Origin: Alphaproteobacteria bacterium
Lineage (GTDB): Bacteria; Pseudomonadota; Alphaproteobacteria; Micavibrionales; Micavibrionaceae
NCBI GenBank assembly: GCA_016757515.1
Contig: JAERIN010000008.1
Span: 1-47,631 of the forward strand
Length of the DNA stretch: 47,631 bases
Reading direction: 5' to 3'
Position 1 is the first letter of the stretch, and each line of letters begins with the position of its first letter. Below the pieces are notes generated by a model that was given only the letters and a program-made list of their open reading frames with translations, ran no database searches and had not been told where the DNA came from. Shown one piece after another: positions 1 through 47,631 of the stretch. Position numbers and translations under genes: made by a program.

Positions 1-13
1 AACAGCGTCTTTC

Positions 14-3000
14 ATGAAAGATGTTGAGTTTTCCAATATTTCTGGGATATTTTCTCCGTTTACGACCTATGGTGAGTTGGGCGGAGGCATTTCAGGAATC
101 CTCGTCCGTAAAAGCTACCAAGGTGCGTATTTCCAGTCCGATTTCGGGGACGCGACTGTTCGGAACTTTGCGGCAAGAAACAACACGCGGACGATGAACT
201 TCCGCAATGTCGCCGGAAGCAGCGGAAATTACTATTCAATAGATGGAAATCTAGAAACGCCGTTAGATATTTTTTGGCAATTCAATAACACTGTTTCAAA
301 GTTTTTTGTGCAGTTTTCGTTCAATAAAACTTACAAAAAGGCATCGGACAGTTCGCCACTAGAAGGCGCGCGGGTCTATATAGAAGACGCGGACGGAACG
401 CAAGCAACAAACGCGACGACAAACGCGAGTGGCGTTCTTGCCGAGCAGGTCCTCACAAAAGAAACCTATAGGTATTTGGACGGCGACACGCCGACAGCAC
501 TAACCCCGCATGTGGTCAAGGTGCGCAAATATGGATATTTATTTACTGAGTTTTCCATCTCTGTGGATGCCAAGATTGAGGGCGTGGACTTTGTTGGTGA
601 TAATCCCTTCGTAGTGGCCAATGAGGCCACGGCGGGGGCCTACACAGGTATCGCCATCAACGGCGCGGCCAAGACCATCGCGGTATCGGGCGCGCGCACT
701 TTGCAGGAGCTTTACGACTACAGCCAATGGTGGGCGGCGCAGAGCGGGAATATCCAGTACGACGCGCCCCTGTCCACGGCGGACGGCGTGGGGTTTGTCC
801 TGGACAGCGGGTGGTCCATGTCCGTCACGGGTTCGCTCACTGGCACGGGCACCCTCGCCACCAAGCCCACAGTGGCCAGCGGCGGGTTCTTTGAGGACGC
901 GGACGGGGCGATTTGGGAAGCGGGGGGTAGCCTGTACTACGCCGCGCACGCCTACATCCGGGTCAAGGACGCGGTCTCGTCGGACGACATTGAGGGCGCG
1001 GTCGTGGGCTTCGGCGACGGGGCCACGCAAACGCGCTTGCTCTACAACACCTCCTTGGCCGAGGACACCTTGGTCACGGACGCGGGCGGCGCGGCAGAGG
1101 GCTATTTTGTCTACCGCATCGGGGCCACGACCTACGCGGATACAAAGATGGTTGTGGGGGAGTACGCCCACACCTTTTCCATTGTGCCCCGCACGCTGTC
1201 CGGCGCGGCGATCGGGAGCGCGGCGAGCCCGGAGATCACGCGCCTGTCCGTAGACGCGCAGGTGACGCTGTCCAAGGCCGCCGCAGGGGCCATCACGGGC
1301 ATCGCGGTGGATGTGCCCACGGATACGATAGACCTGGGCGGGAACACGCTGGCGGACGCCTACGATAGCCTTAAGTACCAGGTGACGGCGGACGCGGACA
1401 TAGACACGGGCGTGCCGGGGTGCATGTATGCATGCCTTTACGGCCTACCGCTGACTAAGTCTGGCACTGCCTACACGGCCCGGAGCGCCACCACGATTTA
1501 CCAGGGCGTCACCATCGGCACGGACACCTATGCGGGCGGCATCGTGGAGTGGGATACGCCAGGTACCTACGCGGACGGCACCTGGAACGGCAACACCTTC
1601 CGCTTCACGGCGGCGGGCACCTACGACTTCCGCGCGGCGGGGTTCATCGGGACAGTGGTCCTGACTGCCACAGTGCCGGGGGTCATCGTGCAGGTGGCCC
1701 CGAGCGTGAGTTATGACGACACCGACCCGAACGTCACAGTGGACGCGAGCGTGGCCATCACCATCGCGAACGCCAACCTGATCGATGGCACGCGGGTGCA
1801 GCTTTACAATGTGACGCAAGGCACGGAGCTGGAGAACACCATCGTCTCCGGTGGCGCGGGCTACAGCTATGTGGCCACGCTGGGCCCGGGGCAGGAGGTG
1901 GAGAGCGGGGACACCATCCGGCTGCGATCTGACCATATAGACAGCGATGAGTTGACCGAGTTTGGGACTGCGTCTAGCGCGGGCGTGCCGTTCCTGGGGG
2001 TGCCGATCGCGGACACTGTGTACCCTCAGTGGGGGGTGGACGGCTCCACTGTCACCGAGTTCTCGGCGGACACAAGCGGCCATGTCCAGATCAACATCAA
2101 CGACCCCGACGGAAAGACCACCAAGCGTCGCCTCTTGGCGTGGCTCCGGTGGTACACCACGACCGAGGACGGCATCCGCAGCTTCTTCGGGGCGCTCACG
2201 ACCACATCGGCGGCGGATGCCCGCATAAACCAAGACGTCGTGGACTTGCAGCTTGACAATATATCCGGCACAAAAGTCACTTTCACAGATTTGGATATCA
2301 GGCTCTACAGGGCGGACAACACGGATATCATCGCTGATAGCTCGGACAGCATCCACCTGGACTATGCGGGCGTGCCGTTTGTCTCCGTCGTCACCACCTC
2401 GGGCGCGGAGGTCGTGGACGCGGCGGAGGTCGCGGGCGCGATCGCTACCACCCTCTCGGCACAGCACGGTGCCGGATCGTGGGAGGGCGGCGGCGGTCTG
2501 ACCGAGGGGGGCATAGCAACCGCCGTGCGCGCCGAACTCGGCACCGAACTCGGGCGCATAGACGCCACCATATCCAGCCGCCTCGCCACCGCGAGCTATA
2601 CGGCACCCCCCACCACCGCCGCTATAGACGCGGCCCTGACCGCCACGCACGGGGCCGGATCGTGGGCGGGGGCAACCGCCGGGGACACGGCGGCGGCGGT
2701 GCGCGCCGAATTGGCCACGGAGCTTGCGCGGGTGGATGTGGCCACATCAACGCGCTTAGCGAGTGTAGATTACACAGCCCCACCCACAACTTTAGACATA
2801 GATGCTCAGCTCTCTTTAACCCATAGCGCAGGTAGCTGGGCTGGCGCAACGGCTGAAGAGACAGCAACTGCTGTGCGTAGTGAATTGGACCCTGAGCTCG
2901 GGCGCATAGATGCTTCTGTCAGCACACGCCTTTCGGCCGCCGACTATGTCGCTGCACCAACGCCCGCAGAAATAGATTCCGCGCTTACCGCCGGGCATGG

Positions 3001-3292
3001 CGCTGGATCGTGGGCGGGGGCAACCGCCGCCGCAACTGCTATTGCTGTTCGCAGCGAATTGGCCGTTGAGCTCGCCTATATGGACATAGCTATTAGCACA
3101 CGCCTCGCAGACACAGACTATTCCGCACCAGACAATGCTACTTTGACCATTGTAAAGGACATCCTCGAAGCCGATGAGGAGCTCGCACCAACTTCTGCCA
3201 CAAAAAGGCACAAAGATACAAAGGCGATCCTTGTCCAGAAAACTGTCTCGGGCGGAAATAATACATCAACGATCTCGCTTGTGGAGGCATAA
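14..3292 (+). CDS. Tail-fibre/virion surface protein, probably 5' partial
   Basis: A 1092-residue acidic, Gly/Thr/Ala-rich protein without membrane segments, typical of phage fibres or baseplate-attached proteins. Two related modules containing an AGAxTGIA motif lie near residues 207-300 and 424-500. Four repeats of about 58 residues (HGAGSW-type motifs at residues 818, 879, 937 and 995) follow, each ending in a Tyr-x-Ala-Pro linker; their heptad-like look suggests a trimeric stalk. No ribosome site or upstream stop is visible in the first 13 bases, so translation may begin left of the window. DNA from about 610 to 2750 is clearly more GC-rich than both ends of the gene, which suggests domain exchange. 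The virion role is inferred from composition and from the neck genes that follow; the exact function is unknown. Confidence 0.7.
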   Translation: MKDVEFSNISGIFSPFTTYGELGGGISGILVRKSYQGAYFQSDFGDATVRNFAARNNTRTMNFRNVAGSSGNYYSIDGNLETPLDIFWQFNNTVSKFFVQFSFNKTYKKASDSSPLEGARVYIEDADGTQATNATTNASGVLAEQVLTKETYRYLDGDTPTALTPHVVKVRKYGYLFTEFSISVDAKIEGVDFVGDNPFVVANEATAGAYTGIAINGAAKTIAVSGARTLQELYDYSQWWAAQSGNIQYDAPLSTADGVGFVLDSGWSMSVTGSLTGTGTLATKPTVASGGFFEDADGAIWEAGGSLYYAAHAYIRVKDAVSSDDIEGAVVGFGDGATQTRLLYNTSLAEDTLVTDAGGAAEGYFVYRIGATTYADTKMVVGEYAHTFSIVPRTLSGAAIGSAASPEITRLSVDAQVTLSKAAAGAITGIAVDVPTDTIDLGGNTLADAYDSLKYQVTADADIDTGVPGCMYACLYGLPLTKSGTAYTARSATTIYQGVTIGTDTYAGGIVEWDTPGTYADGTWNGNTFRFTAAGTYDFRAAGFIGTVVLTATVPGVIVQVAPSVSYDDTDPNVTVDASVAITIANANLIDGTRVQLYNVTQGTELENTIVSGGAGYSYVATLGPGQEVESGDTIRLRSDHIDSDELTEFGTASSAGVPFLGVPIADTVYPQWGVDGSTVTEFSADTSGHVQININDPDGKTTKRRLLAWLRWYTTTEDGIRSFFGALTTTSAADARINQDVVDLQLDNISGTKVTFTDLDIRLYRADNTDIIADSSDSIHLDYAGVPFVSVVTTSGAEVVDAAEVAGAIATTLSAQHGAGSWEGGGGLTEGGIATAVRAELGTELGRIDATISSRLATASYTAPPTTAAIDAALTATHGAGSWAGATAGDTAAAVRAELATELARVDVATSTRLASVDYTAPPTTLDIDAQLSLTHSAGSWAGATAEETATAVRSELDPELGRIDASVSTRLSAADYVAAPTPAEIDSALTAGHGAGSWAGATAAATAIAVRSELAVELAYMDIAISTRLADTDYSAPDNATLTIVKDILEADEELAPTSATKRHKDTKAILVQKTVSGGNNTSTISLVEA

Positions 3293-3444
3293 TGTGGGAT
3301 TCTTACTACTACATCGCGGGCGAGCAGGGTATTATTGTCCTGGGGATGGGATTAGACGCTCCGGAGAGGCTGGAAATTGAAGAATCAAGCAGCATTATTG
3401 ATGTTTTTGTGGATGATGGCACTGTTGACATAGAGGTTTGCTAA
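3292..3444 (+). CDS. Small hypothetical protein (50 aa)
   Basis: ATG overlaps the TAA of the fibre gene (TAATG) and has a GGAGG five bases upstream. The product begins MWDSYYYIAGEQG and is acidic at its C-terminus, with no membrane segment. Its stop overlaps the next ATG, so it sits in a coupled structural operon. It may be a small chaperone or accessory of the fibre-like proteins on either side; I do not recognise a family. Confidence 0.6.
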   Translation: MWDSYYYIAGEQGIIVLGMGLDAPERLEIEESSSIIDVFVDDGTVDIEVC

Positions 3445-3809
3445 TGGCGAGCATAGACCAGACCCAGAATGCTTCATTCGATATTGAGTGGGCGAGGGGC
3501 GACAATGACCCGAAGTTGTTTCGCATAAAGAGCGGCGGTAGCGTTGTTGACATTTCTGAGTGGGTGTTAAGGATGGCGGTCAATTCTGAGCTGAACCCTG
3601 CCGACGGCCAGAAACAGATCTTCTCCGTTCAAGGCCAGTTTGTCACGGACGGAAAAGACGGTGAAGTTTATTTTACACCACCAGCCGGGAGCTTGGACAG
3701 CATACCTGCCCCAGTCATAGTTTATTATGATATCAGCAGAGTGTCTCCTAGCAAGAAGACACTTTTGAAAGGCAAAGTAAATATAATAATGGACATAGAC
3801 AAGTCATGA
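3444..3809 (+). CDS. BppU-like baseplate/decoration N-domain protein
   Basis: A 121-residue protein. The N-terminal pattern (FDIEWARGDNDPKLFRIKSG followed by VVDISEW) resembles the N-terminal fold of BppU-type baseplate proteins, in which a short beta domain receives a 'property plus verb' segment. ATG at 3444 overlaps the upstream stop and has GAGG upstream; an in-frame TTG six bases earlier is less likely. The gene lies between the fibre-like protein and the neck genes and is probably a small virion component. The family call rests on pattern resemblance. Confidence 0.55.
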   Translation: MASIDQTQNASFDIEWARGDNDPKLFRIKSGGSVVDISEWVLRMAVNSELNPADGQKQIFSVQGQFVTDGKDGEVYFTPPAGSLDSIPAPVIVYYDISRVSPSKKTLLKGKVNIIMDIDKS

Positions 3810-4639
3810 CAATTGTAGTTGAAGATGGTACGGGGATTTTCAATGCAAATGGGTACATTTCGCTTGCGTACGCTTCAGAGTATCTTTCGCTTAGAGGGAG
3901 ATCTCTTGAGAACAATTGGGCCGGGCGTTCTATTTCAGACAAAGAAGCTGCGATAATATCCGCGACGGATTATATTGAAAGCAGGTGGGCACCTCATTTT
4001 CGAGGCAAGAAGAGATTTGTTGGCTCTGATAGGTATAGGGCAACTTTTACTCTTAGCGCGGTCCCGTCAACAGGGGACAAAATCACAGTTGCTGGAGTCG
4101 ATTATGTTTATGGCGGAGGTGTTGAGATAGGCCAGGACATATCGCTTTGCCTTGATGCACTTTCCGAAGCTGTGAATGGCGATGGCGTCTTTTCGACATA
4201 CAGAGACCTCCTCGACAAGCTCGTTTTCGAATATAGAGCACCAGGGATATCCGGCAATGGTGTTCAGGTGTCTTCGAACTTCTCTTCTGGGGTTTGGTCT
4301 TCAGGAACGCTCATCGGCTCACTTTCTAATTCGCAACCGCTAAGTTTCCCGAGAGAGTTCCTATATGGCCCTTCAGGAGAAGAGATTGTTGGTGTCCCAG
4401 AAGAGATAATGAAAGCAACTGCGGAATATGCGATAAGAGCTGTTGGGTCTTCCCTTGTGCCGGACCCTCTCGTTGACAATACTTCGAGAGTCATAAAGCT
4501 GCAAAGAAAGCGCGTTGGCCCCATAGAGACAGAGACAGAGTATCAAGAAGGGGCGAACTTCGGTGTTGCTATAAGACCTTATCCTGCCGCAGACCTTTTA
4601 ATATCGAAATTCACAAAGCCTGGCGGAGTTTATAGATAA
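3806..4639 (+). CDS. DnaT-like / head-tail adaptor family protein with inserted module
   Basis: The N-terminal segment (VEDGTG..NANGYISLAYASEYL, then AAIISATDYIESRW) and the C-terminal segment (VPEEIMKATAEYAIRA) match the phage family often labelled 'DnaT-like ssDNA-binding protein', which sits at the head-tail connector position. The family is usually under 200 residues. This 277-residue copy carries an insert at about residues 72-175 beginning TFTLSAVPSTGDKITVAG, which resembles a module in the virion protein at 10806. It starts with an ATGA overlap of the previous stop and is followed immediately by the neck protein gene. Most likely it joins the portal to the neck; the DNA-binding label in databases is doubtful. 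Confidence 0.7.
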   Translation: MTIVVEDGTGIFNANGYISLAYASEYLSLRGRSLENNWAGRSISDKEAAIISATDYIESRWAPHFRGKKRFVGSDRYRATFTLSAVPSTGDKITVAGVDYVYGGGVEIGQDISLCLDALSEAVNGDGVFSTYRDLLDKLVFEYRAPGISGNGVQVSSNFSSGVWSSGTLIGSLSNSQPLSFPREFLYGPSGEEIVGVPEEIMKATAEYAIRAVGSSLVPDPLVDNTSRVIKLQRKRVGPIETETEYQEGANFGVAIRPYPAADLLISKFTKPGGVYR

Positions 4640-5040
4640 TGCTTGATTGGCAGGGATTGGCAGATGAGGCTCGGGAGATTCTTGATGCTCTCCCTGGTAG
4701 GCAAGTCACGCTCGTCAAGTTAGCACCCGCCCCAGACTCATCCACTACACCATGGAGGACAGAAAGTTCTAGGTCTACACCAGAAAAAACGCTCACCATA
4801 AATGCTGTGTTTGTGCCATTTTCAGGACTGTCCCACCTAGGGCGTAGGGAAAATCAAGAAGACTTGTTCAGCGGGGCAGAACAAGTCTTGCTCTTCGCCC
4901 CCGGCAAGGGCGGACCAACGGACATCATGGAATACAATGAAATCATAGACACTGATGGAAGCAGGTGGACGATAACAAAAGTTGATACCCTTGCCCCGTC
5001 CACAGAAGTTCTTCTTTATTCAATAGGTGTTAAGAGATGA
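4639..5040 (+). CDS. Head closure / neck protein
   Basis: A 133-residue protein between the adaptor and the tail terminator, where head-closure proteins are found. It contains LTINAVFVPFSG, an EQVLLFAPG strand and a D-x-D-G-SRWTI-x-KVDTL ending, a beta-barrel pattern seen in head-closure or stopper proteins. ATG overlaps the previous stop codon (TAATG). The call rests on gene order and strand pattern; no catalytic motif is expected. Confidence 0.6.
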   Translation: MLDWQGLADEAREILDALPGRQVTLVKLAPAPDSSTTPWRTESSRSTPEKTLTINAVFVPFSGLSHLGRRENQEDLFSGAEQVLLFAPGKGGPTDIMEYNEIIDTDGSRWTITKVDTLAPSTEVLLYSIGVKR

Positions 5041-5441
5041 CCCCGAAAGAAGCCAGAGATGAGATCATGGCGCTTTTTGTCGCTGGGTGGTCTTCTACGG
5101 GGGTCGATCTTAGATTCTGGAATGCGCCCGGCCCGTTGCCTAAGGATGGGAGCCCATGGGCGAGAATTATCATAAAACACACACAAGGCGGCAATGCCTC
5201 CATATCCTCTAAGAGATTCACAAGGTCTGGCATTGTTTTTGTCGAGATCCATACACCCATCGGAAAGGGCTTTACAGAAGCTGACGATCTAGCTAAAATA
5301 GCAATGGATGTCTTTCAAGGGAAAAGCACCCCAGGCGGAGTTTGGTTCAGAGATGTAAGGCTTCTTGAGACAGACGCAGAAGGGCATTGGTCTCAAGTCA
5401 ATGTTGTTGCTGATTTTACATATGATGAGTTCTTATCATGA
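5037..5441 (+). CDS. Tail terminator protein
   Basis: 134 residues. The pattern of an N-terminal helix, then WARIIIKHTQGG, a SRSG-like turn (FTRSGIVFVEIHTPIG) and a C-terminal beta strand (WSQVNVVADFTYDEF) fits the lambda gpU/DUF4128-type tail terminators that cap the tail tube and meet the head. It overlaps the previous gene by four bases (ATGA) and the tail tube gene by four, indicating translational coupling. Position directly before the tube gene supports the call. Confidence 0.7.
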   Translation: MTPKEARDEIMALFVAGWSSTGVDLRFWNAPGPLPKDGSPWARIIIKHTQGGNASISSKRFTRSGIVFVEIHTPIGKGFTEADDLAKIAMDVFQGKSTPGGVWFRDVRLLETDAEGHWSQVNVVADFTYDEFLS

Positions 5442-7081
5442 CAGAAGTAAAGAAGATCGATTCGAACATAACTGGGCTGCGCATAGCGAAGGAGACTTCC
5501 CTCGGGAACCTCCCTGCATTGCCAACTTGGTACCCTCTTGAGCCGAATTCTTTTAGCGACTTTGGCGGCCAGCTCTCCCTTGTGGCCAGAGACCCGATTA
5601 ACCCTTCCCGCCAGAGGAAGAAGGGGGTCATTACAGATCTTGATGCTTCTGGCGGGTTTGAGCAAGACTTGACCTTCACAAATCTCTCGCACCTTTGGCC
5701 GGGCCTTTTCCTCGCGAAAAAGCGTCAGAAGGCCATTAACACCGCTGGATCCTCGACCCCTGCAGACGATATCGTGAGCATTGGCACTTCGGACGATATT
5801 GTCCTTGGTGTTGGTGGCGGGGCGAAATATCAGGCCGGAGATCTGATTTGGCTGGAAGGCTTTGCGACCGCTTCGAACAATGGCCTGAAGGTTGTTGAAT
5901 CTATCAACTCTGACACATTGACTGTTGCAGAGACGTTGGCCGAAGATGCTGCACCTGCGGACGGTGCAACGATTAAGGCTGTTGGGCACCAGTTCGGCTC
6001 TGGGGAGCTCACTGTCGCAAGGACGGCTGGCTCCCTGCCCACTCTTGTCTCTTCTGGCACGCAGATGGATTCCTTCGGGTTCATCCCTGGTGAGACGATC
6101 TACATCGGCGGAGACACAGATGGGGTTATCGGTGACAGATTCACAGGCGAAAGCAATAATGGCTTCGCCCGGATTGCAGCCATCTCCGCGACCACGCTGA
6201 CGCTCGATAAGACTTCGGGCGGCGCTGATGGGACGACAGAGATGGTCACAGAAGCTGGCGGAACAAAGACCGTCAGGATCTTCTTCGGCGATCTTATACG
6301 GAATGAGACATCCGTCGGGGATAATTTCGACAAGGCATCCTACACGATCGTTAGGCTTCTGGGGGCCCCTAACCCACAGGCCAATCCAACGGAAATACAG
6401 TCTGAGGCCTTGACAGGCGCAGTCTTGGGTGAGTTTACACTTAATATCCGTCAGGCCGACAAGATCATGACGGAGTGGAGCTTCACTGCTATAAACAACC
6501 TCCAACGCTCTGGTTCTGTGAGCGATGGGGAAGAACCATTGACGGAGGCAGGGACAGAAGTTTCAATCCCAGAGGCAACAGCTTACAACACCTCTTCCGA
6601 CTTTTCGAGGATGCGTTTAGCGATTGTTCGCCCGACGATAGGGGGTGTCAGTGAGCTTGCCGCCCCCACCCCATTGTTCGCATATGTGACGGAAGCCACG
6701 ATCAATGTCTCTAACAATGTGAAGCCTGATAAGGCGGTTTCTATTCTTGGGGGCTTTGATGTCACGCTTGGCTCCTTCCAAGTTGGTGGTTCCATTAATG
6801 CATATTTCTCAGATGTTGCTGCTGTGAAGGCGGTGAGGGATAATGCGGATGTGACACTAGACATTGCAATGGTTAAAGACTTCGGGACAGGCGCTCTTCA
6901 GAGGAAGGCTGGCCTGTACTGGGACATCCCTCTGATAGCTCTCGGAGATGGTCGGCTTAATGTCACTAAAGATGAAGCGATAATGATTCCCCTTGAGACC
7001 GAAGCGGCTGAGTATGAGCCTTTCGGCCATACCCTAGTCTTGCAAGAGTTTTACTATCTCCCCAACAACGCAGATTCATAA
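5438..7081 (+). CDS. Major tail tube protein
   Basis: 547 residues. The N-terminus (ITGLRIAKETSLGNLP, then WYPLEPNSFSDFGG) and the RKKGVITDLDASGGFEQDLT region match the phage tail tube family found in many siphophages of Gram-negative hosts. It is longer than typical tubes of 150-350 residues, so it probably carries extra surface domains (two GET(I/L)xIG-type beta modules near residues 110-280). It is the last gene before the tail-assembly chaperones and is followed by a strong AAGGAG site for the next gene. Confidence 0.8.
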   Translation: MTEVKKIDSNITGLRIAKETSLGNLPALPTWYPLEPNSFSDFGGQLSLVARDPINPSRQRKKGVITDLDASGGFEQDLTFTNLSHLWPGLFLAKKRQKAINTAGSSTPADDIVSIGTSDDIVLGVGGGAKYQAGDLIWLEGFATASNNGLKVVESINSDTLTVAETLAEDAAPADGATIKAVGHQFGSGELTVARTAGSLPTLVSSGTQMDSFGFIPGETIYIGGDTDGVIGDRFTGESNNGFARIAAISATTLTLDKTSGGADGTTEMVTEAGGTKTVRIFFGDLIRNETSVGDNFDKASYTIVRLLGAPNPQANPTEIQSEALTGAVLGEFTLNIRQADKIMTEWSFTAINNLQRSGSVSDGEEPLTEAGTEVSIPEATAYNTSSDFSRMRLAIVRPTIGGVSELAAPTPLFAYVTEATINVSNNVKPDKAVSILGGFDVTLGSFQVGGSINAYFSDVAAVKAVRDNADVTLDIAMVKDFGTGALQRKAGLYWDIPLIALGDGRLNVTKDEAIMIPLETEAAEYEPFGHTLVLQEFYYLPNNADS

Positions 7082-7090
7082 GGAGTGAAG

Positions 7091-7507
7091 ATGGCGCTAA
7101 AATTGTCAAATGCACTGTCGAATTTCGGCAGATATGAGTTTGTTGATCTTGATTGTGGGGAGTTCTCCATCAAGATAAAGCAGTGTGCGTCTCACAATGC
7201 GCAAGTGAAGGCCGAGATTTCTAGGATCGCTCTGCGGTCAAAGAAGACTTCTATAGTGAGCTCTCCAACTTCCCTGACTGGGTCGGAAGAAGGGGACATT
7301 GAGTTCTTCATAAAGTTCATCATCGTTGGCTGGGGAGAAAAGCCCTTAAAAGACGACGATGGAGTTGAAGTCCCTTGCACGCCAGAGAATCTGAAAGAGA
7401 TCTTCACATCCTCCCAAGAAGGAAGGATCCTTTTTGATAAGATCAAGATCGCATCCATGGACGATGCGATGTTCGCGGTCTCGGACACCGACACAAAAAA
7501 CTTCTAG
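7091..7507 (+). CDS. Tail assembly chaperone, gpG-like
   Basis: 138 residues from the ATG at 7091, which is correctly spaced from AAGGAG; an in-frame GTG at 7085 lies inside that site. It lies between tail tube and tape measure, like lambda gpG. The last codons are ACA AAA AAC TTC TAG, containing the slippery heptamer A AAA AAC in the correct phase, so a fraction of ribosomes should shift -1 into the next ORF. The chaperone role (binding the tape measure during tail assembly) is inferred from position and the frameshift. Confidence 0.85.
   Translation: MALKLSNALSNFGRYEFVDLDCGEFSIKIKQCASHNAQVKAEISRIALRSKKTSIVSSPTSLTGSEEGDIEFFIKFIIVGWGEKPLKDDDGVEVPCTPENLKEIFTSSQEGRILFDKIKIASMDDAMFAVSDTDTKNF
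7495..7501 (+). promoter_or_regulatory. -1 programmed ribosomal frameshift site (A AAA AAC)
   Basis: The heptamer is read in frame zero as xxA AAA AAC, the canonical X XXY YYZ form. Three bases after it the gpG-like frame reaches a stop (TAG 7505-7507). The -1 frame is open through the heptamer to 7875. The predicted fusion is 261 residues (7091-7501, then 7501-7875). Confidence 0.9.
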
Positions 7508-7875
7508 AGGTCTTGGAGTTCTGGATCGTAAATGGTTCAAGCTACCAAGGCGTCGTAAAAGCTGCAGCAGATTCTCGCAAAGGGCTGCCAGAGAAGTTCA
7601 TAGAGATCGGCGAGATGACTGAGCCTTGGATGGCTTTTTACATCGAATCGTTCTTCGAGCTTAGCACAGAGCGCAGCGTCGGGATGGGCATAGGCCCTAT
7701 CCCATGGTCTTCAATTTTCAATTATGCGTCTGCCTTTGAATTCACAGGTAGCGACTATCACACATTTCATAGTATAATAAGGGCAATGGACTCCCATTAT
7801 CTAAGGATGAAGGCCAATGACTCCAAAAGAATTCCAGAAGCGAATGGGAACTCTCGCAAAAAACATAAAAGTTAA
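7501..7875 (+). CDS. Tail assembly chaperone, gpT-like extension (frameshift product)
   Basis: This ORF has no ATG or ribosome site near its beginning; the only start candidate is a TTG at 7513, and the frame is open back through the slippery heptamer. It is therefore best read as the C-terminal part of a G-GT fusion made by -1 frameshifting, adding about 124 residues. It includes WMAFYIESFFEL and IPWSSIFNYASAFEF. Its end overlaps the next gene by 59 bases. The fusion is expected to recruit the tape measure and tail tube during assembly, as in lambda. Confidence 0.85.
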   Translation, partial: LLEVLEFWIVNGSSYQGVVKAAADSRKGLPEKFIEIGEMTEPWMAFYIESFFELSTERSVGMGIGPIPWSSIFNYASAFEFTGSDYHTFHSIIRAMDSHYLRMKANDSKRIPEANGNSRKKHKS

Positions 7876-8248
7876 TGTCCCGAAAGTTGTGCAGAAAGCC
7901 GCCCTCGTGGTCGACCAGACATTGGTCACAGGCACCCCCGTCGATACAGGGCGGGCCAGGTCGAATTGGCAAGTCTCGACTTCGGGCCCAGCGTCCGGCG
8001 AAAGAAGTGCATTTGTTCCTGGCACTAAAGGCTCAACAGGTGCAGCGAACATAGACGCACAACTTGCCTATGCACGAGGTGTGATTCTCGGATATCAGAG
8101 CGGATCGATCTGGATCAGCAATGTTCTTTCTTACATCGGCATTCTTAATTCTGAGGCAACCCCTTCTGTCCAGGCCCCGCCCGGCTTTGTGCAAATTGCA
8201 GTTGCAGCTGGGGTTGGGGCTGTTAAAGGTGCGAGGGTTCTTCAGTGA
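7817..8248 (+). CDS. HK97 gp10-like neck/tail protein
   Basis: 143 residues. The core VPVDTGRARSNW-like motif (TPVDTGRARSNWQVS) followed by YARGVILGYQSGSIW is the signature of the HK97 gp10 / minor tail family, which usually lies in the neck cluster before the tail terminator. Here it lies between the chaperones and the tape measure, which is unusual. The start ATG lies inside the end of the frameshift ORF and has AAGGATGAAGG upstream. Its stop overlaps the tape measure start (GTGA). Confidence 0.75.
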   Translation: MTPKEFQKRMGTLAKNIKVNVPKVVQKAALVVDQTLVTGTPVDTGRARSNWQVSTSGPASGERSAFVPGTKGSTGAANIDAQLAYARGVILGYQSGSIWISNVLSYIGILNSEATPSVQAPPGFVQIAVAAGVGAVKGARVLQ

Positions 8249-10803
8249 CAACAGAGCGCATAGATATCGTTGTTAGTGAGAAGGGGGCAGACACTGTCTC
8301 TCGAAAAATAGCACAAATCGGGACCTCAGCACAGTCTTCGGCTAGGTCTCTTGAATTGATGAAGAGGGTTATGATTGGTGTATTCGGCGTTGAAGGGATA
8401 CGGAGAGTCATAGGCCTTTCCGACGCGTACACAGACTTCAAGAACAGGGTCAGCGTCGTCACAAAGTCGCAAGATGAGCTGAAAGTTGTAATGGGCAAAG
8501 TCTATGACATCGCCCAAAGGTCTCGTTCTGGGCTTCAAGAAACAGGCGACCTCTACACCCGGATAGCCTTGTCTTCAAAGTCGCTGGGCATCTCCCAAAA
8601 TGAGGCTCTGCAAATGACGGAGAGCGTCAATAAAGCTATAATCCTGTCTGGTGCTTCCACACAAGAGGCTTCCGCAGGTATGATCCAGTTTGGCCAGGCC
8701 CTGGCTTCTGGTAGGTTGCGGGGGGACGAGCTCCGCTCGATCATGGAACAGCTCCCCATGGTCGCGGATATTATCGCAAGACACCTCGGCGTCACAAGAG
8801 GAGAGCTCTGGGCGCTCGGCCACCAAGGCAAAATCACATCCTTAGACCTCGTCGAAGCCTTTAGAGATGCCAGGGAAGAGATTGAAGAAAGGTTCGGGAA
8901 GTTCGTCCCGACCCTTGCGCAAGGCTTCATCGCTATGCGCAACGCGATTATCATGACTCTAGGGAAGTTCAATGAGTTCGGTAAGATCGCGCAAGGGTTC
9001 TTCAAGATTTCGACTTTCATAGCTAAGCACACAGACGAGATAGCGAGGGCAGCGCTCGGGGCGACGATGGCCTTCGGTGTGTTTGCTGGGGCGCGGGGCA
9101 TAGGTGCGGTCATAAACGCTTTAAGAGCGCTGACGGTCTTGCTTTACGCAAACCCATTGACAATAATAGGGGTGGCTGCAATTGTTGCAGCCGGACAACT
9201 CGTCGCATTCAGCGACCAGATTTTGGTTTCTGCGGGGAGCCTTATCACGCTGCAAGACTTTGGGATTGCCGCGTTCCAATTCATGATGGACGGCATCAAG
9301 GCTTTCATTCAATATTTTAACGATAATTTTGGCTTCATAGGCGATTATGCCAAAGAGACCTTCGGGGAGTTTGATTCTTCAATCCTTGGTGCCCTCCAAT
9401 TGGCGGGTAAGGCTGTGGACGGCCTCATAGGGCTTTTTGTCGGATCTTACCGGGCGATCGTGAAGGCCTTCGACGATCTTCCTGCGGCGCTGGAGCTCAT
9501 ATTCGTTAAGGCATTCAATGCGATATCTAAGGCAGTTGCGAGCGGAATCAACTTCCTGATTGACGGAATAAATAAAGTGACAGCGCTCGCAGATATAGAC
9601 CCTATACAACATGTTGTCCCGAATGTGATTGAAGCCTCAAATAAGGCGAAGAATCATGGCAAAGCAATCGGGGAGGCATTCATAGAAGGCTTCATGGAGC
9701 CATCGTTCGCTACAGATGCGCTCGCAGATATTATGGATAGGGCCGGAGTTATTTCAGCAGAGAGGATAAAGCGAGAAGCCGAAGAAGCCGAAAGGCTGAA
9801 AAATGCAGAAGGCCTTCTCGGGGAGTCTGGCCCGCCGAATATCCCTAATCCTGGCGATAAGGACAAAGGGCCAGAGTCTTTTGAAGACGTCATCAAAGGG
9901 ATCCAAGTCGAAAATGAGCTTCTGGCCTTAAACCGGAAAGAAAGAGAGATCCGTCAGTCTCTGATGGACGCGGAAGATCGGATGGAACGGTCAATGACCG
10001 CCGCAGAAGAAGCCCTCACAAGGTCACTCCTCGAGCAAAACCAGGTACTTCAAGTGCAAAGCGATGTGCTTGAGTCTATAAAAGGTCCTGAAGAAGACTT
10101 GATTGACAGAAAGTTCGCGCTCATAGAGCTGTTTGACCAGGGCACGATATCTGTAAAAGAATTCCAAGAGGCTGTGCGAGACCTTAATGTCGAATTGACC
10201 GCCTTAGACAACACATATTCTGGTGGGCTTGAGAATGGCTTAGCGAGGATGATCCAACAGTCCAACGAGCTCGGCACCCAAGTCTCCGACTTGGTGGTTG
10301 ATTCCTTCAACAGGGCGACAGATTCAATCGTTAATTTTGCGAAGACCGGGGAGCTGAATGTGAGGGAGTTCTTTGCATCTCTCTTTGAACAATTGCTGCG
10401 GTTGACGACAAACCAGCTCTTCTCGCAGCTTCTAAGCGGGATGGGCGGTGGTGGGGGCTTTGGTGGTCTAGGTAGCCTGTTCGGCGGCTTGGGGGGCTTG
10501 GGGGGCTTGTTCGGGTTTAAGGAAGGCGGATCGTTCACCGTCGGCGGGAGCGGCGGTCCGGATAGCCAGCTCGTCGCCTTTAAGGCTTCGCCGGGGGAGC
10601 AAGTTGATATTAAAACGCCGCAGCAGCAATCTGGTGGTAGCGATAGGGGCGCGAGTCAGCCTTCGCCTGTGAACATCCGCGTTGTTAATGTTGTGAATCC
10701 CTCGGAGACGATCGCAGCAATGTCTTCTGTTCAAGGGGAGAAGGCTATACTTAACGCAATTGAGCGCAACCCTGCGGCAGTGGAGCGTCTTCTTAGGAGG
10801 TAA
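8245..10803 (+). CDS. Tape measure protein
   Basis: 852 residues, the longest tail gene before the tip genes. The N-terminal part (RVSVVTKSQDEL, DLYTRIALSSKSLGISQNEA, MIQFGQALASGRLRGDELRS) is the classic tape-measure N-terminal domain. A hydrophobic region lies near residues 265-335 and an Ala/Glu-rich coiled coil near 500-640. The C-terminus has a Gly/Phe/Leu-rich tract and FKEGGSFTVGG, a common tape-measure ending. No lytic domain is visible. By the usual 0.15 nm per residue, the tail would be about 125 nm. Translation starts at GTG overlapping the previous stop. Confidence 0.9.
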   Translation: MTTERIDIVVSEKGADTVSRKIAQIGTSAQSSARSLELMKRVMIGVFGVEGIRRVIGLSDAYTDFKNRVSVVTKSQDELKVVMGKVYDIAQRSRSGLQETGDLYTRIALSSKSLGISQNEALQMTESVNKAIILSGASTQEASAGMIQFGQALASGRLRGDELRSIMEQLPMVADIIARHLGVTRGELWALGHQGKITSLDLVEAFRDAREEIEERFGKFVPTLAQGFIAMRNAIIMTLGKFNEFGKIAQGFFKISTFIAKHTDEIARAALGATMAFGVFAGARGIGAVINALRALTVLLYANPLTIIGVAAIVAAGQLVAFSDQILVSAGSLITLQDFGIAAFQFMMDGIKAFIQYFNDNFGFIGDYAKETFGEFDSSILGALQLAGKAVDGLIGLFVGSYRAIVKAFDDLPAALELIFVKAFNAISKAVASGINFLIDGINKVTALADIDPIQHVVPNVIEASNKAKNHGKAIGEAFIEGFMEPSFATDALADIMDRAGVISAERIKREAEEAERLKNAEGLLGESGPPNIPNPGDKDKGPESFEDVIKGIQVENELLALNRKEREIRQSLMDAEDRMERSMTAAEEALTRSLLEQNQVLQVQSDVLESIKGPEEDLIDRKFALIELFDQGTISVKEFQEAVRDLNVELTALDNTYSGGLENGLARMIQQSNELGTQVSDLVVDSFNRATDSIVNFAKTGELNVREFFASLFEQLLRLTTNQLFSQLLSGMGGGGGFGGLGSLFGGLGGLGGLFGFKEGGSFTVGGSGGPDSQLVAFKASPGEQVDIKTPQQQSGGSDRGASQPSPVNIRVVNVVNPSETIAAMSSVQGEKAILNAIERNPAAVERLLRR

Positions 10804-10805
10804 AA

Positions 10806-12095
10806 ATGGCGGTTGAAACGGGTACAGCTTCGGGCTGGTTGGATCTTCTAGATAAGCTGGTCACATTTGCAGTGGCGAATGGGTGGGTGGTAGAGAAGTC
10901 TGTCACTGTCACCGCCGGGCAGGTCGAAGAAAGGTACTTGCGCGGGCCGGGATCGCTCGACACTGCACCTGTCCATGTGAATATCCGAACAGGTGCGACG
11001 CCTGTTGAAGGCATATACTGGTGGAAGGTATATGGCGCCATAGCGTTCGACACTGGCTTCGAAATCGCTGGACAGCCTGGGGCTTCGCCTGGGACCAATC
11101 TTATTTTATGGCAGAACAATATAGATTATTGGTTTTATATCAATGACAGAAGGCTGATTGTTATTGCAAAGGTGGCTGCATCATATTTCAGCCTTTACGC
11201 GGGCTTCTTTTTGCCTTTTGCCAATCCTATTGAATACCCCTACCCTCTTTTCATCGCCGCAACAGACGATGATCCGCCTAGAATTTACACGACGGCGAAT
11301 TCGGGCTTTAGAAGCTTCGCCGATCCGGGTGAGGATTGCGCTCATATCCGCACGCCGGGCGGACAATGGGTCGATGTTTTTAATCATGGTGACTATAGCA
11401 CTGTTGATGCTTACAAAAACCATGAGCAGGGGTACTATGTTTGGCCTTATCATTCTGGGGGCGGAAATGCAGGCCAGGAAGACTCTTTAATCGCCTGGGA
11501 CATTCGCCCGCCGCCGAATTATCCAGACGCGAGGATAATAATCCCCCTTCATTTTTCGGGAGGTGTGCCAGAAGCGGGGATAATCGGGATAATCGACGAG
11601 ACCTATTATGTGCCGGGCTTTGATGTTGCGCCGGAGCAGACCTTCTCTCTGGGCCAATCTAAATCTTCCGGGCTTCTCACGCTAACCGGCCAGCCGCTGA
11701 ACGGAGAGACGGTGACGATCGACACAAAGGTCTACACATTCCAGGCTGCACTAACAGAAGTTGACGGGAATGTAAAGATAGGGTCGAGCGCGCAAGAGAG
11801 CTTGCAAAATCTAAGGCGGGCCATCAATAAGGATGTCGGGGCGGGCATAGACTATGCAGCCCTGACTACCGCCCACCCTACTGTATCGGCGGAAAATGAA
11901 GCGGGGCTATCGCTCCCTGTCCTGGCGAAGGTTCCGGGTGCCGGTGGAGATTCAATCGTGACGACAGAAACCCTCACAAATGGCTCATGGGGTGGGGCAA
12001 CTTTAAGCGGCGGGGGTACATCTCAGACATACAGGATCTTCCCGAATATTGCGCGGAATGCCAAGAATCACTTTTTCTGCATTAAGGAGGTTTAG
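10806..12095 (+). CDS. Tail-associated virion protein, paralogue of the next gene
   Basis: 429 residues with an excellent AGGAGGT site. The first 30 residues (TGTASGWLDLLDKLVTFAVA) match the start of the next gene, so the pair arose by duplication. The middle is aromatic-rich. Residues about 280-415 form a beta module beginning GLLTLTGQPLNGETVTIDT, a domain common in phage structural proteins; a related segment is inserted in the adaptor gene at 3806. The place between tape measure and distal tail proteins indicates a tail-tip or side component, but the exact role is unknown. Confidence 0.65.
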   Translation: MAVETGTASGWLDLLDKLVTFAVANGWVVEKSVTVTAGQVEERYLRGPGSLDTAPVHVNIRTGATPVEGIYWWKVYGAIAFDTGFEIAGQPGASPGTNLILWQNNIDYWFYINDRRLIVIAKVAASYFSLYAGFFLPFANPIEYPYPLFIAATDDDPPRIYTTANSGFRSFADPGEDCAHIRTPGGQWVDVFNHGDYSTVDAYKNHEQGYYVWPYHSGGGNAGQEDSLIAWDIRPPPNYPDARIIIPLHFSGGVPEAGIIGIIDETYYVPGFDVAPEQTFSLGQSKSSGLLTLTGQPLNGETVTIDTKVYTFQAALTEVDGNVKIGSSAQESLQNLRRAINKDVGAGIDYAALTTAHPTVSAENEAGLSLPVLAKVPGAGGDSIVTTETLTNGSWGGATLSGGGTSQTYRIFPNIARNAKNHFFCIKEV

Positions 12096-13109
12096 ATGGC
12101 ATATTCTACAGGTACGGCATCTGACATAGACGATCTGATAAATGTGAAATTGAAGGCCTTCGCTATCGCGAATGGGTGGACCGTCAATGAAGACAACTGG
12201 CCAACCTTCATTAGCCTAAGCAAGGGGACATGCTTTGTCAATTTTCAGAGGTACCTCGCGAGCGGGACAGACCCTTTTGGCTACCCTTACACTGACCATC
12301 GTTTATATGCGAGAATCTCCTCAGGCTATGGCCCCGGCGGCTTTACTGGGCAGCCAAATGTGGCCGCTTACGATGCAATCGCGAATGACCTCACAGGCCC
12401 CTTTACCTCTTACCACTTTTTCTCTGGCCCGACAGTCGGCCCACAGTACATACACGCTGTTATAGAAACTCGGGCCGGGTTTTATGTGCACATTTTCTTC
12501 GGCGAAGCCGATACACTAACGCTCGGCATCACCCCTCGCCCGGCGTATCTTGCGGTTTCTTACTACCACTGGTGGGCATATTCGGCCAACCCAAGCGCGA
12601 GGTATGAAGGGAAAGCGGGGATCGGTGTGCATGCCTTCCTCTTCGCATCATCTAACACAGACAATTTCCAATTGTACATAGGCGGAGCTGATTCCCAAGA
12701 GCCTGTAAAGGTCGGGACTCAAGTTCTACAGATCTTTAGGCCATTTAATACATTGGGGGACTATATAACATCATCTGGAGCTGGGCACTTCGCAGATGCA
12801 GTGCATTCCTTAGGATTGAACCCTATTAATGGTGTCACACCATTCCTGCCCGCCCCGCTCCTCGTCGAATTCCCTAGCAATGTTGAGGCGTTCTTCCCTT
12901 TAGGGGTTGTTCCGGACTTCCGCTTCTGCTCACTACACGGTCGGCAAGCCGGGGAGGAAGTCCAATTAAGTGGTGACACTTGGAAGTTTTTCCCTATGCG
13001 TAGACGGAGGGAAGATGGTGGAACAGTCCCGCCTGAAGAGATTAGAGAGTCACCCCCATATGAGAACACTTCTGGGTGGTGCGGGTTCGCGGTTAGGAAG
13101 ATTGTATGA
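12096..13109 (+). CDS. Tail-associated virion protein, paralogue of the previous gene
   Basis: 337 residues, preceded by AAGGAGG and directly adjacent to the previous stop. It starts YSTGTASDIDDLINVKLKAF and shares with its neighbour an N-terminal helix and an aromatic-rich body (YHWWAYSANP), but lacks the extra C-terminal beta module. Its stop overlaps the next ATG. It is probably a tail-tip component encoded as a tandem duplicate. No catalytic motif is seen. Confidence 0.65.
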   Translation: MAYSTGTASDIDDLINVKLKAFAIANGWTVNEDNWPTFISLSKGTCFVNFQRYLASGTDPFGYPYTDHRLYARISSGYGPGGFTGQPNVAAYDAIANDLTGPFTSYHFFSGPTVGPQYIHAVIETRAGFYVHIFFGEADTLTLGITPRPAYLAVSYYHWWAYSANPSARYEGKAGIGVHAFLFASSNTDNFQLYIGGADSQEPVKVGTQVLQIFRPFNTLGDYITSSGAGHFADAVHSLGLNPINGVTPFLPAPLLVEFPSNVEAFFPLGVVPDFRFCSLHGRQAGEEVQLSGDTWKFFPMRRRREDGGTVPPEEIRESPPYENTSGWCGFAVRKIV

Positions 13110-14761
13110 CGGCGCTTTTGTTCAACCCTAGCGCTGCTGGCGTTGGATCGGGAGATTTTACACATGCGCTCTCTAGGCGCGTGGGCGGATACACGGTGGG
13201 CATTTTGTCTTCCGACATAATTGGCTACCCATCTCTCGCCCCGACCAAGCCCGGCCATGCAGACGCTTCGAGCGTTATGCCAGGCATGGAAAGCGATTAT
13301 TACAATAAGGTCTGGGTCATACCTGACCTAATCGAAGTTCGCAATCCGCCCATCGGCGTTCCACAAGAATTCGGGATATGGAACGCTTGTCTCGAGCAGA
13401 ACGAGATCTTAAATGTTGTGGAAGACGACACTACGGGGCTGGAAGTTTCTGCAGAGGCCGGGGATGTGTACAAAAGGCTTCAGCTGATACGCTATTCAAT
13501 AACGCTTACACCTCTTGCGCCGATCGAGATTGACGCATCGTACATTTTCAATTTCTTAATTGGTGCGGGGGAACTGACTTTTAAGGCTTCTAGGGCTGTC
13601 GTCTTGTACGAGCCAGCTGAAGCCCCTTTGAAGCAAGTGTATGAGTGGAAGACGGACGTTATCCGCGCATATGACGGCCAAGAACAAAGGGTATTAGTTC
13701 GGCCTAAGCCGAGGTGCAATCTTGAATACAAAATCGTCTTCACCAGCGATGCAAAGATACGGACCCAAAGGGCAAATCTGTTCACATCTATTAGCTCCCC
13801 GATGGTGTTCCCACTTTGGCATGAAGCATTTTACTTAAATGCTCAAGCGCCTCAAGGAACAAGAGACCTGTACGGAGATTTCTCGCTCAGAGACTTTAGG
13901 GTCGGTGACTTTTTGCTCCTCGTTTCTGCCAAAAATGCTCATAGCGAGTTGGTGAAAGTCTTTTTCGAAAGCGATGACCATATAATATTGGAAAATGTTT
14001 TGAATGCGAACTTCCCTCCAGGGGCAACGGCATACCCTTGCGAAGTGGCACATATTAACGATGGCACAAAAATCTCGAGGTTCCCTGTGAATGCGGCACA
14101 GATGGTTGTAGCAGGTAAGGCCATAGAATTAAAATCTCTAGGCGGGCGCACAGCTTCTCTCACGATGTTTGACGGTCTACCATTGCTCGATATAAGACCG
14201 CTCAACAACTCTCTTGTGGATGACGCTTTCACAATCAACTCGGAAGAGATTGATTTCGGGAATGTCTATAGCGTGTATGCGTCGCAAGCCTTCCCCAGAA
14301 TATCTGGCCAGCGCGAATATGTTATAAGGTCTCGGCAAGAACTCCAATTCTTTAAGCTGTTCCTAGACACTGTCGCCGGACAGTCTAAGCCGTTCTATTG
14401 CCCGTCGTTCCGAGAAGATCTGCGCGTCGCTGTCCAACCAGAGCAAGGCTCATTCCAATTCGACATATTCTCGGAAGAGCAATACGCGCAAGACTGGTAC
14501 GGGTCTGATGCGCACAAAACGCTAATGCTCACGACGGCGGACGGGGCCAGGCAGCCTAGAAAAGTCACTTCAGCCGTCGACAACCAAGATGGAACCATAA
14601 CAATAATCGTCGATACCCCTTTGCCCGACACAGTGTTAGGGTCTACAATAGCTTCGATCGAATACATGCCGAAGGTCAGGCTCGGGGAGGATAAGGTGAC
14701 ATTTACCCATTATGGCGCATATTCAAAGCTGGAACTTAACATAAAGACGGTGGAAGAATGA
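13106..14761 (+). CDS. Distal tail (Dit)-like protein
   Basis: 551 residues immediately before the BR0599-type hub gene, the place occupied by the distal tail protein in gene transfer agents and related phages. Two beta-rich halves are visible. Near residues 405-445 the segment EYVIRSRQELQFFKLFLDTV..SKPFYCPSF resembles the family in which a helix precedes an aromatic 'FWxP' loop. It has no transmembrane segment. It overlaps both neighbours by four bases. The call is based mainly on position and this pattern. Confidence 0.55.
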   Translation: MTALLFNPSAAGVGSGDFTHALSRRVGGYTVGILSSDIIGYPSLAPTKPGHADASSVMPGMESDYYNKVWVIPDLIEVRNPPIGVPQEFGIWNACLEQNEILNVVEDDTTGLEVSAEAGDVYKRLQLIRYSITLTPLAPIEIDASYIFNFLIGAGELTFKASRAVVLYEPAEAPLKQVYEWKTDVIRAYDGQEQRVLVRPKPRCNLEYKIVFTSDAKIRTQRANLFTSISSPMVFPLWHEAFYLNAQAPQGTRDLYGDFSLRDFRVGDFLLLVSAKNAHSELVKVFFESDDHIILENVLNANFPPGATAYPCEVAHINDGTKISRFPVNAAQMVVAGKAIELKSLGGRTASLTMFDGLPLLDIRPLNNSLVDDAFTINSEEIDFGNVYSVYASQAFPRISGQREYVIRSRQELQFFKLFLDTVAGQSKPFYCPSFREDLRVAVQPEQGSFQFDIFSEEQYAQDWYGSDAHKTLMLTTADGARQPRKVTSAVDNQDGTITIIVDTPLPDTVLGSTIASIEYMPKVRLGEDKVTFTHYGAYSKLELNIKTVEE

Positions 14762-15567
14762 CCTATTTAGAAGATGAAATGTCCGCCCATGATGGCCAAC
14801 CGATAGAGCTGTACGAGTTCTATTCAAATTCGACCACATACAGATTCACGAGCCATGTTGAAAGTGTCGAATTCTCTGGGCACACATTTAATGCCATTCC
14901 CATAACTCGTGGGTCGTTGGAAGGTGGCACGCAAGAAGATTCCCCGACGATCGAAATTCGAATGCCGTACACAGAGCGGATCGTTAAGGACTTCGCCTAT
15001 GGGGTTTCTCCGAATTCGCTCCAACTGATTATATATCGGTTGCACACCGCAACAGGCCAACCAATCGAATACTGGCGGGGCGAGGTCGCGGCCATTTCGG
15101 TTTCTGGCCGTGTTGCGAAGTTTAGGGTTCCTTCTGTTTTGGCTGGAAAGATGAAGTCTTCTGTCCCTGGGACATTTTACCAATCCCAATGCAACCATTG
15201 CCTTTATAGCTCGAGGTGCGGCATTAGCTCAGAAGCCTACAAGCTGCGAACAACAGTCCTGAACATCTCGAGCAATGGGGCGAGCTTGGTTTTAGCCTCT
15301 TCTGGCGGAGCCTCACAGAATTGGTTCAAGGCTGGTGAGATAATTAGGGCGAGCGATGGGGAACGGAGGATGGTTGTGTATCAATCTGGGGCTTCGATCG
15401 ATCTCAATTATCCATTCCCGAACATAAAAATCGGGGATACAGTCGACATATACGCAGGATGCGATCACGCCGTCGGAGATTGCCGAGACAAGTTCAACAA
15501 CATTATCAACTTCGGCGGTCACCCCTTTATACCATCTTCCAACATTTTTGCAGTAGGGTTCCAATAA
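14758..15567 (+). CDS. BR0599/DUF2163-type tail hub protein with cysteine cluster
   Basis: 269 residues. The C-terminal half has CNHCLYSSRCGIS, CDHAVGDCRDKFNN and INFGGHPFIP, the hallmark of the BR0599 family. Related hub proteins of gene transfer agents and lambda gpL bind an iron-sulfur cluster through such cysteines. The N-terminal half (VEFSGHTFNAIPITRG) is the usual beta domain. The gene couples to the Dit-like gene by an ATGA overlap and is followed by the tail-tip protein. It probably forms the hub that closes the tail tube. Confidence 0.8.
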   Translation: MTYLEDEMSAHDGQPIELYEFYSNSTTYRFTSHVESVEFSGHTFNAIPITRGSLEGGTQEDSPTIEIRMPYTERIVKDFAYGVSPNSLQLIIYRLHTATGQPIEYWRGEVAAISVSGRVAKFRVPSVLAGKMKSSVPGTFYQSQCNHCLYSSRCGISSEAYKLRTTVLNISSNGASLVLASSGGASQNWFKAGEIIRASDGERRMVVYQSGASIDLNYPFPNIKIGDTVDIYAGCDHAVGDCRDKFNNIINFGGHPFIPSSNIFAVGFQ

Positions 15568-15568
15568 A

Positions 15569-18500
15569 ATGCCTTTTTGGTTCACACTCTTCCTTTTCAC
15601 GCTCTCTTTTGTTGCTACGGCCTTGCTTGCGCCGAAGCCGAAGTTGCAGAATGCTAAGGCGGGCAGCTTCAAAGATTCGAGCTTCCCAATAACCAAAGAA
15701 GGCACGCCTGTGACTCTATTTTGGGGGACGGTCCGTCTGCGAGGTCCGAATGTTCTTTGGTACGGCGACTTTTATACACAGGCGATGACACAAAAGGTCA
15801 AGACAGGCCTTTTCTCTAGCAAGAGGGTCATAACCGGGTACCGATACTTCCTGGGGATGCATCTTGGTCTAGGCCTTTATTGCCCTTTTTCGGCTGGGGC
15901 TTCTTTCCGTAAGATATGGGCGGACGACAAGCTCTTGTGGTCCGGGGATGTTGCGCCTGGGCCCGCAGGGGAGCCAATATACATAGGCCAAGGGTCGGCC
16001 TTCGGGGGGAAAGACCGGGGCGGGGGCTTTAGGGGGACGATCCGTCTTTATTCAGGGACCTTTGCACAAACGACGAGCTCCTACCTTCTCTCAAAGCTCT
16101 CCCCGCAGAGCATTGTTCCGGCTTATCGCGGGTTGGTCCATGCGGTTCTAGAAAGATGCGAGGTCGGTGAGCAACCCCAAGTTCGGCCCTTGTCTTTTGA
16201 AGTCAGCATGATTCCTGAAGGTTTAGGGTTCGGGGCTATAGGGGATGATGCTAATCCTGTTGAGATTTTATACGACATTTTGCGTTCGGACTGGGGGCGA
16301 TTAGGGATAGATCCTGCTTTAATTGATACGGATTCCTTCAGCGATGGTGCCCAGGTCTGTGAAAATGAGGGGAACGGCATGAGCATTGCTCTGGCTTCCC
16401 CAGGCGATGCGAGCGATGCGATCGAAGAAATCCTCACCCAAATCGATGCGATCTTGTTCGAAGAGCCTTCGACCAGGAAGATAACGCTGAAGATGATAAG
16501 AGATGACTATGATGTTGACGATCTAGAAGTGTACGGCCCGAGCGATATATCAGAGATCTCGAATTATTCTGCGGCCACTTGGCAGGACACTAAGAATCAA
16601 GTTCGCGTCATATACAATTCAAGAGAAGATGAATACAACGACAAAACCGCTTTTGCGCAAGACATGTCCAACATAGGCTTTCAAGGTGCAATAAAATCTG
16701 CCGAATACAACTTCGGTGGCATAACTACAGCCGATAATGCGAATGCGATAGCGGCGCGTGAATTGAACATGCTTTCTATCCCGCTGGTGAAGATGCGCAT
16801 TTTGACAAGTCGTAAAGGCTTCCAACTGCGCCCTGGGGATGTTATTGCGGTCACATGGCCAGACTTTGGCATTGAAAAAATTATCATGCGTGTTCAGAAG
16901 TTTGACCTGGGGACTTTGGAAGACGGAGAGATCGCCATAGACCTTATCCAAGACAGGTTCGCAGTCAGCCATACTATTTATGCCAGTCCGCAACCTTCTG
17001 CTTTTGTCAGGCCGTCCATAGAAGCAACGCCCATAGCCGAACAGCAGATTATAGAAATTCCACGCTGGCTGGCCGCACAAGGCGTCATCGCGGGGGATGT
17101 GTCTTTTGAAGAAGACAAAAGGCTGATATACCTGGCGAAGCAGCCCACCGCCTCAGACCTGCTTTTTGACGCGCTTGTGTCGATCGATGGTGGGGCAACC
17201 TATTCTGAAGATTCAAGCAACGCTGAATTCGCGGAAGCTGCCCTCATCGCTGAGGAATATGGGGCCATGGATACAGGCCCTCTTAAAATTAAGGAAGTGA
17301 CAGATTCCACCATCCTAGCCAATGCATCTAGCACACAAGTCCGCGCCGGGGCGAATATGCTGATTGTAGGTGATGAGATAATTGCGTATGAGACCTTCAC
17401 AGACAATCTTGATGGCTCATACACCCTTAACACAGTGTGGCGTGGCTTGTTGGATACATCGCCTAGGCGACATGAAGTGGACGCGAGGGTCTTCTTCTTG
17501 TCAAATTCGGCTATTGCTTCGCTCGGGGAGACCGTCTTTTCCGGCGGTGAGGCCGTCAATGTTAAGCTATTGTCGGACACCGTCTTCCAGAAGTTGCCAG
17601 AAGAAGACGCGGATGCAATAAGCGTCTCTGTTGAAGGTCGGGCGCAGCGTGCCTATCCGCCGGACAGGGTTTTAATCGAAGAAGAAAGCTACCCGCCTTC
17701 TGTCTATACGACAACGCCGCAGCTGTCTTGGCTCCGCCGAGATCGCCTAAGGTCAGACATTGCCAAATACACAGATCCAGATGAAGTCCCGCAGGACAAC
17801 GCGCAAGACCCCGAAGAAACCCGCTTCGTCGCCCGCGTAAAAAAGGACGGCGGCAGCTGGTCTGAGACGGATTTGGGTACGGGCACGACCAGCGCTGTCA
17901 ATCTCGGCGGATACGGAGCAATCGACATAGAAGTCCATGCCGAAAGGGACGATGATTCAGACTTAAGGTCTCTCGTGCCATTCATGCATAGCTTTAATGC
18001 AATAGACCCTACACCTCTGGACCCTTACGACCTCTCTTCCTACCCATCGTTCACACCGAAAGGGTGTTGGGGGGTAAGGAAGATGGTCTCGGGCTACAGC
18101 GGCCCGATCGTGAGAATAAGAGACACTGACGATGACTCTGAGCAAGATGTGTACGCTACTGGTCAAGACCTGAACGCCTTCACCGTCGTCGGCGAAGCGA
18201 GGGTCACAACCCTGTACGACCAATCTGGCGAAGGCAATAACATGTCGCAACCAACAAACTCACTTCAGCCTAAACTCGTCGCATCCGCCAGCCCTGGCAC
18301 AAAGCCCGGCGTTGAATTCAACGGGACAAGCGAGTTCCTCCAAACGGAAGCAGGTACGCCCTCGTCCCCTAAAGCGTTCATGGCCCAAAAGCCAATCGTC
18401 CTGTTTTCTGGTGAAACAGCGCTAGTGTCTTCTGACCTAATAGGCGTTTATGGGAGCGCTGACACCTTCGGGAGGATAGGCGTTGGTCTAGACGCTACGC

Positions 18501-18820
18501 TCTTAGAGGCATTCTACAATGGCACGCGGAAAATAATCGGGACTGCATCCTCCGGAAATCTACAGAACTGCGAAGACTTTGTGTATGTCTCGGGTGGGGC
18601 AGGATTGAAGGTGTATCAAGAAGGCACCATCAAGATTGACGAATCTTCTGTCGGGGAGATTCAATATTATTCGGGCGACAACCGCGCAATGATCGGCAAG
18701 TCCCCCAGCTCCCCGAACTTCTTCGCAGGGACGCTTTATGAAGCGGCCATATTGAGTGGTGACCTCCCATCAGCTACACTCTCAGCCCTGGCTGCGCCGT
18801 TGCGGACATATTGGAGGTGA
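15569..18820 (+). CDS. Tail-tip/host-specificity protein with arabinofuranosidase-B-like C-terminus
   Basis: 1083 residues. The N-terminus is strongly hydrophobic (residues 3-21), then PKPKLQNAKAGSF and PITKEGTPVTLFWGTVRLRGPN, typical of the GTA/siphophage tail-tip family with a membrane-like anchor. The middle (about 200-480) carries the phage-tail_3-type region, including DAIEEILTQIDAILFEEPS. Residues from about 800 contain LYDQSGEGNNMSQP and PGVEFNGTSEFLQ, the pattern of the alpha-L-arabinofuranosidase B fold, likely glycan binding. No NlpC/P60 peptidase gene lies between this gene and the hub, unlike in gene transfer agents. It is the last gene of the structural operon. Confidence 0.8.
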   Translation: MPFWFTLFLFTLSFVATALLAPKPKLQNAKAGSFKDSSFPITKEGTPVTLFWGTVRLRGPNVLWYGDFYTQAMTQKVKTGLFSSKRVITGYRYFLGMHLGLGLYCPFSAGASFRKIWADDKLLWSGDVAPGPAGEPIYIGQGSAFGGKDRGGGFRGTIRLYSGTFAQTTSSYLLSKLSPQSIVPAYRGLVHAVLERCEVGEQPQVRPLSFEVSMIPEGLGFGAIGDDANPVEILYDILRSDWGRLGIDPALIDTDSFSDGAQVCENEGNGMSIALASPGDASDAIEEILTQIDAILFEEPSTRKITLKMIRDDYDVDDLEVYGPSDISEISNYSAATWQDTKNQVRVIYNSREDEYNDKTAFAQDMSNIGFQGAIKSAEYNFGGITTADNANAIAARELNMLSIPLVKMRILTSRKGFQLRPGDVIAVTWPDFGIEKIIMRVQKFDLGTLEDGEIAIDLIQDRFAVSHTIYASPQPSAFVRPSIEATPIAEQQIIEIPRWLAAQGVIAGDVSFEEDKRLIYLAKQPTASDLLFDALVSIDGGATYSEDSSNAEFAEAALIAEEYGAMDTGPLKIKEVTDSTILANASSTQVRAGANMLIVGDEIIAYETFTDNLDGSYTLNTVWRGLLDTSPRRHEVDARVFFLSNSAIASLGETVFSGGEAVNVKLLSDTVFQKLPEEDADAISVSVEGRAQRAYPPDRVLIEEESYPPSVYTTTPQLSWLRRDRLRSDIAKYTDPDEVPQDNAQDPEETRFVARVKKDGGSWSETDLGTGTTSAVNLGGYGAIDIEVHAERDDDSDLRSLVPFMHSFNAIDPTPLDPYDLSSYPSFTPKGCWGVRKMVSGYSGPIVRIRDTDDDSEQDVYATGQDLNAFTVVGEARVTTLYDQSGEGNNMSQPTNSLQPKLVASASPGTKPGVEFNGTSEFLQTEAGTPSSPKAFMAQKPIVLFSGETALVSSDLIGVYGSADTFGRIGVGLDATLLEAFYNGTRKIIGTASSGNLQNCEDFVYVSGGAGLKVYQEGTIKIDESSVGEIQYYSGDNRAMIGKSPSSPNFFAGTLYEAAILSGDLPSATLSALAAPLRTYWR

Positions 18821-18838
18821 TAGGCTTTATCGCCTATC
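18819..18838. terminator. Hairpin between convergent operons
   Basis: GATAGGC and GCCTATC form a 7-bp stem with a 6-base loop, overlapping the ends of the converging + and - strand genes. There is no clear T-run on either side, so efficiency is uncertain, but the place suits a bidirectional terminator. Confidence 0.5.
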
Positions 18839-19099
18839 GGTCTCGCCATACGCTAAGACAGCTTGTGCATTGGCTGCAGGCGATCGAGGGACACAATGCG
18901 CGGCGATTAATGTGTTAGGGTACATTGAAGGGGCAAAAGGCTGCCTACGGACAGATCTGAGCGTCTCTAGGCACTGTGGGTCCATCATTCTAGAAACCCT
19001 ACCGCTCGCCGCAGTAAATAAGTTGCAATGATGCAATAGCGCATTCATCTCTTCCGTCGCGGAAGGGCCCACGGGCATTTCAACTTTATCGTTCACCAT
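18827..19099 (-). CDS. Hypothetical small protein (90 aa)
   Basis: It starts MVNDKVEMPVGPSATEEMNA and ends in a basic tail. Its ATG lies inside the end of the upstream gene, as in the other overlapping genes of this operon, and its stop lies in the terminator-like hairpin. The last gene of the - strand operon. No family recognised; the C-terminal half has a less protein-like composition, so it may be a decaying gene. Confidence 0.45.
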   Translation of the reverse strand: MVNDKVEMPVGPSATEEMNALLHHCNLFTAASGRVSRMMDPQCLETLRSVRRQPFAPSMYPNTLIAAHCVPRSPAANAQAVLAYGETDRR

Positions 19100-19475
19100 C
19101 ACTCGTCCCCCAAAAAGCTTTTCGATAAAGCTCGGCTGCAGGCGGATTAAAAAGGCAGATAAAAATCCTACTGCGCCTGAACGCTATGCATTCCTTCACT
19201 GTCCAGCGTTCATCAGATCTCATTTTTTCAGAATGGTCAAAAAGCAAGCGTAGCGTCCCGTTCCCGACAAAGACCTCCCAGACGCCGGAAGGGTGCATTT
19301 CTATGCAAAAACCAGGCACACCAAGTCCCTGGGCAGCATAGGATATGAGGCGCTCGGCCCGTTCAGAAGATGATAGTGGATGGCACTTAGGCACAAGCAG
19401 ACCGCCGTCCTTTTCCATAGCCCATAGCCCGCCTAAAGAAAATGATACCCAATCTGTTCTTGGTTTATCGCTCAT
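19086..19475 (-). CDS. Hypothetical protein (129 aa)
   Basis: The start codon overlaps the upstream stop (TGATG) and follows GGAGGACGAG. The protein contains AERLISYAAQGLGVPGFCIE and VFVGNGTLRLLFDHSEKM, suggesting a small alpha/beta fold, and ends in a hydrophobic patch (RIFICLFNPPA). No known family. It is part of the operon that carries the XRE repressor. Confidence 0.65.
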   Translation of the reverse strand: MSDKPRTDWVSFSLGGLWAMEKDGGLLVPKCHPLSSSERAERLISYAAQGLGVPGFCIEMHPSGVWEVFVGNGTLRLLFDHSEKMRSDERWTVKECIAFRRSRIFICLFNPPAAELYRKAFWGTSDGER

Positions 19476-19603
19476 CACTCGTCCTCCGTTTCCACGCTAA
19501 AAACAGCGTCCAGCCTTGCTAAGACCTCTGGCAGGTTTTCTTCGCTAATGCTTGTTATCACGATTGTGAAATCATCGTCTCCTGGCACTATATTTAACTT
19601 CAT
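19475..19603 (-). CDS. Small acidic protein (42 aa)
   Basis: An ORF beginning MKLNIVPGDDDFTIVITSIS and ending in an acidic tail (VETEDE). GGAGGACGAG precedes the ATG, and both ends show TGATG overlaps with neighbours, which is the main reason to accept so short a gene. A single beta-alpha unit is plausible. Function unknown. Confidence 0.6.
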   Translation of the reverse strand: MKLNIVPGDDDFTIVITSISEENLPEVLARLDAVFSVETEDE

Positions 19604-19716
19604 CACTCGTCCTCCTTCTCACATCTCTCGCAAACATCGGTTGTGTCCCATCCGCCGGGGCGTATGCAGGACACAGACCCGCAGCGTGGGCATATTGTTA
19701 TGGGGTAGCTAATCAT
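19603..19716 (-). CDS. Zinc-ribbon micro-protein (37 aa)
   Basis: Contains CPRCGS, a middle Cys and CERCEKED, so two CxxC knuckles about 17 residues apart can bind one zinc ion. The ATG has GGAGGGCGAGC upstream and the stop overlaps the next ATG (TGATG). Stand-alone zinc ribbons in phages often bind host transcription or nucleic acid factors; here the role is unknown. Confidence 0.65.
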   Translation of the reverse strand: MISYPITICPRCGSVSCIRPGGWDTTDVCERCEKEDE

Positions 19717-19734
19717 CGCTCGCCCTCCTTCCGC

Positions 19735-19806
19735 TTAATCGTTGCGCGGCGCTGCATACTTTACCACCAACATAGATGGGTTTTTAGTTCTTGGCATATC
19801 AGTCAT
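19735..19806 (-). CDS. Possible 23-residue leader or micro-protein
   Basis: ATG lies eight bases inside the end of the upstream gene (ATGACTGA), the same junction used by other genes in this operon. It reads MTDMPRTKNPSMLVVKYAAP and stops 18 bases before the zinc-ribbon start. It may only help translational coupling. Confidence 0.3.
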   Translation of the reverse strand: MTDMPRTKNPSMLVVKYAAPRND

Positions 19807-20050
19807 TTTCGGCCTTTTTCTCCGCGCCTTCGCGCAAAATTGGTGGACGGGCAGCGCTGCCACTTATTAACAGGCTGCGCACTGCATTTTGTACCAGGCA
19901 GATAGCAGCCTCAATTTCCTGTTTGTCTCCGCAAATATAAATATGAGGGAACGCTAGTCGGTGGAAACCGGGCGATCTCGTACTAAGCTCTGCGGCACAC
20001 AAAGCCCCCTCAAGTATAGTGTTCACCCCTCGCATCTCGTTCTCAGTCAT
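19799..20050 (-). CDS. Hypothetical small protein (83 aa), C-terminal tail shared with the gene at 20342
   Basis: The start ATG has AAGGAGACCGAAA upstream, so an earlier in-frame ATG at 20134 is rejected. The protein has a helical core (EIEAAICLVQNAVRSLL) and ends PPILREGAEKKAEND. The tail PPIL(R/Q)EG(A/V)EK is also at the end of the 85-aa protein encoded two genes upstream, and the DNA there is similar, so the ends share origin by local duplication. Function unknown. Confidence 0.6.
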   Translation of the reverse strand: MTENEMRGVNTILEGALCAAELSTRSPGFHRLAFPHIYICGDKQEIEAAICLVQNAVRSLLISGSAARPPILREGAEKKAEND

Positions 20051-20345
20051 TTTCGGTCTCCTTCTTTGGAAGGTATTTTCCAACAAGAACACGGGCCCGG
20101 TCAACGAGCGGGCGGAAGTGCTCTTCTCCCTCACCTACAAAGGCGTTGGCCACGCTGTACATCGCGCCGAGATAGCCGACCAAGTCGTCAAAGTCCGCCA
20201 GCTTGGCTGCGATAGCGTCCAGGCGCTCCAGAACTTGCTCTGATGAGCTATTGCCCACGGGGTAGTGGCCCTTGAGCGCCAGCACGACTTGTGCGTCCGT
20301 AAGGCTGGCGAGTTCTTTTTCTGTCAATTCGCAATGTTCAGTCAT
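20043..20345 (-). CDS. Hypothetical helical protein (100 aa)
   Basis: Strong AAAGGAGACC site and the ATGACTGA-type overlap at its end. The sequence (ELTEKELASLTDAQVVLALK, LERLDAIAAKLADFDDLVGY) is rich in amphipathic helices and ends in a basic segment KYLPKKETEND. No family recognised. Part of the repressor operon. Confidence 0.65.
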   Translation of the reverse strand: MTEHCELTEKELASLTDAQVVLALKGHYPVGNSSSEQVLERLDAIAAKLADFDDLVGYLGAMYSVANAFVGEGEEHFRPLVDRARVLVGKYLPKKETEND

Positions 20346-20599
20346 TTTTGGTCTCCTTTCTCAACACCTTCTTGCAAAATGGGTGGACAGGTGGACAGCG
20401 CTCGTTCTACAATCTCTCTTGAAACTTGGCCGAGGTGCCTTTTAAGCGTTTCTAACATGCACTTCTGAACAAACTCAGCGCCCTTCTGTTGTGGTATAGG
20501 GCCATATGATATTTCCACCAAGAAGTACTCACCCCCATGCTCGTCCATCAATGTGATGAGCTTAGAGCTGATTTCTATAATGTCTTTATTCCGTTCCAT
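20342..20599 (-). CDS. Hypothetical small protein (85 aa)
   Basis: ATG at 20599 is preferred because GGAG lies six bases upstream; the ATG at 20611 has its GAGG directly against the codon. Core IIEISSKLITLMDEHGGEYF, then FVQKCMLETLKRHLG. The end PPILQEGVEKGDQK resembles the end of the 83-aa protein at 19799. No known family. Confidence 0.6.
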   Translation of the reverse strand: MERNKDIIEISSKLITLMDEHGGEYFLVEISYGPIPQQKGAEFVQKCMLETLKRHLGQVSREIVERALSTCPPILQEGVEKGDQK

Positions 20600-20888
20600 C
20601 TCGCTCTCCATCCTCGTCTATAATGAAAGGCTCCGCACGCAAAAGGATCTTCTCACGCTCATTAAGGTCCTTCGGCTGGTCCCAGACGACCAGTCTATAC
20701 AACCCGCGCAAAGCTTCCACCGCCTCATCAAGCTCAGCCTTCGGCGCATAGGGCGTTCCACCACGGATCGTAGTGCGATCCCAAATTCTGCCAGACCAAT
20801 ACCCAGCGCCTAAGAGCGTGTAGTCATGAACCCATCCTTTAATAGATGTTATATAAACTATGCGCGGGAAGGATTTTGGCCCCATCAT
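20586..20888 (-). CDS. Hypothetical protein (100 aa)
   Basis: GGAGGATAAGCG precedes the ATG, which overlaps the upstream stop as ATGATG. The protein has an aromatic N-terminal half (WVHDYTLLGAGYWSGRIW) and an acidic helical C-terminal half (ELDEAVEALRGLYRL). Function unknown; position in the small-gene operon suggests an early accessory role. Confidence 0.65.
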   Translation of the reverse strand: MMGPKSFPRIVYITSIKGWVHDYTLLGAGYWSGRIWDRTTIRGGTPYAPKAELDEAVEALRGLYRLVVWDQPKDLNEREKILLRAEPFIIDEDGERDGTE

Positions 20889-21100
20889 CGCTTATCCTCC
20901 TCCATAACTTTACCACAAAGAGAGCAAGTCACAGCGCCTGGCTGCGGGTGGTTTTCCGATTGCACCCATGTACCTCCATTGTGCTTACAGCAATCCATGC
21001 AGCGCTTCACCCACACTAAGTTCGGCCCCCATCGCTCTCCGGTAGGGATAAAGCCCTTCCCGCCGCACTTCTCACAGACTTTCAATTCAGGACATGTCAT
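20885..21100 (-). CDS. DnaJ-like zinc-finger protein (71 aa)
   Basis: Contains CEKCGGKGFI, CMDCCKHNG and CSLCGK: a CxxCGGxG repeat of the DnaJ zinc-finger type plus two further CxxC pairs, so one or two zinc sites are likely. ATG overlaps the upstream stop (TGATG). Small DnaJ-type zinc-finger proteins are common in phage early operons, usually without known function. Confidence 0.7.
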   Translation of the reverse strand: MTCPELKVCEKCGGKGFIPTGERWGPNLVWVKRCMDCCKHNGGTWVQSENHPQPGAVTCSLCGKVMEEDKR

Positions 21101-21333
21101 CACGCGTCATCCTTCTTTAAGTCTGGGTCCCTGCCTTTGGCCTCGCATATGTACCTCTCGTGATCTTCCGCATCTTGGTCAGCGCCGCGCAGAAGGCTGA
21201 CCACGCGGTCCTCCGTATCCACGACCCACTCGCCCCGTCCACGGGACTCTTCCTGGTCGGCCTGTTCCAGAAGCCACACCGCAACATTGGTGACATGCCT
21301 TATTGCCTCGGCCAGTTCGCGTTTATAGGTCAT
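21100..21333 (-). CDS. Hypothetical helical protein (77 aa)
   Basis: ATG at 21333 follows GAGGGGAGG, so the longer in-frame version upstream is rejected. MTYKRELAEAIRHVTNVAVW and EQADQEESRGRGEWVVD indicate two helices with a highly charged end. It couples to both neighbours by overlaps. No family recognised. Confidence 0.65.
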   Translation of the reverse strand: MTYKRELAEAIRHVTNVAVWLLEQADQEESRGRGEWVVDTEDRVVSLLRGADQDAEDHERYICEAKGRDPDLKKDDA

Positions 21334-21521
21334 GACGCACCTCCCCTCGCGATAAATCCAAACACAAAGCCCCAAAGCAGCCCCCACACGATGTACATGA
21401 CGGCATTGAACCCCTGGCCCAGCGACGGCGAGAGGGCCAGAAGCGTCACCGCTCCGCATGCGAGACCCACGCTCAAGGCCTCAAATATCTGGCCCGCGAA
21501 TTGGCCTTCATACTCGGTCAT
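21330..21521 (-). CDS. Small membrane protein (63 aa, two membrane segments)
   Basis: Start chosen at 21521 because GAAGGAG lies upstream. After MTEYEGQFAGQIFEAL come two hydrophobic segments (about residues 14-32 and 37-58) separated by a short Gly/Gln turn, with a short basic C-terminus. This is the shape of a small hairpin membrane protein. A holin cannot be excluded, but it is not next to any lysin and is co-transcribed with the repressor, so a superinfection or membrane role is also possible. Confidence 0.65.
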   Translation of the reverse strand: MTEYEGQFAGQIFEALSVGLACGAVTLLALSPSLGQGFNAVMYIVWGLLWGFVFGFIARGGAS

Positions 21522-21930
21522 GCCCAACTCCTTCTTCGACCATGCGTGCAGCATCTTCAACCAATCGGCGGATTATCCCTCGCGTCCTAGCGGGCAGCTT
21601 TCGAACAGCGTTTATGAGCCGCCAGTCTGAAGCTGTCAGCACATACCCGACCCCACATCCCACTTCGCCCATTGCTGGCTTGCCCCTATCACTTATTTCT
21701 GGCAGAAAGTAAATTATAGGCTTGCTGAGAATGCCAGATATTTTGTGCAAATGCATCGCCGAAACGCGATTTGCCCCACGCTCATACTTCTGGATCTGTT
21801 GAAATGTTAAACCTAGGGCCGCACCAAGGCTCCCTTGGCTCATCCCTGATTGGAGCCGGGCCAGGCGTATCATGCTGCCGATGTAAATGTCCCCATCGCC
21901 TGGCCCACCTTTGGTTTTTTGCTCTGTCAT
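21508..21930 (-). CDS. XRE-family transcriptional repressor
   Basis: 140 residues. A helix-turn-helix at about residues 17-62 reads IRLARLQSGMSQGSLGAALG followed by LTFQQIQKYERGANRVS, which is the form typical of alphaproteobacterial XRE regulators. The C-terminal half (LINAVRKLPARTRGIIRRLV) is helical and may dimerise; there is no LexA-type peptidase domain. GGAG lies upstream of the ATG. It probably represses phage promoters and suggests a temperate or recently temperate phage, although no integrase is in the window. It is the second gene of an operon behind a CtrA-box promoter. Confidence 0.85.
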   Translation of the reverse strand: MTEQKTKGGPGDGDIYIGSMIRLARLQSGMSQGSLGAALGLTFQQIQKYERGANRVSAMHLHKISGILSKPIIYFLPEISDRGKPAMGEVGCGVGYVLTASDWRLINAVRKLPARTRGIIRRLVEDAARMVEEGVGHDRV

Positions 21931-21971
21931 TGTTGGACTCCGCTATTGGCTTGATCGCTTCACTGGCTCGA

Positions 21972-22163
21972 CTATCGAACGGACTCCTTGATCTGGTCTC
22001 GGATTTCTGACAAAGCCAAGGCGAGTGTTTCCCTTGCCTCTTGCAGAGCGTCCCGACTCTTATCGTGCGCCCCCAGACTATGGGCCCCATCTGCATAGAT
22101 CATTTTAAGCAATGCGTCTTCTATGCGAGCCTTGACTTCTTTGAGGGCTTCTTTGTTGGTCAT
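21972..22163 (-). CDS. Hypothetical helical protein (63 aa), first gene of the repressor operon
   Basis: ATG preceded by TAGGAG. The product is almost wholly helical (MTNKEALKEVKARIEDALLK, ALQEARETLALALSEIRDQI) and resembles small coiled-coil proteins. It is the first gene after the CtrA-box promoter at 22216-22247, with a leader of about 45 bases. Function unknown. Confidence 0.65.
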   Translation of the reverse strand: MTNKEALKEVKARIEDALLKMIYADGAHSLGAHDKSRDALQEARETLALALSEIRDQIKESVR

Positions 22164-22215
22164 GATTCATTCTCCTATCTAAGACTTGAGGTCGCCCAGC
22201 GCTCCCTCTCCTTTC

Positions 22216-22247
22216 ATAATAGCGCGAAAAGGTTAATGAATCGTTAA
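22216..22247 (-). promoter_or_regulatory. CtrA-box promoter of the repressor operon
   Basis: On the - strand: TTAA, 7 bases (CGATTCA), TTAACC, 9 bases (TTTTCGCGC), TATTAT. This is the same layout as eleven other promoters in the window. A GAGG/CCTC hairpin can form at the start of the transcript. Confidence 0.8.
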
Positions 22248-22339
22248 TTTCCTAGATTATTTTTCTGCGGCGCTGCATCTTGCTGCGAGCGCCCCCATGG
22301 CCCGCACAGATCCACAAGTGTTCTCTCTAGATCTCGCAT
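22244..22339 (-). CDS. Possible 31-residue protein
   Basis: MRDLERTLVDLCGPWGRSQQ..., with GAAGG eight bases upstream of the ATG, just after the end of the gene at 22347. Its stop lies inside the CtrA box of the next promoter. Accept only weakly; it may be chance. Confidence 0.25.
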   Translation of the reverse strand: MRDLERTLVDLCGPWGRSQQDAAPQKNNLGN

Positions 22340-22346
22340 ACTGCCT

Positions 22347-22682
22347 TCACCCATCGTCGCTGTCTCCCTCTTTCAGCATCTCTCTTACAAGCAGCATAGC
22401 TGCGGGGTGCTTTCCGCCCTCGGACATTCTTCCTAATATGAAGGACCGATAGTCTCGGTATGCCTCCCTGCCTTTCTGTGTCGCTATCACCTCGATGCTT
22501 TTTCCATAACCATAGACCTTAAGGTGCCCACTGTTTTTCAGATCGCTGATTTTGTCTATGAGCTCCTTGCCTTGTATTTGAATCCCGATCTTCGCACAGG
22601 CCTCTTCGATCTCGCTCAGCTCCATGCAACTGAAACGACCCGCGAACGCACCAAGAATCTCAAAACCGCCAGCAACGCCCAT
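22347..22682 (-). CDS. Hypothetical protein, possibly winged-helix-like (111 aa)
   Basis: GAGGGGCG precedes the ATG. ELSEIEEACAKIGIQIQGKE, then ELIDKISDLKNSGHLKVYGY and SIEVIATQKGREAYRDY read like a small helix-helix-wing fold (a TQKGREAY ending is common in winged-helix transcription factors). No family match claimed. It follows the DnaQ-like exonuclease with six bases between. Confidence 0.6.
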   Translation of the reverse strand: MGVAGGFEILGAFAGRFSCMELSEIEEACAKIGIQIQGKELIDKISDLKNSGHLKVYGYGKSIEVIATQKGREAYRDYRSFILGRMSEGGKHPAAMLLVREMLKEGDSDDG

Positions 22683-22688
22683 CGCCCC

Positions 22689-23228
22689 TCAAAGATCCCC
22701 CCTTTTGCGCATTTCTATGTAGCACCTCGTTAAGGCCCCAACGTCCGTCCGCGCCCGGTGCGACCCTGAGAATCTGCAGCCGAACAGGAACTCATGCAAT
22801 GCATTTAGATTCAGCCTATAGCCTTTATAGAATAGGCTCTCTTTGACAGTGCAGATCCTAATCTTCGGCCATCCTAAATCTGCACCCGCGCCGCACCTGC
22901 TTAATTCTAGATCCAACATCTTCCAGTCATAAGCCAAGTTGTGGGCGACGATTGCGTCCGCATCTTGCAGCAATCCTCTCACGCTCTCCGCATAGTGCGA
23001 AAATGGGGGCGCATCCACGACGTCGGACTTTTTTATGCCTGTTATGGACGTTATCTCTTCAGATATTTCAATGCCTGGATTGCAGAAGAATTCGAGCTCT
23101 CTTATTGAAGAGCCATCATCGTCAATGATGTGGCCGAAGAACTCAATGATTCTGGGCTGGTAGTTATCTCGGGCGATGCTGGGTGGCAGAAGGCCCGTCG
23201 TTTCTGTATCAAAAATCAACGCCTTCAT
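22689..23228 (-). CDS. DnaQ-like 3'-5' exonuclease (DEDDh)
   Basis: 179 residues. Exo I motif FDTETTG (Asp7, Glu9), Exo II IVAHNLAYDWKMLD, and Exo III SGSHRARTDVGA with the His and Asp of the DEDDh type. These residues bind two metal ions and hydrolyse 3' ends. The phage also encodes a DnaE-type polymerase, which lacks proofreading of its own, so this enzyme probably acts as its proofreader. AAAAGGAGACC is upstream of the ATG. The gene overlaps the DUF6378-like gene by 20 bases. Confidence 0.9.
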   Translation of the reverse strand: MKALIFDTETTGLLPPSIARDNYQPRIIEFFGHIIDDDGSSIRELEFFCNPGIEISEEITSITGIKKSDVVDAPPFSHYAESVRGLLQDADAIVAHNLAYDWKMLDLELSRCGAGADLGWPKIRICTVKESLFYKGYRLNLNALHEFLFGCRFSGSHRARTDVGALTRCYIEMRKRGDL

Positions 23229-23550
23229 CTTCGGTCTCCTTTTTCAGATTCTCATCTTCTGTGCCAAGGATCGCCATGTACACAATAGCGTCGTGCAAAC
23301 TATCACCATGGCCCCCGCTCGACCAATTCTGAGAATACCGAACAAGCTTGCCGACGGTCCATGCGAACAGGTGGAACCTTCTAAAGTCTTCTTCTGTCTT
23401 TAGCTCAACACCTTCAGGGAAAATTGCACTCAACGCATTGCCAATCACAATATAGCTATCGCCATATTCTGCTGACCTCACCGCATATGTCTCTTTGCAA
23501 AGGTCTAGCAGCTCGCTCGCCCTTTTTCCGCCTTCTCTAAAAAACGCCAT
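23209..23550 (-). CDS. MazG/DUF6378-like protein
   Basis: 113 residues from the ATG at 23550, which has AGGAGGATATTA upstream. EYGDSYIVIGNAL, KLVRYSQ and GGHGDSLHDAIVYMAIL form the pattern of phage DUF6378 proteins (YGD... K..R... DS..D...Y), relatives of the all-alpha NTP pyrophosphatase (MazG) group. A role in nucleotide pool control fits the adjacent ThyX and phosphatase genes. Enzyme activity is not proven for this group. Confidence 0.7.
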   Translation of the reverse strand: MAFFREGGKRASELLDLCKETYAVRSAEYGDSYIVIGNALSAIFPEGVELKTEEDFRRFHLFAWTVGKLVRYSQNWSSGGHGDSLHDAIVYMAILGTEDENLKKETEDEGVDF

Positions 23551-24221
23551 TAATATCCTCCTGCTTGCACTTGCCAACAAGGTAGGCCCATCTCTCTAAA
23601 GGCTTCGACGACCCTGTCTCTATCTTCCAAAACGACCAACACCTTCTCTTGAACATTTTCTTTACTCCCGAACAAGTCGATAAGCATCTTCGGCTTGAGG
23701 TCGCAATCCCTCGCCCGGTTTCCGCTTGGCCTCATGAAGGTGTAGTCTAGGGGGATCCGATACTTCACCAGCCAGCTAGAAGTCATCTGTTCATACTTCT
23801 CGTCCCTGCCTGTAAGGCCGAAGATTATGTACCCTTGCGCTTGAAGAACTTTTATGAATTCGACAGTTTCGAACTTCGGTGTATCATACGGCGACAAAGC
23901 GTGGAACTCGTCCCATTCTGTCGCTTGCGCGAGGTGAACGCGATGTGCGCAATCTGCCACCGTTCCGTCTATGTCGACGATGACCACAATCCTCTTAGAC
24001 CTCTCGTCGAAGACTGACAAGCCAACTGCCTCGCACCATGGGGGGAATGCAACTTCTGCAAAGAGTGTAAAGTCTTCCCCGAATGATTTGTTCTTAACTT
24101 CGACTTGTGATATGGGGACCTTTAATACCCTTTTGTCTTTGTCTTCGACGTCCTGGATCGTGATGAATGTCTCGCCTTCTGCGAGGATTTTATATCTGCG
24201 AGCATTGCCAATTTCTTTCAT
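23550..24221 (-). CDS. Polynucleotide kinase-type 3'-phosphatase (HAD fold)
   Basis: 223 residues. The C-terminal 150 residues are a HAD phosphatase like that of T4 polynucleotide kinase: VVIVDIDGTVADC (Asp83 nucleophile, Asp85), DWDEFHAL-like EWDEFHALSP, LTGRDEKYEQMTSSWL, YTFMRPSGNRARDCDLK, and a final VLVVLEDRDRVVEAFREMGL. The P-loop kinase half is absent; the first 75 residues are an unrelated small domain. Likely removes 3' phosphates from nucleic acid ends or nucleotides. It lies between DUF6378 and ThyX genes with overlaps at both ends. Confidence 0.8.
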   Translation of the reverse strand: MKEIGNARRYKILAEGETFITIQDVEDKDKRVLKVPISQVEVKNKSFGEDFTLFAEVAFPPWCEAVGLSVFDERSKRIVVIVDIDGTVADCAHRVHLAQATEWDEFHALSPYDTPKFETVEFIKVLQAQGYIIFGLTGRDEKYEQMTSSWLVKYRIPLDYTFMRPSGNRARDCDLKPKMLIDLFGSKENVQEKVLVVLEDRDRVVEAFREMGLPCWQVQAGGY

Positions 24222-24958
24222 GATAATTGCCTCATCTGATCTATCAATTTAACAATTTCGGTTTTCTTCTCTTGCGGGATTTCTAGAGCCAAGACCTCTT
24301 TTTCAAGCTCTTGTGCAGAGGCATCCGCGCTCCTCGACAAAAACAAGCTCGCCCATGGGTGAACGCGCATGATTTCGGCCTTCATGCCTTCTAACACATC
24401 TCTATATTCACCTTGTGTGCGGCTTGATGCCCTCTTGCGGAGCATATCTGCCATCACTCTCAGATCAAATTTGGCGACGATATTGGTATGGATATTTGTA
24501 GGCAGTACGCCCCTAGCATCTTCTATTGCTGCGCCAGACTTTATGAGCTGGGAATATACGGAATCGATCGCGCCCATCGCTTCATCGTACTTTTGCCTCA
24601 GGGCTTCATCCCTAAAGATCGTAGGGCCAGTGCCGTACTCCCACCCACACATCCGCAAGACGCGCATGGTCTGCTGGGCATAGCTGCCTGTTCGGGTACG
24701 GACAAATTGGTGAGTGAAGCCACGGGTGACATCATTTATCAAAAATGTATAGGTGACAAACTCCCATGAGCTCGGGATCGTCTTGGCCATATACCTGAGC
24801 TCATCTTCAATCTCTGACCAAGGCAACCCTTCTACAGCTTCGAGCGTTTTTCTGTCCATCGTTAGGCGCGTCTTTTTCGTAAAGACTAAGCGCTCTGCCG
24901 CATACCTTGCAGGGTCTTTTGCCCCTGCCCCTGTGTAGTCTATGAGTTGAACTTGCAT
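24218..24958 (-). CDS. thyX: Flavin-dependent thymidylate synthase variant
   Basis: 246 residues. The ThyX core is seen in FTHQFVRTRTGSYAQQTMR (residues 81-99) and in ARGVLPTNIHTNIVAKFDLR, then RASSRTQGEYRDVLEGM. The usual motif RHRxxSxxxxS has Thr in place of the His (Thr88) and Thr in place of the last Ser (Thr97). ThyX makes dTMP from dUMP with methylene-tetrahydrofolate, FAD and NADPH. With these changes it may still make dTMP, or have shifted to another pyrimidine 5-modification. It overlaps the phosphatase gene and lies two bases after the FAD oxidoreductase. Confidence 0.8.
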   Translation of the reverse strand: MQVQLIDYTGAGAKDPARYAAERLVFTKKTRLTMDRKTLEAVEGLPWSEIEDELRYMAKTIPSSWEFVTYTFLINDVTRGFTHQFVRTRTGSYAQQTMRVLRMCGWEYGTGPTIFRDEALRQKYDEAMGAIDSVYSQLIKSGAAIEDARGVLPTNIHTNIVAKFDLRVMADMLRKRASSRTQGEYRDVLEGMKAEIMRVHPWASLFLSRSADASAQELEKEVLALEIPQEKKTEIVKLIDQMRQLS

Positions 24959-24960
24959 AC

Positions 24961-25902
24961 TTACCCTTTCTTCTTGTGCGGATAGGCTGAGCCTGGGTCA
25001 CTTATGAGCTTCTGTATTTGCCGAACATCGTTGACGGCATCGTCTAAAAGCAAAGTCGGTCGCCATGTCGCGAACCTGCCGAGCGCATAGACTCTTTTTT
25101 CATCGCTCGCCCAAATTATGAATCTTTGCCTTATGCGATTGTCGATTGGCAATATTTTTGCATATGGCTGCTCCTGGCATTTCACATCTGTGATGTGCAT
25201 CTCGCGAACGCCGAGCTTGCGCCCGGCCTCTGACGCGATAGGCTCCATCTGCTCTTTTATAAGAATGGCCTCTTTTTCTGTCGCAGGGTAGCATTCTACA
25301 ACGAGGTTGTCGCCCGTTATGCTAATCCTAGATCCCTGGAAATGGTACCCAGGGCAATACAGTGAGCAATACGCATCACAATCCGTTATTTTCGCTGTGA
25401 TGTTTATCCCTTTTTTGTATTTGAATTCTGGCTTTTCCTCCCACCCTAATGCCTCCATAAGGTGCGGCATCGGGATTGTCGAAATGACAGGGGAGCTCCC
25501 CCGCCATCTATCCGAGAAGCTGAACTTCTTCCCGAAAGCAAATTCCCCTTGGACGGTCCTGGCGAGCCTAGCGATAAAGTCTTCAGGGGCTATGTACCTT
25601 TCGCTCACTTTTGCATCTGCGGTCACGGAAGAGCGTATGGTGTACGCCCCATTGGTCTTCATTGAATACGATAGCGTGTCTGCGATAGGGTTGGACCATC
25701 GCTCCACCGCTTTAATCGCCTGGACTTTGCGGAAAGGTATGCCCACGGTGTCACCTACGATAGAAGATCTAAACCTCAAGACAGCGCTGTGATTGTGTGG
25801 GAGCCTTTCCCTCGCCTCTAGTATTAAGGGACAGTCTTTCCTGAGCATAGACCCTGCGAGAAGGCCGGCCATCCCTGCACCAACGACGACTATTCCGCTC
25901 AT
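24961..25902 (-). CDS. FAD-dependent oxidoreductase
   Basis: 313 residues. An N-terminal dinucleotide-binding motif VVVGAGMAGLLAGSMLR (residues 5-21) is followed by ILEARERLPHNHS, and a C-terminal segment VYALGRFATWRPTLLLDDAV is the second FAD-contact region of the glutathione-reductase-like fold. A set of cysteines (DCDAYCSLYCPG) lies mid-protein. Substrate unknown. Its place beside ThyX suggests a role in thymidine synthesis or base modification, but that is inference. GGAGGG precedes the ATG. Confidence 0.75.
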   Translation of the reverse strand: MSGIVVVGAGMAGLLAGSMLRKDCPLILEARERLPHNHSAVLRFRSSIVGDTVGIPFRKVQAIKAVERWSNPIADTLSYSMKTNGAYTIRSSVTADAKVSERYIAPEDFIARLARTVQGEFAFGKKFSFSDRWRGSSPVISTIPMPHLMEALGWEEKPEFKYKKGINITAKITDCDAYCSLYCPGYHFQGSRISITGDNLVVECYPATEKEAILIKEQMEPIASEAGRKLGVREMHITDVKCQEQPYAKILPIDNRIRQRFIIWASDEKRVYALGRFATWRPTLLLDDAVNDVRQIQKLISDPGSAYPHKKKG

Positions 25903-25904
25903 GC

Positions 25905-26480
25905 TTAACCCTCCTGCTTTTTGCTGAACTTCGCGACCCGACCAATATACAAGCCCAAAGTCTCAGCGTCTATGCTCTCCCCGCTCCTCAATCTTTCACG
26001 AGCAAACGCTTGGAGCGTCGAGGGATGAACAGTCATATTCGAAGACGGTGTAAAGCCTAGGTCTTCAAGCCTCTTAGCAACTTCTGAGGCCCGATCTTCT
26101 TCCCCTCGACCGAAATTGACTTTGACTTCTGTCTTAATCAATGAACCACCATCGTTGTCCTTGAGCCAATTGATTGCGGCTGTCTTCTTTTCACCTTCTT
26201 TCGGAAGGCCACCGCTGACAAAGTCCTTTATCGTTATTGACCATCCATTCCAAGTCATTTGCTCCATGCGCAAAGAAGCCATCAGCTCTGGTATTCGCTG
26301 CTCCTTCATCGCACGCAAAGAAGACTTCACCTGTTTCAGATCCTCTTCGAGGGAGACGGCGTGTTCCTCAAGGCTGACCGCCTCTAAGAGCACTTCTTGA
26401 AGGAGGGCGAGTGTATCTTCCTCGCCCTCCCCCTCGCAGCCGTCAAACTCTTCGACTTCGCTGACTTCTCTTTGGGACAT
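25905..26480 (-). CDS. Conserved phage early protein (191 aa)
   Basis: An acidic N-terminus, a coiled coil near residues 25-62 (LLEAVSLEEHAVSLEEDLKQ), then IPELMASLRMEQMTWNGWSI, a beta region and FTPSSNMTVHPSTLQAFARE with a C-terminal ARE..RSGE pattern. I have the impression of a family found beside the following gene in many phages, but cannot name a function. Its ATG overlaps the upstream stop (TAATG), so the two are translated together; the partner suggests a DNA replication or recombination role. Confidence 0.6.
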   Translation of the reverse strand: MSQREVSEVEEFDGCEGEGEEDTLALLQEVLLEAVSLEEHAVSLEEDLKQVKSSLRAMKEQRIPELMASLRMEQMTWNGWSITIKDFVSGGLPKEGEKKTAAINWLKDNDGGSLIKTEVKVNFGRGEEDRASEVAKRLEDLGFTPSSNMTVHPSTLQAFARERLRSGESIDAETLGLYIGRVAKFSKKQEG

Positions 26481-27292
26481 TACATGGCCCCTTCGCTATC
26501 AGTCTGGTCGGATTCAACCTGATCGGCTTTTACCTCACCTCTTATGATGGATTCCCTAAACGCAACCGCTTCAGCCTTTATCTGCCGCCAGTCAACATTC
26601 GACTTAAAGTCTGGCAGCGCCACATCGCGATTGATGACCCATGTTGCCCATTCGCCTTCGGCATTTGAGTCTGTGGCAGAAGAGAGTCTATACACGCGAT
26701 AGAACAACGGTGCGGCGAATTCGCTCCCGTCTGCCCGGACGAGCTTCTCACCAATGGCCATAGTCATCCACTTGCGGGAACGCTTCAGCTGGGTCGAAGT
26801 CATAGGGATATAGCAGGGGCGGCGACCAGCAGACAAATTAAGCCCGAACCACTGCGCTGTCTCAGCGATATAGTTGCCATTCGGGAGAACCATCTTGTTC
26901 TTTTCATCCTTCTTGCAGGTGTCAAGAACTCTTGGGTCTGTATGGATGGCGATTAAGCCCTTGCCTGTTGAGCGTGGGGCCCATTCAAGAAAATCTTTTC
27001 TATAATGCACTGGCAAGAAGAGAAGGTCATCCGGGAATAGGTCGCCAGTCCCAAGATCACAGATCATACCAATGTCTGCACCTTCAATGTATTCGCCCTT
27101 CTTCTTGTTCAGCTGCGGGCTAAGGGTCTGCAGAAGTGTGAGACGGGGGATAATGACATCTTTGCTGGAGACATCTTCCATCCCTGCGGCGGCATGCGCC
27201 TCAAAGTCTTGAGCCCCAGCAGACGGCAGATGCTCAACTACAACCGCGACTTCTTTGCTCTTTTCTTTTTTCGACGATTTGGTCACTTTCAT
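26480..27292 (-). CDS. Conserved phage early protein, possible ssDNA-binding role
   Basis: 270 residues. A lysine-rich start is followed by VSSKDVIIPRLTLLQTLSPQ, GDLFPDDLLFLPVHYRKDFLEWAP and an acidic tail (VESDQTDSEGAM). This pattern belongs to a widespread phage family of early proteins; the acidic tail resembles that of single-stranded DNA-binding proteins, but I cannot confirm the activity. AAGGAG precedes the ATG. It is the first gene of the leftward operon, divergent from the replication operon. Confidence 0.6.
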   Translation of the reverse strand: MKVTKSSKKEKSKEVAVVVEHLPSAGAQDFEAHAAAGMEDVSSKDVIIPRLTLLQTLSPQLNKKKGEYIEGADIGMICDLGTGDLFPDDLLFLPVHYRKDFLEWAPRSTGKGLIAIHTDPRVLDTCKKDEKNKMVLPNGNYIAETAQWFGLNLSAGRRPCYIPMTSTQLKRSRKWMTMAIGEKLVRADGSEFAAPLFYRVYRLSSATDSNAEGEWATWVINRDVALPDFKSNVDWRQIKAEAVAFRESIIRGEVKADQVESDQTDSEGAM

Positions 27293-27431
27293 TCTCCTTT
27301 TTTGCTAAGGCCAATTTCCTGCGCCGTTGGCCAATCGGCACCATGACTATCGGCCCATCGGCGTTGTAAGAAAAGCCCTTTTTTCCGCTGGCAGATATTT
27401 TTCTGCTCTCGTTTCTGAAAACCGGAAAAAA

Positions 27432-27463
27432 TTAACGATTTGTTAACCTTTTCGCTGTATTCT
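27432..27463 (+). promoter_or_regulatory. CtrA-box promoter of the replication operon
   Basis: TTAA-N7 (CGATTTG)-TTAACC-N9-TATTCT on the + strand in the divergent region 27293-27518. The box reads as TTAA-N7-TTAA on both strands, so CtrA bound here could also affect the leftward operon; no matching -10 is seen on the - strand. Confidence 0.8.
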
Positions 27464-27518
27464 AAAATTAGAAGGGGTTGCATCGGGCAGCCTCAAAAGC
27501 CAAAAAAGAGGAAAGACC

Positions 27519-28103
27519 ATGAAAGAAGCAACCACAAACCTCTCTGCAACAGAGATAACGCAACTCACTGGCCTTATAGTCGGCGAGGGGTTCAAGCGCA
27601 TGGCGAACAAAACTGAGACTGTGAAAAGATTTGTCAACGTCTTAGAAGCCAATGCCACAGGGGATATACTTCAAATAGCAAAAGAGATATTAGGAGAGGC
27701 CGATTTCAATCATGCGAGCAAAAGGCTGGCGTCTTTTCTCTCTGTGAATAAATTGGCAAAAACCAAAGAAGATGAAACCAAACCCATTGAAAAAGAAAGG
27801 AAAGAGAAAATGACACAAGACCAAACGCAAGCAAAAAGCGGGCGCAGTCGGGGGCGTCCTTCGGCGTTCACCGGGCGACGCTTGACGGCCACGATGGACC
27901 ACAACCCTCGGAAAGAAAACACTTTCGGCCATCGCTCGTACCAAATCCTCCTTGAAAATCCTGGCATCACATTCGAGGAATTCAGGGATCTGGGCGGTCG
28001 TGCGAACGACTTGCAATACGACTATGTTCGCGACCGGGTCGAAGTCTCTGAGGTCGAAGAGGTCTCTGAAGGCGACGAGGTCTCTGAAGGCGACGAGGAA
28101 TAG
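27519..28103 (+). CDS. Hypothetical protein with basic linker and acidic tail (194 aa)
   Basis: AAAGAGGAAAGACC precedes the ATG. Helical N-terminal half, a Lys/Glu-rich middle, then a basic patch (SGRSRGRPSAFTGRRLTAT) and a C-terminal domain (SYQILLENPGITFEEFRDLG) before a Glu/Val/Ser repeat tail (EVSEGDEVSEGDEE). The C-terminal domain looks like a small helical DNA-binding module, and the basic patch could contact DNA. First gene of the replication operon; function unknown. Confidence 0.7.
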   Translation: MKEATTNLSATEITQLTGLIVGEGFKRMANKTETVKRFVNVLEANATGDILQIAKEILGEADFNHASKRLASFLSVNKLAKTKEDETKPIEKERKEKMTQDQTQAKSGRSRGRPSAFTGRRLTATMDHNPRKENTFGHRSYQILLENPGITFEEFRDLGGRANDLQYDYVRDRVEVSEVEEVSEGDEVSEGDEE

Positions 28104-28120
28104 GGTCTGAAACGCATAGG

Positions 28121-28152
28121 CACCCCCGCCTGGCAATGTTCGGGCGGGGGTG
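28121..28152 (+). terminator. Strong hairpin before the helicase gene (attenuator or terminator)
   Basis: CACCCCCGCC and GGCGGGGGTG pair as a perfect 10-bp GC-rich stem with a 12-base loop. No T-run follows. The only ribosome-site-like bases of the helicase gene (GGGGG) lie in the second arm, so the hairpin may limit helicase translation. Confidence 0.6.
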
Positions 28153-28163
28153 TAGGGTCTATC

Positions 28164-29939
28164 ATGCTTTTAGAGATAATCGGTCCGCACGCCTTTCTAC
28201 GGGGCAAGGTGAAGTGTGCAGCGCTCTTCGCAGCGCTACCAATGCTAGAAGGGCGAAGGCATTGGCTCAAGTGTGGGAGCCTTAAGGTCGAAGCGACAAA
28301 AAAGAATCTCCAAGCCTTGAATCTTCTGCCTGGATTAGAAGTCCGAGAGGTCTCTGAGGTTGCCAGCGAAGAGCTGCTAGAAGAATTCGAGCTTGCTCCG
28401 CAGCCATTCCGATACAAAACAACACCCTTCAATCACCAGGTAAGGGCGATGGAAAAGATTCTCTCGCCGAGAGAATATCCCAATGTCTTTGCCTTATTCC
28501 TCGAACAAGGCCTAGGGAAGACAAAGACCCTCATAGACTGGGCAGGTATGCTTCATGCAGAGAAGAAGATTTCTGGCGTGCTTGTGGTCAGCAAGAAGGG
28601 GGTGCACAGGCAGTGGGTCGAAAGCGAGCTACCCGCGCACAGCGCTGCAGAATCTCAGACCTTCACATGGCCATTCAAGCCCGAAGAGCTGGACAAAAAG
28701 CCGGGCTTTCAATGGGCAGCGTTCAACATTGACGGAATAAAGACCAAAAAAGGTCTAGAAGTCGCAACATTGTTCGCGAAGAGACACTCTAAGCGTTTAA
28801 TGATAATCGTCGATGAGTCCCAAGAGATAAAGAACCACCGCACCCAAAGGTGGAAGGCCCTCGAAGGGCTCAAGAAGTATTCCTCACATAGGGCCATCGC
28901 TACCGGAACACCAATCGCGAAAGATTTTTGCGACGAGTGGGCGCAGCTGCGATGGCTCGAAGAAGGCATTCTCGGGATAAGGTACATCACGGCCTTTAAG
29001 GCTGAGTTTTGCATACTCGGCGGATACAATGGGTACGATGTTATTGGCCACAAGAACATCGCCCGATTCCGCAAGCTCGTCGACCCATATACATTCCGCG
29101 TGACAAAAGAGGATGTCGGCATATTGCCGAAAATGTACAATGAATGGCGCTTCAATCTGACGCAGAAGCAAAAGCAGATGATTAAAGAGTTAAAGGCGAC
29201 TTTGTTTTCTAGCATTGAAAGCGGCGCTATCGTCTCTGCAGCGAATGCTGCCACACAGCTCGATAAGTTCCGCCAGGTCTCTTCCGGCTTCTTTTACGAT
29301 GAAAACAAGGTCGCGCACAGAATAATGGAGCCAAAAGACAATCCTAGGGCGACGGCTGTTTTGGAATGGCTTGAATCTTTCACGGGCAAGGCTGCAATCT
29401 GGGCATATTACAGGGAAGACATAAAGATAATCGCAGAGCTGCTGACCGAAGCAGGAATCACATTCGTGGAATATCACGGTGGTGTCTGCGACAACGATCG
29501 TGTGCTCGCAGTCAAATCGTTCATGAGCAAAGACGGTGCACGCGTCCTCTTGGCGACCCCCTCTTCCGCCGGAACAGGCCTAAATCTCCAAGGGCTCTGC
29601 AACAATGCGCTTTATTATTCGCACAGCTTCAGGGCCCTAGATAGGTGGCAATCTGAAGACAGAATACACCGCATCGGCACAAAGGGGGTCGTCGTCTACA
29701 CAGACATGATCGGCAAGGGGTCAATCGTCGACACCAAAGCTGTGCAAAGTCTGGCCCGAAAACAGGGTATAAGTGACCTAGGGATAGGGGACATCAAGAA
29801 GATGCTCACGGAAGAAGAAGGGCCGATAATCCGCCCGGAGCCTTCCATAAGCTCTAACGATGAGGCGCGGGCCGAAGAACCATTTAGAGAGCGAGACTTA
29901 TTCGCACAGGCAGGTTCAGCAGAAGCATGGGAGGGATAG
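28164..29939 (+). CDS. SNF2/DEAD-like DNA helicase
   Basis: 591 residues. Motif I EQGLGKTKT (114-122), motif Ia VLVVSKKG, motif II IIVDESQEIKN (DESQ 217-220), motif III ATGTP (246-250), and C-terminal AGTGLNLQGLCNNALYYS and WQSEDRIHRIGTKG for motifs V and VI. This is the two-lobed SF2 helicase of the SNF2-like type seen in many phage replication modules; it likely uses ATP to remodel or unwind DNA. The N-terminal 80 residues are an extra domain. It follows a strong hairpin and precedes a membrane protein gene. Confidence 0.9.
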   Translation: MLLEIIGPHAFLRGKVKCAALFAALPMLEGRRHWLKCGSLKVEATKKNLQALNLLPGLEVREVSEVASEELLEEFELAPQPFRYKTTPFNHQVRAMEKILSPREYPNVFALFLEQGLGKTKTLIDWAGMLHAEKKISGVLVVSKKGVHRQWVESELPAHSAAESQTFTWPFKPEELDKKPGFQWAAFNIDGIKTKKGLEVATLFAKRHSKRLMIIVDESQEIKNHRTQRWKALEGLKKYSSHRAIATGTPIAKDFCDEWAQLRWLEEGILGIRYITAFKAEFCILGGYNGYDVIGHKNIARFRKLVDPYTFRVTKEDVGILPKMYNEWRFNLTQKQKQMIKELKATLFSSIESGAIVSAANAATQLDKFRQVSSGFFYDENKVAHRIMEPKDNPRATAVLEWLESFTGKAAIWAYYREDIKIIAELLTEAGITFVEYHGGVCDNDRVLAVKSFMSKDGARVLLATPSSAGTGLNLQGLCNNALYYSHSFRALDRWQSEDRIHRIGTKGVVVYTDMIGKGSIVDTKAVQSLARKQGISDLGIGDIKKMLTEEEGPIIRPEPSISSNDEARAEEPFRERDLFAQAGSAEAWEG

Positions 29940-29942
29940 CCA

Positions 29943-30329
29943 ATGTCTAAAGACGATGAAGGGGACGCAGCGGATGTGGTCTACATGAAGACGAGCCCTT
30001 ACGACAAGATGGTTCAAGCGCTCCGCAAGTGTGAGTCAGAAGGCGGCGAAGCGATCTGCTTTATGAAAACGGATTGTTCATTCAAGCTGAGTTCGGTCCA
30101 CAGCGACGAAGGGCTCGAAGACACTGTCATAAGGTGCTTCACTGCACTTTCAGGATTGCTGAAAAGAGAAGGGATAAAGCTCGAGCCAAAGCTCGAGCCA
30201 AAGCCAACGATATGGCCATTCTTGCACAAGACGCTCTCCGTCGCCCTGGCAATATTCATCACCTCTGCAGCCTCTGTAATTTTTGCAATGGGAGTCATCT
30301 CTCTAGCAGACTCGTTAGGGTTCCATTAA
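29943..30329 (+). CDS. Single-pass membrane protein (128 aa)
   Basis: GGGAGGG precedes the ATG. A soluble N-terminal domain of about 90 residues with two Cys-containing strands, then a LEPK repeat, then a long hydrophobic segment (about residues 100-122, SVALAIFITSAASVIFAMGV). Ends in the CtrA-box promoter region of the next operon. Function unknown. Confidence 0.65.
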   Translation: MSKDDEGDAADVVYMKTSPYDKMVQALRKCESEGGEAICFMKTDCSFKLSSVHSDEGLEDTVIRCFTALSGLLKREGIKLEPKLEPKPTIWPFLHKTLSVALAIFITSAASVIFAMGVISLADSLGFH

Positions 30330-30357
30330 CCTTTCATTAACCTTTTCGGGATATACT
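30326..30357 (+). promoter_or_regulatory. CtrA-box promoter
   Basis: TTAA-N7 (CCTTTCA)-TTAACC-N9-TATACT. The box overlaps the stop of the previous gene. It would drive the short genes at 30409-31173 and probably the polymerase and primase genes after them. Confidence 0.8.
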
Positions 30358-30408
30358 GAAAGGAGGAGGATGGCGATGGGTCTGTCCTTAAGGCTTTTTG
30401 GAGGAGTT

Positions 30409-30624
30409 ATGAAAAAACTTTTTATCGTGCTTATCGTTTCTGCGCTATTCGCAACTGCAGCGCTGTCTGAGGCGAGCGCGGAAGAGCATGAACACCTGTC
30501 TGCCAGCGAATACAGGGCCTATGTTAATGGCTCAATGGAGCGCGAGCGGCAAGAAAAAGCCCGCGAAAGGCAAATCATAAGATTGAGAGCCAGAGACAGG
30601 CAAGAAGAGGAGAAATGCGAATGA
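30409..30624 (+). CDS. Small secreted protein with signal peptide (71 aa)
   Basis: ATG at 30409 has GGAGGAG upstream; an earlier in-frame ATG at 30370 also has AGGAGGAGG, so a 84-residue form is possible. The protein starts MKKLFIVLIVSALFATAALS with a likely cleavage after ASA, then a charged, Arg/Glu-rich helix (ERQEKARERQIIRLRARDRQ). It is predicted to be periplasmic and coiled. No lipobox Cys is present, so an outer-membrane spanin is unlikely. Function unknown. Confidence 0.65.
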   Translation: MKKLFIVLIVSALFATAALSEASAEEHEHLSASEYRAYVNGSMERERQEKARERQIIRLRARDRQEEEKCE

Positions 30625-30917
30625 GTATTTTGGTGCACAGAGCCACAGACGAGATAGACCGTTTGGAAATGTTCGCACTCGCGAAAAGCGAAGAAGGGCA
30701 AAGCGTTCTCATAGCCAGAATAGAACATCTAGAAAGTGTCTTGAAAGAGACTAAAGGATATTTAATAGAAAGCAAAGTCAAAATCAAAGAGCTCGAACAA
30801 GACATCGGCGATCTGAATCAAGAATGTGATGGGTTCGAGCGAGACTTGTATGACATAAAGGAAAAATGTGAAATGCTCGAAAAAGCACTCACCAAAAATA
30901 AGAGGGGATGTGGATAA
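30621..30917 (+). CDS. Coiled-coil protein (98 aa)
   Basis: ATG overlaps the upstream stop (ATGA) and lies nine bases after GAGGAG; an ATG at 30615 is too close to that site. Residues 30-95 form a continuous coiled coil (LESVLKETKGYLIESKVKIK). It may pair with its neighbours, but no function can be assigned. Confidence 0.6.
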   Translation: MSILVHRATDEIDRLEMFALAKSEEGQSVLIARIEHLESVLKETKGYLIESKVKIKELEQDIGDLNQECDGFERDLYDIKEKCEMLEKALTKNKRGCG

Positions 30918-30918
30918 A

Positions 30919-31173
30919 ATGGAAGAGCAACCTTGTGAAATAGGAGAGTTTCGAACAGAGTTCGAAAAGCTGTTCCATATATGCGGAATGTCTCTAAGCT
31001 CTGCGAGCGACATGCTGTGTGTACGACGGTCAAATGTCTGTGCATGGAATTCCGGCAAAAAAGTCCCCCCGGAAGGGGTCTTAAATGTCATGAGGGAATA
31101 TGCAAATGTCGCAGAGCGTCTCTTCTACAAGGGCAAGCAAGGCCCCTCTCACAAATGTGGGAGGGAAGTCTGA
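30919..31173 (+). CDS. HTH DNA-binding protein, Cro-like (84 aa)
   Basis: Starts MEEQPCEIGEFRTEFEKLF. Residues about 25-60 (GMSLSSASDMLCVRRSNVCAWNSGK, shown in part: MSLSSASDMLCVRRS) fit a helix-turn-helix of the XRE/Cro type with a following PPEGVLNVMREYA helix. It may compete with the XRE repressor encoded at 21508 for operators. The polymerase GTG start begins one base after its stop. Confidence 0.6.
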   Translation: MEEQPCEIGEFRTEFEKLFHICGMSLSSASDMLCVRRSNVCAWNSGKKVPPEGVLNVMREYANVAERLFYKGKQGPSHKCGREV

Positions 31174-31174
31174 A

Positions 31175-34100
31175 GTGATAAAAACTCGCACGGGATATTC
31201 CTTCCGCAAGGCTGTCGGGCATATACCAGAAGTCGTCCGCGCATTAAAAGCCGCCGGGCACGACTATGCCCCCATCGTCGACCGCGCATCGACATTCGGG
31301 TATGCAAAATGGGTCAGTGAAGCCGCTAAGCAAGGGCTGCCGCATGTCTTTGGGGTTGAACTGGCAGTCTCAAAATTGATAAATGCAAAAAAGCCTTCTT
31401 CGGACCAATGGGCGTTCCTCGCTCTAGACGACTTGTCTGGCATTAATCGCCTCATAAACACCGCCACACAGCAATTTCGGTACCAGCCTTTGCTGACAGT
31501 TGAGCAAGCGATCAGCGCTCCAGGTGTGTTCAAAATTACAGGCCCGGCCCCACCTTTCGAATTGAGTGATGGGCCTATAGAAGGGGTTCACATTCCCTTA
31601 GCGCCTTCTACACCTATGGGCGTCATAAAAAGGGCCGTGCGCCATGGCTGGCCGTTAATAGCAACGCACGACAGCTTTTACCCTACCCCTGAGGACAGGA
31701 GCTTTTATGAGATTCTCTGCGGGCGGGGCGCAGACTTACAAATGCACGCGCAACACATATTAAGCGAAGCCGAATGGCGCGAGAGCGTTGAGCCTTTCGG
31801 CTTGAGTCCGGCGCAACTAGAAGACGCGCTCGCGCTCGCCCGGCGGGCCCTAGAGCGTAGCGCGGGCATCCCGCTGCCTAAGGCAAGCCTTCCCCACCCT
31901 GAGCGCAAAGCGACGCTAAGGGAGATGTGTCTACATGGGGCGGAAGAAAGAGGCCTGAAGGTTCTAGGGGACGAGGTATATGAGGCCCGGCTCAACAGGG
32001 AACTCGCCTTGATCGAAGAAAAAGATTACACAGATTATTTCTACATCGTGTCAGACCTATGCAAGTGGGCGAAGAAGAATATGGTCGTGGGCCCGGCGCG
32101 GGGGTCTTCATGCGGGAGCTTAGTGTGCTACCTTTTAGACATAACGGACATTGACCCTATCCCCTATGGCCTCATATTCGAGAGATTCATCGATGTCAAC
32201 AGGGACGATATGCCGGATATCGACATTGACTTTTCTGATAAAAATCGCCATATGGTCTTCGACTATCTCTGCGAGAGATATGGCCATGACCATGTCGCCC
32301 GGCTGGGCACTGTCGCGATGTACCAGCCCAAATCTTCGCTCAGTGAAGTTGGCACGGCGCTGAAAATCCCTAAATGGATGTGCGATGCCGTAGCAGACTC
32401 AATGTTGGAGCGGTCGGGTGGTGACGCCCGCGCATTGTTCAAGATCGAAGACACCCTCGCCACAATGCCAGCCGGGCAAAGGCTCGTCCAAGAATATCCA
32501 GAAGTCGCCATAGTGACCAAGTTCGAAGGCCACCCCCGCCACAACTCTACTCATGCCGCAGGGATCGTCGTCGCCGACAAACCCATATATGAATATGTGG
32601 CGGTCGATGAGCGGACGGGGTCCACAATGTGCGACAAAAAAGACGCTGAAGGGGCTTTCAATCTGCTTAAGATTGACTGTCTTGGATTGACGCAACTTTC
32701 TGTCTTTGAAGACTGTCTAGAGCTCGCCGGAAAGAAATACGACTATCTTCTCAAAATCCCTATGGACGATGAAGAAGCGTTCAAGGTGTTAAATGAAGGG
32801 CGATGGGCAGGGGTCTTCCAATTCAATGGGATCGCCCTTCAATCCATCACAAAGCAATTTAAGGTCGATTCTTTCAATGACATCGTGTGCGTCACGGCGC
32901 TGGCCCGCCCTGGGCCGTTGGCTAGTGGTGGGGCGCATGAATGGGTTAAGCGTCGCAATGGTTCTAGCCCTATCGCCTACCCACACCCCATCTTCGAGCC
33001 CTACATGAACGACACGCTGGGCGTCGTTTTATACCAAGAACAAGTCATGGAAATCGGGCGCAATGTGGGCGACTTAAACTGGGGCCAGGTGACGCAGCTA
33101 CGCAAAGCCATGTCAAAAAGCCTGGGGGCAGAGTACTTCGACCAGTTCGGTGACCCCTGGAAAAAGGGGGCGATAAGCAAGGGCGTTGACCCAAAAGCGA
33201 CTGTTAAAATCTGGGATGACCTGTGCCTGTCTGGCGATACTGTCCTTGAAAATCCGTTCCCGTCAAAGGGGCTATATGCCAAGATGACGCTGAAAGAACT
33301 TTATGTAAAAGGCGGCATGCAAAGCTGGCAAACAAAGAAAAGACAAAGTCTCTTAATGTGGGACGGCCAATCTCTAAAACCAAGTGTGAACCATGGCGTC
33401 ACATATAGTGGTGTAAAGCAAACATACACTCTTAAAACAGAATTAGGGAATGAAATCCATGCAACAGAAGAGCATAAGTTCTTGCAAGAAGATGGCAGCT
33501 ATGTCGCACTAAAAGACTTAGAAGTCGGCGGACATGTCATGGCCGATGGTGGAAAGATCCCTTCAGAGCGCAAGCGTGTAAAGGGCGTAGGGCGCGGGGG
33601 GCAAAACTGGTGGCATAAGCTGGCCAGTGGGGAGCCAATCCTTAAAAGGAACATTGAATTCCTACGCAGAACGACAAAAAACTGCCAGCACTGCCATGAT
33701 GCCCCGTATGAAGAAACGCACCACATAAACATGGACCATGAAGACCATAGGATAGAAAATCTTCTCCCTGTGTGTAGAAAATGCCATAAAAAGTTGCACG
33801 CACAAGTGTCGGGCTATGCTGTGCCTTGGCAATCAGGCAGATGCATAATAAAGGATACTATAGTCTCTATAAATCCAAGAAAGATGGAAGATGTGTATGA
33901 TGTTCATATGCCGTCTCCACATCACAACTTCTTGGCCAATAGTATAGTTGTACATAATTGCGCTTATGGGAGCTGGAGTTTTAATAAGTGTTTTTCTACT
34001 CGAACTATAGTGCATTTAGCCGAAGCTGGCAATGGCTTCAAAAAAGAAATGACGATCGGTGAGCTATACGAGAGATATGAAGTCGATCCTAGCCGATGGA

Positions 34101-35251
34101 TAAAACAGAAGAAGCGCAAGCCGATACTATGGTCTTTGGACGAGAGCGGGAATGCTGTAAAGCAAATGTGCAAACGCATAATCTGCAATGGCGAAAGAGA
34201 CATATACAAATACACATTTGCGGATGGCAGTTTTGTAGAGTGCACAAAAGAGCATAAGTTCATAATAGATGGGGAATGGGGATCTATAGGAAGCGCCAGC
34301 ATCGGTAGCCTATTTACACAAATAGAGAAAGACGGTGTGCCATGGATAAAAACGCACAAAGTCCTGTCGAGCATCGAATACATCGGCAAAGAAGTCACAT
34401 ACGACATAGAAATGCCGACACACCACAATTTCAAGCTGGCCAACGGCCTCATAACCCATAATAGCCACTCTGTTGCATACGGGCTCCTCAGCTATTGGTG
34501 TTGCTACTTGAAGGCCAGGTTCCCGTTGGAATTCGCCGCTGCTACGCTGACCCATGAATCTGACCCAGACAGGCAATTGAAGTTGCTGAGAGAGCTTGTC
34601 GCTGAGGGATATTCTTACCTGCCCGTGTGTGCAGAGACGTCTACAGAAAAGTGGTCCGTCGCACGCAAAGGGGGTAAAGGCTACCTCGTCGGGCCACTAA
34701 GCAATGTGAAGGGCATAGGGCCGAAGACCGTCAGCGCAATATTGAGCGCCCGAGCGCGTGGGGAGAAGATGAATGAGCGGGCGAGGAAGCTGTTAGCGAA
34801 TGCTAAGACACCCATTGACTCTCTTTACCCGATCGGTGATGCCTTTAAGAGGCTCTTGCCCGACCCTCACGCCAGGAACATTGTGACAAAGCCGACAAGA
34901 ATCATAGACATAAAGATCGAAGAAGACGACTATGATGTCGTCATCTTCTGCACGCTCGCGAAGATTAACCCCAGGGATGAGAATGAAGCGGTCAACATTG
35001 CCCGCCGGGGATTTGTGCGCACAGACGGCCTAACGGCATCCCTCAACTTGCAGCTAAAGGACGATACCGATATCATCTTCGGCAAAATCAGCAGATTCGA
35101 TTATGAGCGTCTCGGCAAAGACATTGTCGACCGTGGTAAGGCAAACAAGGCTTTATACGCAATCAAGGGTAGGGTAAGAGGGAATAGAGGTGGTGATATG
35201 CACTTCAGAATGGTTATGATTAAAGCTGTTAAATACATAGGTGATATTTAG
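31175..35251 (+). CDS. dnaE: DNA polymerase III alpha subunit (DnaE-type) with two inteins
   Basis: 1358 residues from GTG 31175, which has GGGAGGG upstream; removal of inteins leaves 955. The N-terminal PHP domain is degenerate: the usual HxH start is replaced by KTRTGYSFRKAV, so it should lack metal-dependent phosphatase activity. The catalytic motif PDIDIDF (Asp348, 350, 352) and GPARGSSCGSLVCYLLD are intact. The finger region IWDDL/CAYGSWSFNK/SHSVAYG is cut at both slashes by inteins. The C-terminus has an OB-like domain. It copies phage DNA, probably with the DnaQ-like proofreader. It shares the operon with the primase-helicase. Confidence 0.95.
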   Translation: MIKTRTGYSFRKAVGHIPEVVRALKAAGHDYAPIVDRASTFGYAKWVSEAAKQGLPHVFGVELAVSKLINAKKPSSDQWAFLALDDLSGINRLINTATQQFRYQPLLTVEQAISAPGVFKITGPAPPFELSDGPIEGVHIPLAPSTPMGVIKRAVRHGWPLIATHDSFYPTPEDRSFYEILCGRGADLQMHAQHILSEAEWRESVEPFGLSPAQLEDALALARRALERSAGIPLPKASLPHPERKATLREMCLHGAEERGLKVLGDEVYEARLNRELALIEEKDYTDYFYIVSDLCKWAKKNMVVGPARGSSCGSLVCYLLDITDIDPIPYGLIFERFIDVNRDDMPDIDIDFSDKNRHMVFDYLCERYGHDHVARLGTVAMYQPKSSLSEVGTALKIPKWMCDAVADSMLERSGGDARALFKIEDTLATMPAGQRLVQEYPEVAIVTKFEGHPRHNSTHAAGIVVADKPIYEYVAVDERTGSTMCDKKDAEGAFNLLKIDCLGLTQLSVFEDCLELAGKKYDYLLKIPMDDEEAFKVLNEGRWAGVFQFNGIALQSITKQFKVDSFNDIVCVTALARPGPLASGGAHEWVKRRNGSSPIAYPHPIFEPYMNDTLGVVLYQEQVMEIGRNVGDLNWGQVTQLRKAMSKSLGAEYFDQFGDPWKKGAISKGVDPKATVKIWDDLCLSGDTVLENPFPSKGLYAKMTLKELYVKGGMQSWQTKKRQSLLMWDGQSLKPSVNHGVTYSGVKQTYTLKTELGNEIHATEEHKFLQEDGSYVALKDLEVGGHVMADGGKIPSERKRVKGVGRGGQNWWHKLASGEPILKRNIEFLRRTTKNCQHCHDAPYEETHHINMDHEDHRIENLLPVCRKCHKKLHAQVSGYAVPWQSGRCIIKDTIVSINPRKMEDVYDVHMPSPHHNFLANSIVVHNCAYGSWSFNKCFSTRTIVHLAEAGNGFKKEMTIGELYERYEVDPSRWIKQKKRKPILWSLDESGNAVKQMCKRIICNGERDIYKYTFADGSFVECTKEHKFIIDGEWGSIGSASIGSLFTQIEKDGVPWIKTHKVLSSIEYIGKEVTYDIEMPTHHNFKLANGLITHNSHSVAYGLLSYWCCYLKARFPLEFAAATLTHESDPDRQLKLLRELVAEGYSYLPVCAETSTEKWSVARKGGKGYLVGPLSNVKGIGPKTVSAILSARARGEKMNERARKLLANAKTPIDSLYPIGDAFKRLLPDPHARNIVTKPTRIIDIKIEEDDYDVVIFCTLAKINPRDENEAVNIARRGFVRTDGLTASLNLQLKDDTDIIFGKISRFDYERLGKDIVDRGKANKALYAIKGRVRGNRGGDMHFRMVMIKAVKYIGDI
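33224..33958 (+). other. Intein 1 in DnaE (245 aa, with HNH endonuclease)
   Basis: Starts with Cys in CLSGDTVLEN (block A), has HATEEHKF (block B, TxxH), an inserted HNH domain CQHCHDAPYEETHHINMDHE with CRKCHKK, and ends VYDVHMPSPHHNFLANSIVV-HN before Cys+1. All splicing residues are present, so it should be active. The HNH domain is of the homing type. Confidence 0.95.
33989..34462 (+). other. Intein 2 in DnaE (158 aa, mini-intein)
   Basis: Starts CFSTRTIVHLAEAG, has ECTKEHKF (block B), and ends DIEMPTHHNFKLANGLIT-HN before Ser+1. No endonuclease domain is present. Only ten extein residues (30 bases, 33959-33988) separate it from intein 1. It uses a Ser+1 nucleophile, whereas intein 1 uses Cys+1. 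Confidence 0.95.
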
Positions 35252-35253
35252 AA

Positions 35254-37440
35254 ATGGCCGAATATGTATCGTCCTTAACAGACATTGCACCTGTGCGTGA
35301 CTATCTTAACAGGGTGGGTGCAACTGCACGCGGTCTAAGGTCTGCGGTTGTTATGGAAGTTGCGGGCAAGTACTGGCGTGACTTGGCAATAATCAAGTTC
35401 GACAAAGACGGGGGCATAAGATGCTCATCCATGGAATACGCACCCACAGAAGAAGAGCGCGCACAGATCTCTGAAGCGTGGGCAGTCGCAAAATGGCCAA
35501 CGCTGAAGCCGATAAAAAGGGTCAAAGACCCTCCAGAGATGGCGAAGAATGCAGCGAAGGAAGACGTCTTCGAATTCCGGAATGAAGACGGAGATGTCGT
35601 TATGTTGCAAGTGCGTTGCGCCGGGCCGCAAGGCAAAAGCTATGTGCCTTTTACCTATTGGTCGGACGATAAATGGCGATCGTGCGAGGCTGATGGTCCA
35701 TTGCCGTTGTACAATGCTGATAAGATAAAAGGCAATGCAACGGTCTTTATCCATGAAGGGGCAAAAGGGGCCCGATATTGCCAAGGCCTGATCGAATCTA
35801 ACAGCGTTGAGGCCAAGGCCCACCCATGGCGCAAGGAGCTCAGCGGGGCCGTTCATGTTGGGTGGATTGGTGGTGCGCTTAACCCGTATCGCACAGATTG
35901 GTCAATCTTGAGGCGCAATGGTATAAAAAAGGCATACATAATATGCGACAATGACACGCCCGGCCTTAGGGCGGTGCCTATAATCTCTGAACAATTGAAC
36001 ATGGTCACATTTGTGATACAATTTACGGATGAGTTCCCTGCATCGTTCGATTTAGGAGACCCCTTCCCCCCGCATATGTTCGGGGAAGCCGGATACTACA
36101 TCGGTCCATCTTTCAGAGAATGCCTTCATCCGGCCACATGGGCAACAGACCTCGTCCCTCAGGAAAAAGGGAAGCCCAAAGCCATATTAAGAGAGTGCTT
36201 TAAGGGGTTTTGGGTCTACATTGAGGAAATAGATAGCTTCATCTGCTCAGAAATGCCAGAAATCGCACGGAGCGAAGCTGTCCTCAATAAAATGTGCGCA
36301 CCTTTGAGCCATGTGCAAGATACAGCGCGACTGATTGTGAAATCTTATTCGGGCAGAATTACAAAGGTGTGCTACAGGCCCGATTGCGAGGGGTTAAATG
36401 TCACTTATAGGGGCTCTTCGGCCATTAATCTTCATGTGCCGACAAGCATAAAAGCGCACGCGGGCGACGCGGGCCCCTTTTTAGACTTTATGAAGTACAT
36501 GTTCAACGATGAAGAGGAGTTAAAGCATGTGCTGAAATGGTGTGCGACATTGATTGCCCGGCCTAGCATCCGCATGGGGTACGGATTGCTGCTTATCAGC
36601 GAGCAACAAGGCATCGGCAAAACAACCCTCGGTGCACACATTCTGGCGCCATTGGTAGGGCTGCACAATACGAGCTTCCCCGGCGAAAACGACATCACTT
36701 CGGCGTTCAACGAATGGGTTGCGCACAAGCGGCTGGCCGTCATCAGCGAAATCTATTCCGGGTCTTCATGGCGGGCATATCATGCGCTGAAATCAGTGAT
36801 AACAGACAGAGAAGTGACCGTGAACCAAAAGTACATGCGCCAGTATGTTGTTGAGAATTGGTGCCATGTTCTAGCATCTTCGAATTCTATGCGTGCATTG
36901 AAGATGGAAAATGACGATAGACGATGGCTGTATCCGGAGATGGCTGAGGTGCCATGGCCGAGGGAGAAATTCGATTTCTTCAGGGCATGGCTGACGACGG
37001 GGGGATTAGGCATAATTAAAGGGTGGGCCGAAGAGTGGGGAGATTATGTCGCGGAAAGCGACCGTGCGCCCATGACGGCACGGAAGATGGAAATGATTGA
37101 AGGCAGTCGGTCAGAAGCCCAAAGCGAAGCCCTAGACATCGCCCGCACGGTGGCGGGGCTCGGGCGTGCGGGGGGTGTAGCGATAAAGGATGTCATAGGG
37201 TGGGTGCGGGCCCATGCGCAAGGGCGCGTGTTCGACAGCGATTATGAATTGCGTAGGGCGATGACGGATGGCGGATTGTTGGTCTATCCAAAAAGGCTCA
37301 GAATCGGCAATCGCGTCCAAGTTGTGTTGATTAATGAGGAGCTGTCTAAGGGGGTGGGAGGTCTGCCGCTGACGGAGGCAAATGAGTTGGTGCGGAATAG
37401 CATCGTACGATGCGCGGATGTCATGGAATCTAGCATGTAG
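35254..37440 (+). CDS. Primase-helicase (TOPRIM-like plus SF3/D5-type helicase)
   Basis: 728 residues. An N-terminal TOPRIM-like region (TVFIHEGAKGARYC, KAYIICDNDTPGLRAV) suggests primase-type metal binding, and the C-terminal half has Walker A EQQGIGKTTLG (453-458), Walker B LAVISEIYSGS and sensor HVLASSNSMRAL, as in DUF5906/D5-like helicases. It starts two bases after the polymerase stop and ends the operon. It likely makes primers and unwinds the fork for the DnaE-type polymerase. Confidence 0.85.
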   Translation: MAEYVSSLTDIAPVRDYLNRVGATARGLRSAVVMEVAGKYWRDLAIIKFDKDGGIRCSSMEYAPTEEERAQISEAWAVAKWPTLKPIKRVKDPPEMAKNAAKEDVFEFRNEDGDVVMLQVRCAGPQGKSYVPFTYWSDDKWRSCEADGPLPLYNADKIKGNATVFIHEGAKGARYCQGLIESNSVEAKAHPWRKELSGAVHVGWIGGALNPYRTDWSILRRNGIKKAYIICDNDTPGLRAVPIISEQLNMVTFVIQFTDEFPASFDLGDPFPPHMFGEAGYYIGPSFRECLHPATWATDLVPQEKGKPKAILRECFKGFWVYIEEIDSFICSEMPEIARSEAVLNKMCAPLSHVQDTARLIVKSYSGRITKVCYRPDCEGLNVTYRGSSAINLHVPTSIKAHAGDAGPFLDFMKYMFNDEEELKHVLKWCATLIARPSIRMGYGLLLISEQQGIGKTTLGAHILAPLVGLHNTSFPGENDITSAFNEWVAHKRLAVISEIYSGSSWRAYHALKSVITDREVTVNQKYMRQYVVENWCHVLASSNSMRALKMENDDRRWLYPEMAEVPWPREKFDFFRAWLTTGGLGIIKGWAEEWGDYVAESDRAPMTARKMEMIEGSRSEAQSEALDIARTVAGLGRAGGVAIKDVIGWVRAHAQGRVFDSDYELRRAMTDGGLLVYPKRLRIGNRVQVVLINEELSKGVGGLPLTEANELVRNSIVRCADVMESSM

Positions 37441-37714
37441 GGCGTAGGGCGAGGGGTGATGGGCGCTTTAGGATGGGCGTAGAGTGGGCTGCCGTGGTCC
37501 AGGGATGTGGTGAAGGGGTTTAGCTGTGGGGTAGGATGGTCGAGGGGCTTAAGGTGGGCTTAGCGACCATTTACGGGCGAAGTTGGCCGGGAGTGCCGGG
37601 CTTGCGCATACCGGCTAGGGGAGAGGTTCGGCGTTCCCCTTACACTTTGCGCTCTAAGGGCCGAACTATCGAGCGCAGTGCAGCGTGTCCATCCACGCCG
37701 ACTCCCGTTAAGGT
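37441..37714 (+). other. G-rich, structured non-coding region
   Basis: No supported gene. The first 22 bases hold GGG-N4-GGG-N3-GGGG-N4-GGG, a G-quadruplex pattern, directly after the primase-helicase stop. Further on, GTTCGGC/GCCGAAC and TGCGCTC/GAGCGCA pairs interlock around 37627-37682 and could fold as RNA. It may act as transcription terminator or replication element. Confidence 0.4.
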
Positions 37715-37987
37715 TTATCCCTCAAATTCACTAGGAATGGCAATCTTCCCAAGGTCGCCAAGAGACCCCAAGATGGAAGAAACTCTCACCAAAAGGATGG
37801 AGAGATATTCTTCCATCTTGCGGGCTTGTTCTTTCATTAATTTTTGCTGCCCAAGAGGGAGCGCGAAGAAGTCTTGTGTAATGGAAAAAGCAAGCAACTT
37901 GGATAGGCGCTCTAGGACCTCTCCGCATTCGATGTGCATTCTGGCCACATTCGCCATAGCCTCTGCTTTTATTTGAGTATTGTTCAT
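37715..37987 (-). CDS. Hypothetical helical protein (90 aa)
   Basis: GAGAGGAAACC precedes the ATG. The protein (MNNTQIKAEAMANVARMHIE, LMKEQARKMEEYLSILLVRV) is nearly all helix and may form a helical bundle. A sigma-70-like promoter without CtrA box lies upstream. It is a lone leftward gene next to the non-coding region. Function unknown. Confidence 0.65.
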   Translation of the reverse strand: MNNTQIKAEAMANVARMHIECGEVLERLSKLLAFSITQDFFALPLGQQKLMKEQARKMEEYLSILLVRVSSILGSLGDLGKIAIPSEFEG

Positions 37988-38353
37988 TGTTGGTTTCCTC
38001 TCTTGAATGAGTTTGCCTTATGCACGCATGCGCTGCAGAGAGCTGAAGCCCGAGTATATCTCTCCTTGAAGGTGGGAGCAAGGGGGGGAAGGGGAGGGGC
38101 GATTTTGCGTTTTGTGGGGCGAGAGGGGTGGAAGACAGCTCCACACCCCTCTCGCCATATCGCCGGAAGCGCGAGGGATAACGCGCCGGTGGGTTAGCTA
38201 GCTCACCACCTTTCTTCCCCCACACTTCCAACTGCTACCTGGGAAACGACGCCCAGATCATTCCACATTATACCCCGCCGCGCGGAAGGGGGCAAGGGGA
38301 AAGTCTGGAGGGGAAGGGCAATTTTACGTTTTGTGGGGCGAGGGGATTTGGTC
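37988..38353. other. Non-coding region with direct repeat and hairpin
   Basis: Holds the leftward promoter, a hairpin (38118-38156, GGCGAGAGGGGTG with CACCCCTCTCGCC, one bulge) and two copies of a direct repeat built on TTTTGTGGGGCGAG (about 38101-38127 and 38321-38346). No gene is supported. Confidence 0.5.
38053..38081 (-). promoter_or_regulatory. Possible sigma-70-type promoter
   Basis: On the - strand TTGCTC, 17 bases, TATACT, upstream of the 90-aa gene at 37715. Unlike most promoters here it lacks a TTAA-N7-TTAA box. Confidence 0.45.
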
Positions 38354-38582
38354 ACAGTATCGGATATCGGAATTTTCGCTAGAATCCAAAACTTTTGGAA
38401 TTTGCTTCCGGCGGCGGGGCGATTTACCCTTACTATTTACCTTCTATATTATATATATTATTATTTAAAATAAGAAAAGTGATCTCAGGGTAGAAGGAGA
38501 AGGAGAGCGTAAAATCGCTGGAGCCCCGAAGTAAATTCCAAAAGTTTTGGATTCTAGCGAAAATTCCGATATCCGATACTGT
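38354..38582. repeat. 50-bp perfect inverted repeat around an AT-rich core
   Basis: Arms 38354-38403 and 38533-38582 are exact reverse complements over 50 bases, including TATCGGATATCGG-type internal symmetry. The 129-base centre contains an AT-only run near 38443-38475. This may be a replication origin, a MITE-like element or a long transcription stop. No gene in it is convincing. Confidence 0.85.
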
Positions 38583-38679
38583 TTTGGTTTTCGCCCAGAA
38601 AGTGCTATTCTCTCCCTCTCTGGAGGGACTTGCTTGTGCGCCCTAATGCAGAAGGTTAGGTTGGCCATTTAAGCCATAG

Positions 38680-38918
38680 GCAAAAAAGCCTACTCGAACG
38701 CTCTGTAGAAATAATTCTGATAATCATTTTTCGGCTTGAAAATCCGATACCGCACTCTTGTTATTTTTTTGGGCTCTTCTGGTGTAAATCAGAGATTATT
38801 AGAATTATTTTTACAGTGATTATTGAAACTCTTCTCGAAGGTGTTCGAAAAGGCCCATCTCTTCTATTTCGCAAGGAATGTTTTGATAATACAAGAATTT
38901 TTGATTATCAGAATTCGA
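38680..38918 (+). repeat. Inverted repeat copy 1 (239 bp, perfect)
   Basis: Exact reverse complement of 47393-47631 over all 239 bases. It ends three bases before the stop codon of the nuclease gene. The sequence is AT-rich, with no supported gene. Because copy 2 reaches the window end, the true repeat may be longer than 239 bases. Confidence 0.97.
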
Positions 38919-38920
38919 TT

Positions 38921-39328
38921 TTATTTTCTGGCATATTCTTTTAGAGCTTTTTCTAGCCCTTCTTGAGAGATTCCTGCCCCTTTTATGGCCCCTGAGACCA
39001 TTAAAGCTTCTTCTAGAGACAGAATGTACATCTCTTCTGCCCCTTTTATCCCAACAATGATGCAAGCCCGACAAGCGTCTGCGAGGAGCGATGCGATTTG
39101 CTGCTTCTGTGCTGGGCGGAGGTGGATTTTGATTCTTCCATTTTTGATGGTCCCGAGCTTAAGTTCCGCGAATAATGAGGTTCCGCACGGCCATGCACAA
39201 AAAACGTCTGGCAGCCCTAGCGTTGAGCCCGCGCTTGGCTCGATGAATCTTGCATGGCTGCCTAGGCCTTCCCTCATGGCCCTGCGGACATCGTTTTCTG
39301 TTCTAAAGGTTGTGTCTTGATTTTTCAT
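38921..39328 (-). CDS. VRR-NUC-type nuclease
   Basis: 135 residues from ATG 39328. FIEPSAGSTLGLPDVFCAWP and SLFAELKLG contain the (G)xPD...ExK core of the PD-(D/E)XK VRR-NUC family, which cuts branched or flap DNA; HLRPAQKQQIASLLAD follows, as usual. A second in-frame ATG at 39358 lies in a tandem copy of the same 30-base start region. The gene lies just inside inverted repeat 1. It probably resolves replication or recombination intermediates. Confidence 0.85.
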   Translation of the reverse strand: MKNQDTTFRTENDVRRAMREGLGSHARFIEPSAGSTLGLPDVFCAWPCGTSLFAELKLGTIKNGRIKIHLRPAQKQQIASLLADACRACIIVGIKGAEEMYILSLEEALMVSGAIKGAGISQEGLEKALKEYARK

Positions 39329-39388
39329 AATTGTTGGACCTTGTGTCTTGTTTTTCATAATTGTTGGACCTTGTGTCTTGTTTTTTCG
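39310..39388 (-). repeat. Tandem repeat of the nuclease start region
   Basis: A 30-31 base unit (TTGTGTCTTG..TTTTTCATAATTGTTGGACC) occurs twice and starts a third time. Each unit carries an ATG in the gene frame, so translation start sites are duplicated. Confidence 0.85.
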
Positions 39389-39409
39389 AATTTGGGCAGT
39401 TGTATTTTG

Positions 39410-39472
39410 GTTCTAATGCGTTGGGGGAGCACTCCCAACTACAACCCCCGCCGGGGGCCCTACCCCCCCGGT
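39410..39472. other. GC-rich hairpins upstream of the nuclease gene
   Basis: GTTGGGGGAG with CTCCCAAC, then CCCCC-GCC-GGGGG, form adjacent hairpins. Together with the start-region repeats they separate the nuclease gene from the 69-bp repeat array. They could stop transcription leaving the array. Confidence 0.5.
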
Positions 39473-39475
39473 CCG

Positions 39476-39958
39476 TTAACCTTTTATTAACATTTTTGGG
39501 GGCCAATTCGCTGAGCCTTTACGCTATAAAATAATCTATATTTATTAACCTTTTATTAACATTTTTGGGGGCCAATTCGCTGAGCCTTTACGCTATAAAA
39601 TAATCTATATTTATTAACCTTTTATTAACCTTTTTGGGGGCCAATTCGCTGAGCTTTTCCGCTATAAAATAATCTATATTTATTAACCTTTTATTAACAT
39701 TTTTGGGGGCCAATTCGCTGAGCCTTTACGCTATAAAATAATCTATATTTATTAACCTTTTATTAACCTTTTTGGGGGCCAATTCGCTGAGCTTTTCCGC
39801 TATAAAATAATCTGTATTTATTAACCTTTTATTAACATTTTTGGGGGCCAATTCGCTGAGCTTTTCCGCTATAAAATAATCTATATTTATTAACCTTTTA
39901 TTAACCTTTTGGGGGGCCAATTCGCTGAGCTTTTCCGCTATAAAATAGCCGAGCGTTA
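39476..39958 (+). repeat. Seven tandem 69-bp repeats, each with a CtrA box
   Basis: TTAACCTTTTATTAAC begins at 39476, 39545, 39614, 39683, 39752, 39821 and 39890, an exact 69-base period. Each unit then has GGGGGCCAATTCGCTGAGC and GCTATAAAATAATC. The box keeps TTAA-N7-TTAA in every copy although bases around it vary. No -10 element lies nine bases after the box, as it does in the promoters, and no gene is supported. Confidence 0.95.
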
Positions 39959-39959
39959 A

Positions 39960-40080
39960 CCTTTACCCTAGGGCACAGGGCGGGGGCGCGTAAGGGTAGG
40001 GCCTAGGGTACCGGGCGGGGGCGCGTAAGGGTAGGGCCTAGGGTACCGGGCCTAGGGTACCGGGCCTAGGGTACCGGGCC
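39960..40080 (+). repeat. GC-rich tandem repeats
   Basis: A 35-base unit (GGGCGGGGGCGCGTAAGGGT..., ending in TAGGGTACC) occurs about twice, followed by three copies of the 14-base unit GGGCCTAGGGTACC. No gene. Starts after a half CtrA box (CGTTAACC at 39955). Confidence 0.8.
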
Positions 40081-40130
40081 GAGCGGCGACGGACGATGGG
40101 CGAAAATAAAAGGACGGTTTTTATTCGACA

Positions 40131-40189
40131 ATGGGCCGGGGGCGGCTTAGATACGAGGTTAAATGGGCCAACCCACGCCCCCGGCCCAT
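40131..40189. terminator. Large hairpin (14-bp perfect stem)
   Basis: ATGGGCCGGGGGCG and CGCCCCCGGCCCAT pair across a 31-base loop. An A/T-rich stem-like segment (40101-40129) precedes it. It separates the GC-rich repeats from the second CtrA-box array; a terminator or replication structure is possible. Confidence 0.6.
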
Positions 40190-40256
40190 CATTTATTCAC
40201 CGCGGCGCGCCCAAGAAAATTAGCTATAAAATAATCCTAAAAAAATTAGCCTTTTG

Positions 40257-40426
40257 TTAACCCTTTCTTAACCTTTTTTGGGGCCAATTCGCTGAGCTTT
40301 TTCGCTATAAAATAATCTGCCGTTATTAACCCTTTCTTAACCTTTTTGGGGGCCAATTCGCTGAGCTTTTTCGCTATAAAATAATCTGCCGTTATTAACC
40401 TTTTGTTAACCTTTTCGCGCTATTAT
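40257..40426 (+). promoter_or_regulatory. CtrA-box array (3 units) ending in a promoter
   Basis: Boxes at 40257, 40326 and 40395, again 69 bases apart. The first two are followed by the GGGGCCAATTCGCTGAGC spacer of the big array; the third has the promoter form TTAA-N7-TTAACC-N9-TATTAT (40395-40426) and drives the ORF at 40481. Confidence 0.85.
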
Positions 40427-40480
40427 AAAAGGAGAGGGGTAGCGTTAGGCGGCCCCGTAAACCTAAAGGGGGACCATACC

Positions 40481-40780
40481 ATGATAAATGTTATTTACGC
40501 CAGAAAACCGGCCAGCCGGGCCGAGGTAGAAAGCGGAACGCGCCCCGGCGCTGGGGTGCCGCGCCCCACTATAGTCACTGAGGAGCTGGCCCTATCCGCT
40601 ATAGAATACGACTCTTTTTTATCTTCCCCGCTAGGGCGGCGTAGCTGGCTTAAAGGCCGGGGCGGTTGGGATAAAAACGGCGTAAGGCGGGCCATAGCGC
40701 TTAAGTGCCCAGGCCGAATAACCCTATATGTTGACCCCTCAGGGTACGATTATGGGCGCTATGTAGGCGTTAAGGTATAA
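40481..40780 (+). CDS. Cassette protein 1, hypothetical (99 aa)
   Basis: AAAGGGGGACC precedes ATG 40481; the longer in-frame version would begin inside the promoter. The sequence (MINVIYARKPASRAEVESGT, SFLSSPLGRRSWLKGRGGWD, RITLYVDPSGYDYGRYVG) is basic with a C-terminal beta segment. No family recognised. Codon use is rich in ATA, CTA and TTA. It has its own CtrA-box promoter and a terminator-like hairpin after the following repeat cluster. Confidence 0.65.
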   Translation: MINVIYARKPASRAEVESGTRPGAGVPRPTIVTEELALSAIEYDSFLSSPLGRRSWLKGRGGWDKNGVRRAIALKCPGRITLYVDPSGYDYGRYVGVKV

Positions 40781-40843
40781 AAGCCTATTAAAGGCTACTC
40801 AGGCGACTCTGCTGGGCTCTTCTGGGCTCGGCAGGGCTCGGCA

Positions 40844-40941
40844 GTGACCCCGCGGGTGAAGTGATCCGGCGGGTGAAGTGATCCCGCGGGTGAAGTGATC
40901 CCGCGGGTGAAGTGACCCGGCGTAAACCGGGCCCCTTTTTT
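40844..40941 (+). repeat. 17-bp repeat cluster A (4 units) and terminator
   Basis: Four units of GTGA(C/T)CC(C/G)GCGGGTGAA (40844-40911), preceded by GGCTC-type repeats, then CCCGG-CGTAAA-CCGGG followed by CCCC and six T (40916-40941), a good rho-independent terminator. The region 40781-41217 holds no gene. Confidence 0.85.
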
Positions 40942-40991
40942 ACGCGCCTAGCGTAGGCCCGGCTTTTTCGCTATAAAATAATCTCTAGAAA

Positions 40992-41161
40992 TTAACCTTT
41001 TCTTAACCTTTTTGGGGGCCAATTCGCTGAGCTTTTTCGCTATAAAATAATCTCTAGAAATTAACCTTTTCTTAACCTTTTTGGGGGCCAATTCGCTGAG
41101 CTTTTTCGCTATAAAATAATCTGCCGTTATTAACCTTTTGTTAACCTTTTCGCGCTACTAT
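40992..41161 (+). promoter_or_regulatory. CtrA-box array (3 units) ending in a promoter
   Basis: Boxes at 40992, 41061 and 41130, spaced 69 bases. The last has TTAA-N7-TTAACC-N9-TACTAT (41130-41161) and drives the ORF at 41218. Confidence 0.85.
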
Positions 41162-41217
41162 AAAAGGAGAGGGGGTAGCGTTGGGCGGCCCCGTAAACCT
41201 AAAGGGGGAAAATTATT

Positions 41218-41457
41218 ATGAATAATTTAACTTTTTCTGAGCAAAAAGCTTTAGTAGCTCAAACCTATAGCGCGGCGGGTGACGCGCGGGGCGCGGTCGG
41301 TGATTTACTTAACGCCCTAGAAAATGTAGATTTTGAGGCCGCTATAACGGCCCTAGCTGACTCAATTATAAAGCAGCTGGACCCGGCTAGCCGGGGGCTA
41401 CTTAAAAATGACCCGGCTGGCTACCTGGGCGGTGAATACGCTGATAGCCCGGCTTAA
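41218..41457 (+). CDS. Cassette protein 2, hypothetical (79 aa)
   Basis: AAAGGGGGAAAA precedes the ATG. MNNLTFSEQKALVAQTYSAA and VGDLLNALENVDFEAAITAL suggest a small acidic helical bundle; it ends PAGYLGGEYADSPA. Its last codons lie in a palindrome GCCCGGCTTAAGCCGGGC that also works as terminator stem. No family recognised. Confidence 0.65.
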   Translation: MNNLTFSEQKALVAQTYSAAGDARGAVGDLLNALENVDFEAAITALADSIIKQLDPASRGLLKNDPAGYLGGEYADSPA

Positions 41458-41616
41458 GCCGGGCCTATAGGCGCGCGTAAATAATAGGCGGCCCCGCGCT
41501 GGGCTGGGCCCGGCTGGGCTACCTGGGCGGTGAATACGCTGATAGCCCGGCTTAAGCCGGGCCTATAGGCGCGCGTAAATAATAGGCGGCCCCGCGCTGG
41601 GCTGGGCCCGGCTGGG
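41421..41616 (+). repeat. 98-bp tandem duplication including gene end and hairpin
   Basis: 41421-41518 is repeated at 41519-41616. Both copies carry the 18-base palindrome GCCCGGCTTAAGCCGGGC (41447-41464 and 41545-41562). The second copy repeats the last codons of the 79-aa gene without a start. Confidence 0.9.
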
Positions 41617-41624
41617 CTTTGGGG

Positions 41625-41692
41625 ATGATCCGACGGGTGAAGTGATCCGACGGGTGAAGTGATCCGACGGCTGAAGTGATCCAGCGGGTGAA
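41625..41692 (+). repeat. 17-bp repeat cluster B (4 units)
   Basis: Four units close to GTGATCCGACGGGTGAA, one with CTGAA. It separates the + strand cassette 2 from the - strand cassette 3. Confidence 0.9.
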
Positions 41693-41709
41693 GTGACGCG
41701 CCTCAGCTG

Positions 41710-41868
41710 CTACACCGCCCGCCCTACCACAGCAGTACCATCATTCACCGCCACCGGTACCCCAAAAGTCGGCACGCGCCCAAAAAACGCCCTGACCCCA
41801 GCGTAGTCAGCCAGCACCCGCGTTTCGGCTATAAACCCGTACCCGTTAAAAATGAAAACCTTAAACAT
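41710..41868 (-). CDS. Cassette protein 3, hypothetical (52 aa)
   Basis: A short ORF with a full cassette context: an inverted promoter array upstream, a leader with the GCGGCCCCGTAAACCTAAAAGGGG form, and ATG six bases after AGGGGC. The protein (MFKVFIFNGYGFIAETRVLA, VRAFFGRVPTFGVPVAV) is hydrophobic-aromatic and basic, perhaps a small beta protein. It is divergent from cassette 4. Confidence 0.6.
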   Translation of the reverse strand: MFKVFIFNGYGFIAETRVLADYAGVRAFFGRVPTFGVPVAVNDGTAVVGRAV

Positions 41869-41921
41869 TTTAGTGCCCCTTTTAGGTTTACGGGGCCGCC
41901 CTACGCTACCCCTCTCTTTTT

Positions 41922-42022
41922 ATAATAGCGCGAAAAGATTAACAAAAGGTTAATAACGGCAGATTATTTTATAGCGGAAAAGCTCAGCGAATTGGCCCCC
42001 AAAAAGATTAAGAAAATGTTAA
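41922..42022 (-). promoter_or_regulatory. CtrA-box promoter and upstream box, leftward
   Basis: On the - strand, TTAA-N7-TTAATC-N9-TATTAT (41922-41953) with a second box TTAA-N7-TTAA at 42008-42022, 69 bases upstream, joined by the GGGGGCCAATTCGCTGAGC spacer. Drives the 52-aa gene. Confidence 0.8.
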
Positions 42023-42062
42023 TTTTTCGGGCCTTAAAGTTTTTATTTTTAAGGCCACTATG

Positions 42063-42094
42063 TTAACGATTTGTTAACCTTTTCGCGCTATTAT
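42063..42094 (+). promoter_or_regulatory. CtrA-box promoter
   Basis: TTAA-N7 (CGATTTG)-TTAACC-N9-TATTAT, divergent from the 52-aa gene promoter; drives the ORF at 42151. Confidence 0.85.
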
Positions 42095-42150
42095 AAAAGG
42101 AGAGGGGGTAGCGTTGGGCGGCCCCATTTAACCTAAAGGGGGAAAATATT

Positions 42151-42498
42151 ATGACTTTATTTTTCAAAAACTTTGATAAAGGTGAGGCGCGTAAAAGTTT
42201 GGCCGGTGATGGGCCGGCGGGTAATAGCCCTGAGGAAAACGAGTGCTATTTTCCTGACTTAAATATAAAGGTTGGTAATGAACTTATAAAGCTTGATAGC
42301 TATGTTAATTTAAATAAAGGTGATGGGCCTTATATAAGTTTTTGCTTTCATAAAAGCCCGTTTGACTTAACCTATTTCTACAAAAGCTATAAATCCGCGG
42401 CTGATTTTATAAATGACTTGTGCTTGCTTAAAAGTAAATATAAGGTTTTAACACCGGCTTTACTTGAAAAAATGGGCTTTTTAACAGAAATGGCCTAA
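42151..42498 (+). CDS. Cassette protein 4 (115 aa), paralogue of cassette protein 5
   Basis: AAAGGGGGAAAA precedes the ATG. Shared blocks with the protein at 42871: ECYFPDLNIKVGNE versus ECYIPGLTIKTEDG, then YKSYKSAADFINDL versus EKTYKLASDFIGDI, and LLEKMGF versus ILKKMGF. The family is unknown to me. Likely a beta-rich domain with a C-terminal helix. The two genes have separate CtrA-box promoters and terminators, so they arose by cassette duplication and diverged. Confidence 0.7.
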   Translation: MTLFFKNFDKGEARKSLAGDGPAGNSPEENECYFPDLNIKVGNELIKLDSYVNLNKGDGPYISFCFHKSPFDLTYFYKSYKSAADFINDLCLLKSKYKVLTPALLEKMGFLTEMA

Positions 42499-42513
42499 TA
42501 GTAGGGCGGACTA

Positions 42514-42537
42514 GGGGCCCGGCGTAAACCGGGCCCC
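42514..42537 (+). terminator. GC-rich hairpin after cassette 4
   Basis: GGGGCCCGG-CGTAAA-CCGGGCCCC, a perfect 9-bp stem, followed by TTATTT. Confidence 0.8.
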
Positions 42538-42762
42538 TTATTTACGCGCGCCTATAGGCCCGGTTTCGGCTGGGCCCCCTTATTTACGCGCGCCTATAGG
42601 CCCGGTTTCGGCTGGGCTCGGCTCGGCTCGGCTCGGCTCGGCTCGGCAGTGACCCGGCGGGTGACCCGGCGGGTGAAGTGATCTGACGGGTGAAGTGATC
42701 TGACGGGTGAAGTGATCTGACGGGTGAAGTGATCTGACGGGTGAAGTGATCTGACGGGTGAA
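42538..42762 (+). repeat. 42-bp duplication, GGCTC repeats and 17-bp cluster C
   Basis: A 37-base segment (TTATTTACGCGCGCCTATAGG...) recurs with 42-base period (42538 and 42580), then about six GGCTC units, then one partial and six full 17-base repeats, five of them GTGATCTGACGGGTGAA (42661-42762). The cluster ends GTGATGCGCGAAAAA, directly before the next CtrA box. Confidence 0.9.
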
Positions 42763-42777
42763 GTGATGCGCGAAAAA

Positions 42778-42809
42778 TTAACACTTTATTAACCTTTTCG
42801 CGATATTAT
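42778..42809 (+). promoter_or_regulatory. CtrA-box promoter
   Basis: TTAA-N7 (CACTTTA)-TTAACC-N9-TATTAT; drives the ORF at 42871. The leader can form GGGTGGC/GCCGCCC. Confidence 0.85.
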
Positions 42810-42870
42810 AAAAGGAGAGGGGTGGCGCGGTGCCGCCCTTATTTAACCTAACTTAAAAGGGGTATCAAAA

Positions 42871-43236
42871 ATGACTATAAATATATTACCAGTGCCTAAG
42901 GCGGACTACGGGTTAAACCCGGCGGTAGTAGGGCCGGGTTATAATATTTATATAGGTGATGAGTGTTATATACCGGGCCTTACTATAAAAACTGAGGACG
43001 GCGTAAGTAAAACCCTTTATAGCTGTATTAATTTACACCTGGGTGACTTACAATTGGGGGCCGGTATTAACCTAGCCTATAGTATAGGTGAAGTGGATAC
43101 CGTTTTATGGGAGAAAACCTATAAACTAGCGTCAGATTTTATAGGTGATATAGTAGCCCTAACTAGTAAAAAAGGCGACTTTACCCCAGAAATACTTAAA
43201 AAAATGGGCTTTACGCCGTACTCTACTGTAAAATAA
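42871..43236 (+). CDS. Cassette protein 5 (121 aa), paralogue of cassette protein 4
   Basis: AAAAGGGG precedes the ATG. MTINILPVPKADYGLNPAVV, then YNIYIGDECYIPGLTIKTED and ILKKMGFTPYSTVK. Similar block order to the protein at 42151, with a longer N-terminus. Function unknown. It has its own promoter, hairpin and repeat cluster. Confidence 0.7.
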   Translation: MTINILPVPKADYGLNPAVVGPGYNIYIGDECYIPGLTIKTEDGVSKTLYSCINLHLGDLQLGAGINLAYSIGEVDTVLWEKTYKLASDFIGDIVALTSKKGDFTPEILKKMGFTPYSTVK

Positions 43237-43247
43237 CTTTACTTAAA

Positions 43248-43272
43248 GGGGCCCGGCTTACGCTGGGCCCCC
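43248..43272 (+). terminator. GC-rich hairpin after cassette 5
   Basis: GGGGCCC and GGGCCCC pair around a short GC-containing loop, followed by CTTATTT. Confidence 0.75.
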
Positions 43273-43301
43273 TTATTTACACGCGCCTATAGGCCCGGTT
43301 T

Positions 43302-43377
43302 CGGCTCGGCTCGGCTCGGCTCGGCAGTGACCCGGCGGGTGAAGTGATCTGACGGGTGAAGTGATCTGACGGGTGAA
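43302..43377 (+). repeat. GGCTC repeats and 17-bp cluster D (3 units)
   Basis: Four GGCTC-type units, then GTGACCCGGCGGGTGAA and two GTGATCTGACGGGTGAA (43327-43377). It ends GTGATGCGCGAAAAA before the next CtrA box, as in cluster C. Confidence 0.9.
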
Positions 43378-43392
43378 GTGATGCGCGAAAAA

Positions 43393-43424
43393 TTAACACT
43401 TTATTAACCTTTTCGCGGTATTAT
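43393..43424 (+). promoter_or_regulatory. CtrA-box promoter
   Basis: TTAA-N7 (CACTTTA)-TTAACC-N9-TATTAT; drives the ORF at 43482. Confidence 0.85.
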
Positions 43425-43481
43425 AAAAGGAGAGGGGGTAGCGTTAGGCAAGCCCCTATAACTCAAAGGGAGTACCATACC

Positions 43482-43715
43482 ATGAAAAGCACCATTTATG
43501 AAGCAGAGCTTTACGACCTCTTAAAATTCGCAAAGGCGTTCGCGAGCCTAGGCAGCGCGGTCCAAGACCAACTCGATGACCTGGCGAATGAGCGGTTTGA
43601 GCAGGTAAACCCAAACGCGCTGTACCTAATGGAGCAAAGGCTCTACGGGCAGAATGAAGAGCTCGACGATGTCATGAACACGCTCCGAGACATCTTAGAC
43701 GACACGACGGTCTAA
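43482..43715 (+). CDS. Cassette protein 6, hypothetical (77 aa)
   Basis: AAAGGGAGTACC precedes the ATG. MKSTIYEAELYDLLKFAKAF, LGSAVQDQLDDLANERFEQV and LDDVMNTLRDILDD indicate a small acidic all-helical protein. Base composition and codons are more like the main genome than cassettes 1-5. No family recognised. Confidence 0.65.
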   Translation: MKSTIYEAELYDLLKFAKAFASLGSAVQDQLDDLANERFEQVNPNALYLMEQRLYGQNEELDDVMNTLRDILDDTTV

Positions 43716-43783
43716 GCGGCCCGGCGGGTGAAGTGACCCGGCGGGTGAAGTGACCCGGCGGATGAAGTGATCTGACGGGTGAA
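43716..43783 (+). repeat. 17-bp repeat cluster E (4 units)
   Basis: Begins directly after the stop of the 77-aa gene: three (C/T)CCGGCGG(G/A)TGAA-type units and one GTGATCTGACGGGTGAA, then GTGATGCGCGAAAAA before the next CtrA box. Confidence 0.9.
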
Positions 43784-43799
43784 GTGATGCGCGAAAAAG

Positions 43800-43831
43800 T
43801 TAACCTTTTATTAACCTTTTCGCGTTATTAT
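43800..43831 (+). promoter_or_regulatory. CtrA-box promoter
   Basis: TTAA-N7 (CCTTTTA)-TTAACC-N9-TATTAT; drives the ORF at 43891. Confidence 0.85.
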
Positions 43832-43890
43832 AAAAGGAGAGGGGCAGCAATAGGCCGCCACCTAACACCGCAGCAAGGGAGACCAAGACC

Positions 43891-44220
43891 ATGTTTAAAC
43901 TTTACGATAAAAGCAACGCCATGGCCCGCGTCACGATAAAAGGCCGCCGCGCCTTGCACTATGACGGCCTTCACCTGGGTGATTGTGACGACCGGGTGTC
44001 CTATGAGTGGCACGACAGTTTTTATGTCGCCGGTCGCAGCAAAAAGGCCGGGCCGCGCATCCTGCCCACCGCTCACATCCCCGGCCTTCACTACACCGGG
44101 GCCCTGTACCCTGACGACCCCCTGAGCCTGGCAGAGCGCCTGGGCTTTTACAAGGGGGCCGTGGTGACCGTGCGCCCCATGAACGGCACATCGGGGCCGG
44201 GGTCCAGGCATGTACTTTGA
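43891..44220 (+). CDS. Cassette protein 7, hypothetical (109 aa)
   Basis: CAAGGGAGACC precedes the ATG. MFKLYDKSNAMARVTIKGRR and YEWHDSFYVAGRSKKAGPRI, then a Pro/Gly-rich end. Basic, beta-rich and His-containing (HIPGLHYTGALYP). No family recognised. GC-rich third positions fit the later cassettes. Confidence 0.65.
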   Translation: MFKLYDKSNAMARVTIKGRRALHYDGLHLGDCDDRVSYEWHDSFYVAGRSKKAGPRILPTAHIPGLHYTGALYPDDPLSLAERLGFYKGAVVTVRPMNGTSGPGSRHVL

Positions 44221-44265
44221 CCCCACGGGGAGCCCCGGCCCCCACAACGCGAAAGGAGAGGCGCT

Positions 44266-44331
44266 ATGGGAGAAATAGCAGACATGATCGAGGACGGCAC
44301 GCTTTGCCAAGTGTTCCGGCGGGTGAAGTGA
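44266..44331 (+). pseudogene. Truncated MGEIADM-type phage zinc protein
   Basis: AAAGGAGAGG precedes an ATG whose first 15 residues (MGEIADMIEDGTLCQ) match the start of a small phage protein family in which a CxxCG zinc motif follows. Here the first 17-base repeat takes over right after that Cys-Gln, adds six codons and ends the frame (VFRRVK stop). The gene is cut by the repeat cluster. Confidence 0.6.
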
Positions 44332-44361
44332 TCCAGCGGGTGAAGTGATCCAGCGGGTGAA
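44311..44361 (+). repeat. 17-bp repeat cluster F (3 units)
   Basis: GTGTTCCGGCGGGTGAA and two GTGATCCAGCGGGTGAA, overlapping the end of the truncated gene at 44266. Confidence 0.9.
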
Positions 44362-44374
44362 GTGATCTCACCCT

Positions 44375-45367
44375 TCACAACTCACCCCTCAAGCAGCTGA
44401 CAGTCATCGTCCGGCCATTCGCCCGAGATATAAGGATAGAGGCCTTCTGGCCCGCCCCCATGGCTCCAGGCCGAGCGACATAAAAGTCCTGGTCCCAGGC
44501 CCCTGAGTCCTTAAGAAAGCCCAGATTAATCGCGACCCCTCCCCCGTGCTTCACGGATGTTTGAGCTATGATGGCGCTCCGCCGCCTATCGCCCCAGGGG
44601 CACAAGTGGCCTTCCTCAGAGATATACGCATGGGCGAGGCGGGCCGGAGACTTGCCCTTGAAGGCCTTAAGTGCGGCCACAAATTCCGCATGCTTAAGGC
44701 CTAAGCGCCCGACAGGTACGGCACAGCGGGCGGCATCACTCTCAAACTTCCGGAGCGCTGCGACAAAGGCTTCCGCCTTATCGTCCGGGGCGCCACAAAG
44801 CGATGTAGCGCTGACCGGGCCAAATTCGCCCCGCACGCACACCGCCCCCCGCTCAGACGTAAAGATGGCCAGCTTGATGGTCTTGGCCTTGTACATTCGC
44901 GCGAGTTTGCAGAATGTGGCGAGGTCTTTCTTGCCCATGCGGACGCCCTTCATGTCTTCGGGCAAGACCAAGTCGGGGGTGTCGACAGAATGGATGCGAA
45001 ACTGGTCAGACGAGAATGCCTGCCCATAAGATGTAAAAAAGACCTCAGTGAAAGGGCCGCTGCGATGAAGGGCATCCGCCGCGAGCAAAAATGCCGCATC
45101 CCCGATGGGCACATTTATCTCAGCGCCTGTTGGTCGCAATGAACGGGCGAAAGCGCTCTCGGCCAGAACTTCCGCATAAACACTCACGCGCTCGAACGAC
45201 GCGCCGTCCTCAGTTATGTACTGCCCGTCTTCCAGCATTTCTTCTGGCCCGAGCACCTTCTGCACAAGGCAGTCCCCCGGAACATGGCGCAACTGGGCCA
45301 CGCCACCCTTCACATCGAACAATTTTAGGCCCGCGCGCTTCCTCGCGACTTTAAGCAGTTTTTTCAT
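44375..45367 (-). CDS. Hypothetical protein (330 aa)
   Basis: The largest gene of the cassette region. ATG follows AAAGGTGAAAACGCT. Alternating strands and helices (VPIGDAAFLLAADALHRSGP, FCKLARMYKAKTIKLAIFTS, VPVGRLGLKHAEFVAALKAF) end in a region (GVAINLGFLKDSGAW) that weakly recalls the last domain of a sliding clamp, but I would not assign that. No catalytic motif is clear. It is probably transcribed with the gene at 45396 from the leftward CtrA-box promoter at 45870. Confidence 0.65.
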   Translation of the reverse strand: MKKLLKVARKRAGLKLFDVKGGVAQLRHVPGDCLVQKVLGPEEMLEDGQYITEDGASFERVSVYAEVLAESAFARSLRPTGAEINVPIGDAAFLLAADALHRSGPFTEVFFTSYGQAFSSDQFRIHSVDTPDLVLPEDMKGVRMGKKDLATFCKLARMYKAKTIKLAIFTSERGAVCVRGEFGPVSATSLCGAPDDKAEAFVAALRKFESDAARCAVPVGRLGLKHAEFVAALKAFKGKSPARLAHAYISEEGHLCPWGDRRRSAIIAQTSVKHGGGVAINLGFLKDSGAWDQDFYVARPGAMGAGQKASILISRANGRTMTVSCLRGEL

Positions 45368-45395
45368 AGCGTTTTCACCTTTCTAATCCGTTGTG

Positions 45396-45812
45396 TCATG
45401 CGACATTATTCCTCATTGATTGCTGATGAAGAGCTTTCAAGAAAGTCTCTATGACTTGCCTGTTTTTCCAGCCTTTCTTCATATCCCAAATCCACGCCAA
45501 ATTATGATTGGTGTCTGTTATAAGGTATGCCAGGACGATGGGCTTGCCTTTTCTGAAGTGACGCAAACAGAAAAATATCATTCTTCTATTCTGGCAGTAC
45601 CCTCTTATCTCATGTTTTACCCAGCTTGGTATGTAGCTCGGCAAATTATTCAAATCATATTGCAGCAATTCTCCCTTTTCAAACGAATGCCTATTGCATT
45701 CAAGATCATTTTCGCTCCGAATGTAGCTGGAGAATTGCGTTTCTGTTATGGCATTCCCCATTGAGGGAAAATGCCCATTGTAATTTTTATGTGCACAATC
45801 AAATCTAATCAT
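45396..45812 (-). CDS. Hypothetical protein, Cys/His/aromatic-rich (138 aa)
   Basis: CAGGAGAGGAGACC precedes the ATG. The sequence is AT-rich and unlike its neighbours in base use: MIRFDCAHKNYNGHFPSMGN, SWVKHEIRGYCQNRRMIFFC, VLAYLITDTNHNLAWIWDMK. It could be an acetyltransferase-like or other small enzyme fold, but nothing is conserved enough to say. First gene after the leftward CtrA-box promoter. Confidence 0.65.
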   Translation of the reverse strand: MIRFDCAHKNYNGHFPSMGNAITETQFSSYIRSENDLECNRHSFEKGELLQYDLNNLPSYIPSWVKHEIRGYCQNRRMIFFCLRHFRKGKPIVLAYLITDTNHNLAWIWDMKKGWKNRQVIETFLKALHQQSMRNNVA

Positions 45813-45869
45813 GGTATGGTCTCCTCTCCTGAGTTATGGGGGGAGCCTTATTGCTCTCCCTCTCCTTTT

Positions 45870-45901
45870 ATAATATCGCGAAAAGGTTAACAAATCGTTA
45901 A
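45870..45901 (-). promoter_or_regulatory. CtrA-box promoter, leftward
   Basis: On the - strand TTAA-N7 (CGATTTG)-TTAACC-N9-TATTAT; drives 45812 to 44375. The leader can pair GGGAG with CTCCC. Confidence 0.85.
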
Positions 45902-45975
45902 AATTTTGATGCGCTCTGTACGAATATTTCACACCCAAATAGATATAAAAATTTCGACAGCATGATGTGGAAAAA

Positions 45976-46007
45976 TTAACACTTTATTAACCTTTTCGCG
46001 ATATTAT
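45976..46007 (+). promoter_or_regulatory. CtrA-box promoter
   Basis: TTAA-N7 (CACTTTA)-TTAACC-N9-TATTAT, divergent from the previous one; drives the two short ORFs at 46063 and 46203. Confidence 0.85.
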
Positions 46008-46062
46008 GAAAGGAGAGGGGGAGCGCTCTGCCCCCCCATAACCCAGAGAGAGGAAACAAATT

Positions 46063-46176
46063 ATGAGTATTATAGACATCGCTCTTTGCTTGGCTATGCT
46101 AGTATTTGCTGGTATAGTATGTCTTATAGTTGCGGAGGGGTTGCACCACTTGTTTACATCCGATTATAACGACTAA
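46063..46176 (+). CDS. Single-pass membrane micro-protein (37 aa)
   Basis: AGAGAGGAAAC precedes the ATG. MSIIDIALCLAMLVFAGIVC is followed by LIVAEGLHHLFTSDYND: one membrane segment at residues 4-24 and a short acidic tail. Such single-pass micro-proteins in phages often act on host membrane functions; no family is claimed. Confidence 0.6.
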   Translation: MSIIDIALCLAMLVFAGIVCLIVAEGLHHLFTSDYND

Positions 46177-46202
46177 CATAACCCAGAGAGGAAGGCCCCA
46201 TC

Positions 46203-46376
46203 ATGGCCAACGCGAAAACACCCGGCCAGCTCGCATATGAAGCCGAGCTTGTCTACGCGCCGACATACCCTTGCGGAAGGCCGCGCATCGCGTGGGACGA
46301 CCTGCCACAGTATGCGAAGAAGGCCTGGGAGGAAGACCCGACCCCTAGGCCGCTGCGACCAATACTGCCAGCATAA
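46203..46376 (+). CDS. Small conserved phage protein (57 aa)
   Basis: GAGAGGAAGGCCCC precedes the ATG. TPGQLAYEAELVYAP, then RIAWDDLPQYAKKAWEEDPT and PRPLRP: this matches the pattern TPxxxAYEA..W..L....R..WE..PTPR of a short protein found in many tailed phages. Function unknown. Second gene of its cassette. Confidence 0.65.
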   Translation: MANAKTPGQLAYEAELVYAPTYPCGRPRIAWDDLPQYAKKAWEEDPTPRPLRPILPA

Positions 46377-46423
46377 CTCAGAAAGGTGAAAATGCTATAA
46401 AAATCTGCTTAAAGTCGCGAAAA

Positions 46424-46455
46424 TTAACGATTTGTTAACCTTTTCGCGATATTAT
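46424..46455 (+). promoter_or_regulatory. CtrA-box promoter
   Basis: TTAA-N7 (CGATTTG)-TTAACC-N9-TATTAT; drives the ORF at 46512. The leader pairs GGGGC (46465-46469) with GCCCC (46481-46485). Confidence 0.85.
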
Positions 46456-46511
46456 AAAAGGAGAGGGGCAGCAATGGGCAGCCCCCATAACTCAGGAGAG
46501 GAGACCATATC

Positions 46512-46781
46512 ATGAAACGCCACGGAACATACACAGAGATTTTCCGAAACGACAGATGGGCGATATTTAAGGCACAAGGTGGGTTGAATCAAGTCCTGGC
46601 CAAAAATACCATAACGACAGAGACCCATGCCTTTGCTAGGTATACACACAAGCCCGCGTTTTTCGCAGAGACTGGAACCCCTCACAACTGGTTGCCAGCA
46701 TATGTCCGGGCCCGCGTTGCCAAGGCCCTGGGCTGCTGCGACACCCTCGCAGTAGGGAGGACGGTGCCTTGTGCCTACTAA
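46512..46781 (+). CDS. Hypothetical cassette protein (89 aa)
   Basis: CAGGAGAGGAGACC precedes the ATG. MKRHGTYTEIFRNDRWAIFK and FAETGTPHNWLPAYVRARVA: basic, with an aromatic N-terminal half and a Cys pair near the end (LGCCDTL). No family recognised. Followed by a hairpin and the last gene. Confidence 0.65.
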   Translation: MKRHGTYTEIFRNDRWAIFKAQGGLNQVLAKNTITTETHAFARYTHKPAFFAETGTPHNWLPAYVRARVAKALGCCDTLAVGRTVPCAY

Positions 46782-46798
46782 ACGCATTGTAAGACCAG

Positions 46799-46824
46799 AG
46801 CCCTAGGGCACAAATCCTAGGGCT
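46799..46824 (+). terminator. Hairpin between last two genes
   Basis: AGCCCTAGG-GCACAAAT-CCTAGGGCT, a 9-bp perfect stem; no T-run follows. Confidence 0.55.
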
Positions 46825-46864
46825 CGCGCCTTGCAATCCCGCAGGGAGAGAAAGGAGCGCCATC

Positions 46865-47143
46865 ATGGCTCAATCCAAAAGTTCACCCGGCCCATGGTCA
46901 ATCGTTAAGTCGCCCATCCCACTAGCAACGCCGCACGAGGTCGTCGACCGCGATGGGCGGGAGGTCGCACGCGTGCGCTGCATAAAAGACGCTCAGGCCA
47001 TGGTCGCCATGCCAGCGCTGAAACAGGCATGCCGGGCCGCGATTCTGGAATTGCGCCTGGGCATCAAGGCTGGGGATGTCCCCAACACGCCACGCCTCAG
47101 GGGCATTGTGTGGGCTTTGGAGAATGCCGCTGACCGGGCCTGA
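46865..47143 (+). CDS. Hypothetical protein (92 aa)
   Basis: AGAAAGGAGCGCC precedes the ATG. PGPWSIVKSPIPLATPHEVV, VDRDGREVARVRCIKDAQAM and ALENAADRA: a short beta region and two helices, GC-rich. It has the PGPW start and 'DAxxMxAMPxL' pattern seen in small phage proteins of unknown function. Last gene of the window. Confidence 0.7.
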   Translation: MAQSKSSPGPWSIVKSPIPLATPHEVVDRDGREVARVRCIKDAQAMVAMPALKQACRAAILELRLGIKAGDVPNTPRLRGIVWALENAADRA

Positions 47144-47156
47144 GTCGTTATCGCCT

Positions 47157-47206
47157 GGATCGCCGGGATCGCCGGGATCGCCGGGATCGCCGGGATCGCC
47201 GGGATA
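47157..47206 (+). repeat. 9-bp tandem repeat
   Basis: GGATCGCCG repeated five times with a further partial copy, just after the last gene. Confidence 0.9.
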
Positions 47207-47250
47207 GAGGTATAAAAGCCTATTATGGTGGGCTCGGCTTGGCTCTGGGG

Positions 47251-47386
47251 GTGATCCAGCGGGTGAAGTGATCCAGCGGGTGAAGTGATCCAGCGGGTGA
47301 AGTGATCCAGCGGGTGAAGTGATCCAGCGGGTGAAGTGATCCAGCGGGTGAAGTGATCCAGCGGGTGAAGTGATCCAGCGGGTGAA
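47251..47386 (+). repeat. 17-bp repeat cluster G (8 identical units)
   Basis: GTGATCCAGCGGGTGAA repeated eight times without change, the largest cluster. It runs up to the inverted repeat copy 2. The region 47144-47631 holds no supported gene. Confidence 0.97.
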
Positions 47387-47392
47387 GTGATT

Positions 47393-47631
47393 TCGAATTC
47401 TGATAATCAAAAATTCTTGTATTATCAAAACATTCCTTGCGAAATAGAAGAGATGGGCCTTTTCGAACACCTTCGAGAAGAGTTTCAATAATCACTGTAA
47501 AAATAATTCTAATAATCTCTGATTTACACCAGAAGAGCCCAAAAAAATAACAAGAGTGCGGTATCGGATTTTCAAGCCGAAAAATGATTATCAGAATTAT
47601 TTCTACAGAGCGTTCGAGTAGGCTTTTTTGC
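47393..47631 (-). repeat. Inverted repeat copy 2 (239 bp, perfect, window end)
   Basis: Exact reverse complement of 38680-38918. It begins six bases after the last 17-base repeat and runs to the final base of the window, so its true end is not seen. Confidence 0.97.

Follow-up and report, generated by a model that had tools for sequence, protein, structure and literature searches.

A repeated TTAA-N7-TTAA promoter module in an alphaproteobacterial phage contig and its possible activation by host CtrA

A promoter layout repeated along the phage contig

A contig binned with the alphaproteobacterial family Micavibrionaceae carries a phage in which one arrangement of two TTAA half-sites stands before regulatory, replication and small genes alike, raising the question of whether the phage has placed these genes under the host cell-cycle regulator CtrA. 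Throughout, the window is the whole 47,631-nucleotide stretch analysed. An earlier note had listed twelve promoters in it with one exact layout and a possible thirteenth at 46424(+); all twelve match TTAA-N7-TTAAYC-N9-TAYWMT exactly, and the thirteenth is present with the same exact match (Table 1). We refer to this layout as type A and, for sites on the minus strand, keep that note's use of the low-end coordinate. The search against shuffled sequence that it had proposed gave 13 layouts in the window and none in 100 dinucleotide shuffles, and 25 TTAA-N7-TTAA boxes where 0.75 are expected and the maximum in 100 shuffles is 3. TTAA pairs with other spacers (0–6 and 8–19) are found 0 or 1 times each in the window, apart from a spacer of 11 (5 instances). 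Twenty-four of the 25 boxes are intergenic, in a contig that is 87% coding by the 55-gene list compiled in the analysis, and 22 are clustered in 39476–46438.

When each box is read in both directions, 25 of the 50 oriented boxes have a -10-like hexamer at a gap of 11 nt; gaps of 10, 21 and 23 have one each and the rest of the 0–40 range has none, the background density of such hexamers being 0.0025 in the window and 0.0051 in the last 9.6 kb. The promoters listed in the note are all real sites, but the list is incomplete: in twelve more oriented boxes the hexamer 11 nt away is TATTTT (type B), and these lie inside 69-bp repeats, mostly on the opposite strand. By class, ten boxes are type A only, nine type B only, three both and three neither, with a -10 at gap 11 for 22 of 25. 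The three shared boxes (40395, 41130, and 41939 of the 41922 site) carry the two layouts in opposite directions; the two families have the same gap of 11 and differ in the intervening sequence. Type B layouts of the 39476–39947 array face left, towards an ORF at 38921–39358 (-).

The box was proposed to take the place of a normal -35. For the shared -10 this holds at all 13 sites, where the hexamer at spacers of 16–18 agrees with TTGACA in at most 2 of its 6 positions; a general sigma-70 scan nevertheless finds weak matches (9 of 12), in which the hexamers are shifted, at three of them (27432, 42778 and 45976). An ATG is located 51 to 61 nt past the -10 in every case, and 30326 also has an earlier open ATG at 12 nt.

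The type A layout is part of a module of about 45 bp, whose 13 copies have a mean pairwise identity of 0.87, against 0.31 upstream and 0.37 downstream of it, where the sequences are mostly unrelated. Downstream of N7 the invariant letters are TTAA-n-CTTTTCG-n3-TA-n3-T-n-AAA-n2-AG-n2-GG, and within N7, which had been described as variable, position 1 (C) and positions 4–5 (TT) are also invariant in all 13 copies while other positions do vary. Since the module is conserved well past the CtrA contacts, copying accounts for part of the regularity; the half-sites and spacings are indeed fixed, but this fixity, read previously as a sign of protein binding, may in part be a product of module copying.

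Table 1. Type A promoters, 69-bp repeat blocks and downstream genes named in the text, with coordinates in the window.
Feature	Coordinates	Strand	Context
HTH_3 (XRE-like) phage transcriptional regulator	21508-21930	-	downstream of 22216(-) promoter
Type A promoter	22216..22247	-	leftward operon: 63-aa ORF 21972-22163, then HTH_3 regulator
Type A promoter, TATTCT	27432..27463	+	before 194-aa ORF and SNF2-type helicase 28164-29939
Type A promoter, TATACT	30326..30357	+	before small ORFs, then polymerase operon genes
DNA polymerase III alpha	31100-35251	+	downstream of 30326(+) promoter
DUF5906 protein	35254-37440	+	downstream of 30326(+) promoter
69-bp repeat array, 6.8 copies	39476..39947	-	seven boxes, six type B
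Second 69-bp repeat block	40257..40415	-	three boxes: 40257 lacks a -10 at gap 11; 40326 and 40395 are minus-strand type B
Type A promoter	40395..40426	+	99-aa ORF 40481-40780; box shared with minus-strand type B
Third 69-bp repeat block	40962..41150	-	boxes 40992, 41061, 41130, all type B
Type A promoter, TACTAT	41130..41161	+	79-aa ORF 41218-41457; box shared with type B
Type A promoter	41922..41953	-	52-aa ORF 41710-41868(-); box shared with plus-strand type B
Inverted repeat copy	41939..42022	+	box 41939 type B; box 42008-42022 neither type
Type A promoter	42063..42094	+	115-aa ORF 42151-42498
Type A promoter	42778..42809	+	121-aa ORF 42871-43236
Type A promoter	43393..43424	+	77-aa ORF 43482-43715
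Type A promoter	43800..43831	+	109-aa ORF 43891-44220; half-sites alike at 10/11 positions
Type A promoter	45870..45901	-	ORFs 45396-45812 and 44375-45367 (-)
Type A promoter	45976..46007	+	37-aa ORF 46063-46176; 57-aa ORF 46203-46376
Type A promoter, thirteenth	46424..46455	+	89-aa ORF 46512-46781; 92-aa ORF 46865-47143

CtrA and pilin promoters in the host family

A host without CtrA would speak against a role for this regulator, and the same assembly, to which the phage is assigned by bin only, encodes CtrA (NF045991, about 354 bits, 353.7–354.1, at a cut-off of 350), whose DNA-binding region is for the most part conserved. Its best named hits by E-value, in Roseospirillum parvum (66%) and Micavibrio sp. 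UBA5572 (65%), are distant. Matches over the cut-off are present in 92 of 103 family genomes, and the assembly's CtrA scores far below the others (353.7 bits versus 397–428 in the 91 other genomes over the cut-off). The phage contig is 51% G+C and the host sample 65%, a difference that could reflect a binning error. None of the 55 listed phage proteins matches PF00486 (Pfam), the family of OmpR-type DNA-binding domains, so no phage relative of CtrA was found. In the other ~1.7 Mb of the assembly there are nine TTAA-N7-TTAA boxes, and the reversed control pattern gives seven in the whole assembly; we considered these nine as a CtrA regulon and make no claim for them. The full layout has no match in the rest of the assembly. 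Across the host family it occurs 19 times in 17 of 103 other genomes, against five for the reversed control, and a good part of these matches may therefore be due to chance.

In Caulobacter, pilA is an established CtrA target. Flp pilins (PF04964) were found in 96 of the 103 family genomes searched, and 27 of 30 examined family pilin loci have the exact box, each with TANNNT at a gap of 11 or 12. Among 29 pilin boxes the gap is 12 in 17 and 11 in 10, although TANNNT is a loose pattern and gap 17 also scores 10; the assembly's own pilin gene has TTCA-N7-TTAA, with one mismatch, at gap 12. The pilin promoters differ from those of the phage in that gap 12 is commoner than 11, the flanks are different and there is no common module, whereas the phage promoters, present in many copies, keep to gap 11 at all 13 sites.

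The phage half-sites form a direct repeat with an 11 bp period, 7 to 10 of the 11 positions being alike, and such an arrangement is expected for OmpR-type regulators. In the account of Rhodobacter sphaeroides in PMC6180460, the mapped transcription start is 23 or 24 nt away from the edge of the CtrA site, and this is said there to agree with Caulobacter. The phage geometry (a gap of 11, a hexamer of 6, and 6 or 7 more) gives the same 23–24 nt, so that the distance from box to -10 would fit such starts with the box in the -35 position; three of 13 sites also have the weak shifted sigma-70 matches.

We conclude that these are probably phage promoters activated by host CtrA. This reading is supported, at the level of sequence, by the CtrA encoded in the assembly, by the same box at family pilin promoters and by the fitting box-to--10 distance; CtrA binding, activation over repression, timing and the pairing with this host are inferred.

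Other phages and other readings of the boxes

The earlier note described CtrA sites in alphaproteobacterial phages as proposed before. There is indeed precedent, but this understates it, as regulation of phage genes by CtrA was already demonstrated in 2022 by gel shift and reporter assays (PMC9437464). The LPEG phages of that work, including phiCbK, Mesorhizobium phage Cp1R7A-A1 and Brevundimonas phage vB_BsubS-Delta, have TTAA-N7-TTAA sites that are clustered and intergenic, as here, together with a site-dense gap region and CtrA-bearing alphaproteobacterial hosts, and for several of them pilus- or flagellum-directed infection is known or suspected. CtrA is said there to act on a few uncharacterised genes, the probes tested carry between one and three sites each, and in Rhizobium phage Pasto sites precede a single-stranded DNA-binding protein gene. 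In the present phage, by contrast, 13 copies of one module stand along the genome, before the regulator and replication operons among others, and a further set of sites lies mostly on the opposite strand. In the first 20 kb of phiCbK, two of three exact sites have TANNNT at gap 11 or 12; of its two CtrA-activated promoters described in PMC9437464, gp018 has TAGGGT at gap 12, but in the stronger one, gp005, TANNNT is absent from both gap 11 and gap 12.

If CtrA binds these boxes it might instead repress, keeping the phage genes silent at high CtrA and opening them once CtrA is cleared. The Delta gene DELTA_120 is reported to be repressed in this way (PMC9437464), and added upstream boxes are described as reducing Caulobacter pilA expression (PMC11264516). 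In Delta, however, TANNNT is at gap 11 in none of the six exact boxes on either strand, and at gap 10 in three end-piece oriented boxes, whereas the -10 at gap 11 of 22 of our 25 boxes is where activated promoters have it, and we consider repression unlikely.

The boxes could alternatively be operators of a phage regulator, for example the HTH_3 protein, controlling its own operon and others with CtrA uninvolved. That protein is encoded downstream of a box promoter, the exact layout within the assembly is confined to the phage contig, and in five of the 13 boxes there is also a fair inverted repeat (12 of 15 positions), which an XRE repressor could read. Against this reading stand the host-family pilin genes with the same box at nearly the same gap, and half-sites that are direct repeats at 11 bp; the one phage protein searched in the 102 other family genomes (26480–27292) had no match. 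We regard this explanation as distinctly improbable.

Ten boxes lie within 39476–40409, where no gene was called over 1.1 kb. CtrA acts at the Caulobacter origin, gating replication. Instead of being promoters, the arrays might serve as a sponge, the many boxes of each replicating genome drawing CtrA off its host targets, or as a phage replication origin under CtrA control, roles compatible with the CtrA-activated promoters proposed here; we think this very improbable, given that a sponge has no need of a -10 at gap 11 in 22 of 25 boxes, and that the one origin signature examined, cumulative G+C skew, has its minimum at 27–28 kb, away from the array. That an ordinary constitutive promoter was duplicated with its leader, its likeness to CtrA sites being incidental, is highly improbable: the 13 copies are very similar, three type A sites resemble sigma-70 promoters weakly and TTAACA-17-GATTAT is a possible reading of some type B copies, but all 13 sites lack a -35 for the common -10, the module flanks are mostly unrelated, and box and gap are common to two sequence families and the box recurs at host pilin promoters.

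Searches for relatives place the phage's tail near KL1-like siphophages (Burkholderia KL1, Variovorax, Xanthomonas and Pseudomonas phages, and Sphingomonas phages Kimi, Birtae and MMDA13), with best tail-protein matches of about 34–36% identity over 70–71% of the query and, judged by eye, a similar tail gene order. In the three Sphingomonas phages, which the box scan covered, there are one, zero and one exact boxes in Kimi, Birtae and MMDA13 respectively, and the layout is in none; the annotations of Kimi and Birtae give DNA polymerase I, whereas this phage has polymerase III alpha. The 26480–27292 protein found four distant viral loci, with no box in the retrieved stretches, and 467 phage records at identities below 60%, and tail protein 15569–18820 had no match in viral_contigs. 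Ten small-gene proteins compared with PADLOC matched no family, and of ten compared with PHROGs three had weak matches.

A TTAA-N7-TTAACCTTTT-type pattern matched no stretch of viral_contigs. A looser one matched 42 contigs once each (37 of the 42 stretches below 40% G+C); these matches are compatible with chance, yet two of the contigs (L122 and L127) have six boxes each. Two other patterns, one through its 65 stretches and the other through the matches listed, led to contigs rich in boxes. Four of these examined in full (L347, L374, L389 and L395) have 11-bp iteron arrays and no -10 at gap 11, and were set aside; TTAA-N7-TTAA boxes alone are therefore not specific to CtrA. Others, such as L394, L391 and L373, have high box numbers by count.

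Proposed mechanism and implications

Under activation by host CtrA, active CtrA would bind the direct repeat TTAAC-N6-TTAA, with its 11-bp period, where a -35 would otherwise lie, and would bring sigma-70 RNA polymerase to a -10 (TATTAT or one of its variants) that lies 11 nt further on, with transcription predicted to start 23–24 nt from the box. One module would thereby head the leftward HTH regulator operon, the rightward helicase, DNA polymerase III alpha and DUF5906 operons, and ten small-gene units, while the second repeat family, mostly on the opposite strand, shares this geometry. The start of the replication programme would depend on how active CtrA is in the infected cell, and the arrangement points to expression of the regulator and replication genes of the phage in CtrA-active cells.

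A fuller picture is possible, and we offer it tentatively: the phage may have placed its replication programme and its regulator, and so more than a handful of accessory genes, under a promoter of the host pilus type. The helicase and DNA polymerase genes, the regulator gene and the ten small-gene units would then fire in CtrA-active, pilus-making cells, with the three shared boxes firing both ways. Were the pilus also the receptor, the phage would enter the very type of cell in which its early genes are expressed, and its 25 boxes per genome would also divert host CtrA once it replicates.

What is already known is CtrA control of phage genes, as PMC9437464 describes it; what would be new is its unusually extensive use. 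Host-CtrA control of phages would be extended to regulation and replication genes and to a lineage that does not resemble those described so far, and the phage layout would be tied directly to a pilus promoter of the host family. The 13-fold reuse of one module would also offer a ready test of the spacing and half-site features that CtrA needs.

Boxes and spacing of the two promoter types

A motif search against shuffled sequence, as the earlier note had proposed, gave 25 copies of the CtrA binding site TTAA-N7-TTAA (the box) in the window, where 0.75 are expected. The window is one complete contig of 47,631 bases in an assembly of 90 contigs and 1.75 Mb. The whole assembly contains 34 boxes, including these 25, and a reversed control pattern occurs 7 times in the whole assembly. 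Twenty-two of the 25 boxes lie between 39476 and 46438, and 24 are outside genes (gene list of 55, made for this analysis). Every box is nearly symmetrical and is therefore readable on both strands. A -10-like hexamer stands exactly 11 nt downstream of 25 of the 50 oriented boxes; other gaps (box end to hexamer) within 0–40 have one hexamer each at 10, 21 and 23, and none elsewhere.

All thirteen promoters previously described with the layout TTAA-N7-TTAAYC-N9 plus a -10 (type A) were recovered (13/13, and 0 in 100 shuffles), each with an ATG 51–61 nt past the -10. According to the earlier note the box replaces a normal -35, and no -35 hexamer suits the -10 common to these promoters, although a general scan gives weak shifted matches at 27432, 42778 and 45976. 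The type A modules are 87% alike across 45 bp, whereas their 60-bp flanks average 31% alike upstream and 37% downstream, with 4/78 upstream and 2/78 downstream pairs more than 60% alike. As a module, the unit has either spread or been maintained; copying and selection are not separable from the fixed letters alone, and comparison with the host helps.

That set of thirteen is real but overlooked 12 further oriented boxes (type B) with TATTTT after the same gap (11 minus-strand, one plus-strand), located in 69-bp repeats and one inverted copy. Types A and B have different 11-nt stretches (mostly CCTTTTCGCGN in A; TAAATATAGAT, for example, in B) and so form two sequence families with a common box and gap. 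The boxes at 40395, 41130 and 41939 are type A on one strand and type B on the opposite, and six type B copies at 39528–39904 point leftward, facing the ORF at 38921–39358. Because some type B copies also fit a weak ordinary sigma-70 promoter (TTAACA-17-GATTAT), and because the copies repeat one another, type B is weaker evidence than type A.

Genes served and other features of the contig

The first suggestion, of use before repressor, replication and cassette genes alike, fits the promoters found before an HTH_3 regulator gene, helicase and polymerase genes, and ten small-gene units. The HTH_3 protein (21508–21930) is the only DNA-binding regulator recognised by Pfam among the 55 genes, none of which matches the OmpR-type family PF00486. 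No box precedes position 22233, so the structural region has none, and none with a -10 is aimed into the leftward operon 27292–22347 (ThyX, exonuclease); CtrA-box control is therefore not universal among the phage genes. Judging from their kinds, the controlled genes would be early genes.

Promoters, repeats and genes of the phage contig
Feature	Position	Strand	Description
Type A promoter	22216	-	63-aa ORF and HTH_3 regulator
Type A promoter	27432	+	194-aa ORF without family match, then SNF2-type helicase
Type A promoter	30326	+	Small ORFs, intein-containing DNA polymerase III alpha, DUF5906 protein
Ten remaining type A promoters	40.4–47.1 kb		Small genes; 0 Pfam matches
17-bp repeat arrays, CGGGTGAAGTGATCYGA type	40843–40919, 41626–41696, 42670–42767, 43336–43382, 43720–43787, 44309–44367, 47251–47391		Separate small-gene units; three immediately upstream of box promoters
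Perfect 239-nt inverted repeat	38680–38918, 47393–47631		Either side of small-gene region; right copy stops exactly at contig end
30-bp repeat, 2.5 copies	39310–39385		Duplicates start region of ORF 38921–39358(-)
Adjoining small proteins	42151–42498, 42871–43236		Paralogous-looking by eye
DNA polymerase III alpha	31100–35251		Intein (Pfam Intein_splicing), residues 728–953
1092-aa ORF	14–3292		0 matches in Pfam, PHROGs, NCBIfam; three partial matches in phages

The 239-nt repeat may let the small-gene region invert, or it may mark a break in the assembly. The 17-bp arrays may bind a second regulator or seed recombination, and the paralogous look of the adjoining proteins suggests that whole units were duplicated. 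Pfam scans of the 55 genes named no terminase, portal or capsid family, and the contig therefore probably lacks its left end.

Host CtrA and pilin promoters

The CtrA that this reading calls for is present in the same assembly (354.1 bits to NF045991, cut-off 350). It scores below those of its family, and the full protein is 64–68% identical to 11 other aligned CtrAs; its DNA-binding region resembles theirs closely, with several substitutions. The model is above cut-off in 92/103 genomes of the host family, which is the telling count because E 0.001 admits 103/103 but also 12/14 control genomes. The G+C of the phage contig is 51% versus 65% for the assembly (42,955-base sample, 13 loci), so its binning may be wrong, though the boxes themselves predict a CtrA-bearing alphaproteobacterial host.

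The exact layout has matches in 18/104 family genomes (own included), and three of the ten layout-match loci read (L016, L019 and L020) are upstream of Flp pilin genes. At pilin loci from the best-scoring 30 of 96 genomes with pilin, an exact box lies 60–260 nt upstream of the pilin motif in 27/30; it is absent from three, one of which is the pilin gene of the assembly itself, where we read TTCA-N7-TTAA and then TAAGGT at gap 12. All 27 loci have a box that TANNNT follows after a gap of 11 or 12 nt (27/29 boxes; 10 and 17 respectively), a loose pattern that also occurs 10 times at gap 17 and six times each at gaps 5 and 10.

Comparison with known CtrA phages

According to PMC6180460, mapped transcription starts in Rhodobacter sphaeroides lie 23 or 24 nt from the CtrA-site end, stated to agree with Caulobacter; type A geometry would give the same distance (11 + 6 + 6 or 7 nt). 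Positions 1–20000 of phiCbK contain three exact boxes, by our reading with TAGGGT at gap 12 before gp018, TATGGT at gap 11 at 9900, and TANNNT at neither gap before gp005, the more strongly CtrA-dependent reporter of gp005 and gp018 in PMC9437464. None of six exact boxes in two pieces of Brevundimonas phage Delta has TANNNT at gap 11. The fixed gap of our contig is thus nearer to the gaps at host pilin genes than to those in all of the known CtrA phages.

Four contigs of a viral collection (L347, L374, L389 and L395) carry tandem 11-bp TTAACCNNNNC iterons, flanking a TAGTACAAATGTACTA palindrome in 3/4, with many box matches and no promoter layout; they warn against box counts alone.

Host CtrA probably activates the phage promoters; this proposed reading draws on their sequence, number and geometry, the CtrA in the assembly, and the box and gap in the host family. 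CtrA sites in phages, which the earlier note called proposed, are a known kind and already demonstrated: in three phages, PMC9437464 reports that CtrA binds and either activates or represses, and it puts forward lytic deferment. A literature search of one open library found no prior report of a phage like this one, whose tail protein is nearest those of KL1-like siphophages (about 34–36%). What is new is a CtrA-box phage lineage with such a tail protein, in which one module is reused 13 times and placed before regulator and replication operons, boxes are used in two directions, and the layout matches the pilin promoter of the host family.
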